The notes beneath the pieces are model-generated. The model saw only the letters and a program-made list of their open reading frames with translations, was not told the origin of the DNA and searched no databases. Below, one piece after another: positions 1 to 64,000 of a stretch of DNA of 64,000 nucleotides. The DNA lies in contig NZ_BOLN01000006.1 of the NCBI RefSeq assembly GCF_016861655.1, positions 62,001 through 126,000 on the forward strand, read 5' to 3'. Both the position numbers and the translations under genes were made by a program. The DNA is from Levilactobacillus lanxiensis (GTDB lineage: Bacteria; Bacillota; Bacilli; Lactobacillales; Lactobacillaceae). The stretch's first letter is position 1; every line of letters starts with the position of its first letter.

Positions 1-48
1 TGGTACCGTGCATACCTGCGCCCTTGTCTATTGACAGGGGCGTTTTTT
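1..48 (+). promoter_or_regulatory. 3' end of T-box leader of hisS-aspS (cut by window edge)
   Basis: The window opens with TGGTACCGTG, the distal part of the T-box that pairs with the acceptor end of uncharged tRNA. It is followed by a GC-rich hairpin (19-42, CGCCCTTGTC paired with GACAGGGGCG) and a T run (43-48). This is the classical T-box antiterminator/terminator arrangement and implies that hisS-aspS is induced when a tRNA, most likely tRNA-His, is uncharged. Stem I and the specifier codon lie outside the window, so the tRNA identity is inferred from the first gene. Confidence 0.85.
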
Positions 49-80
49 ATTTTCTGTGGGTGCAGGAAGGGAGAATGCTC

Positions 81-1376
81 ATGCGTTATCAACGACCAAA
101 GGGAACGGCGGACATCTTACCAGGAGACTCAGAAACCTGGCAGTTCGTCGAGGCCACCGCGCGCCAGTTGTTTGCTAATTACCGCTTCAAAGAAATTCGG
201 ACGCCAATGTTTGAAAACTTTGAAGTCTTTTCACGGACTTCCGGGGATACCTCGGACATCGTGACCAAGGAAATGTATGACTTTAAGGATAAGGGGGATC
301 GGCACCTATCCTTGCGGCCAGAAGGAACGGCCGGTGTGGTTCGGGCATTTGTTGAAAATAAACTTTACGGCCCCGAAACGCAAAAGCCTTACAAGGTCTA
401 CTACATGGGCCCGATGTTCCGTTACGAACGGCCCCAATCAGGTCGGCAACGGCAATTCCACCAAATCGGGGTGGAAGCCTTCGGTAGTGACGCGCCCGAA
501 CTGGACGTCGAAGTCATTGCTTTAGGGATGAACCTGCTGAGTAAGCTGGGTCTGAGCCACTTACGGTTAGCCTTAAACACGTTGGGTGACAAGCCTAGCC
601 GAGACGCTTACCGTCAAGCTCTGATTGACTTCTTGGAGCCTCACTTTGATGAATTGAGTGACGACTCCAAGGTCCGCTTACACAAGAACCCACTGCGGGT
701 TCTCGACAGCAAGGACAAGCACGACCAAGAAATCGTGGCCGACGCACCGTCTATCCTCGACTTCCTGACGCCGGAAGCCACGGCCCACTTTGACCAAGTC
801 AAGGCGAGCCTGGACGCTTTAGGCATCGACTACGACGTTGATGCCACCATGGTTCGGGGGTTGGATTACTACAACCACACCATCTTTGAAATCATGGCCG
901 ATTCACCAGCCTTAGGTGAAGGTTACACGACCGTCTTGGCCGGTGGCCGGTACAACGGGTTGGTCGCTGAGTTGGGTGGCCCTGAGATGTCCGGTGTCGG
1001 CTTTGGTCTGGGTGTTGAACGCCTGGTCTTACTGATGCAGGCCGAAAAGGTTGCCATTCCAAATGATCACCCCTTAGACGTTTACGTCGTGGGTATCGGT
1101 GACCAGACGTCCTTAGAGACGTTGAAATTGGTTCAGGCCATCCGTGCCGCTGGGTTGACCGCTGATCGCGATTACCTGAGCCGCAAGCCTAAGGCCCAGT
1201 TCAAGACGGCTAACCGATTGGATGCCGCCTACACCTTGACCATTGGGGATCAGGAATTAGCCGATCAAACGGCCAACCTGAAGTCCATGGCAACGGGTGA
1301 AGAAATCAGCGTGCCATTAGCTGACATTTATCAAGATTTTCAAAACGTCGTGGCAACCAAGTTCACGGCAAAATAA
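81..1376 (+). CDS. hisS: Histidine--tRNA ligase
   Basis: Class II aminoacyl-tRNA synthetase that charges tRNA-His in the cytoplasm. The 431-residue product starts [15 protein letters not shown], the usual start of bacterial HisRS. It has motif 2 around [17 protein letters not shown] and the histidine-binding [10 protein letters not shown] box near residue 255-265, followed by the C-terminal anticodon-binding domain. I chose the ATG at 81 because AAGGGAG at 68-74 is well spaced; the open frame extends upstream through the terminator hairpin and an ATG at 75 sits too close to the ribosome site. It lies 13 nt before aspS and forms a two-gene operon with it, under the T-box ending at 48. Confidence 0.97.
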
Positions 1377-1389
1377 AAGAGGGAAAGAC

Positions 1390-3189
1390 ATGGAAAAGAA
1401 TTTGAAACGCACCACGTATGCCGGTTTAGTCGACGAACAATACCTCGACCAAACCGTTGTCTTAAAGGGTTGGGTGCAAAAGCGCCGGAACCTGGGTGGC
1501 CTGATCTTTATCGATCTGCGCGACCGTGAAGGCATTGTGCAATTGGTCTTCAGTGAAGAATACGACAAGGACTCTTTGGAAGTCGCTGAACATTTACGGA
1601 GCGAATACGTCATCGAAGTGCAAGGTCAAGTCGTTGCACGGACGCCTAAAGAAGTTAACCCCGACATGAAGACGGGGAAGGTTGAAGTCCGGGTCACTGT
1701 CATCAACCTCCTGAACAAGTCCAAAGAATTGCCATTTGAAATCAAGGATGGCGTGAACGCCTCTGACGATTTGCGGTTACAGTACCGTTACCTGGACTTA
1801 CGTCGGCCAGAAATGCAAAAGGGCCTGTTACTGCGGAACCGGATCGTCCAATCCGTCCACAGCTACTTCGATCAAAACGGTTTCATCGACATCGAAACGC
1901 CAGATTTGACCAAGTCCACGCCAGAAGGGGCCCGGGACTACCTGGTGCCTTCACGGATCTACCCAGGTCACTTCTACGCCTTGCCACAATCTCCACAATT
2001 GTTTAAGCAATTGCTGATGGGTTCTGGCTTTGACCGTTACTACCAAATTGCCCGTTGCTTCCGTGACGAAGATTTGCGTGGGGACCGTCAACCTGAATTT
2101 ACCCAGATTGACTTGGAAACGTCCTTCTTAACGGCCGAAGAAATCCAAGACCTGACTGAAGGCCTGATTGCCAAAGTTATGAAGGATACGTTAAACGTTG
2201 ACGTCAAGCTGCCATTCGAACGGATGGACTGGGACGATTCCATGGCGCGCTTTGGGACCGACCAACCCGACGTGCGTTTCGGGATGGAATTAAAGGACCT
2301 GTCTGCCATCATGGCCAACACCGACTTTAAGGTCTTCTCTGGTGCCGTTGCTGACGGCGGCCAAGTTAAGGCTATCGCCGTTCCGGGTGGTGCTGACAAG
2401 TACAGCCGGAAGGACATTGACAAGTACGGCCAATACATCGAACGCTTCGGCGCTAAGGGCTTGGCTTGGATGAAGGTTACCGACGACGGCTTCAGCGGTC
2501 CTATCGCGAAGTTCTTCAAGGAAGGCGACTGGTTCAAGCAGATTACCGAAGCCACCGGCGCCAAGAGTGGCGACCTGTTGCTGTTCGCTGCTGACTCCAA
2601 GCGCGTGGTTGCCCAAACGTTGGGTTACCTGCGGGTCGCTATCGCCAAGGAACAAGACATGATTGACCAAAACAAGTGGGCCTTCCTCTGGATTGTCAAC
2701 TGGCCATTGTTTGACTACGATGTCGACTTGAAGCGGTGGGTTCCTGCCCATCACCCATTCACGATGCCTGCTGAAGGGGATGCGCACTACCTGAACGACG
2801 GCGAAGACCCACACAAGGCCTACGCCCAAAGTTACGACATCATCTTAAACGGTTTGGAATTAGGTGGGGGCTCCATCCGGATCCACACCCGTGAACTCCA
2901 AATGAAGATGTTGAAGGCCTTAGGCTTTACGCCAGAACGTGCTGAAAAGCAATTTGGCTTCTTACTAAAGGCCTTGGATTACGGGTTCCCGCCTCATGGT
3001 GGTCTGGCCATTGGGTTGGATCGGTTTGCCCGCTTGCTGGCTAAGCGTGACAACATCCGCGACGTGATTGCCTTCCCTAAGAACTCGAAGGCCACGGAAC
3101 CAATGACCGAAGCCCCATCCGTGGTTGCTGACAAGCAATTGCTGGACCTGGACTTACTCGTCGCCAAAAAGGACGAAACGGAAGAATAA
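1390..3189 (+). CDS. aspS: Aspartate--tRNA ligase
   Basis: Class II synthetase of 599 residues, the usual length for bacterial-type AspRS with the GAD insertion domain. Visible parts in order are an N-terminal OB-fold anticodon-binding domain (about 1-110), motif 2 with [20 protein letters not shown], the bacterial insertion domain (about 290-420), and motif 3 with [13 protein letters not shown] near the C terminus. GAGGGAAAGAC precedes the ATG. It follows hisS with 13 nt between and should share the T-box control. No intrinsic terminator directly follows; the first good one is at 3469-3512, beyond repeat copy A, so the transcript probably carries that structured element in its 3' end. Confidence 0.97.
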
Positions 3190-3196
3190 GCAATTC

Positions 3197-3390
3197 GCGG
3201 ATAGTCGCCTGCGACAGCTAGGCATTCCGCCTGTGGGGTCCACCCGAAGCCAAAAAGCGGTCTTCGGGTTCGACTTGAAGCCTGACTCAAACCGTCAGTC
3301 TCCAAGATCGACCAGTCACGTAAGCCGGCACAAAACGCCGACTAACGTGACACGCACAGGTCTCCATGCCTAGCCGTCTCCGGCTATCGC
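3197..3390 (-). repeat. Structured intergenic repeat, copy A
   Basis: Member of a family seen eight times here. Read on the minus strand, the ends pair as a long imperfect stem (GGCTAGGCAT with ATGCCTAGC) around an inner CTGTG/CCACAG pairing. Inside are a GTCACGT...ACGTGAC hairpin, a CTTGGAGACT...GGCTTCAAG hairpin, and a CCCGAAG...CTTCGGG hairpin whose loop holds CCGCTTTTT. The core matches the other copies in reverse orientation. It lies in the 3' region of aspS, so the aspS transcript would carry the complement of the element. Confidence 0.75.
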
Positions 3391-3468
3391 AAATGGCTTA
3401 AGCTTCGGTTAGCTTGGTGGGAGTCATCTGTTTGATTTCTGCCGAATCTAAACAAATATAGTTTATAC

Positions 3469-3512
3469 GGGACTCATCCTTACCTTTATGGTAGGTGGTG
3501 AGTCCTTTTTTT
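3469..3512 (+). terminator. Rho-independent terminator of the hisS-aspS operon
   Basis: GGACTCATCCTTACC pairs with GGTAGGTGGTGAGTCC over a short loop and is followed by seven T. It lies 280 nt after the aspS stop, with repeat copy A between. Confidence 0.85.
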
Positions 3513-3730
3513 GTGATTAGGTTTGGGGTATTGCAAGTAATTTTAGAAAGATTAATTATGTAGTTAAATTATAGAAGGGATGTCTAACAGAAAGGGAATA
3601 CAGTGGTTTAACCCATTGTCGAAATAAATAATTCCTGTTAATAATCAGAGATAGACCAAGTCGGGTCAGCACTGTGCAGTCTTAGTGGCAGATGAATAGC
3701 AAACGCTGGCAGAAAATTAGTGGCAAGTCT
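3513..3730. other. AT-rich spacer with a truncated repeat remnant
   Basis: No gene is supported here. Bases 3631-3660 (TTCCTGTTAATAATCAGAG, then ATAGACCAAG) resemble the 5' flank and start of repeat copies C and D. They are followed by GGTCAGCACTGTGCAG, which resembles the flank of copy D. This looks like the broken 5' end of one element just ahead of the complete copy B. Confidence 0.35.
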
Positions 3731-3921
3731 GAGTGACCAGAGGCGGATCAAGGTGACCAGCTGTGTCGGTGTTGTTGGCTGGGGTCCTTTCCCAGCCTAG
3801 AACACGGGACGACCTTGGAAACTCACGTCCTTCAGTGAGGTTTCAAGTCGAGGTGGAAGACCGCTTCTCAGGCTGGAACCGGGCCCCACAGCAGGGCATC
3901 TTGAATCCGCCGCCGGGAACG
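3731..3921 (+). repeat. Structured intergenic repeat, copy B
   Basis: Starts GAGTGACCAGAGG and ends CCGCCGGGAACG. The outer stem pairs GGCGGATCAAGGTG with CATCTTGAATCCGCC. The second stem pairs CAGCTGTG with CCCACAGC. Hairpins inside are GGCTGGG...CCCAGCC, CGACCTTGGAAACTCAC...GTGAGGTTTCAAGTCG, and a CCGCTTCTCA loop. It lies between the aspS terminator and msrA, with no T run after it. Confidence 0.8.
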
Positions 3922-4013
3922 TGAAGCTTCGCTAACTAATTTTTCAGGCCAAGGGGAGTTGACCCATTGATGAAAAAGCGGTGTAATTGATAACATTAGA
4001 AAATGGAGTGATT

Positions 4014-4544
4014 ATGATGAGTGAAATTGAAACGGCAACATTTGCTGGCGGCTGTTTTTGGTGCATGGTCCGGCCGTTTGATACCTTCCCAGGAATTCAA
4101 AAAGTGCTGTCCGGCTACACCGGTGGAACCGTTGCCAACCCGACCTATGAGCAGGTGAAGAGCCAAACGACCGGGCACACCGAGGCCGTGAAAATTTGGT
4201 TTGATCCCAGCGTGGTGAGCTATCGGCAGCTGGTTGAGTTGTATTGGCAACAAACTGATCCTACCGATGATGCGGGGCAATTTCAGGACCGCGGTAGTAA
4301 TTACCGGCCCGTCATCTTCGTCAACAGTGCGGAGCAGGCGCAAATTGCGCGCGATTCCCGGGATGCCTTGCAACAACGTGAACAGTTCGACAAGCCTATT
4401 GTGACGCAGATTCAGGTCGTTCAACCCTTCTATCCAGCGGAAGAACGTCACCAACAATTCTATCAGAAGAATCCGGAACGCATGGCGCAAGAAGAAGCCG
4501 GCGGTCGTGAAGCATTTATCAAACAACACTGGCAAGAAGATTAG
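4014..4544 (+). CDS. msrA: Peptide-methionine (S)-S-oxide reductase
   Basis: Repairs methionine-S-sulfoxide in proteins, using thioredoxin as reductant in the cytoplasm. The 176-residue product carries the catalytic GGCFWC box near its N terminus followed by the typical GYTGG and TGHTEAVKI segments, and the length is normal for a single-domain MsrA. The reading frame stays open to 3987, but GGAG at 4005-4008 supports the paired ATGs at 4014/4017; either could be the true start. No msrB partner is adjacent. It stands alone between repeat copy B and the YitT-family gene, so it is probably its own transcription unit. Confidence 0.93.
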
Positions 4545-4590
4545 AAGTCGCTAAAAGCTGGCTTTTGCCGTGGCCGGAACGCTAATTAAA

Positions 4591-4599
4591 TGCTATACT
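4591..4599 (+). promoter_or_regulatory. Extended -10 element upstream of the yitT-family gene
   Basis: TGCTATACT fits an extended -10 (TGn plus TATACT). The possible -35 at 17 bp (TGGCCG) is poor, so the call rests on the extended -10. Confidence 0.4.
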
Positions 4600-4654
4600 A
4601 AGCCGAGCATAGTGTGAAGTATGACAAAAAATAAGCGAGGTCGAGTATTAAATC

Positions 4655-5530
4655 ATGGATGATGTGCAGCAGTTGTTTAAACGGCATACCTATACGGCCA
4701 AGTTCTCCGTCGCGTTCTTCTACGGGGTTCTGGTGTCGATTGCGGTGAACTTTTTCTGGACGCCGGGACATATTTATTCTTCCGGGGTTACCGGGTTAGC
4801 GCAGTTAGTCAACAGTTTAACGGCGGGGTTGGGGGCGTTTCACATTACGACGGCCCTCGGGCTGTTTCTGATCAACATTCCCATGTTTTTCCTAGCTTGG
4901 AAACAAATTGGTAAGTCTTTTACGGTCTTTACGTTCATTTGTGTCCTGTTCGCGTCCGTGATGATCCGGGTCATCCAACCGGTCCATTTGACCAGTGATC
5001 CCATCATCTGTGCCATTTTTGGTGGGGCCGTCAATGGATTTGGGACCGGATTTGCCTTGAAAAATGGGATCTCAACCGGTGGGTTAGATATCATCGGTAT
5101 CGTGCTTCGACGCAAGACGGGTCGCAGCATGGGGACCATTAACATTGCCTTTAACAGTTTGATCGTCATCAGTGCCGGCTTCGTTTACGGCTGGCCATAC
5201 GCGCTGTATTCTGCGCTTGGGCTGTTCGTGAACGCCAAGGTCATTGACATGACATTTACCCGTCAACAGCGGATGCAGGTCATGGTCATTACCGACCGAC
5301 CCAAGACGGTGATCGATAGTATTCAAAACCACATGCGGCGGGGAATTACGATTGTCCACGGCGCTGAAGGGGCCTATCGTCACGACGAAAAGACTATTTT
5401 GTTCACGGTCATTACCCGTTACGAAATGGATGCACTGGAAACGGCAATGGAAGAAGCCGATCCAAAGGCCTTCGTCAGTATCTCAGATACGGTCAAGGTG
5501 TTGGGACACTTCTACGAGCCTAAGTGGTAA
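4655..5530 (+). CDS. YitT family membrane protein (DUF161 plus DUF2179)
   Basis: Predicted integral membrane protein of 291 residues. About five hydrophobic segments lie between residues 15 and 190, including AVNFFWTPGHIYSSGVTGLA and GLDIIGIVLRR, which are hallmarks of the family. A soluble C-terminal domain of about 80 residues (from QVMVITDRP) corresponds to DUF2179. The biochemical role of the family is not settled, and I infer none beyond membrane location. The ATG at 4655 is the first in frame with the conserved N terminus; the ribosome site (GCGAGGTCGAG) is weak. A terminator follows at 5541, so the gene is monocistronic. Confidence 0.88.
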   Translation: MDDVQQLFKRHTYTAKFSVAFFYGVLVSIAVNFFWTPGHIYSSGVTGLAQLVNSLTAGLGAFHITTALGLFLINIPMFFLAWKQIGKSFTVFTFICVLFASVMIRVIQPVHLTSDPIICAIFGGAVNGFGTGFALKNGISTGGLDIIGIVLRRKTGRSMGTINIAFNSLIVISAGFVYGWPYALYSALGLFVNAKVIDMTFTRQQRMQVMVITDRPKTVIDSIQNHMRRGITIVHGAEGAYRHDEKTILFTVITRYEMDALETAMEEADPKAFVSISDTVKVLGHFYEPKW

Positions 5531-5540
5531 AACTTATGGA

Positions 5541-5569
5541 AAGTCTGGACGAGGGTCCGGGCTTTTTTT
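5541..5569 (+). terminator. Terminator of the yitT-family gene
   Basis: AAGTCTGGAC pairs with GTCCGGGCTT over a GAGG loop, followed by seven T. Confidence 0.9.
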
Positions 5570-5669
5570 AATTCGTCCGTGTAATTTTTTGGAAATGGTC
5601 GCGGGTTACGAGAGTAAGGACTATGTAAATAAAGGTAGGCAAACCAGCTGGCTGATAAAAATAATTTCT

Positions 5670-5834
5670 GTCAGTGACCAGAGATGGGCCAAGGTGGCCA
5701 GCTGTGTCGGTGATGTTAGACTGAGAGTTTCTTCTCGGACTTACAGCACGGGGCTCAAAGGCGAGGCGAAGGACCGCTCCTCAGGCCGGAGCCGTTCCCC
5801 ACAGCAGGCCACCTTGAGCCCACCGCCGGGAACG
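5670..5834 (+). repeat. Structured intergenic repeat, copy C
   Basis: Starts GTCAGTGACCAGAG and ends CCGCCGGGAACG. The outer stem pairs GATGGGCCAAGGTGGCC with GGCCACCTTGAGCCCACC. The AGCTGTG/CCCACAGC inner pairing and the CCGCTCCTCAGG loop are kept. It lies between the YitT terminator and the teichoic acid gene promoter. Confidence 0.8.
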
Positions 5835-5916
5835 AAGGCGCAGTCACCATTTTTAACAGTCGGAGGGGTTAAAGTATTAAAGGTTCGTAAAATTCTCTAG
5901 GTTATCCCAGTAGATG

Positions 5917-5925
5917 TGGTATAAT
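5917..5925 (+). promoter_or_regulatory. Extended -10 promoter of the teichoic acid gene group
   Basis: TGGTATAAT is a perfect extended -10. The -35 position (CTAGGT at 17 bp) is weak, as is usual when TGn is present. It lies 46 nt before the GTG start at 5971. Confidence 0.6.
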
Positions 5926-5970
5926 TCTCGGTGTTATGGACAGCGAAATCTAGTGATATTGGTGATTAAC

Positions 5971-7119
5971 GTGAAAGAGATTTATTTATGGTTAGTACGA
6001 CTGATGTCGCTACTCTGGTCGGGGCGACGGCAACGTGACGTGGTCTACCTGATGAGTTTCGGTGACAACGTCCCGTTTATCAAGGCGCTAGCGGCGGGTA
6101 TGCCGGCTGACCGGCAACTGTTGGTCTTTTATCGACCCAGTTGTCAGGCGGCCGCAGACGAGCTGGCAGCGACGGGTATCACGGTTCGACCGTTTACGGA
6201 CGGCCTAGGCTTTGTATTCACTGGCATTAGCCAGGTGATGCGGGCCCGGGTGTTGTTTTGCGACAACTATTACGCCTTCTTAGGCGGTTTGCGGCATCCC
6301 CGGCGCATGCGCATCGTTCAGATGTGGCACGCCGCGGGGGCTGTGAAGCGCTTTGGGTGGGATGATCCCACCACGGCGGACCGTTCGGCCAGTGATCAGC
6401 GCCGCTTTCAAGCGGTCTACGATCAATTCGACGAGTACGTGGTCGGGGCACCGGCCATGGGACAGGTGTTTGCGAGCAGCTATCGGGCACCGCTGGACCG
6501 GATGCAGGTCCTGGGGTATCCCCGGTCTGATCGTTTACAAGACGCCAACTGGGTGGCACAGACCCAGCAGCGGGTTTGGCAAGAATTGCCAGCCTTAAAG
6601 GGGCACCGCGTGATCTTGTATGCACCAACTTACCGGGAGGGCGTGACCTTCACACCACCCAAAGGGTTAGCCCAAGCGCTACGGCGTGATCCGGATGCCC
6701 GGGTCGTGCTCAGGTTACATCCGGCGTTGGCAACCAAAGCGGAAGACTTCCAGCGACAATTGGGTGCGCAGGGGGTCGACGCGGCGGGCTTGTCCACGGC
6801 GGAACTGTTAACGGTGACCGAAACGTTGGTCACGGATTATTCATCGGTGGCGTTTGACTACAGTTTGTTGGCCAACGCCCACAGCTTACTGTTTTACCTA
6901 TTTGATTTACCAGCCTACCAGCAGGATCCGGGTGTGCAACCGGACTTGCTGGACTGGCTACCGGGCCCGGCCTTAACGACCAACGCTCAACTGGCAGCGG
7001 CCATCCAAGCGGATGCCGCTACCGAGCTTACCCAATTCAATCAACATTGGAATAGTGCCAACGACGGCCACGCGACTGAACGTGTGGTTGCCCGTTACGT
7101 CGCGCTATTATCCGATTAA
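5971..7119 (+). CDS. CDP-glycerol glycerophosphotransferase family protein (TagB/TarB-like)
   Basis: Predicted peripheral membrane enzyme of 382 residues that transfers glycerol phosphate from CDP-glycerol during wall teichoic acid assembly. Family signatures are WHAAGAVKRFG at 119-129 and DYSSVAFDY from residue 289. The product is short, like the primase type that adds the first glycerol phosphate, and has an amphipathic N terminus (YLWLVRLMSLLW). The start is GTG at 5971, served by GGTGAT at 5961-5966; the frame is open further upstream but without a ribosome site. It is the first gene of a unit with the TagG-like permease and a second transferase. TagB-type activity rather than polymerase is inference from length. 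Confidence 0.82.
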   Translation: MKEIYLWLVRLMSLLWSGRRQRDVVYLMSFGDNVPFIKALAAGMPADRQLLVFYRPSCQAAADELAATGITVRPFTDGLGFVFTGISQVMRARVLFCDNYYAFLGGLRHPRRMRIVQMWHAAGAVKRFGWDDPTTADRSASDQRRFQAVYDQFDEYVVGAPAMGQVFASSYRAPLDRMQVLGYPRSDRLQDANWVAQTQQRVWQELPALKGHRVILYAPTYREGVTFTPPKGLAQALRRDPDARVVLRLHPALATKAEDFQRQLGAQGVDAAGLSTAELLTVTETLVTDYSSVAFDYSLLANAHSLLFYLFDLPAYQQDPGVQPDLLDWLPGPALTTNAQLAAAIQADAATELTQFNQHWNSANDGHATERVVARYVALLSD

Positions 7120-7139
7120 AGTTAAAGGAGTGCAGTGCC

Positions 7140-7949
7140 TTGAAAGAGGTCATGACCTTATTTAAAGAACAATTCTCGAGTATCGGAATTATTTTCCGAA
7201 TTTCTCGCTACGAGGATCAAGCAAGTTATCAGAGTCACTACTTAGGTTTAGCCTGGGAATACTTATACCCGTTGATTCAAATCGCTATTTACTGGTTAGT
7301 CTTCGGGGTTGGGTTGAAGCATGGCCAACCGTTAAATGGGGTCGGTTACCTCCCTTGGATGGTTATCGGAATCACGCCATGGTTCTTCATGAACCGGGCC
7401 ACGTTGGACGCTTCTAAGAGTATCTACCAACGGGTCAATATGGTGGCCAAGATGAAGTTCCCAGTGTCCGCACTGCCAACGATCAAGGTCGTCAGCAACT
7501 TGAGTTCCTTCTGGACCATGATGGTCTTCTCCATCTTTATTGGCCTGTTAAATGGGGTCTACCCAAGTGTTTCTTGGTTCCAATGGATCTACTACTTCTT
7601 CGCCATGATTTGCTTGCTGGTTGCCTTAGGGGTTCTGAACTCCTGCATTAGCTTGCTGGTCCGGGATTACCACATCCTGTTACAATCCGTGATGCGGATG
7701 TTATTCTACGTGTCTGGCGTGCTGTTCAACTTCGTTACCACGTCATTCCCAGCACCATTCGTCCACTTATTGGAACTGAACCCGTACTATTACATTGTTA
7801 ATGGGTTCCGGGAATCCTTTATCGGGACCGGTTGGTTCTGGCAACACCCAATGTTGAGCTTGGAATTCTGGTTATTCGTCATCTTCGTTCTGTTGATTGG
7901 CTCTCACTTGCACTACAAGTTCCGGTCACGGTTCGTCGACTTAATTTAA
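7140..7949 (+). CDS. tagG: ABC-2 type permease, teichoic acid/polysaccharide exporter (TagG-like)
   Basis: Membrane component of the exporter that flips finished teichoic acid across the cytoplasmic membrane. The 269-residue protein shows about six hydrophobic spans, the N-terminal amphipathic stretch, LGLAWEYLYPLIQI, and the LNPYYYIVNGFRESF segment typical of TagG/Wzm-type ABC-2 permeases. The start is TTG at 7140, 9 nt after AAAGGAG; ATG at 7152 is an alternative. It is flanked on both sides by CDP-glycerol transferases. No cognate ATPase (TagH) is in the window, so it must be encoded elsewhere. Confidence 0.87.
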   Translation: MKEVMTLFKEQFSSIGIIFRISRYEDQASYQSHYLGLAWEYLYPLIQIAIYWLVFGVGLKHGQPLNGVGYLPWMVIGITPWFFMNRATLDASKSIYQRVNMVAKMKFPVSALPTIKVVSNLSSFWTMMVFSIFIGLLNGVYPSVSWFQWIYYFFAMICLLVALGVLNSCISLLVRDYHILLQSVMRMLFYVSGVLFNFVTTSFPAPFVHLLELNPYYYIVNGFRESFIGTGWFWQHPMLSLEFWLFVIFVLLIGSHLHYKFRSRFVDLI

Positions 7950-7969
7950 TTTGAAAGGAGCAACCTCAA

Positions 7970-9190
7970 ATGGCTAAAGGTTCACACGAATTCGTCCAGT
8001 CATTGAAGCTCGTTGCTCGCTATGGGCTCATCGTCTTGAACGGTGGGCTTATTTGTTTACCCATCAAGCGGCGACAAGTGATTTTTGAAAGTTTTAACGG
8101 CAAGGATATCAACGACAATCCGGCAGCGATTTACCGCGAATTAGTTAAGGAACACCCCGACTATGCACACACGGCTTACTTTAGCGTCAAGCCTCGAGAA
8201 TTCGCGGGCCTGCATGCAAAATACCCGGAGATCAATTTGGTCAAGCGTTTCACGCCGCGGTGGGTCACTCTGATGGCGCGGGCAGAGTTTTGGGTGCTGA
8301 ATTCACGGTTACCCAACTGGTGGCACCAGAACCGCCGCACGACCGTCATTCAGACCTGGCACGGGACCCCGCTGAAAAAGTTGGGCGCAGACATTGCCCA
8401 CGTGGCGATTCCCGGGACCAGCACGGCGGACTACCACCACGAATTTATCACGGCGGCGCATCGCTGGAATTATTTGATTGCGCCGAACCAGTATTCACAG
8501 GATATTTTCAAATCGGCCTTCGGGTTTAAAAACCAGTTTTTGTCGATTGGGTACCCCCGAAACGATGTGCTCTACACAACGAGCCAAGATGAGGTGTTCG
8601 CCCTGAAACAACGTCTGTTGGGCGCCGTGAACGGGCCCGTCGTGACCTATGCACCAACCTGGCGCGATGACATGGCGGTACGGCCGGGCGTCTATCGCTT
8701 TGACCTGCCATTTGATCTGGGCGAGTTCTTCAACCACGTACCAGCGGGAACGCACCTGATCATTCGGCCCCATTATTTGGTCAAGGACGCCATCGATATC
8801 CACGGTTATGAAGACCGGGTAACCGTGTTGGCCGAGACCGATATTGCCCAGCTTTACCTGATTTCCGACCTCTTAATTACGGATTACTCCTCGGTCATGT
8901 TTGACTTCGCTAATTTGAAACGGCCGGAACTGTTCTTTGCCTATGACCTGGCGCATTACCGCGACCAGCTCCGCGGCTTTTACTTTGATTATGAACGGGA
9001 AATTCCGGGACCGCTGGTGACGACGGCTGCGGCTTTTTACCAGCAACTCGATGGTTGGCGGGAGACCGGCGCCTTTGCCGGCTATGAAGAACGCCAGGCC
9101 GCCTTTTACCACAAGTTTTGTGAGTGGGAAGATGGCACGGCCAGTCGCCGCGTCGTTGACGTCATCAGTCATGAAGGGAAGGGGCACTAA
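7970..9190 (+). CDS. CDP-glycerol:poly(glycerophosphate) glycerophosphotransferase family protein (TagF-like)
   Basis: Second glycerophosphotransferase of the group (406 residues). It probably extends or primes the polyglycerophosphate chain of wall teichoic acid at the inner membrane face. [10 protein letters not shown] lies at 130-139 and the CDP-glycerol-binding [10 protein letters not shown] box at about 304. It lacks the extra N-terminal module of long TagF polymerases, so primase versus polymerase cannot be told from sequence alone. GAAAGGAG sits 9 nt before the ATG at 7970. The stop overlaps the nfo start by one base (TAATG), so nfo is translationally coupled to it. Confidence 0.85.
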
Positions 9191-10119
9191 TGGCAGAATT
9201 TTTAATTGGTTCACACGTGAGCATGAAGGGCAAGGACATGTTGTTGGGGTCCGCCCAGGAGGCCGCCAGCTTTGGTGAAAATGTGTTCATGATCTACACG
9301 GGGGCGCCCCAGAACACGCGGCGCAAACCCATTGACGAGCTGAACATTGATGCGGGAAAGGCCTATATGGCGGATCACCAGCAACGGGCCGTCGTTGTCC
9401 ACGCGCCCTACGTGGTGAACCTGGGCAACACGACCAAGCCACAGAACTATGGCTTTGCCGTGGAATTCCTGACGGCGGAGGTCCACCGCGCCGCCGCCCT
9501 GGGGGCTACCCAAATCGTCCTGCACCCGGGCGCACACGTGGGCGCCGGTCCCGACGCGGCCATTGCCCAGATTGCCCAGGGACTTGATGAAATCCTGGCC
9601 GCGGCCACGGAGCCCGTGCAAATTGCGCTGGAGACCATGGCGGGCAAGGGCACCGAGGTCGGTCGGACCTTTGAACAACTGGCGGCCATCATGGACGCTA
9701 CCAGTCATAACGACCGTTTGTCGGTGTGCTTTGACACCTGTCATACCAGCGATGCCGGTTACGACATTGCTGGGGACTTTAACGGCGTGCTCGACGAATT
9801 TGACCACGTTATCGGGCTGGACAAGCTCAAGGTGATCCATTTGAACGACTCCAAGAATCCCCAGGGCAGTCACAAGGACCGTCACACCAACATCGGTTAC
9901 GGGACGCTGGGCTTTGACGTCTTAAACGGCGTTGCTCATCATCCCCAACTGACGACGGTGCCCAAGATCATGGAAACGCCGGTGATTGGTCCGGACCGCA
10001 AACACGGCGTCAATCCCCACGGGTATGAAGTCGCCATGCTCAAGGCCCAACGGTTCAATCCGGACCTGGAAGCCGATGCGTTGGCGGCCAAGCCGGTCGA
10101 TGAATTTTTAAAGCGTTAA
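9190..10119 (+). CDS. nfo: Deoxyribonuclease IV (endonuclease IV)
   Basis: AP endonuclease of base excision repair that cuts 5' of abasic sites with a trinuclear zinc centre in a TIM barrel. The 309-residue product has the family boxes: the start with [52 protein letters not shown], and the terminal METP segment, which together supply the zinc-binding His, Asp and Glu residues. It starts inside the stop codon of the preceding transferase and ends at a bidirectional terminator. Its presence in a teichoic acid operon is positional; no functional link is evident. Confidence 0.96.
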
Positions 10120-10121
10120 TC

Positions 10122-10180
10122 AAAAAAGCTGCGATTTCACGCCCACCTTCAGTAAGTGGGAATGAAATCGCATCTTTTAT
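10122..10180. terminator. Bidirectional terminator between nfo and ppsR
   Basis: GCGATTTCACGCCCAC pairs with GTGGGAATGAAATCGC. There is a T-rich tail to the right (CATCTTTTATT) and an A run to the left (CAAAAAAG) that is a T run on the minus strand, so it can serve both converging genes. Confidence 0.9.
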
Positions 10181-10189
10181 TAAATGAGG

Positions 10190-11017
10190 TTAATCGGCCA
10201 GTGGGTGCGGAATCAAATCGTAATCCACACTTTCCATGATCAACGTGGCCGTTTCTTCGATTGATTTATTGGAGACGTCAATCACTAGGCAGCCAATCTT
10301 TTTATAGAGTTTTTGGGCGTAATCCAATTCTTCGGTAATCTTATCCGCATCGGAATAGGCGCTGTCGGCGGGCAATCCGTAAGAGATCATCCGTTCCTGA
10401 CGAATTTTTCGCAGGATGTTGGGCTTGTTTGTCAGACCAAAGATCCGCTTGGGATCGACCTGCCAGAGCTCATCGGGTAACTGCGTCTTAGGCGACAGGG
10501 GCAGGTTGGCGACGCGGAGGTTCCGGTTGGCCAGGAAGAGGGACAGCGGGGTCTTAGACGTCCGGGAAACGCCGAGAATCACGATGTCCGCCTTCAGTAG
10601 ACCGGTCGGGTCCTTCCCATCGTCGTAGGTCACAGCAAATTCCATGGCCGCGATGCGATCGAAGTAGGTGTCGTTCAAATTGTGGACCAGACCGGGCACC
10701 CCTTCTGGCTCCAAACCGGTGGCTTGATGCATGACCGCCATGGCTGGTTGAATGCAATCAAACTGTTGTAATAAATTTTTTGCAGCAAATTCGCGGACCC
10801 GCTGACTTAATTTTGGACTGACTAACGTGTGAAAAATCATCGCACGTTGCTTCTTGGCGAGGTTCAAAATGCCATCCAAAATCGAGTCCGTTTGGATGAA
10901 GGGGAAGCGTTGATAGCTGGCCTGAACCGCGGGGTATTGGGAAACAGCCGTCTGCGCAACGGTGAGGGCGGTTTCACCGGATGAGTCTGAGATAACGAAA
11001 ATTGTAATCTGTTGCAT
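10190..11017 (-). CDS. ppsR: Pyruvate, phosphate dikinase/PEP synthase regulatory kinase-phosphorylase (DUF299)
   Basis: Bifunctional ADP-dependent Thr kinase and Pi-dependent pyrophosphorylase family that switches PPDK or PEP synthase off and on. The 275-residue product has the family start with FVISDSSGETA and the P-loop GVSRTSKT at 149-156, then LSLFLANRN and the conserved GLTNKP segment. Family members in lactobacilli often lack an adjacent PPDK gene, as here, so the real target is unknown. GAGGAG lies upstream of the ATG on the minus strand. It is divergent from rpsU with its own promoter at 11048-11076. Confidence 0.93.
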   Translation of the reverse strand: MQQITIFVISDSSGETALTVAQTAVSQYPAVQASYQRFPFIQTDSILDGILNLAKKQRAMIFHTLVSPKLSQRVREFAAKNLLQQFDCIQPAMAVMHQATGLEPEGVPGLVHNLNDTYFDRIAAMEFAVTYDDGKDPTGLLKADIVILGVSRTSKTPLSLFLANRNLRVANLPLSPKTQLPDELWQVDPKRIFGLTNKPNILRKIRQERMISYGLPADSAYSDADKITEELDYAQKLYKKIGCLVIDVSNKSIEETATLIMESVDYDLIPHPLAD

Positions 11018-11047
11018 GGGCGAGCAACTCCTCTGACGTTTTCTTCT

Positions 11048-11076
11048 AGTGTACCCCGGGAGATAAAACGGTTCAA
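11048..11076 (-). promoter_or_regulatory. Promoter of ppsR
   Basis: On the minus strand TTGAAC and TACACT are separated by exactly 17 bp, 31 nt before the start codon. It is back to back with the rpsU promoter. Confidence 0.6.
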
Positions 11077-11094
11077 ATTTATTTGCTTGTGTTA

Positions 11095-11123
11095 TTGACG
11101 CGGTTTGGGTGTTTATGTATAAT
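11095..11123 (+). promoter_or_regulatory. Promoter of rpsU
   Basis: TTGACG, 17-bp spacer, TATAAT: a near-consensus housekeeping promoter, as expected for a ribosomal protein gene. Confidence 0.88.
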
Positions 11124-11198
11124 AGTTAAGAACCGTTACGCCGGTGGAAGAAATTCTAACCGACGTTATTACTTGTGCTCGGAGGGAGGGAATTTTAT

Positions 11199-11387
11199 AT
11201 GGCAAAGACAGTCGTTCGCAAAAACGAGTCTTTTGACGACGCTCTTCGGCGCTTCAAACGTACGGTTTCCCGTAGCGGTACTTTACAAGAATACCGTAAA
11301 CGTGAATTTTACGAAAAACCAAGTGTGAAGAAAAAGTTAAAATCAGAAGCTGCGCGTAAGCGTAAAGCCAAGAAGAAGCGTTTCTAA
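11199..11387 (+). CDS. rpsU: 30S ribosomal protein S21
   Basis: Small basic protein (62 residues) of the 30S subunit, needed for base pairing with the Shine-Dalgarno region during initiation. [16 protein letters not shown] and the Lys/Arg-rich tail ending KKKRF are diagnostic. GGAGGGAGGG precedes the ATG at 11199; the frame is open upstream but not conserved. It has its own promoter (11095) and terminator (11408-11443). In many relatives yqeY follows directly; here an oppositely oriented oxidoreductase gene separates them. Confidence 0.98.
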
Positions 11388-11407
11388 GCTCTTTTTGCAA
11401 AGTTAAC

Positions 11408-11443
11408 AAAAAATCGTTGAACTTAAGGTTCAGCGATTTTTTT
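11408..11443 (+). terminator. Terminator of rpsU
   Basis: AAATCGTTGAAC pairs with GTTCAGCGATTT over a four-base loop, flanked by an A run and a T run, so it may also work on the minus strand for the converging oxidoreductase gene. Confidence 0.92.
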
Positions 11444-11493
11444 GTGCACTTTTTGAATAGTTATTCAACGAATGGATGAATACACGAAAATAG

Positions 11494-12534
11494 TTAGTCA
11501 GAGCCGCTTTCGTTGGTCAAAACGACCTTCCCAATCATCCGGTTGGATTCGACCAATTCGTGAGCGGTCCGTAAATTAGCCGCATCAATGGGTGATAGGG
11601 TCTTGGTCAGGGTCGTGACGATTTGACCGCTGTCGACCAACTGGGCCACCCGCGTCAGGATGTCGTGTTGGCTCAGCATATCCGGCGTGCCGAAGTAGGA
11701 CTTGGTGAACATCCACTCCCAGGCGAAGGTCGCGCGCTTTTGCTTCAACGCACGCAGGTCGATGGGCGTGTCACTCCCAGTGATGGACACGATGGACCCA
11801 CTGGGCACAATCAGCGACACGATTTCCGGCCAGTGCTGGTTCAGGTTGCTTAACTCTAAGATGTAATCAACGGTCGGGTACCCGAGGGCCTGGACCTGAG
11901 GCACCAAATCTTCCCGGTGGTTAACGACGTGATCTGCGCCGTGGTCCTGCGTCCAGGCAATCGTCTCTGGTCGTGAGGCCGTGGCGATGACGGTCAGACC
12001 GGCCAGATGGGCGAACTGGGTGGCCATTGAGCCGACACCCCCCGCACCGTTGATGATCAGGATCGTCTTGCCGGCGTTGGCCTGAGGGGTGTCGACGTCG
12101 ATGTGCATTTGTTCAAACAAGGCTTCCCACGCGGTCAGGGAGGTCAGGGGTATTGCGGCCATTTCAGCGGGGGATAATTTTTCCGGTGCGGGGCCCACGA
12201 TGCGTTCGTCCACTAAATGGTACTCGCTGTCCGTTCCTGGCCGTTTGAAGGAGCCGGCGTACCAGACGCGGTCGCCGGGCTGAAACAGGCTGACAGCGTC
12301 ACCCACGGCGTCCACAATGCCGTAAGCATCAAAGCCGAGGACCTTGGGTGTTGGCAACACGCCGGTCGTCCCGCGGCGCACGGCGGTGTCAACGGGGTTG
12401 ACCGAGGTGGCCACCACCTTGACGAGCAAATCGTGGCCAGTCGGGGTGGGTTTCGGCTCGAAGAATTCGGTCAAGCTAGTATCGTCTGTGATGGGTAATT
12501 TCTGAGTAAAACCAATTGCCCGCATATCTGTCAT
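11494..12534 (-). CDS. Zinc-type alcohol dehydrogenase-like / quinone oxidoreductase family protein
   Basis: MDR-superfamily NADPH-dependent oxidoreductase of 346 residues. The N-terminal GroES-like domain includes VLGFDAYGIVDAVGD, and the Rossmann fold carries the AGGVGSMATQFAHLAG nucleotide-binding loop near residue 165. The cysteine cluster of structural-zinc alcohol dehydrogenases is absent, so it groups with the zinc-independent quinone reductase/ZADH branch. The substrate cannot be told. AAAGGA precedes the first Met; Met4 is an alternative start. It is a single gene inserted between rpsU and yqeY, transcribed against both. Confidence 0.85.
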   Translation of the reverse strand: MTDMRAIGFTQKLPITDDTSLTEFFEPKPTPTGHDLLVKVVATSVNPVDTAVRRGTTGVLPTPKVLGFDAYGIVDAVGDAVSLFQPGDRVWYAGSFKRPGTDSEYHLVDERIVGPAPEKLSPAEMAAIPLTSLTAWEALFEQMHIDVDTPQANAGKTILIINGAGGVGSMATQFAHLAGLTVIATASRPETIAWTQDHGADHVVNHREDLVPQVQALGYPTVDYILELSNLNQHWPEIVSLIVPSGSIVSITGSDTPIDLRALKQKRATFAWEWMFTKSYFGTPDMLSQHDILTRVAQLVDSGQIVTTLTKTLSPIDAANLRTAHELVESNRMIGKVVLTNESGSD

Positions 12535-12565
12535 ATTAAAATCGTCCTTTCTTGTCGTTAATTTC

Positions 12566-12593
12566 AGGATACCATTTTACCCGTGAATGACAA
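12566..12593 (-). promoter_or_regulatory. Probable promoter of the oxidoreductase gene
   Basis: On the minus strand TTGTCA and TATCCT are 16 bp apart, 31 nt from the start codon. Confidence 0.45.
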
Positions 12594-12712
12594 TCATGTT
12601 GGTCCGGACCAGAGGCGGCGAGCGCACAAGCAAAAATTAGCAGTGAATACCTGACGTTCGTTGGAAATAGGTGTAAACTTAATGGTAATTACAACTTTTA
12701 GGAGGAAACACA

Positions 12713-13159
12713 ATGAGTTTAGAAACCCAACTCAACACTGATTTAAAGACGGCCATGAAGGCCCACGATAAGCTTTCCTTGAACGTTATCCGGATGATGA
12801 AGGCTGCTTTGACCAACGAAAAGGTCAAGCAAGGTCACGACTTAAGCGAAGACGAAGAATTAACGATCGTTTCCCGCGAGTTGAAGCAACGCAAGGAATC
12901 CATGGCAGAATTTGCCAAGGGTAACCGCGATGATTTGGTCGAAGGCGTGAAGGCTGAAATCGCCATCGTTGAAAAGTATGCGCCTAAGCAATTGAGCGAA
13001 GACGACATTGCGAAGATCGTTGCCGACAGCATTGCTAAGGTCTCCGCTAGCGGCATGGGCGACTTCGGTAAGGTCATGGGCGTTGTGATGCCCCAAGTTA
13101 AGGGCAAAGCCGACGGTGCCATCGTCAACAAGACGGTTAAGGCGCAGTTAAACAAGTAG
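12713..13159 (+). CDS. yqeY: GatB/YqeY domain-containing protein
   Basis: Small helical protein of 148 residues whose C-terminal domain resembles the tRNA-binding tail of GatB. Typical features are SLETQLNTDLKTAMKAHD at the start and the end with GKVMGVVMPQVKGKADG. The family is thought to assist tRNA-dependent amidation or aminoacylation, but no defined role is established. TAGGAGGAAACACA precedes the ATG. No hairpin with a T run follows directly; repeat copy D (minus orientation) begins 14 nt after the stop and a terminator-like hairpin occurs at 13497. Confidence 0.93.
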   Translation: MSLETQLNTDLKTAMKAHDKLSLNVIRMMKAALTNEKVKQGHDLSEDEELTIVSRELKQRKESMAEFAKGNRDDLVEGVKAEIAIVEKYAPKQLSEDDIAKIVADSIAKVSASGMGDFGKVMGVVMPQVKGKADGAIVNKTVKAQLNK

Positions 13160-13172
13160 GCGCTTGTCGTTT

Positions 13173-13360
13173 CGTTCCCGGCGGTGCGCTCAAGGTGGCC
13201 TGCTGTGGGGAACGGCTTCAGCCTGAGGAACGGTCTTCCGCCTCGCTTTTGAGCCTGAGAAGCGGTCTCAAAAGTCGTCCCGTGGTCTAAACTGAGAAAA
13301 TCGCTCAGTTAAGGCCACCGACACAGCTGGCCACCTTGGCCCACCTCTGGTCACTGAGAC
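13173..13360 (-). repeat. Structured intergenic repeat, copy D
   Basis: Minus-strand copy. It begins GTCTCAGTGACCAGAGG and ends CCGCCGGGAACG. The outer stem pairs GGTGGGCCAAGGTGGCC with GGCCACCTTGAGCGCACC. The inner GCTGTG/CACAGC pairing, a CTGAG...CTCAG hairpin and a CCGTTCCTCAGG loop are kept. It starts just after the yqeY stop. Confidence 0.8.
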
Positions 13361-13496
13361 TGGTGCTGACAGTTTAACTGGCGAACCGGTCTTGGTTCGT
13401 GCTGGCAAGGTTAGCTTGTCGGTGAACGCACGAGGTGTAATCTACAAATAAATTAAATTGTTGCTGGTGGCGTTCGTCAGAAAATGCTGCCAATGG

Positions 13497-13529
13497 GGCC
13501 GCTGCGAGTTTTTCGTGGTGGCCTTTTTT
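13497..13529 (+). terminator. Intrinsic-terminator hairpin directly before the acetyltransferase ribosome site
   Basis: GGCCGCTGCGAG can pair fully (with G-U pairs) with TTCGTGGTGGCC and is followed by six T. AAGGAGG of the next gene begins 3 nt later. It may end the yqeY transcript or act as an attenuator of the acetyltransferase gene. Confidence 0.65.
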
Positions 13530-13546
13530 CTAAGGAGGATGAGGAC

Positions 13547-14026
13547 GTGTTAACCTATGAACGTGTGACCGAGCTGACACCTGAACAACTAAAGCTAGTA
13601 TTGCTAGCGGATCCCAACCAAGCGCTGGTCGATGCGTACCTGCCGCAAAGTGCCATCTACGCGGCTAGCGATGCGACCGGGCTGGCGGGGATGCTGGTGT
13701 TGAAACGGTTTGCGCCTCGTGTGGTGGAGATTATGGCGATTGCGGTGACCCCCGCTAAGCAACGCCACGGCTACGGACGGGCGCTCCTGACGTTTGCCTA
13801 TCAATGGGCGATTGAGCACGGCTACCGGACGTTACGCATTGCGACCGGGACGACCAGCCTCGCACAGCTGTATTTGTATCAGCAGCAGGGCTTTCGCGTG
13901 ATTGCGGTGGAACCCGACTACTTTACGCAAAACTATCCGCAAACCATCGTGGAAAACGGGGTAATTTTACGTGATCGATTGGTCTTGGAGCGGCCCATTC
14001 ACCTCCCCGAACTGCCGCGTAAGTGA
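13547..14026 (+). CDS. GNAT family N-acetyltransferase
   Basis: Predicted acetyl-CoA-dependent acetyltransferase of 159 residues. The acetyl-CoA loop is recognisable as VTPAKQRHGYGRALL, followed by the LYLYQQQGFRV strand-helix that closes the fold. The substrate is not predictable. The start is GTG at 13547, 8 nt after AAGGAGG at 13532-13538; the open frame further upstream runs through a terminator hairpin. It lies between yqeY and phoH, where most relatives have no extra gene, and is preceded by a terminator abutting its ribosome site. Confidence 0.85.
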   Translation: MLTYERVTELTPEQLKLVLLADPNQALVDAYLPQSAIYAASDATGLAGMLVLKRFAPRVVEIMAIAVTPAKQRHGYGRALLTFAYQWAIEHGYRTLRIATGTTSLAQLYLYQQQGFRVIAVEPDYFTQNYPQTIVENGVILRDRLVLERPIHLPELPRK

Positions 14027-14195
14027 CCCGTCACGACTTTTCGCGCCGAATCCTTTTACAATCCCCGGTGGTATGCTAAAATTTGAGTATTAGAAGTCTG
14101 CGCTATGTTGGGGGACCGGTGCGCCATTGACCGCTAATGTGGAGACCAGGCACAACGCGAAGGACTTAAAATCTAAAGACAAAGGAGCCACCGTA

Positions 14196-15182
14196 TTGAC
14201 TGAGAACGCAACGATTGAAAAAGAGTATATCTTGGAACGCCCTGAGGACGAAGTCGGCCTGTTGGGGACCCAAGATCAGTTTGTCACCATCCTGGAAGAG
14301 GGGCAAAATGTCGTCATCAAGCCCTTCGGCAATTCAATCAAAGTCTCTGGTGCGGCTGAGGCCGTCAACCAAACGCTGGCTATTCTACGCAACATGAGTG
14401 ACCTGTTGGCCAAGGGCATTAAGTTAAACAGTGCCGACGTCATCAGTGCCATGAAGATGGCAAATAAGGGGACCTTGACTTATTTCAAGGATTTTTATAC
14501 TGAAAAATTAATTAACGATGCCAAGGGTCGTGCGGTGCGGGTCAAGAACTTTGGCCAACGCCAGTACATTGATTCCATCAAGCACAATGATATTACCTTC
14601 GGCATTGGGCCTGCCGGGACCGGGAAGACTTACCTGGCCGTGGTCATGGCCGTGGCGGCGTTAAAGCATGGGGATGTGGAAAAACTGATCATTACCCGGC
14701 CAGCCGTTGAAGCTGGTGAAAGTCTCGGGTTCCTGCCTGGGGACTTGAAGGAAAAGGTTGACCCCTACCTGCGGCCAATCTATGATGCCTTGTACGCCAT
14801 CCTGGGCGCCGAACACACGACGCGCTTGATGGACCGTGGCGTAATTGAGATTGCGCCACTGGCCTACATGCGTGGGCGGACGTTGGAGTCGGCTTTCGTC
14901 ATTTTAGATGAAGCCCAAAACACGACCAACATGCAGATGAAGATGTTCCTGACGCGGCTGGGCTTTGGCTCAAAGATGATCGTCAACGGGGATATCTCCC
15001 AGATTGACCTGCCGAACAATGCCAAGTCCGGATTAGTTCAGGCCCAACACATCTTGCAAAACGTGTCACACATCAACTTTGTGACCTTTAACTCGGATGA
15101 CGTTGTCCGTCACCCCGTGGTTGCGCGCATCATTAACGCTTACGAAGCCAACGATACTAAACCAAATGGAGCTAAAAAATAA
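14196..15182 (+). CDS. phoH: PhoH family ATPase
   Basis: Cytoplasmic P-loop ATPase of 328 residues linked in Firmicutes to RNA metabolism together with ybeY. The Walker A motif is GPAGTGKT at 138-145 and the Walker B motif is ILDEAQNTT. The upstream part (about 20-110) is the KH-like N-terminal domain of the family. The start is TTG at 14196, 8 nt after AAAGGAG at 14181-14187; the frame extends to 14127 without a better ribosome site. The stop overlaps the ybeY ATG by one base, so the two are translationally coupled. It heads the phoH-ybeY-dgkA-era-recO run. Confidence 0.95.
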   Translation: MTENATIEKEYILERPEDEVGLLGTQDQFVTILEEGQNVVIKPFGNSIKVSGAAEAVNQTLAILRNMSDLLAKGIKLNSADVISAMKMANKGTLTYFKDFYTEKLINDAKGRAVRVKNFGQRQYIDSIKHNDITFGIGPAGTGKTYLAVVMAVAALKHGDVEKLIITRPAVEAGESLGFLPGDLKEKVDPYLRPIYDALYAILGAEHTTRLMDRGVIEIAPLAYMRGRTLESAFVILDEAQNTTNMQMKMFLTRLGFGSKMIVNGDISQIDLPNNAKSGLVQAQHILQNVSHINFVTFNSDDVVRHPVVARIINAYEANDTKPNGAKK

Positions 15183-15670
15183 TGGATCTAGAGATTTACG
15201 ATAAAACCCAAGATGGCGTGCCCGCAAAGCACGTCGACATGATCAAAGACGTTCTGGAATATGCCGGGAAGTACCTGAAGCTGGCAGAAAATACGGAAAT
15301 GTCCGTCACCTTAATGAACAACGAAGATATTCACCGCATTAACAAGCAGTACCGCGGGGTCGACCGGGCCACCGACGTCATCAGTTTTGCGATTGAAGAC
15401 GGCGAGGACGCGGACGATGATTTTCCGTTGGTCATGGACGATGAAATGGCCGCCGAGATTCCCGAAAACATTGGGGATATCTTCGTGTCCATGGATAAGG
15501 TTGAAGAACAAGCGGAGTACCTGGGCCATTCCTACGAACGGGAACTTGGTTTTCTCGTGGTCCACGGCTTCCTGCATTTGAACGGCTACGACCACATGGA
15601 GCCTGCAGATGAGAAGGTCATGTTCAAGCTCCAGGCCGACATTTTAGATGCCTATGGCCTCAAGCGGTAA
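15182..15670 (+). CDS. ybeY: Endoribonuclease YbeY (rRNA maturation factor)
   Basis: Zinc-dependent endoribonuclease needed for 16S rRNA 3' end maturation and ribosome quality control. The 162-residue protein carries the metal site HGFLHLNGYDH near its C terminus and the RATDVISFA segment. ATG at 15182 overlaps the phoH stop, with GGAG 11 nt ahead. Its 3' end overlaps the start of dgkA by about 20 nt. Confidence 0.97.
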   Translation: MDLEIYDKTQDGVPAKHVDMIKDVLEYAGKYLKLAENTEMSVTLMNNEDIHRINKQYRGVDRATDVISFAIEDGEDADDDFPLVMDDEMAAEIPENIGDIFVSMDKVEEQAEYLGHSYERELGFLVVHGFLHLNGYDHMEPADEKVMFKLQADILDAYGLKR

Positions 15671-16052
15671 GCCTACCCGGCAAACGGGGAAAAATCGCGC
15701 CTTTAGCCAGTCGTTAGGCCATGCGTGGGATGGTCTGCGAGCGCTCTTTCATTATGAGCGTAACTTTCGGAAACACTTGGTCGTGGGGAGCCTGGCTGTG
15801 ATTGCCGGGCTCATCTTGCGGCTGAGTCTAAACGAGTGGTTGTGGCTCGTCCTGGCCATCTTCTTGGTATTGATCGCCGAAACGCTCAATACCATTGTGG
15901 AGGCCGTCGTTGATCTGGTCGTGGGGGATACCTACCATGACCTGGCGAAACGGGCGAAGGATGTGGCAGCGGGTGGGGTCTTGATGGCCGCCATCTTTGC
16001 TGTCATCGTCGGCGCGTTAGTGATGTTGCCAGCGTTAGTGCGTTGGTTCTAG
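15648..16052 (+). CDS. dgkA: Diacylglycerol/undecaprenol kinase family protein
   Basis: Small integral membrane kinase of 134 residues. Gram-positive members phosphorylate undecaprenol and so recycle the lipid carrier for wall synthesis. It has a cytoplasmic basic N terminus, three hydrophobic spans and the catalytic region with LIAETLNTIVEAVVD and AKRAKDVAAGGVL. The start overlaps the end of ybeY; ATG at 15648 or ATG at 15654 are both possible, and neither has a strong ribosome site, as expected for coupled translation. Nine nt separate it from era. Confidence 0.92.
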   Translation: MPMASSGKPTRQTGKNRAFSQSLGHAWDGLRALFHYERNFRKHLVVGSLAVIAGLILRLSLNEWLWLVLAIFLVLIAETLNTIVEAVVDLVVGDTYHDLAKRAKDVAAGGVLMAAIFAVIVGALVMLPALVRWF

Positions 16053-16061
16053 GAGGAAAAT

Positions 16062-16967
16062 ATGGATAATCCAGATTACAAATCAGGTTTTGTCGCCATT
16101 GTTGGGCGGCCAAACGTGGGTAAGTCAACGTTTTTGAACCGCGTGATCGGCCAGAAAATTGCCATTATGTCAAACACGGCCCAAACGACCCGGAACAAGA
16201 TTCAAGGCATCTACACGACGGACGAGGCGCAAATCGTCTTCATCGATACGCCCGGGGTTCATAAGCCTAAGAGTAAGTTGGGCGACTACATGGTGCAGTC
16301 AGCCATGTCCGCGTTAAACGAAGTCGATGCCGTTTTGTTCATGGTCAACGCCGCTGAAAAGCGGGGGGCCGGGGACAACTTTATCATCGATCGGTTAAAG
16401 AACGTCAAGGCCCCCGTTTACCTGTTGATCAACAAGATCGACCAGGTTAAGCCAGACGACCTGTTGCCTGTGATGGAACAGTACCAAACGGCACTGGACT
16501 GGAAGGCCGTTTACCCCATCTCAGCCCTCGAAGGGAACAACGTTGACGAGCTGTTGACGGGATTAGTCGACCACATGCCAAATGGGCCACAATACTACCC
16601 AGCTGACCAAGTAACGGATCACCCGGAACGGTTCGTGGTTAGCGAATTGATTCGGGAAAAAATCTTCATGTTGACGCGTGAAGAAGTGCCGCATTCAGTT
16701 GCCGTGGAAATCGAAAGCATGAAGCAAAAGGACGAGGACCACGTGCACATCGAAGCCACGATTATTGTGGAACGGCCGACCCAAAAGGGTATCATGATCG
16801 GTAAGGGCGGTAGTATGCTCAAGAAGATTGGGACCATGGCCCGTCAAGACATCGAACACCTGCTAGGGAGCAAGGTTTACCTCCAGCTGTGGGTCAAGGT
16901 GCAACCTAACTGGCGTGACAAGGCAACCCTGCTGAAGAGTTACGGGTACCGCAAGGACGATTTATAA
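16062..16967 (+). CDS. era: GTPase Era
   Basis: Ribosome-assembly GTPase (301 residues) that binds the 3' end of 16S rRNA through a KH domain. Visible motifs are G1 GRPNVGKS at 15-22, G3 DTPGVH, G4 NKID and the KH GKGG loop followed by MLKKIG. TAGGAGGAAAAT precedes the ATG. It sits in the conserved ybeY-dgkA-era-recO order. Confidence 0.98.
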
Positions 16968-16987
16968 ACTAGAAAGTGGGGATGGCT

Positions 16988-17773
16988 GTGGCACGGAATG
17001 TGACTGATTTTCACGGCATCCTCCTTTTTCGCCGGGACTATGCCGAACGGGATTTTCTGATCAAGTTTTTAACGGCGGAGTTTGGCAAGAAAATGTTTCT
17101 GGTGCGTGGCGCCAAGAAAAAGGGCTTCAAGATGGTGGCGGATATCTTGCCATTCACGGTCGGCAGTTATGTCGGTGATATTGCCGACGACGGGCTGTCG
17201 TACATCCGGACGGCCAGAGAGACCAACCAGTATCAAAATATTAGCGGCGACATTTTCAAAAATGCCTATGCCACCTATATCATGAGTCTGGTCGATCAGG
17301 CCTTTCCGGACAGCCAACCACTGCCAGACTGGTATCACCGTGTTCAGCGCGCACTGACCCTGATCGACGATGGGGTGAACCCGTCAATTGTTACCAACAT
17401 CATGGAAATTCAGTTGATGCCAGCCTTTGGGGTCGCGCCGCAGTTACAGGGGTGTGCCATTTGCGGGCGGAATGACCTGCCATTTGACTATTCGGAAAGC
17501 TACGGGGGCCTGTTGTGCCAGCAGCATTGGCAAATGGACCCACGGCGCCTGCACCTGGCTCAACGCACGATTTATTATTTACGTCAGTTCTCCGTGATCG
17601 ACTTGGACCGGGTCCATTCGATCAACGTGAAACCGCAGACGGAGCATGCGCTGCGCCAGCTGATGGATGAAATCTATGATAGTCAGATTGGGGTGCATCC
17701 TAAGAGCAAACGGTTCTTGGATCAGATGCAGTCGTGGTCAGCCCGCCTGATGACACCACCGACGACGGACTAA
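16988..17773 (+). CDS. recO: DNA repair protein RecO
   Basis: Loads RecA on SSB-covered single-stranded DNA together with RecR in gap repair. About 261 residues. The N-terminal OB fold begins NVTDFHGILLFRRDYAE, followed by a helical domain and a cysteine cluster (CAICGRNDLPF ... GLLCQQHW) that usually binds zinc. The best start is GTG at 16988 (MARNVTD); ATG at 16982 is an alternative. In most relatives glyQ follows; here 13 kb of accessory DNA intervenes. Confidence 0.94.
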   Translation: MARNVTDFHGILLFRRDYAERDFLIKFLTAEFGKKMFLVRGAKKKGFKMVADILPFTVGSYVGDIADDGLSYIRTARETNQYQNISGDIFKNAYATYIMSLVDQAFPDSQPLPDWYHRVQRALTLIDDGVNPSIVTNIMEIQLMPAFGVAPQLQGCAICGRNDLPFDYSESYGGLLCQQHWQMDPRRLHLAQRTIYYLRQFSVIDLDRVHSINVKPQTEHALRQLMDEIYDSQIGVHPKSKRFLDQMQSWSARLMTPPTTD

Positions 17774-17847
17774 ACGTTTCGCCTCCGGCCGATACTTGTG
17801 GTAGGTGGCATCGCCAGGGTGACAACATTAAATATAAATAAACAACA

Positions 17848-17896
17848 GAAAATACCGTTCAGCTTTCCATGTTGGAAAGTTCTGAACGGTATTTTT
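17848..17896. terminator. Terminator hairpin after recO (repeat copy 1 of 2)
   Basis: AATACCGTTCAG pairs with CTGAACGGTATT around a loop region of a further TTTCC/GGAAA pairing, followed by TTTTTG. A near-identical copy lies at 18444-18493. Confidence 0.85.
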
Positions 17897-17981
17897 GTGT
17901 AGTATTCGTTTTAAGAAAGCTTTTGATTTTGCATAGCCTTGGTCAGCTCACCTAAGAAAATAAAGGATACACCATTGTCTA

Positions 17982-17990
17982 TGCTATAAT
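17982..17990 (+). promoter_or_regulatory. Extended -10 promoter of the toxin mRNA
   Basis: TGCTATAAT is a perfect extended -10 element. Transcription would begin near 17997, giving a leader of about 95 nt before the toxin start. Confidence 0.6.
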
Positions 17991-18050
17991 TGGCTTCACG
18001 TAGGAAGTTTTAAGGGCGGTGGCTGTCTTTTCCCTTATGAGGTGATGTCT

Positions 18051-18074
18051 ATGGGGACATGGAATAAACTTTGA
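18051..18074 (+). CDS. Seven-residue leader peptide ahead of the toxin (putative)
   Basis: GAGGTGAT at 18039-18046 precedes an ATG that opens MGTWNKL and then stops at TGA 18072-18074. The stop touches AAAGG of the toxin ribosome site, so translation of this leader could open or couple to toxin translation. It is too short for homology; the support is only the ribosome site and position. Confidence 0.35.
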   Translation: MGTWNKL

Positions 18075-18089
18075 AAGGTTTCGCAGTCA

Positions 18090-18176
18090 GTGAGTGTGTT
18101 TCAGGCACTTTCGTTGATGTTACTGTTTGGCACGTTTTTAATAGCGTTGCTGACGTACATTGACAGGCGTAAATAA
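18090..18176 (+). CDS. Type I toxin, Hol_Tox/BsrG-TxpA-like small membrane peptide
   Basis: A 28-residue peptide starting at GTG. It opens with a short polar N terminus (MSVFQALSL), has one hydrophobic span (LMLLFGTFLIALLTYI) and ends in the basic tail DRRK. This pattern (V-x-x-AL-x-LM-x-x-FG) is that of the putative holin-like toxin family that includes Bacillus TxpA and BsrG, which insert in the membrane when overproduced. AAAGG at 18074-18078 is the ribosome site. Context supports the call: own promoter upstream, terminator at 18271, and a convergent antisense RNA whose terminator covers the end of this frame. Toxicity is inference from the family. Confidence 0.75.
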   Translation: MSVFQALSLMLLFGTFLIALLTYIDRRK

Positions 18177-18214
18177 AAAAGCCGCCCCGATGTAACTTTG
18201 GCAGGTTACGGGAC
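18174..18214 (-). terminator. Terminator of the antitoxin RNA
   Basis: On the minus strand GTTAC.../GTAAC and CCCG/CGGG pairing is followed by GCGGC and then TTTTTTA. Confidence 0.65.
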
Positions 18215-18270
18215 GTCTTAGTTGTCGTTTTGTTTCTAGCCACCGCCTTTAAAGCGGCTTGCTGTGAGAG

Positions 18271-18298
18271 GGTCTGGTGTACAACCACCAGGCCTTTT
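18271..18298 (+). terminator. Terminator of the toxin mRNA
   Basis: GGTCTGGTG pairs with CACCAGGCC over a six-base loop, followed by TTTT. It gives a toxin mRNA of about 300 nt. Confidence 0.7.
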
Positions 18299-18311
18299 CG
18301 TTTACCCTTAT

Positions 18312-18340
18312 ATAGTATCATTCTAAAGGCGCTCAATCAA
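18312..18340 (-). promoter_or_regulatory. Promoter of the antitoxin RNA
   Basis: On the minus strand TTGATT, 17-bp spacer, TACTAT. Confidence 0.65.
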
Positions 18341-18443
18341 CAATTATCCCTTACACTGGGAAGCCACCTGTGCTTGTGCATCGTAGTTTTAGCAGTTTGC
18401 TGCCAGTGAATTTAATGGGCTAGAAGGCCGAAAACTTCAACAG

Positions 18444-18493
18444 AAAATATCGTTCAATTTCTCCATTTGGAAAATTCTGAACGGTATCTTTTG
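18444..18493. terminator. Terminator hairpin of cdd (repeat copy 2 of 2)
   Basis: AATATCGTTCA...TGAACGGTATC hairpin, nearly identical over about 58 bp to 17848-17896 and flanked by the same CAACAGAA. It sits just after the cdd stop on the minus strand and has T-rich sequence on both sides. Confidence 0.75.
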
Positions 18494-18499
18494 TATATG

Positions 18500-18916
18500 C
18501 TAATTTGTTTTGATGTCGCCCCACCAATCTGGGAGGAGGTCATCGAGGATGACGGTCCGCCTGGTCGCGTAGTCGGCCATGATCTGGGTGTGGCGGTTGT
18601 TGGGTGAAAACTGCAAGAGAGTTTCGCGACAAACACCACAGGGCATGCCACTGATGCCGGTCGGTGGTGCGTCACGAAAGGCAATTAGGCGTTGGACTTC
18701 CGTTTCACCACTGGTCGTGTACATGTTGAGCAATGCGACCCGTTCGGCGCAGAGGTTGAGGGTGCCAGACAGGCCCTCGATACAAAATCCTGTGAAAATT
18801 TGGCCAGACTTGCTTTGCAACGCACAGACCACGTTGTGCGCATAAATAAACTCATTGACGGCTTCCGGGTGGTAGAGCGGTTTCGCCGCTTGGTAAAGCT
18901 GTTCCCAAATGTCCAA
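18500..18916 (-). CDS. Cytidine deaminase family protein
   Basis: Zinc-dependent deaminase of 138 residues, close to the length of homotetrameric Cdd. The zinc site is CAE at 56-58 and PCGVC at 92-96, with the ENCAER-like context NLCAERVAL. It could be a pyrimidine-salvage cytidine deaminase or a blasticidin-S-deaminase-like relative; the tail (DDLLPDWWGD) fits the common LPxxF/W ending of Cdd. The start is TTG, 8 nt after GGGAGGTGA on the minus strand. It stands alone between the toxin locus and the ABC module. Confidence 0.83.
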   Translation of the reverse strand: MDIWEQLYQAAKPLYHPEAVNEFIYAHNVVCALQSKSGQIFTGFCIEGLSGTLNLCAERVALLNMYTTSGETEVQRLIAFRDAPPTGISGMPCGVCRETLLQFSPNNRHTQIMADYATRRTVILDDLLPDWWGDIKTN

Positions 18917-18947
18917 AAGAGGTCACCTCCCAGTAAAATTAAGATTA

Positions 18948-18956
18948 ATTTTAGCA
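18948..18956 (-). promoter_or_regulatory. Extended -10 promoter of the cytidine deaminase gene
   Basis: On the minus strand TGCTAAAAT, 31 nt before the TTG start; the -35 is weak. Confidence 0.4.
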
Positions 18957-19140
18957 CAAACCAATCGGTAGCACAGAATAGTTGGCGGGTGGATGCTCAA
19001 TTCGAAAAATCAATATGAGAAATAGTCTCTTAGTGGGTAGATATGATTAAGGTAGGCGATTGTCTTTCGACATGCTATTCTGGAGATACGATTTTCAGAA
19101 AATGACCGGTAAGTGTTGGTGGTCACTGGGGGAGAATAAT

Positions 19141-19932
19141 TTGGGGATGATTTGGCACCGCTTAAACCGACGCTGGCTCATCGTGGCGTTTGGACTAGCA
19201 GTTAGTTTGGCGATGGGACAGTTCTTGCAGAAATTGCCCAAAATAAGTGGACACAATCCGTTCTTTTTGTCGCCCTATACGGAGTGGCTTGGCATTGATA
19301 ATTTTAGTGCACTTGCGATGGCGTATTATCTGTTGTTACCGCTATTGGCAGTGTTGCCAGTAGGGAGTTTGTTGCAACAGGACCTGCGTAATGGGTTTCA
19401 TTACCAGCTGCGGATGAAACGATCGGTAAAAGCAATTTTCCGGGGGTATTTTGGCTGGTCGTTTATTTTAGGCGGTCTGGTTGTGAGTGGCCCGTTGGTC
19501 ATGAACTTGCTGGCCTATTTACTAGTCCTGCCCAATTTGCAGCCAGATAATCTCTTACATAGCAATGTTTTGGTGGTCCATGATAATACGATCAATGTGG
19601 GGTTGTACTATACGCATCCGTTCTGGCATGCGATGTTGTCGATTGGCCTAGTCTTTGTCTGGGGGGCCTTGTTATCTTGTCTGGTCACGGGCCTAAGCTT
19701 TTTTACGACGAAGCCGTTTGTGGCGTTCGGGAGTATGGTGTTCGGGCAGATTGGTTTGCTGATGGTGGACGCCTTCAACTGGTTGCCCCATAGTTTGGCA
19801 CCTGCTAATCTGTTGAAGGAGTCGGCCAATGCCAGTGTGACGGGCCCAACGATGGTGGCTCTGACAATCTGTCTATTTGTTGTCACTCTGGGGGTAATGA
19901 CAGTTGGCTGGCGGCGGTACCTTTATGCGTAG
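19141..19932 (+). CDS. Membrane protein, probable ABC transporter permease 1
   Basis: Product of about 263 residues with roughly six hydrophobic segments (for example WLIVAFGLAVSLAMGQFL, YYLLLPLLAVLPVGSLL, FILGGLVVSGPLVMNLLAYL). I do not recognise a named family. Topology and position before a second permease and an ATPase make it an ABC-2-like export or immunity permease. I chose TTG at 19141 because GGGGGAG at 19128-19134 serves it; the frame is open back to 19060, and ATG at 19099 or 19147 are alternatives. G+C is lower than in the flanking core genes. Its end overlaps the next gene by 8 nt. Confidence 0.6.
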   Translation: MGMIWHRLNRRWLIVAFGLAVSLAMGQFLQKLPKISGHNPFFLSPYTEWLGIDNFSALAMAYYLLLPLLAVLPVGSLLQQDLRNGFHYQLRMKRSVKAIFRGYFGWSFILGGLVVSGPLVMNLLAYLLVLPNLQPDNLLHSNVLVVHDNTINVGLYYTHPFWHAMLSIGLVFVWGALLSCLVTGLSFFTTKPFVAFGSMVFGQIGLLMVDAFNWLPHSLAPANLLKESANASVTGPTMVALTICLFVVTLGVMTVGWRRYLYA

Positions 19933-20587
19933 AGTCTGGCGCCAGCAATATCACCAGCTACGGTTGCATTGGCGCAGCGGGTGTTTGTTCATTCTGAGCA
20001 TGAGCCTCTTTGTAGCGGCCCTGCTACGAGAAACGTTTCAATCAGGGGCAACTGCACCCACTATTTATGCCTATCTGTTTAACAGCCAGCTTTTCAGTAC
20101 AATCTATTTGCCCCTCTGTTTGATGGCGAGCCTCAGTCTGTTTGACTATCGGTTACTGGATTATGGGCGCGTTGGTCGCAAACGGGTTTGGTTTTGGCAA
20201 TTGTTGAGCCAAAATGGCATCATGCAGGGGATGTTATGGGGACTATGGACGGGCAGTCTGTTGTGGCGAAGCTATTTCTTAGGTCACTGGATGGCCGTAA
20301 AAGCTATCCTGTGGGGATGTTTACAGTTAGGTATGCATCAAGGATTCTTTGTCACCCTCAGTCTGATTTTGTACTGGTCATTGCGCAAAAAGATTATGGC
20401 CATACTAGGTATCTGGTTGTTGGAAGTGGTCAGCTTAGATCTATTACAGCAACCAGCGTCGCCATTTTTTAAGTACACGCACTTGGCCCCGTTTGGCAGT
20501 CATTGGTCAGCTGCTTTGGTCGTATGTTTGAGCTGGGGAGTGGCGATTATAGGGTTATGTTGGCTGATTGATTGGCGCGATAGCTAA
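19925..20587 (+). CDS. Membrane protein, probable ABC transporter permease 2
   Basis: A 220-residue product with about six hydrophobic spans (for example LFILSMSLFVAALL, GMLWGLWTGSLLW, ALVVCLSWGVAIIGLCWLI) and a basic N terminus MRRVWRQQYHQLRLHW. No named family recognised; paired permeases of this size next to one ATPase resemble lantibiotic-immunity (LanEFG) or bacitracin-export type transporters. ATG at 19925 overlaps the previous gene by 8 nt, so translation is probably coupled. It is followed 11 nt later by the ATPase gene. Confidence 0.62.
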   Translation: MRRVWRQQYHQLRLHWRSGCLFILSMSLFVAALLRETFQSGATAPTIYAYLFNSQLFSTIYLPLCLMASLSLFDYRLLDYGRVGRKRVWFWQLLSQNGIMQGMLWGLWTGSLLWRSYFLGHWMAVKAILWGCLQLGMHQGFFVTLSLILYWSLRKKIMAILGIWLLEVVSLDLLQQPASPFFKYTHLAPFGSHWSAALVVCLSWGVAIIGLCWLIDWRDS

Positions 20588-20598
20588 GGGGGAAGACC

Positions 20599-21225
20599 AT
20601 GGCACTCATTCAAATGAAAAATGTGAGCAAACACTTCGACCACCAACCGGTCTTACGGGACGTCTCATTGGAAATTGAAGCGGGCACAATCACGGCACTG
20701 ACAGGGATTAACGGTTTTGGCAAGACACTCATCTTAAAAGCCATGCTAGGTTTGATAAAAACGCAAGGGACTATCAGGGTCAAACAAACATCCATCAAAG
20801 TCGGTCAAGCATATCCAATAACTGCAGGAATCATGATTGAGGCTCCCAGTGTACTCCCAGACTTTTCGGCGTTGACTAATCTGCAATTGATTGCTGATTT
20901 GATACCGGGCGTGACAGAGGGTGAGCTGCTAGACCTATTGACGGAATTTGACTTGCCGACTTCGCATTCTGCTAAGGTGCGTCACTTTTCGCTAGGGATG
21001 AAGCAAAAATTGGGAATTGCCCAGGCTGTCTTAGGGGAAAGTGAGCTGATCGTTTTGGATGAACCCACGAATGCACTGGACGCGGCCAGCATCAAAAAGT
21101 TAGTGGCTTACGTCAAAAGTTTACGAGCCGGTGGGAGCACGCTGGTGATTGCCTCACATGATCAGGCTTTCGTGGCCGCCGTGGCGGATCAACAGTTACG
21201 GGTTGAAGCGGGGACCGTTAGATGA
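20599..21225 (+). CDS. ABC transporter ATP-binding protein
   Basis: Cytoplasmic ATPase of 208 residues that powers the two preceding permeases. Walker A is GINGFGKT at 36-43 (an unusual Phe replaces the common Ser/Ala), the signature region is FSLGMKQKL near 130-138 (a degenerate LSGGQ typical of drug/lantibiotic exporters), and Walker B with the catalytic Glu is VLDEPTNALD from about 152. The H-loop is in IASHDQ. GGGGGAAG precedes the ATG. It overlaps the next gene by 4 nt (ATGA). Confidence 0.9.
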   Translation: MALIQMKNVSKHFDHQPVLRDVSLEIEAGTITALTGINGFGKTLILKAMLGLIKTQGTIRVKQTSIKVGQAYPITAGIMIEAPSVLPDFSALTNLQLIADLIPGVTEGELLDLLTEFDLPTSHSAKVRHFSLGMKQKLGIAQAVLGESELIVLDEPTNALDAASIKKLVAYVKSLRAGGSTLVIASHDQAFVAAVADQQLRVEAGTVR

Positions 21226-21773
21226 TGAAAAAACGACAGCGTTTTATTGGGGGATTGCTGATAATTGTCGGGTTAATTCTAGGGGGTGCTTGGCAATTTC
21301 AACGAGTAAATCGCGGTGTGACGACCAAGCCAGTTGTCGAGCAAATTGTTCAGCCGCATCAATGGAGCGGCAGCCGGAAAGCTCAGTTTAAAATGCTAAC
21401 GGCTACGCAGCGGACAGTTACAGACGGTAAGGAAGTCACGCTGCACTTGTTAATGCAGTCGATAAAGCCAGCTAACTACGGTTTTCACGCCAATAATTTA
21501 AATATGATTGAAAATATGTGGCTAAACATTCCGTATAGCATCAGCAATCAATCGCGCGGCATGCAACATCCCAATGGACGGTATTACACAGAGAAGGAAT
21601 GGCGGCAGCCGTCGGTGAAAGATGTGACCTTGCGCTTCCTGGTGATTCCTAACAGCTATCGGCAACGCCAACAATCTGCGCGATTTAGTTTCCTGGTCCC
21701 AGAACGTTCAGACCAGTTTGTGAAGTACTCTGTGCGATTGAATCTGGATCATGATGGCTCAGTTTTGGCCTAG
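21222..21773 (+). CDS. Hypothetical membrane-anchored extracytoplasmic protein of the ABC module
   Basis: 183 residues with a basic start (MMKKRQR) and a single hydrophobic anchor (about 8-26, FIGGLLIIVGLILGGAW). The rest is a soluble, probably beta-rich domain outside the membrane; there is no lipobox cysteine. I do not recognise the family. The ATGA overlap with the ATPase ties it to the transporter, where it might capture or sense the substrate; this is inference from position only. Confidence 0.65.
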   Translation: MMKKRQRFIGGLLIIVGLILGGAWQFQRVNRGVTTKPVVEQIVQPHQWSGSRKAQFKMLTATQRTVTDGKEVTLHLLMQSIKPANYGFHANNLNMIENMWLNIPYSISNQSRGMQHPNGRYYTEKEWRQPSVKDVTLRFLVIPNSYRQRQQSARFSFLVPERSDQFVKYSVRLNLDHDGSVLA

Positions 21774-21804
21774 CGAATGGAAGATTTGACTATCGTTGGA
21801 TGGA

Positions 21805-21848
21805 AAGAAGATGGCGCCCTCAGAAAGCGAGGACGCCATTTTCTTTTT
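21805..21848 (+). terminator. Terminator of the four-gene ABC module
   Basis: ATGGCGCCCTC pairs with GAGGACGCCAT over a short loop and is followed by TTTCTTTTT. Confidence 0.85.
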
Positions 21849-22017
21849 GATCTGTATTTTAAGACGTCCGGAATATCTAGCCGTCAGTCTTCAACTTTTA
21901 GCTGGTGGAGGGTGACGCCACAAGCAACGAGAACCTGTTTTAGCAAACCTACAATGGATTGGTTTCCTTTCTAGCCGGTTTCACAGTTGAACCATTCGTA
22001 GAAAACAAATACTCACT
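21849..22017. other. Intergenic stretch with a possible gene remnant on the minus strand
   Basis: No gene called. On the minus strand 21970-21884 reads as 28 codon-like residues (including GLLKQVLVACGVTLHQL) before a TGA, with a stop just upstream and no ribosome site. It may be the tail of a lost gene, or chance. Confidence 0.2.
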
Positions 22018-22045
22018 TTCAAAACAATACAGCTAGCTGTATAAT
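22018..22045 (+). promoter_or_regulatory. Promoter and palindromic operator of the marR-MFS operon
   Basis: TTCAAA, 16-bp spacer, TATAAT. A perfect 16-bp palindrome (ATACAGCTAGCTGTAT, 22027-22042) overlaps the spacer and -10 element, as expected for an autorepressing MarR site. Confidence 0.7.
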
Positions 22046-22063
22046 GATCAGTGAGGTGATGAC

Positions 22064-22489
22064 ATGAACAGTGACCAATTGGTTTCTTGGAAATTAGTTT
22101 TACTGGGGCGACAGATTCGCCACCAACGAAATCTCTTTGTCCGGAACCTATCGTTGACGAGTGCGCAGGCGGATGCCCTCCGATTCTTTACGGACCATCC
22201 CGCAGGAACGATTACGGATTTCAAAGAACAGCAGCAGGTGACGCACCAGACGGCTCGGCTCATGGTCAAACGCTTAGTTGACCGGCAGTTATTAGTCTTA
22301 CAACCGAATCCTGCTGATGGTCGAGCCAAGTTGGTCGCGTTAACGCCAGCTGGGCAGGACAAGCTTCAACAGCTAAATGCGCACATCAAGACGACCAGTC
22401 AGGCGTTATTTACCGGGTTCACGCCCGCCGAGCAGCAGCAATTATTGGCGATGCTCGGCCGAATCGGTCAAAATTTGGAAAGGAACTGA
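22064..22489 (+). CDS. MarR family transcriptional regulator
   Basis: Winged-helix repressor of 141 residues, acting as a dimer. The recognition region is GTITDFKEQQQVTHQTARLMVKRLV and the wing reads NPADGRAKLVALTPAG, both standard for MarR. AGGTGA precedes the ATG by 6 nt. The MFS gene begins 6 nt after its stop, so both form one operon behind the palindrome at 22027-22042, which this protein probably binds. The inducing ligand is unknown. Confidence 0.92.
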   Translation: MNSDQLVSWKLVLLGRQIRHQRNLFVRNLSLTSAQADALRFFTDHPAGTITDFKEQQQVTHQTARLMVKRLVDRQLLVLQPNPADGRAKLVALTPAGQDKLQQLNAHIKTTSQALFTGFTPAEQQQLLAMLGRIGQNLERN

Positions 22490-22495
22490 GGTCGT

Positions 22496-23653
22496 GTGAA
22501 AACACGCTTATACACGAAGGATGTTAAATTAGTTTTAGCCGCTAGCTTCTTCTTTTTGATGAGTCCCATGCTGGTCAATCCCATTATCGCGGGCTTTTCA
22601 AGTAATGTAGGGGCTAACAGTGTTCTGGCCGGAATCGTTGCCGGGATGATGAACCTGACCTCGCTGATTCTCCGGCCGTTGGCAGGGAATCTGACCGACC
22701 GTTTTTCTAAGTATCGCTTAAGCTCAATCGGCGCCGGATTTATCTTGGTTGCCTGCATTGGCTACGGGGTCTCCACGGCGGTGCCTCTGATCATGCTGTG
22801 GCGGGTCGTCAACGGGATTGGGTACACGTTATGCTCCGTTTGCATGGCGACCTGGATGGCCAGTCTGTTACCGGCCGACCGCATTGGCGCGGGGATGGGC
22901 ATCTACGGGATTGCGAATGCCTTGGGCATGGCGATTGGGCCCGCCGTTAGTGTGTTTCTGTACCATCACTTTGGGTACCGGAGTGTTTTTTGGGTGGCAA
23001 CCGGCTTCATTATTTTGTTGCTCCTGACGATTCAGTTTGTTGGGGATAAGAGTGTGCCCCATCCCGATTACCGCAAAAGCAAGGGCCAGCACGAAAAGTT
23101 ACGGCTGGTTCAACCCAAAGTCGTGCCGGTTGCGGCCATTCTCCTATTGTTCTCGTTACCATACTTTGCCACGCAAACGTACATCGTGAGCTACGTCTTT
23201 CACCGGGGCTTTGCCATTCCGGCGGGGGCCTTTTTCCCCGTCTACGCGTTAGTCCTGCTAGCGATGCGGCTGATTCTACGGGATGTCTTTGACCGGGTGC
23301 CATTTAGAAAATTCTTCTGGATTTGCCTTGGGTGCAATCTGATTGGCATCGTGGGGCTGACCGACATGGACAACTGGGCCATGCTGATTGTGGGTGCGGT
23401 CGGCTTGGCTGCCGGCTACGGGCTGATGTTTTCCATTTGCCAGGCCAAGTCACTGACGCTGGTCCCCAAGGCCGACCGGGGCCTGGCTAACAGCACATTT
23501 TACATCGGCATTGACCTAGGGATGACGCTGGGACCGATGTTGGCGGGGGTCATCACGACCTTCCTGCCATGGATCTGGCTCTATCCGGTCATGGCCATCA
23601 CGTTGCCCGCCATTGTCGGGGTCTATTGGGAAAATCGGCGTGGCCTGGCTTAA
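22496..23653 (+). CDS. MFS transporter (drug efflux-like)
   Basis: Major facilitator protein of 385 residues with 12 predicted spans. The loop 2-3 motif is recognisable in RPLAGNLTDRFSKYR and a motif-C-like glycine-rich segment in span 5 (YGIANALGMAIGPAVSVFLY), which is typical of drug/H+ antiporters. The start is GTG at 22496 (MKTRLYTKDVK). MarR control favours export of a toxic compound, but the substrate is not predictable. Confidence 0.88.
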   Translation: MKTRLYTKDVKLVLAASFFFLMSPMLVNPIIAGFSSNVGANSVLAGIVAGMMNLTSLILRPLAGNLTDRFSKYRLSSIGAGFILVACIGYGVSTAVPLIMLWRVVNGIGYTLCSVCMATWMASLLPADRIGAGMGIYGIANALGMAIGPAVSVFLYHHFGYRSVFWVATGFIILLLLTIQFVGDKSVPHPDYRKSKGQHEKLRLVQPKVVPVAAILLLFSLPYFATQTYIVSYVFHRGFAIPAGAFFPVYALVLLAMRLILRDVFDRVPFRKFFWICLGCNLIGIVGLTDMDNWAMLIVGAVGLAAGYGLMFSICQAKSLTLVPKADRGLANSTFYIGIDLGMTLGPMLAGVITTFLPWIWLYPVMAITLPAIVGVYWENRRGLA

Positions 23654-23706
23654 TCGCTAACAAATCAATGGGCCAGTTGCCGTAGTCGTGGTAAACTAAC
23701 TTCATA

Positions 23707-23735
23707 TTGAATTTTAATCAAATTCTTATTATTTT
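23707..23735 (+). promoter_or_regulatory. Possible promoter of the aldo/keto reductase gene
   Basis: TTGAAT, 17-bp spacer, TATTTT, 22 nt before the ATG. Confidence 0.4.
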
Positions 23736-23757
23736 GACATAAAGGGAGTTCTTACAT

Positions 23758-24723
23758 ATGAAGTATCGGCAATTAGGCAAATCAGGCTTACGCGTCAGTG
23801 AATTAGCCTTGGGCAGCTGGCTCACGGATGTCAGTGATGCCGCCAAACAGGACCTGGCCGCCCAGAGCATCAAACTGGCCTATGAAAGTGGCATCAACTA
23901 TTTCGACTGTGCGGACGTGTATAGTCGCGGAGCCGCCGAACGTTTCTTGGGCAAGTCCCTTCAACAGTTTCCCCGTAAGGAATTGGTGGTTTCTAGTAAG
24001 GTTTTCTTCCCGTCGGACCGGGGCGTTAATGACCGTGGCCTCTCACGGAAACATATCACCGAATCCATCGACCAGTCGTTGACCAACCTTCAGACGGATT
24101 ACTTGGACCTGTATTTCTGTCACCGATTCGACCCACAAACGCCGCTAGCAGAAACCCTGACGACCCTGAGTGGCTTGGTCGATCAAGGCAAAATCCTCTA
24201 TTATGGGGTCAGCGAATGGACGCCGGTACAAATTTTAAAGGCAGAGCTGATCATTCAAGAACGAGGGTTACACCCAATCACCGTGGTCCAACCAGAGTAC
24301 AACATGTTTGACCGCTACATTGAACATGAACTGCTGGACCTGTGTGGAGAACTTGGGTTGGGGGTCGTCCCATTCTCACCTTTGGCGCAGGGCCTATTGA
24401 CTGGGAAATATCGTCAGGGCCAGCCCGCACCGGCCGGGTCTCGCGGCACGTTCCAACCAGACCTGCAGGCGCAACTGGTGCCAGAAAATTTGGCGAAGGT
24501 GGCAGAGTTCGCCAAAATGGCCGCAGAGTTGGGGACGGACCTGGCAACCTTTGCGTTGGCCTGGGACAAGCGGGACGCACGTATTTCCAGCCTGATCATC
24601 GGGGCCAGCAAGCCGACCCAGTTGCAGAATAACTTAAAGGCCGTTGACTTGGAGATTCCTGCCGAATATGAAGCTCGGATCGATAAACTATTTGGGTTTA
24701 AAAAGTTTTTCCGCGAAATTTAA
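23758..24723 (+). CDS. Aldo/keto reductase
   Basis: NAD(P)H-dependent TIM-barrel reductase of 321 residues, close to the Kv-beta/YghZ-like branch. The catalytic tetrad is visible as D50, Y55, K81 and H122, and the cofactor-binding C-terminal segment is SLIIGASKPTQLQNNL. The N terminus MKYRQLGKSGLRVSELALG is typical. AAAGGGAG precedes the ATG. Substrate unknown. It is a single gene ending at a terminator hairpin just before the helicase promoter region. Confidence 0.93.
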   Translation: MKYRQLGKSGLRVSELALGSWLTDVSDAAKQDLAAQSIKLAYESGINYFDCADVYSRGAAERFLGKSLQQFPRKELVVSSKVFFPSDRGVNDRGLSRKHITESIDQSLTNLQTDYLDLYFCHRFDPQTPLAETLTTLSGLVDQGKILYYGVSEWTPVQILKAELIIQERGLHPITVVQPEYNMFDRYIEHELLDLCGELGLGVVPFSPLAQGLLTGKYRQGQPAPAGSRGTFQPDLQAQLVPENLAKVAEFAKMAAELGTDLATFALAWDKRDARISSLIIGASKPTQLQNNLKAVDLEIPAEYEARIDKLFGFKKFFREI

Positions 24724-24731
24724 TGAATTGT

Positions 24732-24778
24732 GAAGCACATTCGACCGCTCGGCTTGGGCTGGTGGATGTGCTTTTTAA
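24732..24778 (+). terminator. Terminator of the aldo/keto reductase gene
   Basis: AGCACATTCGACC pairs with GGTGGATGTGCT and is followed by TTTTAATT. Confidence 0.8.
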
Positions 24779-24782
24779 TTGC

Positions 24783-24868
24783 TAAAGCATATGTCTGTAA
24801 AGCATTCGAAAAGCTTTTGTATCAAGGTTGTAAAGCACATTGACAGGCATTTTACACACTGTTAACTT
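24783..24868 (+). promoter_or_regulatory. Promoter of the helicase operon with upstream TAAAGCAY repeats
   Basis: TTGACA (24840-24845), 17-bp spacer and TAACTT (24863-24868) form the likely promoter. Upstream, TAAAGCAT occurs at 24783 and 24798 and TAAAGCAC at 24831. AAGCTTTT (a HindIII-type palindrome core) lies between. The repeats could be a regulator binding site. Confidence 0.5.
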
Positions 24869-24897
24869 GGAAAATACATAAGTGAAGGAGTGAGTAA

Positions 24898-27800
24898 ATG
24901 ACTGGATTAGATTTTGCAGCGATTTTTGGTAAAGCCCGGCGGCTAACCACGGCGGCCGACCCTGGCTGTTTGGTGACCGTGTCAGCACCAACTGGTAGTG
25001 GGAAGACGTACGGAATTATTCATTATATTAGTCAAACGGTTGTCAACACAACTGACAGGCGTTTCTTTTTCGTCACTGTCAAAAAGAACAATTTGCACAT
25101 CGCAGGTTTTCGGGCAGCCGTTGCGCATGAATTTGAGCAGAAAAATGGTCCGTTTAAGACGTCATCAGCTCGTGAAGCCTATCTCAACCGGACAATCGCT
25201 GTATTACACGCCTTAGGGGAAATAACGGGTGAGGTCATTACCAGTCAATTACCACCAGAACTATCAGCAAGTGAAAAAGTTAAACAAGCCTTGGGTAACT
25301 TGCAAATCTATCATGAACGCTATAATCAGCAGCCAGAGAAACAGTCCCTGGCCGGCCGTAATGATTTTCAAAATTTAAAATTGGCGTACACAACATTTAA
25401 ACGAGAAGTTATCAAAATATTGCGACAAACGTTAATGCTCAGCGACCCACTGACGAAGGCGGATAAGGTGACGCTTGAAGAATATGTCAATGCGGATGAG
25501 ACGGACTTAGCACACTATTTGAATCAGTATTTCCCCGAAATCAACCTTAAAAAATACCGGTTGGTGCTGCTCACATGGGCAAAATTTGTGCGGACCTTTC
25601 CGTCGTTTTACAGTCAGAGGTCCATCCCGGTCACTGCCACTAGCTGCCTCGGCAACGCCACGGTTATTTTAGATGAGGTTGATGAGATGAAATCCCAACT
25701 GGTCGATAAAATTATTGATGATGCAACGAAGGTCCCACTGGATTTTCTGTCATTGTTTCGGGAAATCCGAAGCGGCGTCAACAATCTACAAAAGAAACGA
25801 CCGGAAGACGTGATGTCTGTGCTGCGGCAGCGGGGAAAATTTGGCCAGCTAAAGAAACGAGTCAATTACCTAGCCGCGCAGTATGAACTAACGGAAGACT
25901 ATAAAACAGTTGATGCGATGACGACGACTAATTTTATCTTTAATCTGGACAGCCTCACGATTAGTAGTAGTCACGGGTGGTGGAGTCACCGTGACCTTCC
26001 AGGCAGGCGGGTTGTTCTATCAGGACAACGTGTTGCGACGAATGATTTAAAATTTTATCAAATGATTCAAAGGATGAGTCAGTTTTTCAGTAGCTTTATT
26101 CACCTGTTGGTCGAATGGGCTGGGAAGTATTGTCAGCAAGTTAACGCGCAACGATTGGTGATTGAAAATCAGTTGGAACTAGAAGATGCAATTGCTACAA
26201 TTTGTGATTGCCTGTGGTTATCCGTTGACTCCAAGAAATTAGTTCTCGGCATGTATCATCAGGCACCTTTGAAATACCGTAAAACAGTGAAGACCACAAC
26301 CGATGGTCAGTGCGGCCACTACCTGCAACGAAATGGCCTGCAACTGATTGGCTTAACGGATAGTGATGCCCATTTGAATCGGACAAAAATTAGTGCGGCG
26401 TTAGTCCAAGAAACCCCAGAGAAGTTTCTCATTCAGCTGGCTAAACGTGGGATTGTGGTTGGCATGTCCGCGACGGTTAAGGTTGATACGGTGATTAATA
26501 ACTTTGATTTCAACTTTGTTCGCGAGCAGTTAGGCGACCGACTCATAGATGGGTTGGCGGATTTACCTGTAAGTGTTCAGAAGCAATTTGACACCAGTCA
26601 ACGTTGTCGGGCGAATGGGGCTAAAGTGATTGTTAAGGAAACGGCTAAGGTACAGGTCTCTGCTGAGAGCGGCGAGTGCATGCGCCAATTAATTCATGAA
26701 CTGTGCCCTGAGGTTGTCTTGGTTTCCGAGCAGCTGGGACAGTTAAGGACACTTGAGATGCTGGTCAAACAAAAGATGCGAGAAATTCATAGCACTTATC
26801 CGAGCAATGGTGAACGGCAACTGGTTGCATTTGTTCAGCAACGCTATTTGGATTTGTTCATGAGTTTTATCTGCTTTTTGGGGTTTTCAGATAAGACGAC
26901 CTTCCTGGGATTACAAAGCGTATTGCCTAAGATAAAAGGGGAAGAAAATGAAATTCAGATGTCACTGGATTTTGTGACGCAGGTCTTTAAATTACTGTCA
27001 CAGTTACTGTGCGCCGATGAGCCGCATCAACCACAATTACGACCAATTGCCAAAAAGTTCGCGATGGATCAGCAATTAGTTGACGACCAAATTACGGCCG
27101 CGCTTGAGCTGCCATCCAAAGAAGAAACACGGGTGTACTTACTGAGCTCGTATGCCACTTTGGGGGTTGGTCAAAACCTTCAACACAACATCGGAACACT
27201 TGAGGCAGGTAAGACAGTTGATATAGCTCCGGCTGATTCCAATTCGAATGACACACGACGGCAGATGGTGGATTTGGCCGGAATCTATTTGGGACGGGTC
27301 ACAAATATTTTCACCCAGGTGCCACAGGCAGCAACCGAAAAGAGCAAGCTACAGTGGATTCGTGCTTATTATGAATTGCTGAGCTTGGCTGATAACAATG
27401 AGGTCTCACTCCTAGACATCAGTAGGTACGCCAAGAAACAAAGTCTAGGGATTCCGGCCAAGCAATTTCGAAATACGATTAGCTACGTTGGCACGCATAC
27501 ACAGGTTATTTTGCAAGCGCTCGGTCGGATGGACCGGTCATTTAATAAGCTGCCAGAAACACTCGTGATTTTAGGTGCGGATGTCCGGAACTACTTTAAC
27601 GTGTCACTGCTGGCTGACTATCAGTTGGGACCTGAAGCACAGGCCATTCGCGACCTGCAACGAGAAGCGGCCGATTCGGTTCAGACGAACGAGAAGATCC
27701 AGTTTGAACGGTGGGCTAACCGGACTCTAGAAACGCAGCGGGCAGTTAATGAAATGGTGGGCCAACTTCAGGCAGATACCAAGGCTGCTAGCCGGTATCA

Positions 27801-28509
27801 AGACTTTAGGGAGCACCTGTTATGCCATCCCACACCCACATTTGATCAGTACCATCAGTGGGAGAAGAAACCTGAGGGCGCCTATTTAGACAACAAGGTG
27901 AGCCAGTATCAGGTTGGCCGATCCGGTGAGAACTTTACGTTTGGTACGGATAGTCGTGGGGCGGAAGAAATTTCTGCCAAGACGGCGGGACTGCCTACCT
28001 TGCTGAAATATCCGGGGATGCAGGAATATTTCGATTCTCAGGGGTGGGCAACCACTTGGGAGAAGACTGGGTTTATTGTCAATCCGGTTCAGTTTGATAA
28101 TTACTTGGGGATACTTGGCGAGGTTGCCGGCAAATTTATTCTTGAGGACCGCTGGGCGGTTAAGCTCAGGACGCTCTCTGCAGGTAATCATGAGCTCTTT
28201 GATTTTCAAACGGCGGCCCACGTCTATCTTGATTTTAAGAATTGGCGGCATCCCCACGACCAATCGGCCATAGCGGAACGCAGGCATGTGCAAGACAAAC
28301 TGGATTGTTTGACTGATGCACAGGAGCGACACAGTAAGCGGGTCCTCATCGTGAATTTGCTTGAAACGGCAGGGACACAAAAGTTTGTGCCGAAAATAAC
28401 GCGTAATGGACAAATCATGGAGGTCCCACAGTTGTTAGATGCACAGGGGAAATTTGCTTTGACGCCTGAACAGGAAAAAATGATGGGGGACTTTTTAAAT
28501 GGCAGATAA
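24898..28509 (+). CDS. Large superfamily 2 helicase-like ATPase of an uncharacterised two-gene system
   Basis: A 1203-residue protein. Helicase motifs seen in order: Walker A APTGSGKT at 30-37, only 30 residues from the N terminus; Walker B/DEAD-type DEVD at 259-262; motif III GMSAT at 522-526; motif V-like SSYATLGVGQN around 750-760; and motif VI QALGRMDR at 873-880. Long insertions separate motifs I-II and II-III, and about 320 C-terminal residues have no motif I know. This is not a standard RecQ, Cas3, UvrB or type I restriction subunit; a DinG/XPD-like or defence-associated helicase is possible, but I see no Fe-S cysteine cluster. GAAGGAG precedes the ATG by 7 nt. The next gene starts 11 nt before its stop. 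G+C is visibly lower than in the neighbouring core genes. Confidence 0.8.
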   Translation: MTGLDFAAIFGKARRLTTAADPGCLVTVSAPTGSGKTYGIIHYISQTVVNTTDRRFFFVTVKKNNLHIAGFRAAVAHEFEQKNGPFKTSSAREAYLNRTIAVLHALGEITGEVITSQLPPELSASEKVKQALGNLQIYHERYNQQPEKQSLAGRNDFQNLKLAYTTFKREVIKILRQTLMLSDPLTKADKVTLEEYVNADETDLAHYLNQYFPEINLKKYRLVLLTWAKFVRTFPSFYSQRSIPVTATSCLGNATVILDEVDEMKSQLVDKIIDDATKVPLDFLSLFREIRSGVNNLQKKRPEDVMSVLRQRGKFGQLKKRVNYLAAQYELTEDYKTVDAMTTTNFIFNLDSLTISSSHGWWSHRDLPGRRVVLSGQRVATNDLKFYQMIQRMSQFFSSFIHLLVEWAGKYCQQVNAQRLVIENQLELEDAIATICDCLWLSVDSKKLVLGMYHQAPLKYRKTVKTTTDGQCGHYLQRNGLQLIGLTDSDAHLNRTKISAALVQETPEKFLIQLAKRGIVVGMSATVKVDTVINNFDFNFVREQLGDRLIDGLADLPVSVQKQFDTSQRCRANGAKVIVKETAKVQVSAESGECMRQLIHELCPEVVLVSEQLGQLRTLEMLVKQKMREIHSTYPSNGERQLVAFVQQRYLDLFMSFICFLGFSDKTTFLGLQSVLPKIKGEENEIQMSLDFVTQVFKLLSQLLCADEPHQPQLRPIAKKFAMDQQLVDDQITAALELPSKEETRVYLLSSYATLGVGQNLQHNIGTLEAGKTVDIAPADSNSNDTRRQMVDLAGIYLGRVTNIFTQVPQAATEKSKLQWIRAYYELLSLADNNEVSLLDISRYAKKQSLGIPAKQFRNTISYVGTHTQVILQALGRMDRSFNKLPETLVILGADVRNYFNVSLLADYQLGPEAQAIRDLQREAADSVQTNEKIQFERWANRTLETQRAVNEMVGQLQADTKAASRYQDFREHLLCHPTPTFDQYHQWEKKPEGAYLDNKVSQYQVGRSGENFTFGTDSRGAEEISAKTAGLPTLLKYPGMQEYFDSQGWATTWEKTGFIVNPVQFDNYLGILGEVAGKFILEDRWAVKLRTLSAGNHELFDFQTAAHVYLDFKNWRHPHDQSAIAERRHVQDKLDCLTDAQERHSKRVLIVNLLETAGTQKFVPKITRNGQIMEVPQLLDAQGKFALTPEQEKMMGDFLNGR

Positions 28510-30616
28510 CGTACTGGTAGCCTTGACAAATTTAGTGGACTATAAGTTCGATGAGGTCGGTTTTAATCAGCGATTGCGGTTAATTTTGGTTGAAACGGAC
28601 CATCCCGGTAAACTACCAAGTTGGTTCGATGCTTGCCCAGTTTTAGCGATTCATAAGTTGGCGAAGCAGTACGATGCTCAGGCAGGTAAGGCAACTGGTC
28701 CCAGTCGGTATTTAGCATTGATGGCCAAAAGCCAGCCAATTCCGCAAGAGTCCGCCGGCGTTTGTCAAAAAATTGTGACGCTACAACAGGCAATTCGGAT
28801 GGGGAAAACCGCGGATATGACGGATATAGTCGTCTTACTCATGCTCAAAGCCGTCAAACAGTGTCAGTTGGATGAGCAACTCGTACTCAGAAATCAGCGA
28901 GCCACTGACCGTTTGTTATTAGTGCATAGACAAACAGAAAAAACGTTGGTTGCAGTCGAGGTCGACTTAAAAGATCATATTTTACATTTGCGCACGCGGA
29001 CCTTTAAACCAGTGGCGGCACCACAAAAAATGGGATTTTTAGCCAGTGACGGGTGCTTGAGATGGGCAGGCACGGCGCCTGGGCAACTGTGGGACCAACA
29101 TCATGTTCATGACCGGAAAAACACGATTGATTTCTTTACGCTGCGGGCACTGGCTGATTTCACACAAACCAAGGTGGGACTTCAGAATGCCCTCCTGAAA
29201 GATCTCAAGCAGGCGTACGGGGATTGTTTCCGCCAATTGCCGCATTTTCACGCCAGTGAGGTGATGGCTTATTCGCCCAAAGCCAAGGTACCGGCAATCA
29301 AGCAGGTAATGACGTTACTACAAGGCCAGAACCTACATTTGATTGGTGATGCTAGCGAACCAGACATTCGCGCGTTAGTCACGCATTTGGCGAACAGAGT
29401 CCGGACCAGCCCTCAACTTGTCCGGGCAGGTGTAACAGTCTCAGTTGGTGAGCAGGCCGTGGCGGGATTGAATTTGCAAGTCGTGATGGACGAGCAGGAC
29501 CCACGTTATCAAGTTGGCCGTAATGATCAAGTTATTCAACATTTAACCTTTGAGAAGTTTGGAAACTTTGATGCGGTCAAACAGCAGTACCAGTGGCAGG
29601 GTGACCAGCAAGCCGACCTGATGGCGAACAAGCAATTCTTGATGACGATGGTCCAGCTACTAGTTAAACGGGATATTTCGGCTGGTGAGCTACGGTTGCC
29701 TACAGCTGTGAAGACTGACACCGCTGGTCACTTTAAGTATCTGTTTTTCGACAGGCTGAGCAAACGGGCGGAACCGCTAGACCTTGTCGTGACACGCTTA
29801 ACCATTACACCTAATCAACGCGTGATTTTTGAAGAGACGCACATTCAAGGCGAAATCAACGATTCTACCGCAACTGAGCTCCAGCGAACAGTTAAAAAAA
29901 TTTTGTCTGTGACTGGGGAAAATCCCTATCTGTTACAGGGGGCAATTCAAAGCCAATCTGGCCTCTTTGCCATCTATGGGACAGATTTGATTACGGTTCC
30001 AGATGCAGACAAGATTACTGCTCAGTTGCGCTCGGCCAGTGAAGAAAACTTAGTTAGGCGGCAGGATCTGTTGACGATTGCCCAGGGGTTAGTTATCGAC
30101 CAGAAGCATGTGTTGCAGCAGCAACAGCTGATTGCCGAACTCACACAGCTACCGAAGACTGAGTTGTCGATTCGAGAGCTGCGAATGACCCTTAAATTAT
30201 CTTGGAAAATGAAGGCCATGAAAGCGTTCAACGCCGCGTTTCATCAGGCTCAGGGCCAATGGATAAAGTTACCAATTCGACAAAAGGTGTACGAAGCATA
30301 CTGGACAGGAACTTGCGGGATGGGCTTGCTTGAATTGAGTGGCAGTACCTATTACTTTATCGGGCGCAGTAGCGCGCTAGAAGCCCAACAGAAGCGGGCG
30401 ATTCCTTTGAAGAAAATTGTGGCCATTGGCAGTTTGCAACCGAAGGCAGACGTGTACGAAATTTTCCATGAGCTGGAATCACTCATGCAGGTCGGCTTTG
30501 TCCGGCTAAATCAGTACACCGTTATCCCGTTTCCCTTTAAATATTTACGAGAATACACCGATCTTCGGCGGCATCGGACAGACCAAATGACAGCGGGCGC
30601 CGCCAACATGGATTAA
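28499..30616 (+). CDS. Uncharacterised 705-residue protein coupled to the helicase
   Basis: Not recognised. It begins at an ATG inside the end of the helicase gene (11-nt overlap), so both products are probably made in fixed ratio and act together. No signal peptide, membrane span, Walker motif or cysteine cluster is seen. Predicted mixed alpha/beta, with a helical N-terminal 130 residues, strand-rich regions near 145-185 and 290-360, a Gln-rich helical part near 540-580 and strands near 600-650. The C-terminal segment YTVIPFPFKYLREY (673-686) vaguely recalls the end of PIWI-type RNase H domains of pPIWI-RE proteins, which also pair with helicases. That is a hypothesis, not an identification. 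Confidence 0.75.
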   Translation: MADNVLVALTNLVDYKFDEVGFNQRLRLILVETDHPGKLPSWFDACPVLAIHKLAKQYDAQAGKATGPSRYLALMAKSQPIPQESAGVCQKIVTLQQAIRMGKTADMTDIVVLLMLKAVKQCQLDEQLVLRNQRATDRLLLVHRQTEKTLVAVEVDLKDHILHLRTRTFKPVAAPQKMGFLASDGCLRWAGTAPGQLWDQHHVHDRKNTIDFFTLRALADFTQTKVGLQNALLKDLKQAYGDCFRQLPHFHASEVMAYSPKAKVPAIKQVMTLLQGQNLHLIGDASEPDIRALVTHLANRVRTSPQLVRAGVTVSVGEQAVAGLNLQVVMDEQDPRYQVGRNDQVIQHLTFEKFGNFDAVKQQYQWQGDQQADLMANKQFLMTMVQLLVKRDISAGELRLPTAVKTDTAGHFKYLFFDRLSKRAEPLDLVVTRLTITPNQRVIFEETHIQGEINDSTATELQRTVKKILSVTGENPYLLQGAIQSQSGLFAIYGTDLITVPDADKITAQLRSASEENLVRRQDLLTIAQGLVIDQKHVLQQQQLIAELTQLPKTELSIRELRMTLKLSWKMKAMKAFNAAFHQAQGQWIKLPIRQKVYEAYWTGTCGMGLLELSGSTYYFIGRSSALEAQQKRAIPLKKIVAIGSLQPKADVYEIFHELESLMQVGFVRLNQYTVIPFPFKYLREYTDLRRHRTDQMTAGAANMD

Positions 30617-30636
30617 CACCGTTTCCCCTAAATCCA

Positions 30637-30665
30637 TTGACAACCCCACCCCAGACGACTATCAT
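30637..30665 (+). promoter_or_regulatory. Promoter of the glyQS T-box leader
   Basis: TTGACA, 17-bp spacer, TATCAT. It begins 21 nt after the stop of the 705-residue protein. Confidence 0.8.
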
Positions 30666-30671
30666 AAAACT

Positions 30672-30889
30672 CAGTTAAATAAGTCGATTATGATGAATGA
30701 AAAACGCAGTGGTTGTTCTCAGCGAGTCCGGGGTAGTGTTAGCCGGATAGCAAGTGCTGTGGGTTGGCACATTCGGAGTCGTTTCCAAGTAAGCTGCTAG
30801 TCAGTCTGTGACTAGAAGTAGGGTGGAACCGCGAAAATTTTTTCGTCCCTACGTGAATTTGCCTCGGTGAATTCTCGTGGGGATTTTTT
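30672..30889 (+). promoter_or_regulatory. Glycyl T-box riboswitch upstream of glyQS
   Basis: The leader contains the T-box core AGGGTGGAACCGCG at 30820-30833, a long Stem I region (about 30700-30780) and a terminator hairpin at 30846-30889. A GGC within TTGGCACA near 30765 is a reasonable glycine specifier codon, but I did not fold the RNA. Uncharged tRNA-Gly should stabilise the antiterminator and allow glyQS transcription. Confidence 0.9.
30846..30889 (+). terminator. Conditional terminator of the glyQS T-box
   Basis: TCCCTACGTGAATT pairs with GAATTCTCGTGGGGA, followed by TTTTTT. Confidence 0.88.
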
Positions 30890-30928
30890 GCGCTTATTTG
30901 TTTGAAATTTAAGGAGGAAACAGCACCC

Positions 30929-31858
30929 ATGACAGAAAAACTGTCCATGCAAGCAATCATTTTAAAGTTACAACAGTACTGGTCCGCACAGGGCTGCATG
31001 CTGATGCAAGCTTACGATACTGAAAAAGGGGCCGGGACCATGAGTCCTTACACCTTCTTACGGGCGATCGGACCAGAACCTTGGAACGCCGCTTACGTTG
31101 AACCTTCACGCCGTCCAGCCGATGGTCGTTACGGGGAAAACCCTAACCGGTTATACCAACATCACCAGTTCCAAGTGATCATGAAGCCTTCACCCGATAA
31201 CATTCAGGAACTTTACCTGAACAGTTTGAAGGAACTCGGCATCAACCCCCTCGAACATGATATTCGGTTCGTTGAAGATAACTGGGAAAACCCATCCATG
31301 GGTTGTGCCGGTGTTGGTTGGGAAGTTTGGTTGGACGGGATGGAAATCACCCAGTTCACCTACTTCCAAGTTGTTGGCGGGATGGAAGTTGATCCCGTCA
31401 CATCCGAAGTGACCTATGGTTTGGAACGGTTAGCTTCCTACGTCCAAGACGTCAACTCCGTCTTCGACCTGGAATGGGCCGATGGCGTGAAGTATGGGGA
31501 CATCTTCAAGGAACCTGAATACGAACACTCCAAGTACAGTTTTGAAGAAAGTAACCAAGACATGTTGCTCCGCCACTTCGACGAATACGAAGACGAAGCC
31601 AAGAAGCAAATTGCCAATGGTCTGGTTCACCCAGCTTACGACTACATCCTGAAGTGTAGCCATACCTTTAACCTGCTCGATGCGCGGGGTGCCGTTTCCG
31701 TGACTGAACGGGCCGGCTACCTGTCTCGCATCCGGAACATGGCCCGGGCCGTGGCACGCGCCTTCGTTGCTGAACGGAAGAAGCGTGGATTCCCATTGGT
31801 CAAGGATGAAGCCTTACGTGCAAAACTATTAGCAGACGATGAGGAGGCCAAAAAATAA
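30929..31858 (+). CDS. glyQ: Glycine--tRNA ligase alpha subunit
   Basis: Catalytic alpha subunit (309 residues) of the heterotetrameric bacterial Gly[38 protein letters not shown] and the FQVIMKPSP motif are characteristic. AAGGAGG at 30911-30917 sets the ATG at 30929; the frame is open further upstream without conservation. The stop overlaps the glyS ATG by one base. Confidence 0.98.
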
Positions 31859-33933
31859 TGGCACACACATTTTTACTTGAAATTGGACTAGAAGAAATGC
31901 CAGCCCACGTGGTGACGCCAGCTATCAAACAACTGGTCAAGCGCACGGCTGACTATTTAAAGGAACAACGGGTGGACTACACGGACATCAAGCCGTTCTC
32001 TACCCCCCGGCGCTTAGCCATCCAAATCAGTGGCTTAGCCGACAAGCAAGAAGACATCAGCGAATCCGTCAAGGGTCCCGCTAAGAAGATCGCCCAAGAT
32101 GCCGATGGTAACTGGACGAAGGCCGCTATCGGGTTTACCCGTGGCCAAGGTCTGACCCCAGACGACATCACCTTTAAGGAAATCAAGGGGACCGAATACG
32201 TCTACGTTGACAAGTTTATTGCCGGTGAACCCGTTGCCGCCGTCTTGGCTGGCTTGAAGGACGTCATCACGGCGATGACCTTCCCAACCATGATGAAGTG
32301 GAGCACCCATCACTTCGAATACGTTCGGCCAATTCGGTGGATCGTGGCGTTGTTAGATGCCGATGTGATTCCGTTCAGCATCCTGGACGTCACGACCGGT
32401 CGCAACACCCGCGGTCACCGTTTCTTAGGGACCGACGTGGACGTTGCCACGGCTGCCGACTACGAAGCCGATTTAACCGCCCAATTTGTCATTGCCGATG
32501 CCGACAAGCGCAAGGCCTTGATCAAGCAACAGATTGAAAAGATTGCGGCCGACCACAGCTGGACGGTCAACATCGACGCTGGCCTGTTAGAAGAAGTCAA
32601 CAACCTGGTTGAATGGCCAACGGCCTTTGAAGGGAGCTTCGATGAAAAGTACCTGACCATCCCCGAAGAAGTCCTGATCACCTCCATGCGTGACCACCAA
32701 CGTTTCTTCTACGCGCGCGATGCTAGCGGCAAGCTCTTGCCTAACTTCATCTCCGTTCGTAACGGGAACGACCATGATCTCCAAAACGTGGTTGCCGGGA
32801 ACGAAAAGGTTCTGACGGCCCGGTTGGAAGACGCCATGTTCTTCTACACGGAAGACCAAAAGAAGACCATCGCTGATTACGTGGAACGGCTCAAGTCTGT
32901 TAGCTTCCACGATAAGATCAGTACGATGGCCGAAAAGATGGCCCGTGTGACGGCTATTGTGAGCGTCTTGGCTAAGCATTTCGACTTAAACGATGCCCAA
33001 ACCAAGGCCGCCTTACGTGCCAGCGAAATCTACAAGTTTGACCTGGTGACCGGGATGGTCGGTGAATTCGCCGAACTCCAAGGGGTCATGGGTGAGAAAT
33101 ACGCCTTACTGCAAGGTGAAGACCCAGCCGTTGCCCAAGCCGTTCGCGAACACTACGAACCTATCTCAGCCGACGGGGCCTTACCAGAATCCGTTCCGGG
33201 TGCGGTCTTGGCCTTGGCCGACAAGTTCGATAGCATCTTGACCTTCTTCGCTGCTGGCATGATTCCTAGCGGTTCCAATGACCCATACGCTTTACGGCGT
33301 CAGGCAACCGGGATTGTGCGGATTGCACGTGACCAGAAGTGGTCCTTGCCAGTCGCTGAATTAGCCATTGACTTTATCGCTGCCGAAGACACGGCTAACG
33401 TGGCTCCTAAGCTGGACCAAGCTAGTCAAATCGACGCCATGGTGACCTTCATCAAGGACCGGATCCGCAAGATTTTGCGTTCTGCTAAGCAACGTCATGA
33501 CATCATCGATGCCGTGACCGCCGGCTCCAGCAGTGACGTCCTGCAGATCTTCACGGCCGCTGACATTTTGGCCAGCCATGCCGCTGACGACAACTTCAAG
33601 GCTGTGATCGAATCCCTGACGCGGGTGATTCGTTTGGCTCAAAAGGCTCCAGCCGAATTGGCTGACGCCACGGTCGACGCCAAGCTGTTTGAAAACGACA
33701 GTGAAGGTGCCCTGGACAAGGGCGTTGCCGAAGTGGTTGCCGCTGCTGGCAAGGGCTTAGATGCCCTGTACGCTAGCCTAGCCGACATCCAACCAACCAT
33801 TGCCGCTTACTTTGAAGCCACGATGGTCATGGACAAGAACGATGCCGTTCGGAACAACCGGTTAACTGAACTGAGCCACTTGGCAACCTTAGCGTTGACC
33901 TTGGGTGACTTGGACCAATTGGTCGTTAAATAA
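31858..33933 (+). CDS. glyS: Glycine--tRNA ligase beta subunit
   Basis: Beta subunit (691 residues) of tetrameric GlyRS, needed for tRNA binding. It starts [19 protein letters not shown], and has the central HD-like region and a C-terminal anticodon-binding domain. It is coupled to glyQ by the TAATG overlap and ends with a terminator at 33949-33977. Both subunits are controlled by the T-box at 30672. Confidence 0.98.
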
Positions 33934-33948
33934 ATTACTGTGTTTGCG

Positions 33949-33977
33949 AAGAGTCTGGGATTTCCCAGGCTCTTTTT
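33949..33977 (+). terminator. Terminator of glyQS
   Basis: AGAGTCTGGGA pairs with CCCAGGCTCT over a three-base loop, followed by TTTTT. Confidence 0.9.
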
Positions 33978-34003
33978 GCTATCCCATTTTATACAGTCGA
34001 AAC

Positions 34004-34114
34004 GTGGGACCAAAGGCAGCCGGTTCCGCTTAAAACTGATAACCAAACAATCCAAGCCCGGGATTATTCGGTTATCAGCCTTAATGCTCGCCGGCTAACC
34101 GCCTTTGGTCCCAC
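34004..34114. repeat. Large near-perfect intergenic hairpin
   Basis: GTGGGACCAAAGGC pairs with GCCTTTGGTCCCAC, then GCCGG with CCGGC. An inner hairpin (34036-34078) pairs CTGATAACCAAACAATCC with GGATTATTCGGTTATCAG. It has no T run on either side and does not match the eight-copy repeat family in sequence. It may be a structured RNA or a palindromic repeat of another family. Confidence 0.6.
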
Positions 34115-34225
34115 TCTGGTTAGTCACCGTTTGTTCGGTTCCAGTCGTTACTGGTGAGTTTGGCCGGCCATGTCGACACAGTGGCCCTACACTGTAAGCA
34201 ATTTAACGACTAGGAGGTGAGGCTG

Positions 34226-34390
34226 GTGTGCTTACCAAGATTTAACCGTTGCTATTTGTGGGGCTGGCGGGCGGTTAACGCGGGCCTGTGCGGCGTGGAC
34301 CGGGTGAATGGCCCGGACGTTGGCCTGCTGGTCCAGGCAGCGCGTAGGAGTCAGTTTACTTGCAACAAGGCGTTGTCAGTTCTAAACTAG
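34226..34390 (+). CDS. Hypothetical small protein (54 residues) upstream of the SdpI-family gene
   Basis: A GTG start lies 8 nt after a perfect AGGAGG (34212-34217) and opens a 54-codon frame ending at TAG 34388-34390. The product has four cysteines, no clear signal peptide and no known family. Its start (CLPRF ... LWG) resembles the start of the next protein (LLPRF ... VWG), so it may be a broken duplicate of that gene's 5' end. A hairpin (34346-34397) overlaps its end. It could equally be a fortuitous frame; the ribosome site is the main support. Confidence 0.35.
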   Translation: MCLPRFNRCYLWGWRAVNAGLCGVDRVNGPDVGLLVQAARRSQFTCNKALSVLN

Positions 34391-34432
34391 TGCTCCTGTA
34401 ACATTCAGCGAGCACGGAAATGGGATGGGAAC

Positions 34433-35026
34433 ATGCTATTACCACGATTTACCCATGGCGAGTTGAGCCGTTTTGTGTGGGGCAACTTAGGCGTCTTGGC
34501 CGTCTTGTGGGTGTTACAACTGGCCAAGATTCACTGGGTAGCGCTCTCGTTACGGACGTTGTTTATCATTAGTATCATTGCCGTGTTAATGGACTACGGG
34601 CCATTGGTCGTGAAGAAGGCGGCTAACGCCAGAACCGTCGATCACATCCGCTTGGACCTGAACGTGGTCTTCAGCGCGTACGGCCTGCTGTATCTCCTGA
34701 CGCCCCGGGCATTTAATCCCCAGAATCCGGCGGAGAGTCTGGCACTACTGGGCTTTTTATTTTCCGTCGGGGCGCTGGTTCTGGCCTACGTGCCACGCAA
34801 CCATTACGTGGGGATTCGGTTTCCCCAAACGTATGCCTCACCGGTCGTCTGGCGCAAGACTAATTTGTTGGGCGCACGTCTGGGCTTCGTCTGTGGCCTG
34901 ATCTTTTTCTTAACCGCTGGCCTATTCGGGGCGGACATTGGCACCGCCGCGTTGCTTATGGGCGTGATTGGCCTGGTTATCGGTACCTGGACCTATGCCA
35001 ACTGGTTGACCCAGCGGGGTAAATAG
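34433..35026 (+). CDS. SdpI family membrane protein
   Basis: Integral membrane protein of 197 residues with about six hydrophobic spans. The SdpI/YhfL-type signature is NHYVGIRFPQT followed by VVWRKTN, in the cytoplasmic loop before the last spans. SdpI of Bacillus gives immunity to the SDP toxin, but many members have no toxin partner and unknown roles. The ribosome site (GGGATGGGA) precedes the ATG at 34433. A 54-codon frame lies just upstream. The first 35 residues are ahead of the usual family core. Confidence 0.82.
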   Translation: MLLPRFTHGELSRFVWGNLGVLAVLWVLQLAKIHWVALSLRTLFIISIIAVLMDYGPLVVKKAANARTVDHIRLDLNVVFSAYGLLYLLTPRAFNPQNPAESLALLGFLFSVGALVLAYVPRNHYVGIRFPQTYASPVVWRKTNLLGARLGFVCGLIFFLTAGLFGADIGTAALLMGVIGLVIGTWTYANWLTQRGK

Positions 35027-35094
35027 GGAAGTCGAGCACCGGCAGACTTTTCACAAGCGGGGGTGGTTTTCCCGGCAAACGTGAGTCACAAGTG

Positions 35095-35122
35095 TTGACA
35101 CCAGCTGTAATAGGAGTAGTAT
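35095..35122 (+). promoter_or_regulatory. Probable promoter of the dnaG-rpoD operon
   Basis: TTGACA, 16-bp spacer, TAGTAT. A terminator-like hairpin follows at 35157-35195, before dnaG. Confidence 0.6.
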
Positions 35123-35156
35123 GTATAGTGTATTTTTACGCACGTAGGGCCAATTA

Positions 35157-35195
35157 AAGAGTCGCACTTGTCGGATTGCCGGGGTGCGACTTTTC
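35157..35195 (+). terminator. Terminator-like hairpin ahead of dnaG
   Basis: AGTCGCACTTGTCGG pairs with CCGGGGTGCGACT, followed by TTTT. It may end the sdpI transcript, or attenuate dnaG-rpoD, since a good promoter lies 35 nt upstream of it. Confidence 0.7.
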
Positions 35196-35238
35196 AAGGC
35201 TACGGGCGCAACGGGATTCACGGTAAGGGAGTGATGGT

Positions 35239-37086
35239 GTGGCGAAGATACCCGAAGACGTGATTGAAACGGTGCGAACGGCGACCAACATTGCTGATGT
35301 GGTCGGCCAGTACGTCCAGCTCAAGAAGTCCGGGAAAAATCTGTTTGGTCTCTGTCCCTTTCATGAGGAACGGACGCCCTCGTTTTCCGTCTCGGAAGAC
35401 AAGCAGATCTTTCACTGTTTTAGTTGTGGCCGCGGGGGCAACGTATTCAAGTTTCTGATGGAACTAGAACATGTCAGCTTTCCCGAGGCCGTCGTCAAGG
35501 TCGCTGACTTTAGTCACGTCGACCTCGACAGCGAGTACCGCCAGGACGCGGCGGGGCCCAAGATGGACTCCAAGACCAGTCAACTCATCGATCTACAGGA
35601 ACAAGCGGCCAAACTTTACCACCACATCTTGGTGAACACCGAGGCGGGTGAACCAGCGCTGAATTACCTGCATGACCGGGGCTTGACGGACGAGACCATT
35701 GAGACCTATCAACTGGGGTTTGCCCCCAGCCAACGCCTCTTAAAGCCCTTCTTTGACCAGCATGAGAGTGACTACCAACTGCTGCGTCAATCGGGTCTCT
35801 TCATTGAAAATGCCGAAGGGGAGTTACGCGACCGCTTTACGGAGCGGGCGATGTTTCCCCTGCGGAATGCCAGTGGGCACGTGGTGGCCTTCTCGGGGCG
35901 TCTGATCAAAAAGGCTGATGACCAACCGAAATACTTAAACAGCCCGGAAACGCCGCTGTTTAACAAGAGTCGGTTGTTATTCAACTTTGATCTGGCGCGT
36001 CCAGCCATTCGGCAAGCGGGGGAAGTCACCCTGTTTGAAGGCTACATGGATGTCATTTCCGCCACCCAAGCGGGGGTGAATAACGGCATCGCCTCCATGG
36101 GGACCAGCCTGACCACCGAGCAGATTTACGCAATCGAACGAACCACGGATAAGCTTAACGTGTGTTACGATGGAGATGAACCCGGTCAACGGGCCATCTC
36201 CCGGGCGTTGACACTGTTGGGACAGCACAGTCACCTGAATCTAAGCGTCATTCAGTTACCAGAGGGGCAAGACCCCGACGAGTACCGCCGGGCGCACGGT
36301 GACGAGGCCTTTCGTCAAATGCTGACGACGGCCAAGGAGCCGCCCCTGCAGTTCAATCTGCGGTTCTTACGGCGTAACCGGGCACTGGATACCGACAGCG
36401 AGCAATTGGACTATGTGAATCAGATCATGCCGCTGTTGGCCCAGGTCCAAGAACCCGTTGAGCTGGATATGTATTTAAACCAAGTCGCCAACGAGTTTCA
36501 CATCGACAAGGCAGCCTTACAGGCGCAGCTCAAGCAAACGCAGCGGGATTCCGCGGCCAAGCAGGAACGTGAGCGCCCCCGGCAAGCTGCCCAAGCACAA
36601 GTCGCACCGCCGGAGTCGCCAGTGACCGTGCATCAACAGCAGCGGCCATTGACACGACTCGAACGGGCCGAACGCCTATTGCTGGTCCGCTTGCTCCATG
36701 ACCGCAATGTCTGGGCAAAGGTCAGCAACATTGACGGGTTCAGCTTTGTGCACGATGATTATCAAGTGATCTACACCTTGGCCCAAGGTTATTTCCAAAC
36801 GCACCAAACCTACCGTACTGCGCAGTTCACGGACTTCTTAAAGGAAGACCGGCTGCAGCAGATCGTCATCGATTTAGAAACGGCAACTTACGCGGCGGTC
36901 ACCCCGCGTGAGATTGATGACTATTTAGCAATCATTATGGATGAGGCTCCGGTCGAGGAACAACTTCGCCAGAAGAAAAATCAACTGGCGCAGGCCTCGC
37001 GACTTGGAGATGCCGAACAACAACGGCAATTAGTCATTGAGATTGTTCAACTGGAGCAACAGCGCCAAGCGAACAAGCAACTTTAG
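35239..37086 (+). CDS. dnaG: DNA primase
   Basis: Makes RNA primers at the replication fork. The 615-residue protein has the N-terminal zinc finger CPFH ... CFSC (about residues 40-64), the TOPRIM core with [13 protein letters not shown] and the DGDEPG-type motif ([11 protein letters not shown]), and a C-terminal helicase-interaction domain. The start is GTG at 35239 after AAGGGAGTGATG. It precedes rpoD by 16 nt in the conserved macromolecular synthesis operon, here without a preceding rpsU. Confidence 0.97.
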
Positions 37087-37102
37087 TCTAGGGGGTATTT
37101 TA

Positions 37103-38227
37103 ATGGCAAAAAAGACCACGGATCAACCAATGTTTGACCAGAAAGCATACAACAAGACGGTGCGCGCCTTAATCAAGGACAACAAGAAACTCGGGCACAT
37201 CACGTACGATGACCTGACGGATAAGGTGGCCACGCCGTACACGCTGGATGCTAAGCAGATGGATAAGTTACTTGAAACCATTTCCGATGCCGGAATCAGC
37301 GTGGTTGATGCTAAGGGTGAGCCAGATGCACGGGCCGTTAAAGCCCAAAAGGCCGTTTCCAAGAAAGAATTAAAGGAAGCCTCCACGACCACTGGGGTCA
37401 AGATCAACGACCCTGTCCGGATGTATTTGAAAGAAATCGGCCGGGTCAACCTGTTAACGGCGGACGAAGAAGTCGCCTTAGCCTTGCGGATTGAAAACGG
37501 TGAAGAAGAAGCCAAGCAAGAATTAGCCGAAGCCAACTTACGGCTGGTTGTTTCTATTGCGAAGCGGTACGTGGGTCGAGGGATGCAATTCCTGGACCTG
37601 ATCCAAGAAGGAAACATGGGTCTGATGAAGGCCGTCGAGAAATTCGACTACCGGAAAGGATTCAAGTTCTCAACCTACGCCACTTGGTGGATTCGACAAG
37701 CCATTACACGGGCAATTGCTGACCAAGCGCGGACCATTCGGATCCCCGTCCACATGGTTGAAACCATTAACAAGTTAATCCGGATTCAACGGCAATTACT
37801 CCAAGATTTAGGGCGGGAACCAACGCCTGAAGAAATTGGGGCCGAAATGGACATGCCAACGGAAAAGGTTCGTGAGATCTTGAAGATTGCGCAAGAACCC
37901 GTTTCCTTGGAAACCCCAATTGGTGAAGAGGACGACTCTCACCTGGGTGACTTCATTGAAGACCAAGACGCCACGAGTCCTGCCGACCACGCTGCCTACG
38001 AACTCTTAAAGGAACAGTTGGAAAGTGTCCTGGACACTCTGACTGACCGGGAAGAGAACGTCTTGCGGTTACGGTTTGGTTTGGACGATGGCCGGACACG
38101 GACTTTGGAAGAAGTCGGCAAGGTCTTCGGGGTTACTCGTGAACGGATTCGTCAAATCGAAGCCAAGGCGCTGCGCAAGTTACGCCACCCATCACGGAGC
38201 AAGCAATTAAAAGACTTTTTGGAATAG
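37103..38227 (+). CDS. rpoD: RNA polymerase primary sigma factor (sigma-A)
   Basis: Housekeeping sigma factor of 374 residues. An N-terminal 1.1-like part is followed by region 1.2 ([11 protein letters not shown]), region 2 with [17 protein letters not shown], region 3, and region 4.2 with [20 protein letters not shown]. The ATG at 37103 follows TAGGGGGT; the frame is open further upstream inside dnaG. A strong terminator at 38236-38275 ends the operon. Confidence 0.98.
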
Positions 38228-38235
38228 AAATACCC

Positions 38236-38275
38236 AATCCTCACGACAACGAGACAGTTGTTGTGGGGATTTTTT
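38236..38275 (+). terminator. Terminator of dnaG-rpoD
   Basis: AATCCTCACGACAAC pairs with GTTGTTGTGGGGATT, followed by a T run. Confidence 0.92.
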
Positions 38276-38544
38276 CGTTTCTAGCGAAAATGATGACCGA
38301 CTTTGCTCATTAACTTCTGGCATAATCGGGGGTGTTGGGGATTGCTTCACGGGAGTTAGAGGTGGTTGCCGAGACGGACCGGATTTCTTAAAAATCGGGA
38401 GCTTTTCGTCTCAAATTAGAGCGGCAAAGGACGAGATGAACTGGTAGAAAAGCCGGTGGTCCAACGTTTAGCAACCATAGCGGTTCTGAAATCGTTTACA
38501 TAAAGGAATAATCGTTATAGATGTCATTTATTGGGTCAAAAGTC
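38276..38544. other. Intergenic stretch with an imperfect structured segment
   Basis: No gene supported. Bases about 38364-38449 can fold: TTGCC with GGCAA, GAGACG with CGTCTC, and CCGATTT-type pairing (GGATTTC...AAATC) inside. There is no clear promoter or T run, so its nature is open. Confidence 0.3.
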
Positions 38545-38572
38545 TTGAAAATTTGCTTAAAGGGGATATAAT
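38545..38572 (+). promoter_or_regulatory. Promoter of the Rrf2-MMPL region
   Basis: TTGAAA, 16-bp spacer, TATAAT, 57 nt before the GTG start at 38629. Confidence 0.75.
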
Positions 38573-38628
38573 GTATCTCGTTTAGAATTTCTGATTTCAC
38601 AAACTTTTGTCTAGAAAGGAGGTGCGTT

Positions 38629-39150
38629 GTGAAAGCCAAACCGAGTTTGGAACAGGCCCTCTGCATTGTCGCGTTACTGGGCGTGCAGGACCGCAAGATT
38701 CCCCTACATAGTCGATTGGTAGCGGAACGACTGGGCATTTCGACCAGTTATTTGAAAAAAATCGTCCAAAAGCTAGCCAACGCCGACATCGTGAAGACGA
38801 CGGCCGGCCGTGATGGTGGCATCGTGTTGACCCGCGACCCGCATGCGATTACGTTGTTAGACGTGTTCAATGCGATTGAGGGGGCGTCATCCTTCGTGAA
38901 GAATAGCGGCCTGGTCAAGAAGGTCTTTGACTTTGATCAAAAGGACGCCTTCATGCAGACCTATGGCTTAAAGGACCTCAAGGATTCGCAGCCGGTGGCC
39001 AACGTCCTGGCCGTCTTCGGCAATGCCGAGCAGCGTTTCCGCCAGCAACTGGCCACGTTAAGCATCGGGGATGTCCTGCCAACTTCAGAGAATCAACCGC
39101 TGGAATTGGACTGGACGACCTGGATCGTTAATCAGCGCCCGACAAATTAA
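38629..39150 (+). CDS. Rrf2 family transcriptional regulator
   Basis: Winged-helix DNA-binding protein of 173 residues. The N-terminal HTH includes LVAERLGISTSYLKKIVQKLANADIV (in parts) and the wing GRDGGIVLT, typical for Rrf2. The three-cysteine cluster of IscR/NsrR-type Fe-S members is missing (only one Cys, near residue 12), so it must sense something else. The start is GTG at 38629 after AAAGGAGGTG. The next gene encodes an MMPL transporter, which is the likely target. Confidence 0.9.
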   Translation: MKAKPSLEQALCIVALLGVQDRKIPLHSRLVAERLGISTSYLKKIVQKLANADIVKTTAGRDGGIVLTRDPHAITLLDVFNAIEGASSFVKNSGLVKKVFDFDQKDAFMQTYGLKDLKDSQPVANVLAVFGNAEQRFRQQLATLSIGDVLPTSENQPLELDWTTWIVNQRPTN

Positions 39151-39309
39151 CGGCTAGATAGCATAGCAAGGTTAAATGAATGGGCACAATGATTATCGAT
39201 GGAATCGTATAAAGCGGTAGGTTAATTGCCGAGTGAACATGTTTCTGCCGAATTGAACCAATCAGAGTTGTAAGAAGTCGGTCCGACTGACAGGAAATCA
39301 ATAATCAGT

Positions 39310-39426
39310 GTCAGTGACCAGAGGCGAATCAAGCTGGTCAGCTGTGTCGATGGTCGTGACTGGGGAACCTTCTCAGGCTGGCACCGGTCCCCACAGCAGG
39401 CCAGGTTGAATTCGCCGGCGGAAACG
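39310..39426 (+). repeat. Structured intergenic repeat, copy E (short form)
   Basis: Starts GTCAGTGACCAGAGG. The outer stem pairs GGCGAATCAAGCTGGTC with GGCCAGGTTGAATTCGCC. The GCTGTG/CACAGC inner pairing and TTCTCAGGCTGG segment are kept, but about 65 nt with the two middle hairpins are missing. It ends about 45 nt before the ribosome site of the MMPL gene. Confidence 0.75.
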
Positions 39427-39480
39427 AAATTTATCAGCAACTATTTAATAATTATTTTAAATTTTTTAGGAGGTTTTCCC

Positions 39481-42400
39481 GTGCGCTGGATGAATAAGCA
39501 CTACATCTGGAACGTTATCGGCTGGCTGGTCATCGTGATCTTAGCCGTCGTGACGATTCCAAACATGAGCAAATTGGTGGCTGACAAGGGGCAAATTACC
39601 GTGCCCAGCAGCTACCAAAGTACGCGTGCCACCAACATGCAAAAACAGTGGGGGCGCTCGCAACGTGGTACCACTGCCGTTGTCGTGGTCTTTAGCAATG
39701 GTGATTCTGCCTTAACGAATTCGCAGAATACCCAGATTGATCAGACCATTCAACGAATCAAGAACCACGAAGACCAATATCAAATTCGGTCGATGACCGC
39801 GGCTAGTGATAGTTCAACGGCAGCGTCTCAGCTGATTTCTAAAGACAAGAGTACCCAACTCTTGCAGCTGAACGTGCACAAGAGCTCGCGTCACTCCGTT
39901 TCATCGATTCGCTCGCAGATCACCAAACTGGCTAAGACCAGTGGGGTGAAGACCTACGTGACCGGGGCGGATGTCTTGAACCAAGACTTCTCCGATGCCA
40001 CGCAGGCCGGGGTTCAGAAGACGGAAATCATTGCTGCCATCTTTATCTTCCTGGTGCTCTGGTTAGTCTTCCGGTCACCCGTGACGCCACTCTTCTCCCT
40101 CTTGACGGTCGGTGTTTCCGTGATCACGTCTATTTCCGTGGTCGCCAACCTGGTTGACCGCTTCAACTTCCCGTTCTCAAACTTCACGGAAGTCTTCATC
40201 GTCATCGTGTTATTTGGGATTGGGACCGACTACAACATCCTACTATATAACGAGTTCCGAGAGCGACTCGCGAGTGGGAAGGATAAATTCACTGCGACCA
40301 AGGAAGCCATTAAGATTGGTGGTCGCACGGTGCTCTATTCCGGCTTATCCGTCTTAATTGGGATGAGTGTGCTGGGCTTTGCCAACTTCTCACTGTACAA
40401 GTCCGCCGTCGGCATCGCCGTGGGGGTCGTGGTCTTACTGGCCGTGCTCCTGACGCTGAACCCATTTTTCATGGCTATCTGTGGCAAGCACCTATTCTGG
40501 CCCATCAAGAAGTTCCAGGGTGAGGGCGATAGCCGCCTCTGGCACGGGATGGCCAAGCACGCCATGATTCGACCGGTCATTACCTTGATTGTGACCGGAA
40601 TCGTCTTTATTCCGTTAGCCCTCTCATCTCATGGGACACTGGACTACGATAACTTGGTTGAAATCGGGGATAACGTTCCCGCCAAGCAAGGTTTCAAGAT
40701 CGTTCAGAATCACTTTTCCAAAGGGACAGCCGAACCCACCACGATTTACATTCAAAGTAATCATAAGTTAGACAACGAAAAATCCCTGTTACTGGTTGAC
40801 CGCCTGACCAAGCAACTCCAGGCCTCAACCGGTGTCAAGACCGTGGCTTCCGTCACCCAACCCGGTGGAAAGGCCATCAAAGAGCTGTACGTCCGGAATC
40901 AAATGAGTTCGGTTACGAGCGGTTTGGCCAAGGCCCAAAAGGGTGTCAACAAGGTCAATAAAGGCCTGAAGTCGGCCAACAGCCAACTTAGCAAGCAAAA
41001 TGTTTCCGGTGCCGTGAAGGATGCCAACAAGCTGGCGTCCGGTGCCCAAGAAGTTAGCACCGGGACTTCGCAACTGCAGTCAGCCATTTCTCAGGTTTCG
41101 ACCGGGGTCAACTCGCTGAACAGTCAGGTATCCTCTGCATCCGGTGGCCAACAGGCTGCTCAGTTAGCCCAATTGGAAGCCGCTTTGCCACAGTTGAACG
41201 CGGCTATTCAACAATTAAACTCCCAAGTGTCCGCTAGTTCCACCAGCACCAGTGGCGTGACGAGTTCCCTGTCCACCATCGGCACGAAGACGCAAGACAT
41301 TGCCACGCAACTCCAGAACATCAAGAGTTCCGTCGGTAATTTGCCAAGTGTCAGTGCTAGTTCCGTCGCCGCCGCCTTCAGCGCGCAAGGGGTCCCTCTA
41401 TCTGCCGCTCAGAAGCAGGTCTTAGCTGGCGTCTTACAAAAGCAAACCGCTGCGCAAACGCAGTTGAAATCCTCATTGAGTAGCTCACTGACCCAAATCG
41501 GCAGTGACGCCTCAGCAATTGGCTCGGCCGACCAGAGTGTCGCCGGTCAATTACAATCGTTGCAGGGCTCCACGGCTACGCTGCAAAGTGCCGTCGCCAC
41601 CTTGGCACAAAAGTCTAACGTGGTCTTACCGGGTGCCGCGACCGCCTTACAATCGGCCAGTGCCCAGAGCACGCAATTAGCCAGTGCCACGAGCCAATTA
41701 TCTAGTGCGATGTTTACCATCAACGGCAAGATGCCAAGCTTGGTTTCCGGGGCCAGTCAAGTGGCGGCCGGCAACCAGACCATGGCGGAGAAGTTAGCCG
41801 CGATGAGTAAGCAACTGACCGCCTTACGCAAGGGCCTGACCTCCGCCAGCACCGGGTTGACGCAAGTCTCCAGCGGGGTTGGCACGGCCAATGTTTACCT
41901 GAAGGGCCTGCAAAAGTCTGCCGCGGCCGAAACGTTCTACATCCCCAGCAAGCAGTTGCACGGGAGCACGTTTAAGGATTCGCTGGACACCTACATGGCG
42001 CCGAATAAGAAGATTACGAAGCTGACGGTCGTGTTGGATGACGACCCAAGTTCCGCCGCTGCCATGGCCCGCTTACCACAACTGGAAAAGGTCGTGACCG
42101 GTTCGTTGAAGGGAACCAGCCTGAGTGGCGCCAAGGTTGCCTTTGGCGGGAACACTTCGCAGACCAACGATATCAACGAAATGGCCTCCAGTGACTTTAC
42201 GCGGACGGTCATTATCATGTTAGCCGGCATCTTTGTCGCACTGATGGTGGTTACCCGTTCACTGGTTCAACCAATCGTTATCGAAGGTATCTTACTGCTC
42301 GCCTACTCTGGGTCCTTAACCATTGTTCACTGGTTAGTAGATCCCGTGCTGGGGACCGACATGTTGACGTGGAACACGCCATTCTTCACGTTTGTCATGC

Positions 42401-42759
42401 TGATTTCCTTAGGGGTCGACTACTCGATCTTCCTGATGCGCAAGTACCGGGAGTACCTGCATGAACCGGGCGCAACCAGCGACAAGATGCTGCGCGCTGC
42501 TACGGTGATCGGGACGGTCGTCATTTCCGCCGGGGTCATCCTAAGTGGGACGTTTGCCGCTTTGATTCCTTCCGGGGTCATGACGCTGATTCAAATCGCC
42601 TTGGCCGTGATTATCGGGATCATCCTGCTGGTCATCCTGTTACCAATCGTGATGCCAGCCGTGATGAAGATCACCTACCCGTACCCCTACTCGAAAATGA
42701 GTGAGGCACCGGTAAATAACGAAGACAACGCGCAACCAACGCGTCGGAATCAGAAGTAA
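39481..42759 (+). CDS. MMPL/RND family membrane transporter
   Basis: Large membrane protein of 1092 residues. Two blocks of about six spans (around 10-370 and 890-1070) carry the MMPL repeats, including FGIGTDYNILLYNEFRE and SLGVDYSIFLMRKYRE with the charged residues expected for proton-driven transport. Between them lies a Ser/Ala/Gln-rich extracellular domain (about 460-830) predicted as helical coiled coil, like that of YhgE/Pip-type proteins. The start is GTG at 39481 after AGGAGG; ATG at 39490 is possible. The substrate (lipid, peptide or drug) is unknown. It follows the Rrf2 regulator and repeat copy E. Confidence 0.88.
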   Translation: MRWMNKHYIWNVIGWLVIVILAVVTIPNMSKLVADKGQITVPSSYQSTRATNMQKQWGRSQRGTTAVVVVFSNGDSALTNSQNTQIDQTIQRIKNHEDQYQIRSMTAASDSSTAASQLISKDKSTQLLQLNVHKSSRHSVSSIRSQITKLAKTSGVKTYVTGADVLNQDFSDATQAGVQKTEIIAAIFIFLVLWLVFRSPVTPLFSLLTVGVSVITSISVVANLVDRFNFPFSNFTEVFIVIVLFGIGTDYNILLYNEFRERLASGKDKFTATKEAIKIGGRTVLYSGLSVLIGMSVLGFANFSLYKSAVGIAVGVVVLLAVLLTLNPFFMAICGKHLFWPIKKFQGEGDSRLWHGMAKHAMIRPVITLIVTGIVFIPLALSSHGTLDYDNLVEIGDNVPAKQGFKIVQNHFSKGTAEPTTIYIQSNHKLDNEKSLLLVDRLTKQLQASTGVKTVASVTQPGGKAIKELYVRNQMSSVTSGLAKAQKGVNKVNKGLKSANSQLSKQNVSGAVKDANKLASGAQEVSTGTSQLQSAISQVSTGVNSLNSQVSSASGGQQAAQLAQLEAALPQLNAAIQQLNSQVSASSTSTSGVTSSLSTIGTKTQDIATQLQNIKSSVGNLPSVSASSVAAAFSAQGVPLSAAQKQVLAGVLQKQTAAQTQLKSSLSSSLTQIGSDASAIGSADQSVAGQLQSLQGSTATLQSAVATLAQKSNVVLPGAATALQSASAQSTQLASATSQLSSAMFTINGKMPSLVSGASQVAAGNQTMAEKLAAMSKQLTALRKGLTSASTGLTQVSSGVGTANVYLKGLQKSAAAETFYIPSKQLHGSTFKDSLDTYMAPNKKITKLTVVLDDDPSSAAAMARLPQLEKVVTGSLKGTSLSGAKVAFGGNTSQTNDINEMASSDFTRTVIIMLAGIFVALMVVTRSLVQPIVIEGILLLAYSGSLTIVHWLVDPVLGTDMLTWNTPFFTFVMLISLGVDYSIFLMRKYREYLHEPGATSDKMLRAATVIGTVVISAGVILSGTFAALIPSGVMTLIQIALAVIIGIILLVILLPIVMPAVMKITYPYPYSKMSEAPVNNEDNAQPTRRNQK

Positions 42760-42785
42760 GTTAAAGTTTTAACCAGATAAAGCTG

Positions 42786-42831
42786 AAGGCGTTCGCTGTC
42801 CCTGAAAAGGGGATGGCGGACGCCTTTTTTG
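42786..42831 (+). terminator. Terminator of the MMPL gene
   Basis: AGGCGTTCGCTGTCCC pairs with GGGGATGGCGGACGCCT, followed by TTTTTT. Confidence 0.92.
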
Positions 42832-42931
42832 TGGACTGCTCATCTAATTTTGCCGGAGAAAATCTAAGCATAGAGATAGCTAAGCCTCATTAGCGAAGGG
42901 GCTTTAAGATTTACGGTCAGGTGAGACTTGC

Positions 42932-42996
42932 TTGACAAAGAGGCAATGTACAGTTAGATTGTATATAGTTGGACTGTATAAAGTTCGACTTTACAT
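42932..42996 (+). promoter_or_regulatory. padR promoter with three 15-bp tandem repeats
   Basis: TTGACA (42932-42937), 17-bp spacer, TAGATT (42955-42960). Starting inside the -10, three contiguous 15-bp units (42952-42966, 42967-42981, 42982-42996) follow the pattern AGTTNGAYTNTAYAN. They probably form the operator for the PadR protein. Confidence 0.6.
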
Positions 42997-43023
42997 ATTG
43001 TAGATCAGGTCAGGAGAAGGAAA

Positions 43024-43335
43024 ATGGCACGAGATAAAAATTTACCGCTGACTGAGACGACGTATTACATCTTGTTGGCGCTCACCCAGCCACTTCACGG
43101 CTATGGGGCCATTCAGGAGATTGAACGCCTTAGTCAGGGGACCGTCAAGATTGCGGCGGGGACGATGTACGGGGCAACGGAGAACCTGTTGAAACTGAAG
43201 TGGATCAAAGAGGTGCCAAGCAATGACAAACGCCGTCGCGTGTATCTCATCACTAAGGCCGGACAAGCAATCTTAAAGTTAGAAACGCAACGATTACGGG
43301 GCTTGGGGAAGCTTGCCGAGAAGTTTGGGTATTAG
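43024..43335 (+). CDS. PadR family transcriptional regulator
   Basis: Small winged-helix repressor of 103 residues. LTETTYYILLALTQPLHGYG, the TVKIAAGTMYGATENLLK recognition region and the RRRVYLITKAGQ wing are typical of PadR subfamily 2. CAGGAGAAGG precedes the ATG. It is followed 13 nt later by a DUF2812 membrane protein, a pairing common in Firmicutes. It probably represses its own operon through the 15-bp repeats at 42952-42996. Confidence 0.94.
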   Translation: MARDKNLPLTETTYYILLALTQPLHGYGAIQEIERLSQGTVKIAAGTMYGATENLLKLKWIKEVPSNDKRRRVYLITKAGQAILKLETQRLRGLGKLAEKFGY

Positions 43336-43348
43336 GGAGGAACGGAAC

Positions 43349-43963
43349 ATGAAAAGATTTCACGTATTTTTAGATCTCAACGACGAGGAAGACTGGATCA
43401 ACGCCATTCAAGAGCGCGGCTACCGTTTGGATTGGGTAAATCCGTATCTGCACTGTTATTCGTTTCAGGTGCTGGCTGACGCTGATCAGTTCACGCCCTG
43501 TATCCGATTGGACTTTCGGGATCGGGGGATGAGCCGGCGTCATTACCAGGACTATCGTCAACTCTTCAGCGATAGCGGTTGGCGGCTCATTGCCGGGAGT
43601 CGTCATGGTGGGATTCAATACTTCCAACAGCGGACGATGGCGTCGGATCGTGATATCTTTTCGGATGAGCGGTCCAGGGCCAGAAGTCGCCGGCGGTTCA
43701 CCCGCTTCAGTTTGTATTCTGCTGTTTTTCTGTTGAGTTACGTCTTCTTCTATTGGCAGACTATGGACAACCTTAATTTCTTTGATATCAAAAGTTGGTA
43801 TCTCACGCCAGGACTGTGGCAAATGCAGGGCGAGTGGTTCTGGAAGGCCATTATCTTCGAGACACCGTTTGCGTTAATGCGCGTAGGAGTGTTTTACGTC
43901 TTCCTGATTGTCGGTCTCTATAACCTGTGTCGGGTGATTCGTGGTTATCGCTGGCAGGGGTGA
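43349..43963 (+). CDS. DUF2812 domain-containing membrane protein
   Basis: 204 residues. The N-terminal soluble half (MKRFHVFLDLNDEEDWINA ...) is the DUF2812 domain, followed by two hydrophobic spans (about 116-136 and 178-196). GGAGGAACGGAAC precedes the ATG at 43349; the frame is open upstream across the padR end without conservation. The function is unknown. The link to PadR suggests a role under a specific membrane or compound stress, which is inference. Confidence 0.85.
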   Translation: MKRFHVFLDLNDEEDWINAIQERGYRLDWVNPYLHCYSFQVLADADQFTPCIRLDFRDRGMSRRHYQDYRQLFSDSGWRLIAGSRHGGIQYFQQRTMASDRDIFSDERSRARSRRRFTRFSLYSAVFLLSYVFFYWQTMDNLNFFDIKSWYLTPGLWQMQGEWFWKAIIFETPFALMRVGVFYVFLIVGLYNLCRVIRGYRWQG

Positions 43964-44065
43964 TTCGGGATACATGGATGCCATGTACATCTTGACGGGG
44001 ATGCAGGGGTGCATAGCTATTGGGAAGCACCGGTCACTAAGCCAATTGCTAGTTAAAAATACCAT

Positions 44066-44249
44066 GTGAGTGACCAGAGGTGGGTCAAGCCGACCAGCTG
44101 TGTCGATGGTCTTGACTGAGTGATTTTCTCAGACTAGAGCATGGGACGACCTTTGAGACCGCCCTTTGGCTCAAAGTCGAGGTGGAAGCCCGCTCCTTAG
44201 GCTGGAACCGGCCCCACAGCAGGGCGACTTGAACCCACCGCCGGGAACG
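44066..44249 (+). repeat. Structured intergenic repeat, copy F
   Basis: Begins GTGAGTGACCAGAGG and ends CCGCCGGGAACG. The outer stem pairs GGTGGGTCAAGCCGACC with GGGCGACTTGAACCCACC. Hairpins GACTGAG...CTCAGACT and CGACCTTTGAGAC...GGCTCAAAGTCG and the CCGCTCCTTAGG loop are kept. Copy G follows 80 nt downstream in the same orientation. Confidence 0.8.
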
Positions 44250-44330
44250 TTAAGTCACGACAATCCCATCCGGGGACAGGCAGTTGTAGACACGCAATGC
44301 TGATTTGCACATCAATGTTAACCGGAGGAG

Positions 44331-44495
44331 GCCAGGGGCGGAGCCAGCTGTGTCGATGGTCTTGACTGAGCGGCCTTCTCAGTCTAGAGCATGGGCCAAT
44401 CTTGGAGACGCGCGGTCTTTGCGTGGCTTCAAGTTGAGGTGGAAGCCCGCTTCTCAGGCTGGAACCGGCCCCATAGCAGGCGCAGCCCCTGGCAG
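44331..44495 (+). repeat. Structured intergenic repeat, copy G
   Basis: The outer stem is GCCAGGGGCGGAGCC with GGCGCAGCCCCTGGC, quite unlike copy F. The core (CAGCTGTGTCGATGGTCTTG onward, and the GAAGCCCGCTTCTCAGGCTG segment) is almost identical to copy F. The inner partner reads CCATAGC rather than CCACAGC. The 5' GTGACCAGAGG flank is not kept. Confidence 0.78.
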
Positions 44496-44499
44496 CCGT

Positions 44500-44660
44500 A
44501 GGTGACAATTGAAACGCAAACCCAGCAATTCTGGCTATTCAATTGCCGGCTGGTAGCTTATACTTAATAAGGAATTCACGGGCGCCGCCACCCAGTCACC
44601 AGCCCTATCGGTGACCAACAAGCACCACGGCGGCCCCGTCACAGAAAGGAAGATTACCCC
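44500..44660. other. Spacer before trmK with a weak promoter and hairpin
   Basis: TATACT near 44557 could be a -10. GCCGCC...GGCGGC and GTCACC...GGTGAC pairings (about 44584-44636) form a hairpin in the possible trmK leader. I see no gene here. Confidence 0.3.
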
Positions 44661-45368
44661 ATGGATGCAGACCATCTCTCACAACGCCTGGCCACAGTTG
44701 CCAGCTATGTCCCACAGGGCGCCCGCCTTGCCGATATTGGTACCGACCACGCCTATTTACCAGTCAACCTGGCCAAACGGGGCGTCATCACCAGCGGAGT
44801 TGCCGGTGAAGTTGTGCCTGGCCCCTTTAAGAACGCTGAACACGAAATTCACAAGGAAAATCTGAGCGACCAAATCACGGCGCGCTTAGCCAATGGGCTT
44901 CAGGCCATCGAGCCGACCGACCACATTGATACGGTGGCGATTGCCGGGATGGGTGGCACGCTGATTACCCAGATTTTGACGCAGGACTTCGACCGTCTGG
45001 CCGGGGTGCAACGCCTGATTTTACAGCCCAACGTGGGCGAGTCTAACGTCCGGCAATTCTTGATGACCCACGGCTTTCAACTGGTCACCGAGAACCTGGT
45101 CAGTGAGGACGGCCACGACTACGAAATCCTAGTCGCCGACCGGCAGGAAAACCCGACCCAGTATGGTGCCGAAGACCTGCACTTTGGCCCGTATTTGTTA
45201 GCCGACCACAGTCCCGTTTTTGTGGCGAAATGGCAACGCGAGCTCGCCCGGACCGAAGCCGTCTTGCAACAGGTCGAGTCCGCTAACGAGGTGCCCGCGG
45301 AAAAGGTGGCATCCCTGAAAGCTAAAATCAGTGAAATCAAGGAGGTCTTGCAACGTGTTGGTGCGTGA
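44661..45368 (+). CDS. trmK: tRNA (adenine(22)-N(1))-methyltransferase
   Basis: SAM-dependent enzyme that makes m1A22 in tRNA-Ser and others. The 235-residue protein has the SAM-binding ARLADIGTDHAYLPV box, the AIAGMGG motif and the LQPN catalytic loop, then a C-terminal coiled coil (about 185-235), all typical of YqfN/TrmK. AAAGGA precedes the ATG. Its 3' end overlaps the following nif3-like gene by 14 nt. The pair normally lies directly downstream of rpoD in Firmicutes; here two regulator/membrane pairs intervene. Confidence 0.95.
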   Translation: MDADHLSQRLATVASYVPQGARLADIGTDHAYLPVNLAKRGVITSGVAGEVVPGPFKNAEHEIHKENLSDQITARLANGLQAIEPTDHIDTVAIAGMGGTLITQILTQDFDRLAGVQRLILQPNVGESNVRQFLMTHGFQLVTENLVSEDGHDYEILVADRQENPTQYGAEDLHFGPYLLADHSPVFVAKWQRELARTEAVLQQVESANEVPAEKVASLKAKISEIKEVLQRVGA

Positions 45369-46161
45369 GTTAGTCGAACGATTTGAACAATTTGCTCCCA
45401 AGACATGGGCAGAACCGGGTGATCCGGTCGGCCTGCAATTGGGGAATCTGGATGCGCCGGTCCACAAGGTGCTGGTCACGCTAGACGTGCGGCCCGAGGT
45501 CGTCGATGAGGCGATTCGCCAGGACGCGGACTTTATCTTTGCCCATCACCCCATGATGTTTCATCCGGCCAAGAACCTTGACCTGAGTGTGCCCCAGAAC
45601 CAGATGTACGCCACGCTGCTGAAACACGACATCACGGTGTACGGCGCCCATACCAATTTGGACAGCGCGCCCGGTGGCATGAACGACTGGTTAGCGGCCG
45701 CCCTCAAGTTACAGGACACCACTGGCTTGGTGCCTAGCAATGGCAGTACCGCCACGCCAGACATTATGATGGGTCGTATCGGTGACCTGGCCCAGGCCAT
45801 GACGGTGGTCGAGTTTGCCCAGTACTGCAAGGAAGTCTTTCATGTCGGTGGCCTGCGGGTCATCAGCCGGACGCCGGATGCGCCGGTCAAGCGGGTCGCC
45901 GTCTTAGGCGGTTCCGGTGGGCCGTTCTATCAGGCGGCACTGGCCAAGGGCGCCGATGCCTACGTGACCGGCGACATTTCGTATCATCCCGGCCATGACA
46001 TGCTGGCTGCGGGGCTAAACGTCATCGACCCCGGGCACCACATCGAAAGCATCTGCAAGCCCCACCTGACCCAACTTTTCCAGGAGTGGGCGGCAGAGAA
46101 TGACTGGCCGATCACGGTCCAGGCCTCCATGTTAAATACTGACCCGTTTACTTTTCTTTAG
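45355..46161 (+). CDS. Nif3-like dinuclear metal center protein (YqfO family)
   Basis: Widely conserved protein of 268 residues with a dinuclear metal site; the biochemical role is not settled (a GTP cyclohydrolase I type 2-like activity has been proposed for some). The metal ligands are in DFIFAHHPMMFHP and in GDISYHPGHDML ... DPGHHIES. The start is GTG at 45355, 9 nt after GGAGG at 45341-45345; TTG 45358 and GTG 45361 are further away. It overlaps trmK, so translation is coupled. Confidence 0.93.
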   Translation: MLVRELVERFEQFAPKTWAEPGDPVGLQLGNLDAPVHKVLVTLDVRPEVVDEAIRQDADFIFAHHPMMFHPAKNLDLSVPQNQMYATLLKHDITVYGAHTNLDSAPGGMNDWLAAALKLQDTTGLVPSNGSTATPDIMMGRIGDLAQAMTVVEFAQYCKEVFHVGGLRVISRTPDAPVKRVAVLGGSGGPFYQAALAKGADAYVTGDISYHPGHDMLAAGLNVIDPGHHIESICKPHLTQLFQEWAAENDWPITVQASMLNTDPFTFL

Positions 46162-46217
46162 GCAAGAAAACGCGTACACTGAAATGGTAAGTTAACTTAA
46201 TTGAGGAGTGATTTATT

Positions 46218-47459
46218 TTGGCAAAGTATGAAAATTTGATTCCCCGGTTTCTGAAATACGTGAAGATCAACACCCGGTCCACGCCGAACGCAACGACCGT
46301 TCCTTCCAACGAGCGGCTGACGAAATTCGCTGAAGGCCTGGTAGAAGACTTGAAGGCCATTGGTTTAAGCAATGTGCACATCAACGCGCAATCCAGTTAC
46401 GTTTACGCTACCTTACCCGCGAACACGGACAAGCAGGTGAAAAAACTTGGGTTCATTTCCCACTTTGACACGGCCGATTTCAACAGTGTTGACATCAACC
46501 CCCAGTTCGTTGAAAACTACGATGGCCACTCCGTCATCAAGTTGGACGACGCGGGCAAGTACACGTTGGACCCAGCCGTCTTCCCTAATTTGAAGAACTA
46601 CCAGGGCGACACGCTGATCACCACGGACGGCAGTACCTTGTTAGGTGCCGACGACAAGTCCGGGGTTGCTGAAATCATGGCATCCGCCGAATACCTGTTG
46701 GCTCACCCAGAAATCAAACATGGCGAAATTGAAATTGGCTTGGGACCCGATGAAGAAATTGGGACCGGGGCCGACCACTTTGACGTCAAGGACTTCGGTG
46801 CCGACATCGCCTACACGGTCGATGGGGGCCCATTAGGCCAATTGGAATACGAAACCTTTAACGCCGCCGATGCCCAGGTCGAAATCACGGGGACCAACGT
46901 GCACCCGGCCGAAGCTAAAGGGGTCATGGTCAACGCCTCACAAGTGGCCATGGACTTCCACGCAATGCTGCCAGAACATGACCGGCCAGAAAACACGGAA
47001 GGGCGCGAAGGCTTCTTCCACCTCTACAGCATGGAGGGAACCGTTGATTCCGCCCATCTGAGCTACATCATCCGGGACCACGACCGTCAGATCTTTGAAG
47101 ATCGCAAGAAGTTGTTCCAAGGGGTCGCTGACCAATTGAACAAGGCTTACGGTTCCGACCGCGTGGCTGTGACCATCAAGGACCAGTACTACAACATGCG
47201 CGAAGTCATCGAGAAGGACATGACCGTCGTTGACTTGGCCAAGCAAGCCTTAGAAGAATTGGACATCAAGCCACTGATCTTCCCTGTTCGTGGGGGGACC
47301 GATGGCTCCAAGATCTCCTTCATGGGTCTGCCAACGCCTAACCTGTTTGCCGGTGGGGAAAACATGCACGGCCGGTTCGAATACGTTTCCGAACAGACCA
47401 TGGAAAAGGCAACCGACGTGATTATCAAGATTGCCCAACTCGCCGAAGCACAGGCATAA
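46218..47459 (+). CDS. pepT: Peptidase T (tripeptide aminopeptidase)
   Basis: Cytoplasmic zinc metallopeptidase of the M20B family that removes N-terminal residues from tripeptides, the last step of peptide use in lactic acid bacteria. The 413-residue protein has metal-site segments [34 protein letters not shown] and the C-terminal [12 protein letters not shown]. The start is TTG at 46218 after GAGGAGTGA; no in-frame ATG precedes the conserved [11 protein letters not shown]. It is monocistronic, upstream of the clpB control region. Confidence 0.96.
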
Positions 47460-47466
47460 ATTAATT

Positions 47467-47483
47467 GGTCAAAATAGGTCAAA
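47467..47483 (+). promoter_or_regulatory. CtsR operator of clpB
   Basis: GGTCAAA ATA GGTCAAA is a perfect match to the CtsR heptad direct repeat with 3-bp spacing. It lies just upstream of the -35 of the clpB promoter, so CtsR should repress clpB until heat or protein stress. Confidence 0.9.
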
Positions 47484-47488
47484 TTATT

Positions 47489-47516
47489 TTGATTTTGCGT
47501 TAAAATCAGTTAGAAT
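47489..47516 (+). promoter_or_regulatory. Promoter of clpB
   Basis: TTGATT, 16-bp spacer, TAGAAT, immediately after the CtsR box. Confidence 0.75.
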
Positions 47517-47529
47517 ATGAGTGAAAAAT

Positions 47530-47559
47530 GGAGGTTAACCTAAGGGTTGCCTCTTTTTT
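47530..47559 (+). terminator. Terminator-like hairpin in the clpB leader
   Basis: GGAGGTTAACC pairs with GGGTTGCCTC, followed by TTTTTT. It lies downstream of the promoter and about 95 nt before the start codon, so it may act as an attenuator. Confidence 0.75.
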
Positions 47560-47653
47560 CGACCCGTGAAAAGTAGTTGTGCGCGGGGAAAATAAAAAAA
47601 TTGAGTTCATGATGAACAGTGAAATTTGATTAAATCAATGAGGAGGACATGCA

Positions 47654-50266
47654 ATGAATCCAGAAAAAATGACGCAAGCTTTAACCGATGCCTTAACGGA
47701 GGCGCAACGAATCGCCATGACCCGCAAGCACCAACAGGTCACCGTGGCCCATCTCTTTAAATTTTTAACGCAGCCCGGTGAACTGGGACGTGAAATTTTA
47801 GCGGCGGCCGGCGTCGACATCGCGGCCATGGATGCAGAATTGGACCGCGAATTAGACAGTATCAGTACCGTCTCCGGGAGTGGCGTACAATACGGCCAGG
47901 AATTTTCTCGGAACCTGACGGACTTGTTACAGCGCGCGGACGCCGTGAAGGACAGTTACCACGATGACTTCATGGCCGTGGACGTGGTCGTGATTGCTTT
48001 GATGCAACTCGGCGGGGAAAGCCTGACCGACTACCTGAAGAGCCAGGGCATCACGCAACAAATGGTCAAGAACGCCGTTGATAAGATGCGTAGCGGCGAA
48101 CGGGTGACGTCGAAGAACCAAGAAGACCAGTACAAGGCCTTAGAAAAATACGGGACCGACCTGGTCAAGGCCATGCGCAGTGGCAAAATTGACCCGATCA
48201 TTGGGCGGGATGAAGAAATCCTGTCCGTGATTCGCATCCTGTCGCGCAAGACCAAGAACAACCCCGTTTTAATTGGGGAAGCTGGGGTCGGTAAGACGGC
48301 CATCGTGGAAGGGTTGGCCCAACGCATCGTGCGCGGGGATGTGCCCGATAATTTGAAGGACAAGACGATCTTCTCCCTGGACATGGGAGCCCTGATTGCC
48401 GGTGCCAAGTACCGGGGTGAATTTGAGGAACGTTTGAAGGCCGTCTTGAAGGAAGTCACCAAGAGCGAAGGCCAGATCATCATGTTCATCGATGAAATTC
48501 ACAACATCGTGGGTGCGGGCAAGGCCGAGGGTAGCATGGACGCCGGTAACCTGTTGAAGCCAATGCTGGCCAGGGGTGAACTCCACCTGATCGGCGCCAC
48601 CACGCTGGATGAATACCGGCAGTATTTGGAACAGGACAAGGCGTTAGCCCGACGGTTCCAACGCGTGCTGGTCAACGAACCTAGCGTCGAGGACACCGTC
48701 ACGATTCTTCGGGGCATTCGGGAACGTTTTGAAATTCACCACGGTGTGAAGATTCACGACAACGCGTTGATTGCGGCGGCCAAGTTATCCGACCGCTACC
48801 TGACCGACCGGTTCCTGCCCGACAAGGCCATTGACCTGGTCGACGAGGCGTCGGCTTCCATTCGGGTGGAAATGAATTCGGCCCCGACGGAATTGGACCA
48901 GGCGCGGCGGCAAATGATGCGGATGCAGGTCGAACAGACCGCGTTGAAGCAGGAAACCGACGAGGCCTCACAACAGCGGTTGACGGAACTGACCAAGGAG
49001 CTGGCCGACACCAAGGAAAAGGTCGACAAGTTGAGTGCGCGCTGGAACCAGGAAAAGACGGCCATCCAAAGCGTGGGTGACAAGAAGACCGCGCTTGACA
49101 CGGCCAAGCGCGATTTAGCCAACGCCGAATCCGCCTACGACTTGAACAAGGCCGCCGAACTCCAACACGGGACGATTCCCCGCTTAGAGAAGGAATTAGC
49201 CGACCTGGAAAAGCAGGACCAGAACCAAGACTGGCTGGTCTCCGAATCCGTCACGGAAAATGAAATTGCCGCGGTCGTGAGTCGGATGACCGGCATCCCC
49301 GTGACCAAGTTGGTCCAGGGCGAACGGGAGAAGCTGTTGAAACTGGCCGACCGGTTACATGACCGGGTCGTGGGCCAGGACCAAGCCGTTACTGCCGTCG
49401 CCGATGCCGTCTTGCGTTCCCGAGCCGGACTACAGGACCCGACCAAGCCGCTGGGCTCCTTCCTCTTCTTAGGCCCAACCGGGGTCGGGAAGACGGAATT
49501 GGCCAAGGCCTTAGCCGAGAACCTCTTTGATAGCGAAGACCACATGGTGCGGATCGACATGTCCGAATACATGGAAAAGGCATCCGTGTCTCGGTTAGTC
49601 GGGGCGGCTCCGGGCTACGTTGGCTACGAAGAAGGGGGCCAATTGACCGAGGCCGTGCGGCGGAACCCGTACACCATCGTGTTATTTGACGAAGTGGAAA
49701 AGGCCCATCCAGACGTCTTTAACCTGTTGCTGCAAGTCTTAGATGACGGGCGCTTGACGGATAGTCAGGGACGGACCGTGGACTTCAAGAACACCATTTT
49801 GATCATGACCTCTAACCTGGGGTCGGACCTGTTGCTACAGGGGACCGATGACCAGGGACACATCAGCGGGGATGCCCAGAAGCAGGTGGCGCAGTTGCTA
49901 CAAGCCCATTTCCGGCCAGAATTCTTGAACCGAATCGACGAGACCATCATGTTCACGCCGCTGTCATTAGCCGACGTGCAACAAATCGTGGTCAAGCTGA
50001 TCGCCCATCTGGCCACTCGGCTGCACGAACAGCAGTTGGACCTGACCATCACGCCGACGGCTCAGGCCTGGATCGCCCAGAAGGGATACCTGCCAGCCTA
50101 TGGGGCGCGGCCACTGCAACGGTTCATCACCACGCACGTGGAAACGCCATTGGCCCGGAAGCTGATTGCGGGTGAAATCCCGACGAACAGTCTGATCACC
50201 ATCGATGTGGCGGACGACCAGTTGACGTTTACTCACGAGATTCAGACGGAAACCATTGGTAAATAG
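47654..50266 (+). CDS. clpB: ATP-dependent chaperone ClpB
   Basis: Hsp100 disaggregase that works with DnaK to rescue aggregated proteins. The 870-residue protein has the N-terminal Clp domain, AAA1 with Walker A GEAGVGKT at 208-215, the middle coiled-coil domain (about 405-530) and AAA2 with Walker A GPTGVGKT at 607-614. No ClpP-binding IGF/L loop is evident. TGAGGAGG precedes the ATG. Controlled by the CtsR box at 47467 and possibly by the leader hairpin at 47530. Confidence 0.98.
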
Positions 50267-50273
50267 GCGCTTT

Positions 50274-50309
50274 AAGGGATTCGACCGTCCATGGCCGGGT
50301 CCCTTTTTG
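50274..50309 (+). terminator. Terminator of clpB
   Basis: AGGGATTCGACC pairs with GGCCGGGTCCCT, followed by TTTTT. Confidence 0.85.
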
Positions 50310-50367
50310 ACTGCATTTTGGCGTTCACGAACATTTGTTCGTTACCCGCGATTTACCGCATTTTTTC

Positions 50368-50376
50368 TGGTATAAT
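50368..50376 (+). promoter_or_regulatory. Extended -10 promoter of dnaE
   Basis: TGGTATAAT, 37 nt before the dnaE start; the -35 is weak. Confidence 0.6.
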
Positions 50377-50412
50377 AGCGATAACGAAACGATAGAGAAG
50401 GGAGTACCGGGG

Positions 50413-53400
50413 ATGTTTGTACCGTTACAAGTCTTAAGCACCTACAGTTTATTACAGAGCACGAACCGCATCGACGCGCTGGTCCAGACGGCCAAGGACC
50501 GGGGTTACTCGGCTTTAGCGCTCACCGACCATAACGTCATGTACGGAGTCGTGGCCTTTTACAACGCCTGCCAACAAGCGGGAATCAAACCCCTGTTGGG
50601 CCTCACGTTAAGCGCCCAGGGCATCAGTGACGCCCCCCAGGCGCACGATTGGGTCCTGATTGCCCAGGACTTTACCGGTTATCAACAGTTGATGCAGCTC
50701 TCCACGGCCTACCAGGTCGCAGAAGGCCCGGTCGACCTGACCCAACAAGCCGCCAACCTGAGTCATTTGGACCTGATTGCGCCCCTAGATAGCGAGATCC
50801 ATCAGCTCCTAGCCGCGGGTGACGTCACGGCCGCCGAACGCGTTGTGCACCAGCTACAGGGCTTAGACCCCCACCTGTCTTTAGGGATTAGCCCAGAAAT
50901 ACCGACGGCGACCCGTGAGACCTTAATCACGCTGGCACAGACCACGCAGATCCCTCTGGTGGCGTTAGCGCCGGTCGAGTACCTGGACCGCGACGACCAT
51001 TTTGCCGTGACCGTCCTGCGGGCCATCGGGGCCGGGGCGACGTTAACGGACCCGACCGCTGAACAAGAAACGTTGGGGACCCACTGGTTACGCCCGGCAG
51101 CCGAGGAGACCGCACGGTTTGAAGCCGCCGGTCTGGGGGATGCGGTGACCGCCACGGGGGAACTCGCCGCCCAAACGGCCGTGACCCTGAAGTTCCAGCA
51201 GCCGCAATTGCCCCAATTTCCCACACCTGATCACCAGGCCTCCCAGGATTACCTGCGTGAGCTCTGCCAAACGGGGATCAAACGCCGCCTAGCCCAGAAT
51301 GCCATCACAGATAGCCAGCCTTACCAGGAACGCTTAGAACGCGAATTAGGGGTCATTCACCGGATGGGCTTTGACGACTACTTCCTGATTGTCTGGGACG
51401 TCATGAACTACGCCCACCAGGCCCACATTCAGACCGGACCGGGGCGGGGATCGGCGGCTGGCTCACTTGTGGCCTACGTTCTAGCCATTACCGAGGTCGA
51501 CCCGTTGGCCTATGACCTGTTATTCGAACGATTTTTAAACGAGGAACGGGCCCAGATGCCCGATATCGACCTGGATATCCCGGATAATCGCCGGGAACAG
51601 GTCTTGCAGTACGTCCATAACAAATACGGCCATACCCGTGTCGCCCAGATCATTACCTTCGGGACACTAGCCACCAAGGCCGCGTTGCGTGACGTGGGCC
51701 GGGTGCTGGGGATGCCACCGTATGCCATGAGCGACTGGAGCGCGGCCATTCCGCCACAGCTCCACATCACGCTAAAGGAAGCCTATGATCAGTCACAAAA
51801 GCTGCGCAACCTGGTGGCCGATAGTGAGAAGAACCGCCTGTTATTTGAGACGGCCCAAAAGCTCGAGGGCTTGCCCCGGCACTACTCGACCCATGCGGCC
51901 GGCATCGTGTTGAGCCAGGGACCGTTGACGGACCTGGTGCCCCTGCAACCGGGGAGTGAAGACCTGCTGATGACCCAGTACCCCAAGGATACGGTCGAGG
52001 CGGTCGGTCTATTAAAAATGGACTTCCTGGGCTTGCGGAACCTGAGCATTCTTGCCAATACGTTAGCCTTAGTCAAGAAACAAACGGGCCGTGCGCTCGA
52101 CCTGAATCAAATCGATTTAAACGATGCCGCGACATTAGCGTTATTTGCCCAGGGGGAGACCAACGGCGTCTTTCAATTCGAATCATCCGGGATCAAACGG
52201 GTCCTGCGGCAGCTCAAACCCAACAGTTTTGAACTGGTCGCGGCGGTCAACGCCCTGTACCGACCGGGACCCATGGAAAACATCGATACCTTCATTCGGC
52301 GGAAGGACGGCAAGGAACAGGTGACCTATGCGGCGCCAGTCTTAAAGCCCATCCTCGGACCGACCTATGGCGTGTTAGTGTACCAGGAACAGGTCATGCA
52401 GGTGGCATCCGCCATGGGGGGCTTTACACTTGGGGAAGCCGATTTGCTCCGGCGAGCCATGAGTAAGAAGAAAAAGCAGACCATGGACGCCATGCAAAAG
52501 AAGTTCGTGAGTGGCGCACAACAGTTGGGCTATGCCCCAGCGGTCGCCGAACAGGTCTTTGCCTACATGGACCGCTTCGCTAACTACGGGTTCAACCGCT
52601 CCCATGCGGTGGCCTATAGCAAATTAGCCTTTCAACTGGCCTACCTGAAGGCCCACTATCCCGGACCGTTCTACGCGGCCTTGATGAACTCGGTGATCAA
52701 CGTGCCGGTCAAGACCAAGGCCTATTTGACCGAGGCCAAGCGCCACGGGGTGACCGTGCTCCCACCGGACATCAACGACTCGACGGCCTACTTCAACTTA
52801 CAGGGGGATGCGGTCATCTTCGGGTTAAGCAGTATCAAGGGGGTCCGCCGGGACTTTTTACGGGAGGTCTTAGCCGATCGCAACGAAAACGGCCCGTTCA
52901 AGGATCTCCACCAATTCTTACAACGCATCGATGCCAAGTATCGCAAGACGGACCTGTTAAACGCACTGGTCTACGCGGGTGCCTTCGACCATTTCGGCCA
53001 TAACCGTGCGGAGCTCCTGGCCGCCTTGCCAGAATTCATCAGTACCGTCGAACTTTCCGGCGATAACGTCGAGCTATTTGCCGCGTTGGCGCCGAAGATC
53101 AAACCGGTGCCGGACCTCGACTTGATGACCAAGCTCAGCAATGAGGAAGCCGTCTTAGGGGCATACCTCTCGGGCCATCCCGTCGCCCAGTACCAGGCGC
53201 TCGCACAGCAACTCCACGCGACGACCATTAGTGATTTAACCGTGAATGCCCGGGTCGCTACGATTCTCTATGTGACTAAGATTCGAACGATTCGGACCAA
53301 ACGCGGCGAGCCGATGGTCTTCGTGACCGGGAGTGACGAGACGGCCGACGTGAGTGTCACCATCTTCCCCAATCAATTCCGGCAGGTCAGCACTTGGTTG

Positions 53401-53796
53401 AAAACCGACCAGGTAATCGTCGTGCGGGGGAAGGTCGAACAACAGCGAGGCTTGCAGATTGTGGCCGACCAGGTAACGTTGGCTGAGGAGATACCGGTTC
53501 GTGAGCAGTCGGCGTCACAGTCTAGCTCGTCGCCGCAACCCAAGCAACCGACGTTACCGACGGGCGCCCGCTGGTTCATTCGGGTGGACGTCAATCATGA
53601 TGACCGGTCGGTAGCCAGACAGCTGGCCCAATTTTTGACCAGTCATGTCGGTCAGGTGCCCGTCATCGTGTACCAACCCCAGACGGATACCAAACGTGTC
53701 CTGCCCAAAAGCCAGTGGTTACCGGGGGATGCCCAGCTAAAAGACGCCCTGGAACAACTGATGGGCGTGGGTAATATCGTCTTACAAAACGGATAG
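50413..53796 (+). CDS. dnaE: DNA polymerase III subunit alpha (DnaE)
   Basis: Replicative polymerase of the C family, DnaE3/short Gram-positive type, that extends primers, mainly on the lagging strand, before PolC takes over. The 1127-residue protein has an N-terminal PHP domain (LTDHNVMYGVVAF), the palm with PDIDLDIPD (D384/D386), the GPGRGSAAGSLVAY loop, a helix-hairpin-helix region and a C-terminal OB fold (about 950-1030). AGAAGGGAG precedes the ATG at 50413; the longer open frame upstream includes the promoter and is not coding. Confidence 0.97.
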   Translation: MFVPLQVLSTYSLLQSTNRIDALVQTAKDRGYSALALTDHNVMYGVVAFYNACQQAGIKPLLGLTLSAQGISDAPQAHDWVLIAQDFTGYQQLMQLSTAYQVAEGPVDLTQQAANLSHLDLIAPLDSEIHQLLAAGDVTAAERVVHQLQGLDPHLSLGISPEIPTATRETLITLAQTTQIPLVALAPVEYLDRDDHFAVTVLRAIGAGATLTDPTAEQETLGTHWLRPAAEETARFEAAGLGDAVTATGELAAQTAVTLKFQQPQLPQFPTPDHQASQDYLRELCQTGIKRRLAQNAITDSQPYQERLERELGVIHRMGFDDYFLIVWDVMNYAHQAHIQTGPGRGSAAGSLVAYVLAITEVDPLAYDLLFERFLNEERAQMPDIDLDIPDNRREQVLQYVHNKYGHTRVAQIITFGTLATKAALRDVGRVLGMPPYAMSDWSAAIPPQLHITLKEAYDQSQKLRNLVADSEKNRLLFETAQKLEGLPRHYSTHAAGIVLSQGPLTDLVPLQPGSEDLLMTQYPKDTVEAVGLLKMDFLGLRNLSILANTLALVKKQTGRALDLNQIDLNDAATLALFAQGETNGVFQFESSGIKRVLRQLKPNSFELVAAVNALYRPGPMENIDTFIRRKDGKEQVTYAAPVLKPILGPTYGVLVYQEQVMQVASAMGGFTLGEADLLRRAMSKKKKQTMDAMQKKFVSGAQQLGYAPAVAEQVFAYMDRFANYGFNRSHAVAYSKLAFQLAYLKAHYPGPFYAALMNSVINVPVKTKAYLTEAKRHGVTVLPPDINDSTAYFNLQGDAVIFGLSSIKGVRRDFLREVLADRNENGPFKDLHQFLQRIDAKYRKTDLLNALVYAGAFDHFGHNRAELLAALPEFISTVELSGDNVELFAALAPKIKPVPDLDLMTKLSNEEAVLGAYLSGHPVAQYQALAQQLHATTISDLTVNARVATILYVTKIRTIRTKRGEPMVFVTGSDETADVSVTIFPNQFRQVSTWLKTDQVIVVRGKVEQQRGLQIVADQVTLAEEIPVREQSASQSSSSPQPKQPTLPTGARWFIRVDVNHDDRSVARQLAQFLTSHVGQVPVIVYQPQTDTKRVLPKSQWLPGDAQLKDALEQLMGVGNIVLQNG

Positions 53797-53889
53797 ACCA
53801 ATTTTAATAAAAATACCTCTAGACTATTTGTGCGGGCTTTAGTATGATTATACCAATGCTTAACAAATAGAGAACTGGAGGTTTTTTTG

Positions 53890-54606
53890 ATGGATTTAAA
53901 CGTGAAGATTTACGCTGATGGGGCCAAGCTGGCCGATATGCAGGCCGTGGCGGCCCAGGGACTGGTCACGGGGTTCACCACGAACCCAAGCTTGATGAAG
54001 GCCGCCGGGATCACCGACTACTTAGCCTTTGCCCAAAAGGCAGTGGCTACGTTCCCCGACCAATCGATCAGCTTTGAGGTCTTTGGCAACACCCCCGACC
54101 GGATGCTCGCCGAGGCCAAGGTCCTAGCCGGCTTAGGCCAACACGTCGCCGTGAAGGTGCCAATCATCCGGGCCAACGGTGAGGACAACGCCGCGGTCAT
54201 TTGCGAATTGTCTAACGCCGGAGTCCAAGTCAACGTGACGGCCATCACGACGCTCACCCAGGTCAAGTTAGCCGTCGACGCCTTGAACGCTAAGGTCGGG
54301 GGCATCGTCTCCGTCTTTGCCGGGCGCGTTGCCGACACGGGTGTCGATCCCTTGCCATTGATGCGGCAAGCCGCTGGACTCTGCCACACCAAGGAACACG
54401 TCGAATTGTTATGGGCCAGCACCCGTGAAGTCTTTAACGTGGTTCAGGCCGAACAGACCGGCTGCGACATCATCACCGTGCCACCTAAGATCTTAGCCAA
54501 GCTTGCCAAATTTGGGACGCCAGCCGTTCAGGTCTCCGTGGACACGGTCAAGACGTTTGATGCGGACATCGCCAGTCTCGGATTTACCATTCCCGTGACG
54601 GAATAG
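53890..54606 (+). CDS. Transaldolase family protein (TalC/fructose-6-phosphate aldolase-like)
   Basis: Class I aldolase-fold protein of 238 residues. The Schiff-base lysine is K89 in VAVKVP, with TTNPS at 30-34 and the late AGRVADTG and WASTRE motifs. It most resembles short transaldolases annotated as TalC/TalA-like; it could transfer dihydroxyacetone between sugar phosphates or cleave fructose 6-phosphate. GGAGG lies 9 nt before the ATG at 53890. It occupies the place between dnaE and pyk where pfkA stands in homofermentative lactobacilli, fitting a pentose-phosphate/phosphoketolase metabolism. Confidence 0.85.
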   Translation: MDLNVKIYADGAKLADMQAVAAQGLVTGFTTNPSLMKAAGITDYLAFAQKAVATFPDQSISFEVFGNTPDRMLAEAKVLAGLGQHVAVKVPIIRANGEDNAAVICELSNAGVQVNVTAITTLTQVKLAVDALNAKVGGIVSVFAGRVADTGVDPLPLMRQAAGLCHTKEHVELLWASTREVFNVVQAEQTGCDIITVPPKILAKLAKFGTPAVQVSVDTVKTFDADIASLGFTIPVTE

Positions 54607-54764
54607 GCGATTCGTCGCGAATAATGATGGAACTTAAGAAATCCTTACGTTTTGTCGGAAACGGGGGATGACCGAACGGTGGGGGATGTCCCCATTCAGT
54701 GGTCAAAACGATTGGTCTAGTTGCTTGATTGGTCTGACAATAAAGCGCTATTTATCCATTCAAT
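54607..54764. other. Intergenic stretch with a possible folded segment
   Basis: No gene. CGTTTTG (54648-54654) can pair with CAAAACG (54704-54710) around an inner TGACC...GGTCA and GGGG...CCCC hairpin, without a T run. TAAAGCGCTA at 54741-54750 resembles a weak CcpA cre site. Confidence 0.35.
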
Positions 54765-54796
54765 AACCTGTTGATTATAAAATCAGCAGGTTTTAA
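54765..54796 (+). terminator. Terminator of the transaldolase-family gene
   Basis: AACCTGTTGATT pairs with AATCAGCAGGTT, followed by TTAATC. Confidence 0.75.
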
Positions 54797-54822
54797 TCTT
54801 TCCTGAGGCCCGCCGGCCCGGG

Positions 54823-54836
54823 GAAAGCGCTTACTT
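54823..54836 (+). promoter_or_regulatory. Catabolite-responsive element (cre) upstream of pyk
   Basis: GAAAGCGCTTACTT (54823-54836) keeps the central AAAGCGCTT of the CcpA consensus. It lies about 40 bp upstream of the pyk -35, a place where CcpA usually activates glycolytic genes. Confidence 0.65.
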
Positions 54837-54877
54837 TGAAAAAATATGAACAATCAGCGAAAAATCGGTAAACAAAG

Positions 54878-54906
54878 GCGACATTAATTTTCAAAAGTGA
54901 TAGAAT
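54878..54906 (+). promoter_or_regulatory. Promoter of pyk
   Basis: GCGACA, 17-bp spacer, TAGAAT, about 100 nt before the start codon. Confidence 0.5.
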
Positions 54907-55007
54907 AATTTTGGAATCAAATTTGTGCCGAAACTTTTTGTGAGTCTTAATTTGACTAAAGTTATTAAAAATTGTTTCGTGCCAATTCTAAAGGAGAGAT
55001 TTTTCTA

Positions 55008-56765
55008 ATGAAGAAAACCAAGATCGTAAGTACCCTTGGTCCTGCAAGTACTGACGTTGATACGATTGTTAAGTTGATCGAATCCGGCGCCAACATCTTC
55101 CGGTTCAACTTCTCACACGGTGACCACGAGGAACACCTCGGCCGTTTGGAGAACGTTCACAAGGCTGAAAAGATTACTGGTAAGACGGTTGGTATCATGT
55201 TGGATACGAAGGGTGCCGAAATCCGGACCACTGTTGAACAGGGCGGTAAGCTCAACTTCAAGACTGGTGACGTATTCCGGATTTCCATGGACGACTCACT
55301 CGAAGGAACCAAGGAAAAGATTGCTGTTACTTACCCTGGCTTATACGATGACGTTCACGAAGGCGGCCACGTCTTATTCGATGATGGTTTATTAGACACT
55401 GTCGTTGATAAGAAGGACGAAGCAACTAAGGAATTAGTTGTGACTGTTCAAAACGATGGTGTTCTGGGCTCCCGTAAGGGTGTTAACGCTCCTGGCGTTT
55501 CCATCAACTTACCAGGGATCACCGAAAAGGATTCCGATGACATTCGTTTTGGTTTGGACCACGAAATCAACTTCATCGCTGCTTCATTCGTTCGGAAGCC
55601 ACAAGATGTCATGGACATCCGTGAACTCCTCGAAGAAAAGCACATGGAACACGTTCAAATCTTCCCTAAGATCGAATCCCAAGAAGGTATCAACAACTTT
55701 GATGACATCATCAAGGTTTCCGATGGTTTAATGGTTGCTCGTGGTGACATGGGTGTCGAAATTCCAACGGAAAACGTGCCTTTGGTACAAAAGGCTTTGA
55801 TCAAGAAGTGCAACATCTTAGGCAAGCCAGTTATCACCGCTACCCAAATGTTGGACTCCATGCAAGAAAACCCACGTCCTACTCGTGCCGAAGCATCTGA
55901 CGTTGCCAACGCTGTCTTTGACGGTACTGACGCAACGATGCTTTCTGGTGAAAGTGCTAACGGTGAATACCCAGTACAAGCCGTTGCTACGATGAACCGG
56001 ATCGACATCAAGGCTGAAAATGCTTTGAAGGACTTTGGTCGTGACAACTTAGACTTCGATAACGGTGACGTTACTGAATCTATCGGTGCTTCCGTTGCTC
56101 GTGTTGCTAACCAACTTGGTGTTAAGACCATCGTTGCTGCAACTGAAAGTGGCTACACCGCTAAGATGATTTCTAAGTACCGGCCAGATGCTGATATCTT
56201 AGCCGTTACCTTTGACGACCGGACCCGTCGTGGTTTGATGGTCAACTGGGGTGTTTACCCAATCGTTACCGAAAAGCCTTCAAACACTGATGAAATGTTT
56301 GACCTGGCTGCAGCCAAGGCCGTTGAAACGGGCTTAGCTAAGGAAGGCGACTTAATCCTGATCACCGCTGGTGTGCCAGTCGGCGAACGCGGGACGACTA
56401 ACTTGATGAAGATCCAATTGATCGGCTCAAAGTTAGTTCAAGGCCAAGGTGTCGGTGACGACACAGTTATCGGCAAGGCAATCATTGCCAACACCGCTGC
56501 TGAAGCCAACGCCAAAGTCGTTGAAGGTGGTATCTTAATTGCTAAGAACACCGACAAAGACTACTTGCCAGCTATCGAAAAGTCTAGCGCCGTTATCGTT
56601 GAAAACGGTGGGTTGACTTCTCATGCTGCTGTTGTTGGGATTTCTATGGGGATTCCTGTTATCGTTGGCGCTACCGGTGCCAGCGACAAGATCTCCGATG
56701 GCGAATTGATCACCGTTGACTCACGTCGCGGTATCGTTTACCACGGTGCTTCCAACGCGCTTTAA
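55008..56765 (+). CDS. pyk: Pyruvate kinase
   Basis: Converts phosphoenolpyruvate and ADP to pyruvate and ATP. The 585-residue protein begins MKKTKIVSTLGPAS, has the catalytic barrel with GDMGVEIP and ITATQMLDSM, and ends with the extra PEP-utilising swivelling domain (TSHAAVVGISMGIPVIVG) found in Bacillus and lactobacilli. AAAGGAGAG precedes the ATG at 55008. Codon use is strongly biased, as in highly expressed genes. Usually it follows pfkA; here a transaldolase-family gene precedes it and pyk has its own cre-linked promoter. Confidence 0.98.
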   Translation: MKKTKIVSTLGPASTDVDTIVKLIESGANIFRFNFSHGDHEEHLGRLENVHKAEKITGKTVGIMLDTKGAEIRTTVEQGGKLNFKTGDVFRISMDDSLEGTKEKIAVTYPGLYDDVHEGGHVLFDDGLLDTVVDKKDEATKELVVTVQNDGVLGSRKGVNAPGVSINLPGITEKDSDDIRFGLDHEINFIAASFVRKPQDVMDIRELLEEKHMEHVQIFPKIESQEGINNFDDIIKVSDGLMVARGDMGVEIPTENVPLVQKALIKKCNILGKPVITATQMLDSMQENPRPTRAEASDVANAVFDGTDATMLSGESANGEYPVQAVATMNRIDIKAENALKDFGRDNLDFDNGDVTESIGASVARVANQLGVKTIVAATESGYTAKMISKYRPDADILAVTFDDRTRRGLMVNWGVYPIVTEKPSNTDEMFDLAAAKAVETGLAKEGDLILITAGVPVGERGTTNLMKIQLIGSKLVQGQGVGDDTVIGKAIIANTAAEANAKVVEGGILIAKNTDKDYLPAIEKSSAVIVENGGLTSHAAVVGISMGIPVIVGATGASDKISDGELITVDSRRGIVYHGASNAL

Positions 56766-56785
56766 TTTGAGATAAACCTGTTATA

Positions 56786-56816
56786 AAAAGGACCCTCTGT
56801 CGGGGGTCCTTTTTTG
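56786..56816 (+). terminator. Terminator of pyk
   Basis: AAGGACCC pairs with GGGGTCCTT over a short loop, followed by TTTTT. Confidence 0.92.
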
Positions 56817-56992
56817 CTGTCCAGAAAGTGGGATAGCGTTTGAACGTAGGTCGTCCTGACAACCACAACCGCCCACGCACAACTTAAACAATTTTGTCAG
56901 ATTAATCCTCGCTAGTTCGGGCGTTTCCGTGTAAAATAAAGGTTAGACACTTTTGACCGGTAGACTGGGAAACCAGTAGAATTGAGGAGATT

Positions 56993-57892
56993 ATGGAAGA
57001 ACTATTAGGCCGCATCATCGCGGGAAAAGTTACTGATGAAAACGAAAAGGATTACTACGTGCAAGTTTCTGGCACAACTTTTCGGTTAGATAAAGCAGAA
57101 ATCAAAAAGCCCTTGAAGTTGGGCTCGATTTTCAAGGGATTCGCCTATGAAAATGAAGACCATGACATGCAGATTACCCGGGACGCTCCGGATGCCCAAG
57201 TTGACCACTATGGTCTGGGCACGGTCGTTCGGAGCCAACGGACGTTAGGGGTGTTCGTGAATATTGGCCTGCCCAACAAGGATATCGTGGTCTCCCTGGA
57301 TGATCTACCAGATATCATGGAATTGTGGCCCCAACAGGGGGACAAGCTGCTGATTGCCTTGCGTGAAGACGCCAAGCAACGGCTCTGGGGCGTGCTGGCC
57401 GATGGTGATGTTTACCAGGCCATTGCCCAACCCGCAAAGAAGAAGATGCAAAATAGCAACGTGACCGCCCGTTCGTACCAATTAAAATTGGTGGGGACCC
57501 GGGTCATCACGGATAATTTTGAATTGGGCTTCATTCACCCGTCAGAACGGGAAACGGAACCCCGCCTGGGCGAGGAACTACATGCCCGGGTCATTGGGGT
57601 CCACGACGATGGCACCCTGAACTTATCCCTGCGTCCCCGGACTTACGAGGCTATCGATGACGATTCAGCCATGTTGTTAGCCGCACTCCAACACTCGGAT
57701 GACGGCAAGCTGGACTTCAGCGACAAGTCAGACCCCGCAGCCATCAAGGCATACTTCGGGATCAGTAAGGGCCAATTCAAGCGGGCCATCGGTCACTTGT
57801 TAAAAGACCGTCAAATCACCCAGCACGATGGCGCCCTCTGGTTAAACCAAAGCGCAGCCACAACGGAAAAGACGGACGAACCAGCGGAATAG
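56993..57892 (+). CDS. cvfB: S1 RNA-binding domain protein CvfB/YitL
   Basis: RNA-binding protein of 299 residues with tandem S1-like domains (for example GTVVRSQRTLGVFVNIGLPNK in parts, and LGEELHARVIGVHDDGTLNLSLR) and a C-terminal winged-helix segment (KAYFGISKGQFKRAIGHLLKD). CvfB affects virulence gene expression in staphylococci; in lactobacilli the role is not established. GAGGAG precedes the ATG. It lies between pyk and repeat copy H, ahead of the xerD run. Confidence 0.92.
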   Translation: MEELLGRIIAGKVTDENEKDYYVQVSGTTFRLDKAEIKKPLKLGSIFKGFAYENEDHDMQITRDAPDAQVDHYGLGTVVRSQRTLGVFVNIGLPNKDIVVSLDDLPDIMELWPQQGDKLLIALREDAKQRLWGVLADGDVYQAIAQPAKKKMQNSNVTARSYQLKLVGTRVITDNFELGFIHPSERETEPRLGEELHARVIGVHDDGTLNLSLRPRTYEAIDDDSAMLLAALQHSDDGKLDFSDKSDPAAIKAYFGISKGQFKRAIGHLLKDRQITQHDGALWLNQSAATTEKTDEPAE

Positions 57893-57993
57893 CTGGCTGG
57901 GTTTCAAGTCGTTCAAGAAAGTTTAGTCGTGCTCATACTTAATCACTGTCAGAGTTCATTGGCAGGAGTAAGTGTGAACTAACTGAACATGAG

Positions 57994-58167
57994 CCGCAGG
58001 GCGGGTGAAAATGGGCCCAGCCGTGGGAATTCTCTTGGTGGCTTTGTCACTTAGAGAATTGGACTCTTTGAGACGCTTGGCGGCTCAAAGTAAGCCCGGA
58101 GACCGCTTTTAGTCTCCGGGCGTCCGCCCACAGCGTTCCGGTCCCATTTTCACCCGCCCGGAGGCGG
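57994..58167 (+). repeat. Structured intergenic repeat, copy H (divergent)
   Basis: Same architecture, different sequence. The outer stem pairs GGGCGGGTGAAAATGGGCC with GGTCCCATTTTCACCCGCCC. CAGCCGTGGG can pair with CCCACAGCG. Hairpins are GAATTCTCT...AGAGAATT, CTTTGAG...CTCAAAG, and CCCGGAGAC CGCTTTTA GTCTCCGGG with the conserved CGCTTTT loop. It ends about 27 nt before the xerD ribosome site. Confidence 0.7.
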
Positions 58168-58207
58168 ACTTAATGTCCAGTTTCAAAACACTTAAGGAGG
58201 TGGGTGA

Positions 58208-59104
58208 ATGACGGTATTAGAGAACCAAACAGCCGACTTTGCCCATTACCTAACGGTGGAACAAGGCCTGGCGGCGAATTCTGTGGCCAGCTATACGCAG
58301 GAACTGCGGAACTTTAGTCAGTATTTAACGACGAAAAAGGTTGTCGACTTTAAACAAGTTGACCGCCTACAGATTATGGCTTACCTTAGTGCCCAAACGG
58401 CTGCCGGTAAGTCCCGCAACTCCGTGATTCATGCGGTATCGGCTCTACGGAAGTTTTACCGTTACCTGGTGCAGACACATCAGCTAACGGATAATCCGAT
58501 GGCCAATGTGGCCGCACCCAAGCACGCCCAGCATTTGCCGGCCGTGTTGACGGTGGCCGAGGTTGACCGCCTGTTAGCGACCCCCGATACCAGTAACAAG
58601 TACGGCTTGCGTGACCGGGCCATTTTAGAGGTCATGTACGCCACTGGTTTGCGGGTGAGCGAGCTGGTCCATTTGAAACTAGTCGATTTACATCTGGAGA
58701 TGGGGCTGATTCAAACTCTGGGGAAGGGTGACAAGGAGCGAATCATTCCCATCGGGGACGTGGCGGCAGACTGGATCAATCGGTATTTACAAGATAGTCG
58801 GCCGGTCCTGCTGAAGCAGCGGACCAGTCCCTACCTGTTCTTGAACGGGCACGGTGGCGGGCTATCTCGGCAAGCCATTTGGCAAAAAATCAAGCACTAC
58901 GTCGGGCTCGCGGACATCCAAAAGGACGTGACGCCCCATACGTTGCGGCATTCCTTTGCCACGCACATTTTAGAAAACGGGGCGGATCTGCGGGTTGTTC
59001 AGGAACTCCTGGGCCACGCGGATATCACCACCACTCAAATTTATACGCATATTTCAAAGAAACGCCTACTAAATGTCTATGACCAGTACCATCCGCGCGC
59101 ATAG
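58208..59104 (+). CDS. xerD: Site-specific tyrosine recombinase XerD
   Basis: Resolves chromosome dimers at dif with a partner recombinase. The 298-residue protein has the N-terminal core-binding domain (about 5-90) and the catalytic domain with Arg in ATGLRVSEL, HTLRHSFATHIL, and LGHADITTTQIYTH containing the nucleophilic Tyr. AAGGAGGTG precedes the ATG. It heads the conserved xerD-ribT-scpA-scpB-rluB run. Confidence 0.95.
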   Translation: MTVLENQTADFAHYLTVEQGLAANSVASYTQELRNFSQYLTTKKVVDFKQVDRLQIMAYLSAQTAAGKSRNSVIHAVSALRKFYRYLVQTHQLTDNPMANVAAPKHAQHLPAVLTVAEVDRLLATPDTSNKYGLRDRAILEVMYATGLRVSELVHLKLVDLHLEMGLIQTLGKGDKERIIPIGDVAADWINRYLQDSRPVLLKQRTSPYLFLNGHGGGLSRQAIWQKIKHYVGLADIQKDVTPHTLRHSFATHILENGADLRVVQELLGHADITTTQIYTHISKKRLLNVYDQYHPRA

Positions 59105-59141
59105 TGTGGTAGAGTAGGTGGACGTTGAACGGAGGGGGACC

Positions 59142-59537
59142 ATGCTACTTAAATATCGTAGCGATTATCAAAAAATTGCGATGGGCCTGCTCAGTCTATT
59201 ACCCAACTTCAAGGACTGGGACCGGCTCCAACGCGAGCTAGCCTGGTATCAGGGCGGCGATGACCGGTGTCTGTACTTGTGGAAGGACGAAAACGATGAC
59301 TTTGCCGGGGCGTTAGGCACCGAGAGTCAGGGCGACTTTTTAGTTGTTCGGTTGATCACGCTGATGCCAGACAAGCAACTGACGCGCAACACCTGGCAAA
59401 TGTTAGACCAACTCGCGACGGCGGCCCCAACCAAACGTTTGATGGGGACCTTAACCACCGCCAAGATTATTGCAAAATGGGAGTATCACCATGGACAAAG
59501 CCACAACGAACGGCCAGCCACTGATTCAGGTCAGTGA
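59142..59537 (+). CDS. ribT: RibT-like GNAT family protein
   Basis: 131-residue protein of the RibT type found between xerD and scpA in many Firmicutes. It starts MLLKYRSDYQKIAMGLLS, a recognisable N terminus for this family, and has a compact acetyltransferase-like fold; the reaction is not established. CGGAGGGGG precedes the ATG at 59142. Its end overlaps scpA by 47 nt in another frame, so the two are coupled. Confidence 0.85.
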   Translation: MLLKYRSDYQKIAMGLLSLLPNFKDWDRLQRELAWYQGGDDRCLYLWKDENDDFAGALGTESQGDFLVVRLITLMPDKQLTRNTWQMLDQLATAAPTKRLMGTLTTAKIIAKWEYHHGQSHNERPATDSGQ

Positions 59538-60279
59538 TTTTGAGGGCCCATTAGACTTACTATTACATCTAATTAAAACCAATGAAATGGACATTTATGA
59601 TATCCGCATTAGTACCATTACCAGCCAATATTTGACCTACCTGCACCAAATGCAGACGCTACGGTTGGATATTGCGGGTGAATATTTTGTCATGGCGGCG
59701 AATCTGATGGCCATCAAGGCCAAATTGCTGTTGCCCAAGCCCCAGACGGTTGAACCCATCGATGAAGACGACGGGGGCGACCCCCGCGAAGAGCTGGTCA
59801 ACCAATTGCTGGAATACCAACGCTATAAGCAGGCGGCTCAGGAGCTGAAGCAGCGGGCCGTCGACCGGCAACAACACTTTACCCGGCCGGCCATGGCCGT
59901 TCCCGATTCAGTTGCCTTGACCGTGGCGCCCGGCATCCAGCCGAGTGACCTGCAAACCGCGTTAAGTCGGCTGATTCACCGGGCGATGGTTGCCAAGCCA
60001 GTGACGCAAAGCATTCACCAAGAACATTTCACCATCAAGGCCCAAATGACCACGGTGCTGGGACGTTTGCGGCAAGCTAAGGGGCCCGTAGCCTTTGACT
60101 ACCTGCTGGCCAAGCAGCCGGTCATGGAAGAAATCGTCACCACCTTTTTGGCCGTGTTGGAACTGGCGCGTCAACGCCAGGTCCGCTTACAACAGGCCGG
60201 CCGTCTGGCGCCGTTACAAGTGAACTTTTTACAAATGGAAGGAAGGTACGCCACCGATGTCACCTCTAGCTCAGATTGA
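59491..60279 (+). CDS. scpA: Segregation and condensation protein A
   Basis: Kleisin subunit (262 residues) of the bacterial SMC condensin complex that organises and segregates chromosomes. The N-terminal [22 protein letters not shown] region and the C-terminal winged helix ([18 protein letters not shown]) that binds SMC are clear. ATG at 59491 lies inside the end of ribT, after GGGAG. It overlaps scpB by 23 nt. Confidence 0.96.
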
Positions 60280-60856
60280 AAGCCTGCTATTCGTCAGCGG
60301 TGACGAGGGCATTACGGTTGCTGACCTAGCGGCCGCGACGGGACTGATGCGGCCGGCAATTCTCGCCAGTCTGGAGAAGCTGGCCCAGAAGTACGCCGCC
60401 GATGCCGATTCGGCCTTGGAACTCATGGTCAACGACACCACGTACCGGCTGGTCACCAAGGAGGCGACCGCGGACGTCATCAAACACTACTTTGAAAATC
60501 CGCTGAGCACCAGCCTATCGCCGGCTTCCCTAGAGGTGCTGGCCATCATTGCGTATCGCCAACCGATCACCCGCATCGAAGTCGATGAGATTCGGGGAGT
60601 CCAGAGCGCTTCGACGGTTCAGAAGCTGGTCTTGCGCCGGTTGATTGAAGATGCGGGTCGACTAGACGAACCCGGTCGTCCCAAGCTGTACCGGACCAGT
60701 GCCTACTTCTTGGACTATTTTGGCTTAGAAAAGTTGGCGGATCTACCGCCGTTACCAGCCGCAGCCACGCCTAGTACCAGTGACGAAGCGGACGGCGGTG
60801 ACCTGTTCTTACAGGCATTTAACGAGCAGCTCAACCAATCAGGAGATGAAACCTAA
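60257..60856 (+). CDS. scpB: Segregation and condensation protein B
   Basis: Partner of ScpA in the SMC complex (199 residues, tandem winged helices). Characteristic segments are [15 protein letters not shown] and [32 protein letters not shown] precedes the ATG, which lies within the scpA end. It has a slightly long acidic C-terminal tail. Confidence 0.96.
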
Positions 60857-60858
60857 CT

Positions 60859-61581
60859 ATGGAACGTTTACAAAAAGTTTTGGCCCACGACGGGGTCGCT
60901 TCACGACGTCAATCAGAAAAATTAATCATGAGTGGCCGCGTCCGGGTCAACGGAACTGTGGTCACTGAACTGGGCACCAAGGTCGGCGCACACGATAAAA
61001 TCGTGGTCGACGGAGTCCCCGTGACGACGGAAGCGCCCGTTTATATTCTGATGTACAAGCCGCGGAGTGTCATTTCAACGGCCAACGATGACAAGGGCCG
61101 CAAGACCGTCGTCGACCTAGTTGAAGGCATCAGCCAACGCATTTACCCGGTCGGCCGGTTGGATTACGATACGGCGGGGCTCTTACTGTTGACCAATGAT
61201 GGCGAGCTGGCGAACCGCTTGACTCATCCGAAGTATGAGGTCGAAAAGACTTATATCGCCAAGGTCACGGGCATTCCCACGAACGACGAGATGAAGAGCT
61301 TGCGCCAGGGTATGACGGTCGAGGGTGAAACCTACGCGCCGGCTAAGGGCAAGATCATCAGTGTGGATGACAAAAAGAAAACGGCCATTGTGTCCTTGAC
61401 GATTCATGAAGGGAAGAACCACCAAGTCAAGAAGATGTTGGCGGCCGTGGGCTTACCGGTTGAAAAATTAAAGCGGGAGCAGTACGGTTTCTTAACGTTA
61501 AAGGGGTTAAATGCTGGCGAGTCGCGGCATTTAAAGCCTGAAGAAGTTAAAGAGCTCCGACGGTTAACCGGATTAATTTAA
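60859..61581 (+). CDS. rluB: Ribosomal large subunit pseudouridine synthase B
   Basis: Converts a uridine of 23S rRNA helix 89 to pseudouridine. The 240-residue protein has an N-terminal S4 RNA-binding domain (RLQKVLAHDGVASRRQSEKL) and the catalytic Asp in GRLDYDTAGLLLLTNDG. CAGGAG precedes the ATG, 2 nt after the scpB stop. The FMN riboswitch for ribU follows. Confidence 0.95.
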   Translation: MERLQKVLAHDGVASRRQSEKLIMSGRVRVNGTVVTELGTKVGAHDKIVVDGVPVTTEAPVYILMYKPRSVISTANDDKGRKTVVDLVEGISQRIYPVGRLDYDTAGLLLLTNDGELANRLTHPKYEVEKTYIAKVTGIPTNDEMKSLRQGMTVEGETYAPAKGKIISVDDKKKTAIVSLTIHEGKNHQVKKMLAAVGLPVEKLKREQYGFLTLKGLNAGESRHLKPEEVKELRRLTGLI

Positions 61582-61590
61582 AGCAAGCGG

Positions 61591-61619
61591 TTGACAGCTT
61601 TAGAAAATCTTAGTATATT
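61591..61619 (+). promoter_or_regulatory. Promoter of the FMN riboswitch-ribU transcript
   Basis: TTGACA, 17-bp spacer, TATATT. Confidence 0.85.
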
Positions 61620-61640
61620 AAGTTTGTAATTAAAATTTAG

Positions 61641-61757
61641 GTTCATCTTCAGGGCAGGGTGGAATTCCCGACCGGCGGTTAAAGTCCGCGACCCGCGCAA
61701 GCGGTGAATTCGGTGTAACTCCGAGACCGACAGTATAGTCTGGTATGCAGAAGATGA
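61641..61757 (+). promoter_or_regulatory. FMN riboswitch (RFN element)
   Basis: The aptamer is nearly canonical: CTTCAGGGCAGGGTG, AATTCCCGACCGGCGGT, AAAGTCCGCGACCC, GAATTCGGTGTAACTCCGA and GACCGACAGTATAGTC, closed by a TCATCTTC/GAAGATGA P1 stem. With the terminator at 61796 it should turn ribU off when FMN is plentiful. Confidence 0.96.
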
Positions 61758-61795
61758 GACATTGCTTTTTGCGCAAACTCATTTACGTAAAACCC

Positions 61796-61830
61796 AAGGT
61801 CTTGCCCTTCTGTGGCAGGACCTTTTTCTA
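61796..61830 (+). terminator. Expression-platform terminator of the FMN riboswitch
   Basis: AGGTCTTGCC pairs with GGCAGGACCT, followed by TTTTTC. It lies 40 nt before the ribU start. Confidence 0.88.
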
Positions 61831-61870
61831 TAGTTTTGTCACGAGATGGCCGCAAGGAGGAACAGGTATC

Positions 61871-62464
61871 ATGGAAAATAGTCACAATGAGTTGAATGTT
61901 CGTTCGATGGTCGAGATGGCACTGTTTGCCGGTGTCGCTTACGTGTTGATGTTTGTATCGGTGCCAATTATTCCGATTGTGCCGTACATGAAGCTCGACC
62001 TAAGTGATCTGGTCGTCCTGCTGGGCATGAGTTTATTTGGCCCCGCGGGTGCGGTGATGATTGCGGCCGTGAAAGAATTACTCTACTTTGTGTCGACCGG
62101 ACTGGATATCGTCAACTTCATCGGGGTGCTAACGGCGTTCATCGCGGATATCGCCTACATTTTGCCAATCAGCTACGTGCTGAAGCATAAGCAGGGCGAC
62201 GCGCAACCCGGATTGAAACGGCAAATCGTTGCTGTGATCGTCGGGACGCTGACACTGACGGTGATTTTGTCCTTAGCAAACTGGTGGGTCATTACGCCGC
62301 TTTACTTAAAGGTATGGGGCATGTCACTGGGCCTGCCCGTGAACAAGCTGATTTTGCTGGGGGTTATTCCGTTTAATCTATTGAAGGGAATTATCCTGGG
62401 CATCCTGTTCATTCTAGTGAGTCGTCGAATGGCACCTTGGTTGGCCAAGCACACGCTCTCATAA
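61871..62464 (+). CDS. ribU: Riboflavin ECF transporter substrate-binding component RibU
   Basis: S-component of an energy-coupling factor transporter that takes up riboflavin. 197 residues, about six spans, with the family start VEMALFAGVAYVLMF and the LDLSDLVVLLG and FGPAGAVMIAAVKELL segments that bind the vitamin and the EcfT coupling protein. GGAGGAACAGGTATC precedes the ATG at 61871; the frame is open upstream through the riboswitch terminator. The EcfA/T energising genes are elsewhere. Control is by the FMN riboswitch. Confidence 0.95.
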   Translation: MENSHNELNVRSMVEMALFAGVAYVLMFVSVPIIPIVPYMKLDLSDLVVLLGMSLFGPAGAVMIAAVKELLYFVSTGLDIVNFIGVLTAFIADIAYILPISYVLKHKQGDAQPGLKRQIVAVIVGTLTLTVILSLANWWVITPLYLKVWGMSLGLPVNKLILLGVIPFNLLKGIILGILFILVSRRMAPWLAKHTLS

Positions 62465-62482
62465 CCGCATCACTAACAAATT

Positions 62483-62560
62483 TTTCGAAACAAAGGACCG
62501 GCCACGTGCCGGTCCTTTTTCTTTCGAAACAAAGGACCGGCCACGTGCCGGTCCTTTTTC
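62483..62560 (+). terminator. Tandem duplicated terminator after ribU
   Basis: A 39-bp unit is repeated exactly, head to tail (62483-62521 and 62522-62560). Each holds AAAGGACCGGC ACG-loop GCCGGTCCTTT with a T run, i.e. two identical complete terminators in series. Confidence 0.93.
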
Positions 62561-62606
62561 TATGGTAAACTGAACAAAGACTTTAAAATTGAGAGGAGGG
62601 TCTACT

Positions 62607-63647
62607 GTGGAGGCGAGTGATTTAGGTCAGTTGTTGAGTGCCAAACAGGACCGGCGAATTCGCGTGATTGAAAATCTCTTGCGCGGCAAAAAAACGGTGT
62701 CGACCCTCTACTGGGGGCAACGCTATCACTTGTTGCCACTGTTGAACCTGGCTAAACAACTGGACCGCGGTGGTCTCGATAACGCCGTGCAGGAGCTGCA
62801 ACGCCGTCATTGGCTGACGGTCGATACCGAACAAAAGACGCTACGGCTCACGAATCAGGGGGCCCAGGCATTGGCCGAGACGCCGACGTATCAGCCCCAA
62901 ACGGTCGATCAGTGGGTAAACTTAGACATCATGGCTGCGCGGCAACGCCTGTTGTTAGCAGTCCAAGTGACCTCCCAGTATGCCCACAGTACGGCCCGTT
63001 ACTATCCGTTGGCGACCGACCAGAAAACCCGGCAACACGTGCGACAATGGTTTCACAGCGCTAAGGGACCGGCCTTGGCGTCATCGCTGGCCCAGGCATT
63101 GGTGACCAGTCTCGCGCAATTACCGGCCAGCACGGCTGACATTATGACCGACCAGTTTACCGGTTTTGGCCAACCGGGGCTGACCCTTGATCAGCTGGCA
63201 CTGGCCCACCAAACGACGATCTGGCAAGTCCGGTTGCGGCAGTTTGACGGCGTCACCCAGATTGCCCGGGACGCCCGTCACCCGGAGCATCCGCTACATG
63301 ATTTGCTGGGGCCACTCTGGCGGGTTCCCATTTCACCGAGTGCCCAAGAAACGCTAGCCGCGGTGTCCGCGGGCAGGGACCTGCAGCAAGTGGCGAACCG
63401 ACGACAGATCAAGCTGAGCACGGTTCGCGAACATCTGCTAGAGGCAGCAATCATGCTCCCGCTGACCGATTTTCCGTACGATAGTGTGCTTCCCCAGTCG
63501 GTGCGCACGGATTTTCAGGCCGCCGTTCAGGGCAACTTGGATGACTGGCAGTATTCCGCGCTGCCCCAGGCAATGCAGGCTCGCTATGATTTCTTTTATT
63601 TTCGGCTCTATGCCATTTGGCGAATCAAACAGGAGGTAACAGCATGA
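62607..63647 (+). CDS. Helix-turn-helix protein YpbB-like, partner of RecQ
   Basis: 346-residue protein of the YpbB type that precedes recQ in Firmicutes. The C-terminal part (about 255-345) holds a RecQ-associated helix-turn-helix (LQQVANRRQIKLSTVREHLLEA in parts). The N-terminal part is helical with no known catalytic motif. The function is not established; linkage suggests a RecQ accessory factor. The start is GTG at 62607 after GAGAGGAGGG. It overlaps recQ by 4 nt (ATGA). Confidence 0.82.
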   Translation: MEASDLGQLLSAKQDRRIRVIENLLRGKKTVSTLYWGQRYHLLPLLNLAKQLDRGGLDNAVQELQRRHWLTVDTEQKTLRLTNQGAQALAETPTYQPQTVDQWVNLDIMAARQRLLLAVQVTSQYAHSTARYYPLATDQKTRQHVRQWFHSAKGPALASSLAQALVTSLAQLPASTADIMTDQFTGFGQPGLTLDQLALAHQTTIWQVRLRQFDGVTQIARDARHPEHPLHDLLGPLWRVPISPSAQETLAAVSAGRDLQQVANRRQIKLSTVREHLLEAAIMLPLTDFPYDSVLPQSVRTDFQAAVQGNLDDWQYSALPQAMQARYDFFYFRLYAIWRIKQEVTA

Positions 63648-64000
63648 CGGAAACGTTGACGGCCAGCCTACAGCGGGTCTTCGGTTTCGATCAATTTCGG
63701 TCGGGGCAGGCCGCGGCCCTCGAGAGCCTAGAGGCGGGTCAGGACACCCTGGCAATTCTGCCGACCGGGGCCGGTAAAACCTTGATCTATCAACTCTATG
63801 GGTACCGCCATCCGGGGTGCGTCCTGATTGTCTCACCGCTCCTGTCACTCATGAATGATCAGGTCGACCGGATGCGGATGAACGGCTTCAAACGGGCCGC
63901 GGCCATTAACTCGTTGACCCCATTTGGGGAACGGCTGCATATTTTAAATCACTTAAACGATTTGCAATTTTTATTTCTATCTCCAGAAATGCTGTCACAG
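63644..64000 (+). CDS. recQ: ATP-dependent DNA helicase RecQ (5' part, cut by window end)
   Basis: The first 119 codons are present. Walker A is PTGAGKT at 40-46, followed by motif Ia SPLLSLMNDQVDRM and FLSPEML before motif II. The RecQ-specific aromatic/Gln motif ahead of Walker A appears as FGFDQFRSGQ. AGGAGG precedes the ATG by 8 nt, and the start overlaps the upstream stop as ATGA. The rest lies beyond 64000. Confidence 0.93.
   Translation, partial: MTETLTASLQRVFGFDQFRSGQAAALESLEAGQDTLAILPTGAGKTLIYQLYGYRHPGCVLIVSPLLSLMNDQVDRMRMNGFKRAAAINSLTPFGERLHILNHLNDLQFLFLSPEMLSQ

Follow-up and report, generated by a model that had tools for sequence, protein, structure and literature searches.

The window considered here is a stretch of 64,000 nucleotides of Levilactobacillus lanxiensis (contig NZ_BOLN01000006.1), for which a preliminary description had reported eight structured elements, referred to as e1 to e8. 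All eight are present and are recovered by one covariance model, R1, the matches of which in the window fall at exactly the eight reported places, with scores from 40.7 to 221.4 bits and E-values of 8.1e-9 or better. R1 was trained on 31 copies of the same genome, 29 of them taken from retrieved loci (one of these, L001, being e2) and two, e4 and e6, from the window; as their own training sequences, e2, e4 and e6 match the model partly by construction. The features are as follows, with scores in bits for R1:

3203..3387, minus strand: e1 (91.1 bits), with an A-reversed module (AGCCGGAG / CGCAGGC)
3470..3512, plus strand: hairpin with a T-run resembling an intrinsic terminator, in the spacer between e1 and e2, as read in the sequence
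3733..3921, plus strand: e2 (221.4 bits), with the full inner module (B module, P2, P3 and three-hairpin core)
3959..3987, plus strand: promoter-like site TTGACC-17-TGTAAT between e2 and msrA, as read in the sequence
5674..5834, plus strand: e3 (140.9 bits), without the 5' half of hairpin 2
13173..13354, minus strand: e4 (196.2 bits), with the full inner module
17767..17788, minus strand: element remnant (outer 3' arm), the element being complete in L. wangkuiensis
39314..39426, plus strand: e5 (83.0 bits), a core-deleted copy
44070..44249, plus strand: e6 (193.8 bits), with the full inner module
44317..44507, plus strand: e7 (132.1 bits), with ends of the A-reversed type, in tandem with e6
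57993..58166, plus strand: e8 (40.7 bits), with the core directly adjoining the outer module A (GCCGCAGGG / CCCGGAGGCG)

Two of the eight elements, namely e1 and e4, thus lie on the minus strand; strand had not been mentioned before. Their position between genes, as originally stated, holds on our own reading of the gene layout: mechanically called ORFs (82-182 aa) overlap with e1, e3 and e6/e7, and the earliest TTG start of one long ORF touches the end of e5, all of which are judged spurious or start artefacts. When folded with its flanks, e1 has a predicted outer stem extending to the stop codon of aspS (3187-3189), and the outer arms of e2 run on past both ends. Since the promoter-like site is found between e2 and msrA, e2 seems to sit upstream of this promoter rather than within a 5' UTR; in L. 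brevis ATCC 14869, a similar TTGACG..TTTAAT is present at the msrA site without an element there. Of the core previously described as shared, e5 lacks most, and e1, e7 and e8 carry outer modules other than GTGACCAGAGG/CCGCCGGGAACG. The sequence CCCACAGC occurs nine times in the window against 2.4 expected, a number reached in none of 100 shuffles.

Bacterial dispersed repeats are usually viewed as short palindromes or dead mobile DNA. In line with the earlier description, no named family was found to fit the elements: no Rfam 15 family matches them at its gathering cut-off, the whole window giving only FMN and rli28, both elsewhere; at E <= 5 there was no match in 3100-5950 (e1 to e3), the sole stretch searched so permissively; and literature searches turned up no such family. 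Three described repeat systems are comparable. First, REP and BIME sequences, associated with RAYT (Y1) transposases, likewise comprise many intergenic folded copies, in alternating orientations in BIMEs (PMC2817692, PMC3733652), the REP unit being a palindrome of 20-40 bp (PMC3733652), unlike the multibranched fold of about 190-300 nt found here. A Y1-transposase REP is disfavoured by the size of the conserved unit (189 model positions with 54 pairs) as well as by the lack of a Y1 transposase match in seven of the 12 genomes with elements that were examined (G317, G273, G229, G275, G061, G125 and G052); it is present in G000, G234, G201 and G309, and as fragments in G142. Second, MRSC-65-2, a mobile or repeat candidate, shares many copies per genome and strong covariation, and differs as a single long stem with a UYCCGG repeat occurring in diverse phyla (Narunsky et al. 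2024, PMC11109978), where the elements here have a three-hairpin multiloop and are essentially confined to one family. Third, ERIC and YPAL are stem-loop repeat families, intergenic and folding over about 100-200 bp as here (Cozzuto et al. 2008, PMC2267715); that survey included Lactobacillus johnsonii, and no such family was noticed in it.

A covarying fold belonging to one strand

The helix of the conserved unit is nested, and it includes conserved internal-loop modules together with a three-hairpin core. Across the 31 copies, pairing is kept in 98.6% of 1672 cells, and both sides have changed in 26 of the 54 pairs. The covariation score reaches 0.300, compared with 0.141 +/- 0.006 after shuffling and at most 0.086 when the pairing is slid; for further pair types, one of five covariation measures, the signal is weak only, 18 of 500 shuffles being as high. 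The earlier proposal that the fold is kept by compensatory change is thus upheld against both controls, and pairing is also kept at orthologous loci. Some of the stem variation at single loci is nonetheless block replacement by other copies (e4; L137:2607 and L137:12150), so not every covarying difference represents an independent compensatory event. In a search for copies whose module-A ends lie far apart, as would be the case in an autonomous parent transposon, 85 of 119 left-end motifs had no right end within 420 nt, many of these probably being chance occurrences, so that single motif matches swamped the result.

The conserved fold belongs to one strand, the "sense" strand. In 71 distinct copies, G-U cells number 220 versus 30 for A-C, and the sense-strand MFE lies below that of the antisense in 61 of the 71. 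The same is observed in other genera (G-U 117 versus A-C 20; sense MFE lower in 38/40) as well as among one-sided changes at orthologous loci (33 versus 12, p 0.0012 if these are independent). These data bear on the view that the elements are DNA-level palindromes, the arms of which are kept alike by template-switch repair without selection on the fold. The arms do differ strongly between copies, and the minority cells are mostly alternative Watson-Crick pairs (392, versus 79 G-U, 29 A-C and 62 other), as this view would have it; neither the strand asymmetry nor the conserved mismatched internal loops, GA/GA and GCA/GGA, is expected of a perfecting repair, which makes it a very improbable explanation.

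Abundance and fate of the copies

The eight copies first reported are indeed those of the window, and represent merely a local density, since 84 further places occur in 400 kb of the same genome. With 92 places in the 464 kb searched of this Levilactobacillus genome, about 640 copies of some 190 nt per genome are extrapolated, i.e., about 4% of the genome. The family is almost confined to Lactobacillaceae, where matches occur in 64 of 301 sampled genomes and 9 of 40 genera.

At orthologous loci, 76 broken pairs were counted between species versus 181 +/- 7.4 in simulations, none of 500 being as low, and the elements are 93.4% identical compared with 86.6% in 120-nt flanks, themselves partly coding. 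This comparison covers 40 of 72 locus-genome combinations (17 were left out as too gapped, 4 for an identity below 80%, 6 for an orthologous stretch of less than 200 nt and 5 for want of anchors), which are not independent, two per locus sharing history. Gene conversion between copies could mimic part of the apparent constraint; in the 24 of the 40 comparisons at 94% identity or above, 18 broken pairs stand against 53 expected (hand-summed). The fold is maintained at individual orthologous loci.

In L. wangkuiensis, e1 is near-identical, and L. mulengensis has a diverged element at this position; the hairpin at 3470..3512 is conserved in both. In L. wangkuiensis, e3 has a shortened 5' part, which L. 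mulengensis lacks. At the e4 site, both sister species have a copy in which the stems are different and identity is 76%. The e5 site is full in L. wangkuiensis and retains only the 5' end in L. mulengensis; in six further relatives, an intergenic gap measuring 36-121 nt is found there. As for e7, it is absent in L. wangkuiensis and represented by its 3' part only in L. mulengensis, and the gap orthologous to that of e8 in L. brevis CD0817 contains a related core with different complementary arms. Copies are thus lost through deletion and replaced through conversion-like exchange, and since many are deleted or altered from one close species to the next, none appears to be essential by itself.

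The main rival to the gene-edge reading developed below is a selfish, MITE-like or retro-like element, which would depend for its mobility on the folded sense strand, whether as RNA or as single-stranded DNA, and would insert in a polar manner at gene edges, any host function being incidental. It would account for the very high and dispersed copy number, uneven between genomes (from 5 to at least 145 matches in the 18 genomes counted, 9 of which exceed 100), for tandem and adjacent copies, for the occupation of the e5 site in this clade versus the gaps in relatives, and for a double element, composite and about 500 nt long, with matches at nine further places in two relatives. Against it, the fold is maintained at individual loci, and the differences read in detail, at about 93% identity, resemble deletions of an older copy (the 17767 remnant, e3 and e5), replacements and tandem duplications, with no target-site duplication recognised at them. 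Furthermore, no Y1 transposase was found in six genomes with more than 100 matches, blastn of e2 gave no match in plasmids and phages, and an 18-nt core pattern had no exact match in viral contigs, a weak test given that it matches only 32 of 205 element loci. A selfish origin of this kind is a serious possibility, short of even odds.

Orientation towards genes and possible role

Most copies turn their 3' end to the adjacent gene, irrespective of the direction in which that gene runs. In this genome, the 3' end is the one nearer a gene in 76 of the 85 places scored out of 90, the remaining five having no called gene on both sides. Elsewhere this applies to 54 of 56 matches, namely 17/17 in other Levilactobacillus and 37/39 in other genera (L172, at a contig end, is left out of the 57, and at least one locus pair, L173 and L174, looks orthologous). 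Gene calls come from a simple ORF caller by which short genes are missed. Neighbouring elements on opposite strands are divergent (-,+) in 30 of 30 cases, i.e., 12 to 0 in this genome and 18 to 0 elsewhere. To our knowledge, ERIC and YPAL have no such fixed orientation towards genes. Orientation along the replichores was rejected as an explanation, the two genomes being inconsistent: there is no clear bias among 84 placed copies of one, and of 28 copies in the other, the first half holds 9+/4- and the second 3+/12-.

Bidirectional or factor-dependent terminators and insulators also sit between genes, at gene ends. The elements differ from these in that no consistent U-tract follows them, given that TTTTT follows the sense 3' end within 150 nt in 21/87 copies and precedes the other end in 33/87, for which reason an intrinsic terminator is disfavoured. 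Nor do they replace canonical terminators, which are found about as often at gene ends bearing an element (convergent 15/24, tandem 22/45) as at those without (21/46 and 57/100). Full Rho is missing in this genome, as in 10 of 12 element-bearing genomes; it is missing as well in 8 of 8 element-free ones, so the lack of Rho does not explain the presence of elements.

The 87 copies occur in mixed contexts, namely tandem-sense (27), tandem-antisense (21), convergent (16), divergent (14), at edges (4) and over small ORFs (5), and a promoter-like site lies between the 3' end and the start codon in 11 of 31 start-facing copies versus 4.35 in shuffled sequence (7 versus 3.85 in equal lengths of 5' flank), e2 being an example, on which grounds a 5' UTR leader or riboswitch is disfavoured. 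The same sites weigh against UTR elements that would govern how stable the adjacent mRNA is or how it is translated. In favour of such elements, exonucleases can be blocked by strong folds, and the distance of stop-facing copies from the preceding stop codon is short (median 26 nt). In a stop-facing copy, however, the mRNA would contain the sequence complementary to the conserved strand; even so, the G-U to A-C bias is lower and not reversed in these copies (27:15, versus 51:14 in start-facing ones), and it is strong in other genera, where 29 of 39 elements are behind a stop codon, antisense to the faced gene; control from within a UTR is accordingly improbable. In the stop-facing class, the conserved strand runs counter to the mRNA of the gene faced, which would suit small RNAs that are expressed independently from promoters of their own and act in trans or as antisense on the adjacent 3' end. 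Upstream promoter-like sites are in weak excess in this genome (score at least 9: 24/85 versus 13 shuffled and 13 on the other strand; score at least 10: 9/88 versus 4.4 and 5), at no fixed distance to the element, and show no excess in other species (2/56 versus 3.8 shuffled). With 640 copies extrapolated per genome being implausible as separate sRNA genes, we consider this reading unlikely as well.

The reading we favour, tentatively and with a probability of roughly 0.38, is that of a gene-edge element acting on transcripts that enter a gene from the spacer. We infer that the active molecule is an RNA, transcription of which runs out of the spacer in the direction of the gene, by read-through from the neighbouring gene. 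Folding at the edge of the gene, this RNA would pause the polymerase, recruit a protein or be processed, and foreign or antisense transcription would be kept out of the gene. Each gene edge could carry its own copy, hence two copies in one spacer would point apart. Copies would spread and subsequently be replaced by conversion-like exchange or removed by deletion. In a broader and more doubtful form, the family would constitute a genome-wide punctuation, where hundreds of strand-specific RNA folds, each with a fixed end to the gene, act as one-way barriers against incoming transcripts, the fold being selected and the copies renewed by conversion.

Beyond what was initially described, the analysis adds the constraint on the fold at single loci, strand specificity, the polarity rule, and loss by deletion together with conversion-like replacement. 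One family thus combines a complex covarying fold, strand specificity, single-locus constraint and a strong orientation towards genes. With its very large number of covarying copies, it provides a natural data set on a single fold, and it puts the old question of whether such repeats benefit the cell or themselves within reach of direct tests in food bacteria that can be grown in culture.

A structured family with variable stems

All eight intergenic elements of the preliminary description (e1 to e8) exist and, besides being aligned with each other, are recovered in the window (G000:C6:62001-126000; genome size 3.03 Mb) by R1, a covariance model of the kind it had proposed, with 189 positions and 54 pairs. 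R1 was built from A2, an alignment of 31 folded copies from the same genome, the AspRS of which is nearest to those of Levilactobacillus wangkuiensis and L. mulengensis. Besides weaker opposite-strand shadows, the model finds only these eight places in the window, and the copies are divergent from one another:

e2 (+), e4 (-), e6 (+): full elements
e3 (+): without half of hairpin 2
e5 (+): most of the core lost
e1 (-), e7 (+): outer loop of type GCCGGAGG/CCGCAGGC
e8 (+): outer loop GCCGCAGGG/CCCGGAGGCG, i.e., the e1/e7 loop with its two strands exchanged

The anatomy, taken from 12 long copies, is as follows from the outside inwards:

1 (outermost): variable stem
2: module A, with the internal loop GCA/GGA
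3: variable stem around TGAAAATG/CATTTTCA
4: loose joint
5: module B, GTGACCAGAGG/CCGCCGGGAACG, tandem GA opposite GA
6: stem P2, variable
7: stem P3, conserved, AGCTGTG/CACAGC
8 (innermost): multiloop of three hairpins, the last containing GACCGCTYCTCAGGC

Module usage differs among copies (A, B, A and B, or reversed A), and across copies the stems vary while the loops are conserved. In A2, 98.6% of cells are paired and double changes occur in 26 of the 54 pairs. Its covariation score reaches 0.300, compared with 0.141 when shuffled and at most 0.086 when slid. As had been supposed, no existing Rfam family accounts for the elements, Rfam 15 giving nothing above cut-off on them (the permissive search being limited to 3100-5950). 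No such family was met in the parts covered of a literature including PMC11109978, PMC8632094 and PMC2267715, outside of which most subscription papers lie, so that absence from print is unproven.

Of note, the window holds other features, namely (i) an Rfam RF01492 match (Listeria sRNA rli28; 58.8 bits) at 17975-18158, flanked by two terminator-like repeats, 17843-17896 and 18438-18491, 81% identical, (ii) an FMN riboswitch (105.7 bits) at 61641-61759, where a 239-aa ORF (61745-62464) begins, and (iii) a perfect tandem duplication of a terminator-like 39-nt unit at 62483-62560.

Strand and constraint of the fold

The strand carrying the conserved fold, hereafter the sense strand, was examined in a structure-free alignment of 71 distinct copies (52 pairs, 3680 cells), where Watson-Crick pairs fill 3365 cells, G-U 220, A-C 30 and others 65; in Watson-Crick-majority columns, G-U stands at 79 vs 29 for A-C. 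The sense fold is of lower energy, i.e., more stable, in 61 of the 71 copies, as well as in 17/17 from other Levilactobacillus species and 38/40 from other genera. The corresponding G-U:A-C ratios, 46:10 and 117:20, come from a model-fitted alignment, a procedure that may inflate G-U; the energies involved no such fitting.

At 36 element loci, G000 (the genome of the window) was compared with two relatives of about 93% identity (G317 and G309). In the 40 usable comparisons out of 72, identity is 93.4% in the element vs 86.6% in the 120-nt flanks. Broken pairs number 76 against 181 +/- 7.4 expected when the same substitutions are put at random places (0/500 simulations as low), and 53 pairs show compensatory double changes. 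One-sided changes give G-U 33 vs A-C 12 (p 0.0012; Watson-Crick pairs folded on both strands), and 10 vs 3 in comparisons at >=94% identity (p 0.046), both p values assuming independent changes in two genomes that share history.

Abundance, range and turnover

The genome of the window carries at least 150 places, all with E <= 3.2e-44 among the matches listed. In the window plus 20 spread, author-chosen 20-kb stretches of the same genome (400 kb), 130 matches merge into 92 places, of which 84 fall within the 400 kb; extrapolation from these gives about 640 copies per genome. Of the 92, 14 places score below 40 bits and two are remnants of 35-41 nt. These tiny remnants (L141:12113-12153 and L131:2921-2955) consist of module-B ends and have lost the core.

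Across the family sample, matches at E <= 0.001 occur in 64/301 genomes and 9/40 genera, including 13 of the 15 Levilactobacillus genomes; named matches belong to Levilactobacillus, Furfurilactobacillus and Secundilactobacillus. Eighteen genomes picked from the positives hold from 5 to at least 145 matches each (more than 100 in nine), counts that may include a few opposite-strand shadows. Of 295 genomes sampled across the order, 12 match; two of these, G413 and G472, belong to another family and have weak matches (27-33 bits), which in G472 form a minus-plus pair 2.3 kb apart. No match to e2 was found by blastn in plasmids and phages, and viral contigs contain no exact occurrence of a core pattern of 18 nt, one that hits 32 of 205 loci.

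The unusable orthologous comparisons show turnover, by partial deletion (e3; the remnant at 17767), block replacement (e4; L137:2607; L137:12150) and tandem duplication (L132:14670 in G309 and, probably, L139:13592 in G000). The e5 site is occupied in this clade, six relatives having gaps of 36-121 nt. In L. brevis CD0817, elements in the same orientation, judged from coordinates, lie in the e3 gap and upstream of the gene at 44661 (the e6/e7 place), and a related core flanked by different complementary arms occupies the e8 gap; no element lies between aspS and msrA or in the e5 gap. One double element, L137:10015-10501 (about 500 nt), matches, in composite form, nine other places in the two close relatives (79-84% identity); element pairs thus also seem to be copied as one unit.

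Polarity and possible function

Opposite-strand neighbours within 700 nt are all divergent, both in the genome of the window (12/12, with seven more neighbours same-strand) and at loci of other species (18/18, with two same-strand); by eye, the match tables add about ten divergent pairs, some at orthologous sites, and no convergent one. Reading from aspS towards msrA, the stop codon of aspS is followed by e1 (-), a terminator-like hairpin, e2 (+), a promoter-like site and then msrA. A minus-strand element directly 3' of aspS recurs in 7/28 Levilactobacillus-type loci, and one lies behind aspS in Furfurilactobacillus milii and Secundilactobacillus similis; in one further species (L081) it is plus-strand.

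The 3' end of the element lies closer to a gene than the 5' end does at 76 of 85 places in the genome of the window; there, median distances on the 3' side are 26 nt (to a stop) and 100 nt (to a start), and on the 5' side 309 and 467 nt, respectively. In other species this polarity is seen at 17/17 places (Levilactobacillus) and 37/39 (other genera). Element orientation shows no clear preference relative to gene direction (tandem-sense 27, tandem-antisense 21, convergent 16, divergent 14). Upstream promoter signal is only weak: promoter-like sites number 24/85 vs 13 shuffled by a first scoring in the genome of the window and, by a second, 9/88 vs 4.4 there and 2/56 vs 3.8 elsewhere.

A selfish element with polar insertion is nearly as likely an explanation as insulation by an element folding in RNA that enters the gene from the spacer. 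Direct support for insulation came neither from canonical terminators, which show no depletion where an element lies at the gene end, nor from Rho, the absence of which does not track element presence: full-length Rho is present in two element-bearing genomes of one genus (G273 and G125, genus g38), and the other 18 of the 20 genomes tested, including the Levilactobacillus of the window, gave no match above the family cut-off. Since the strand bias does not follow the mRNA of the faced gene, the promoter signal is weak and the 3' end faces the gene, reading of the element by transcripts arriving from the spacer fits best; the element may insulate the adjacent gene.
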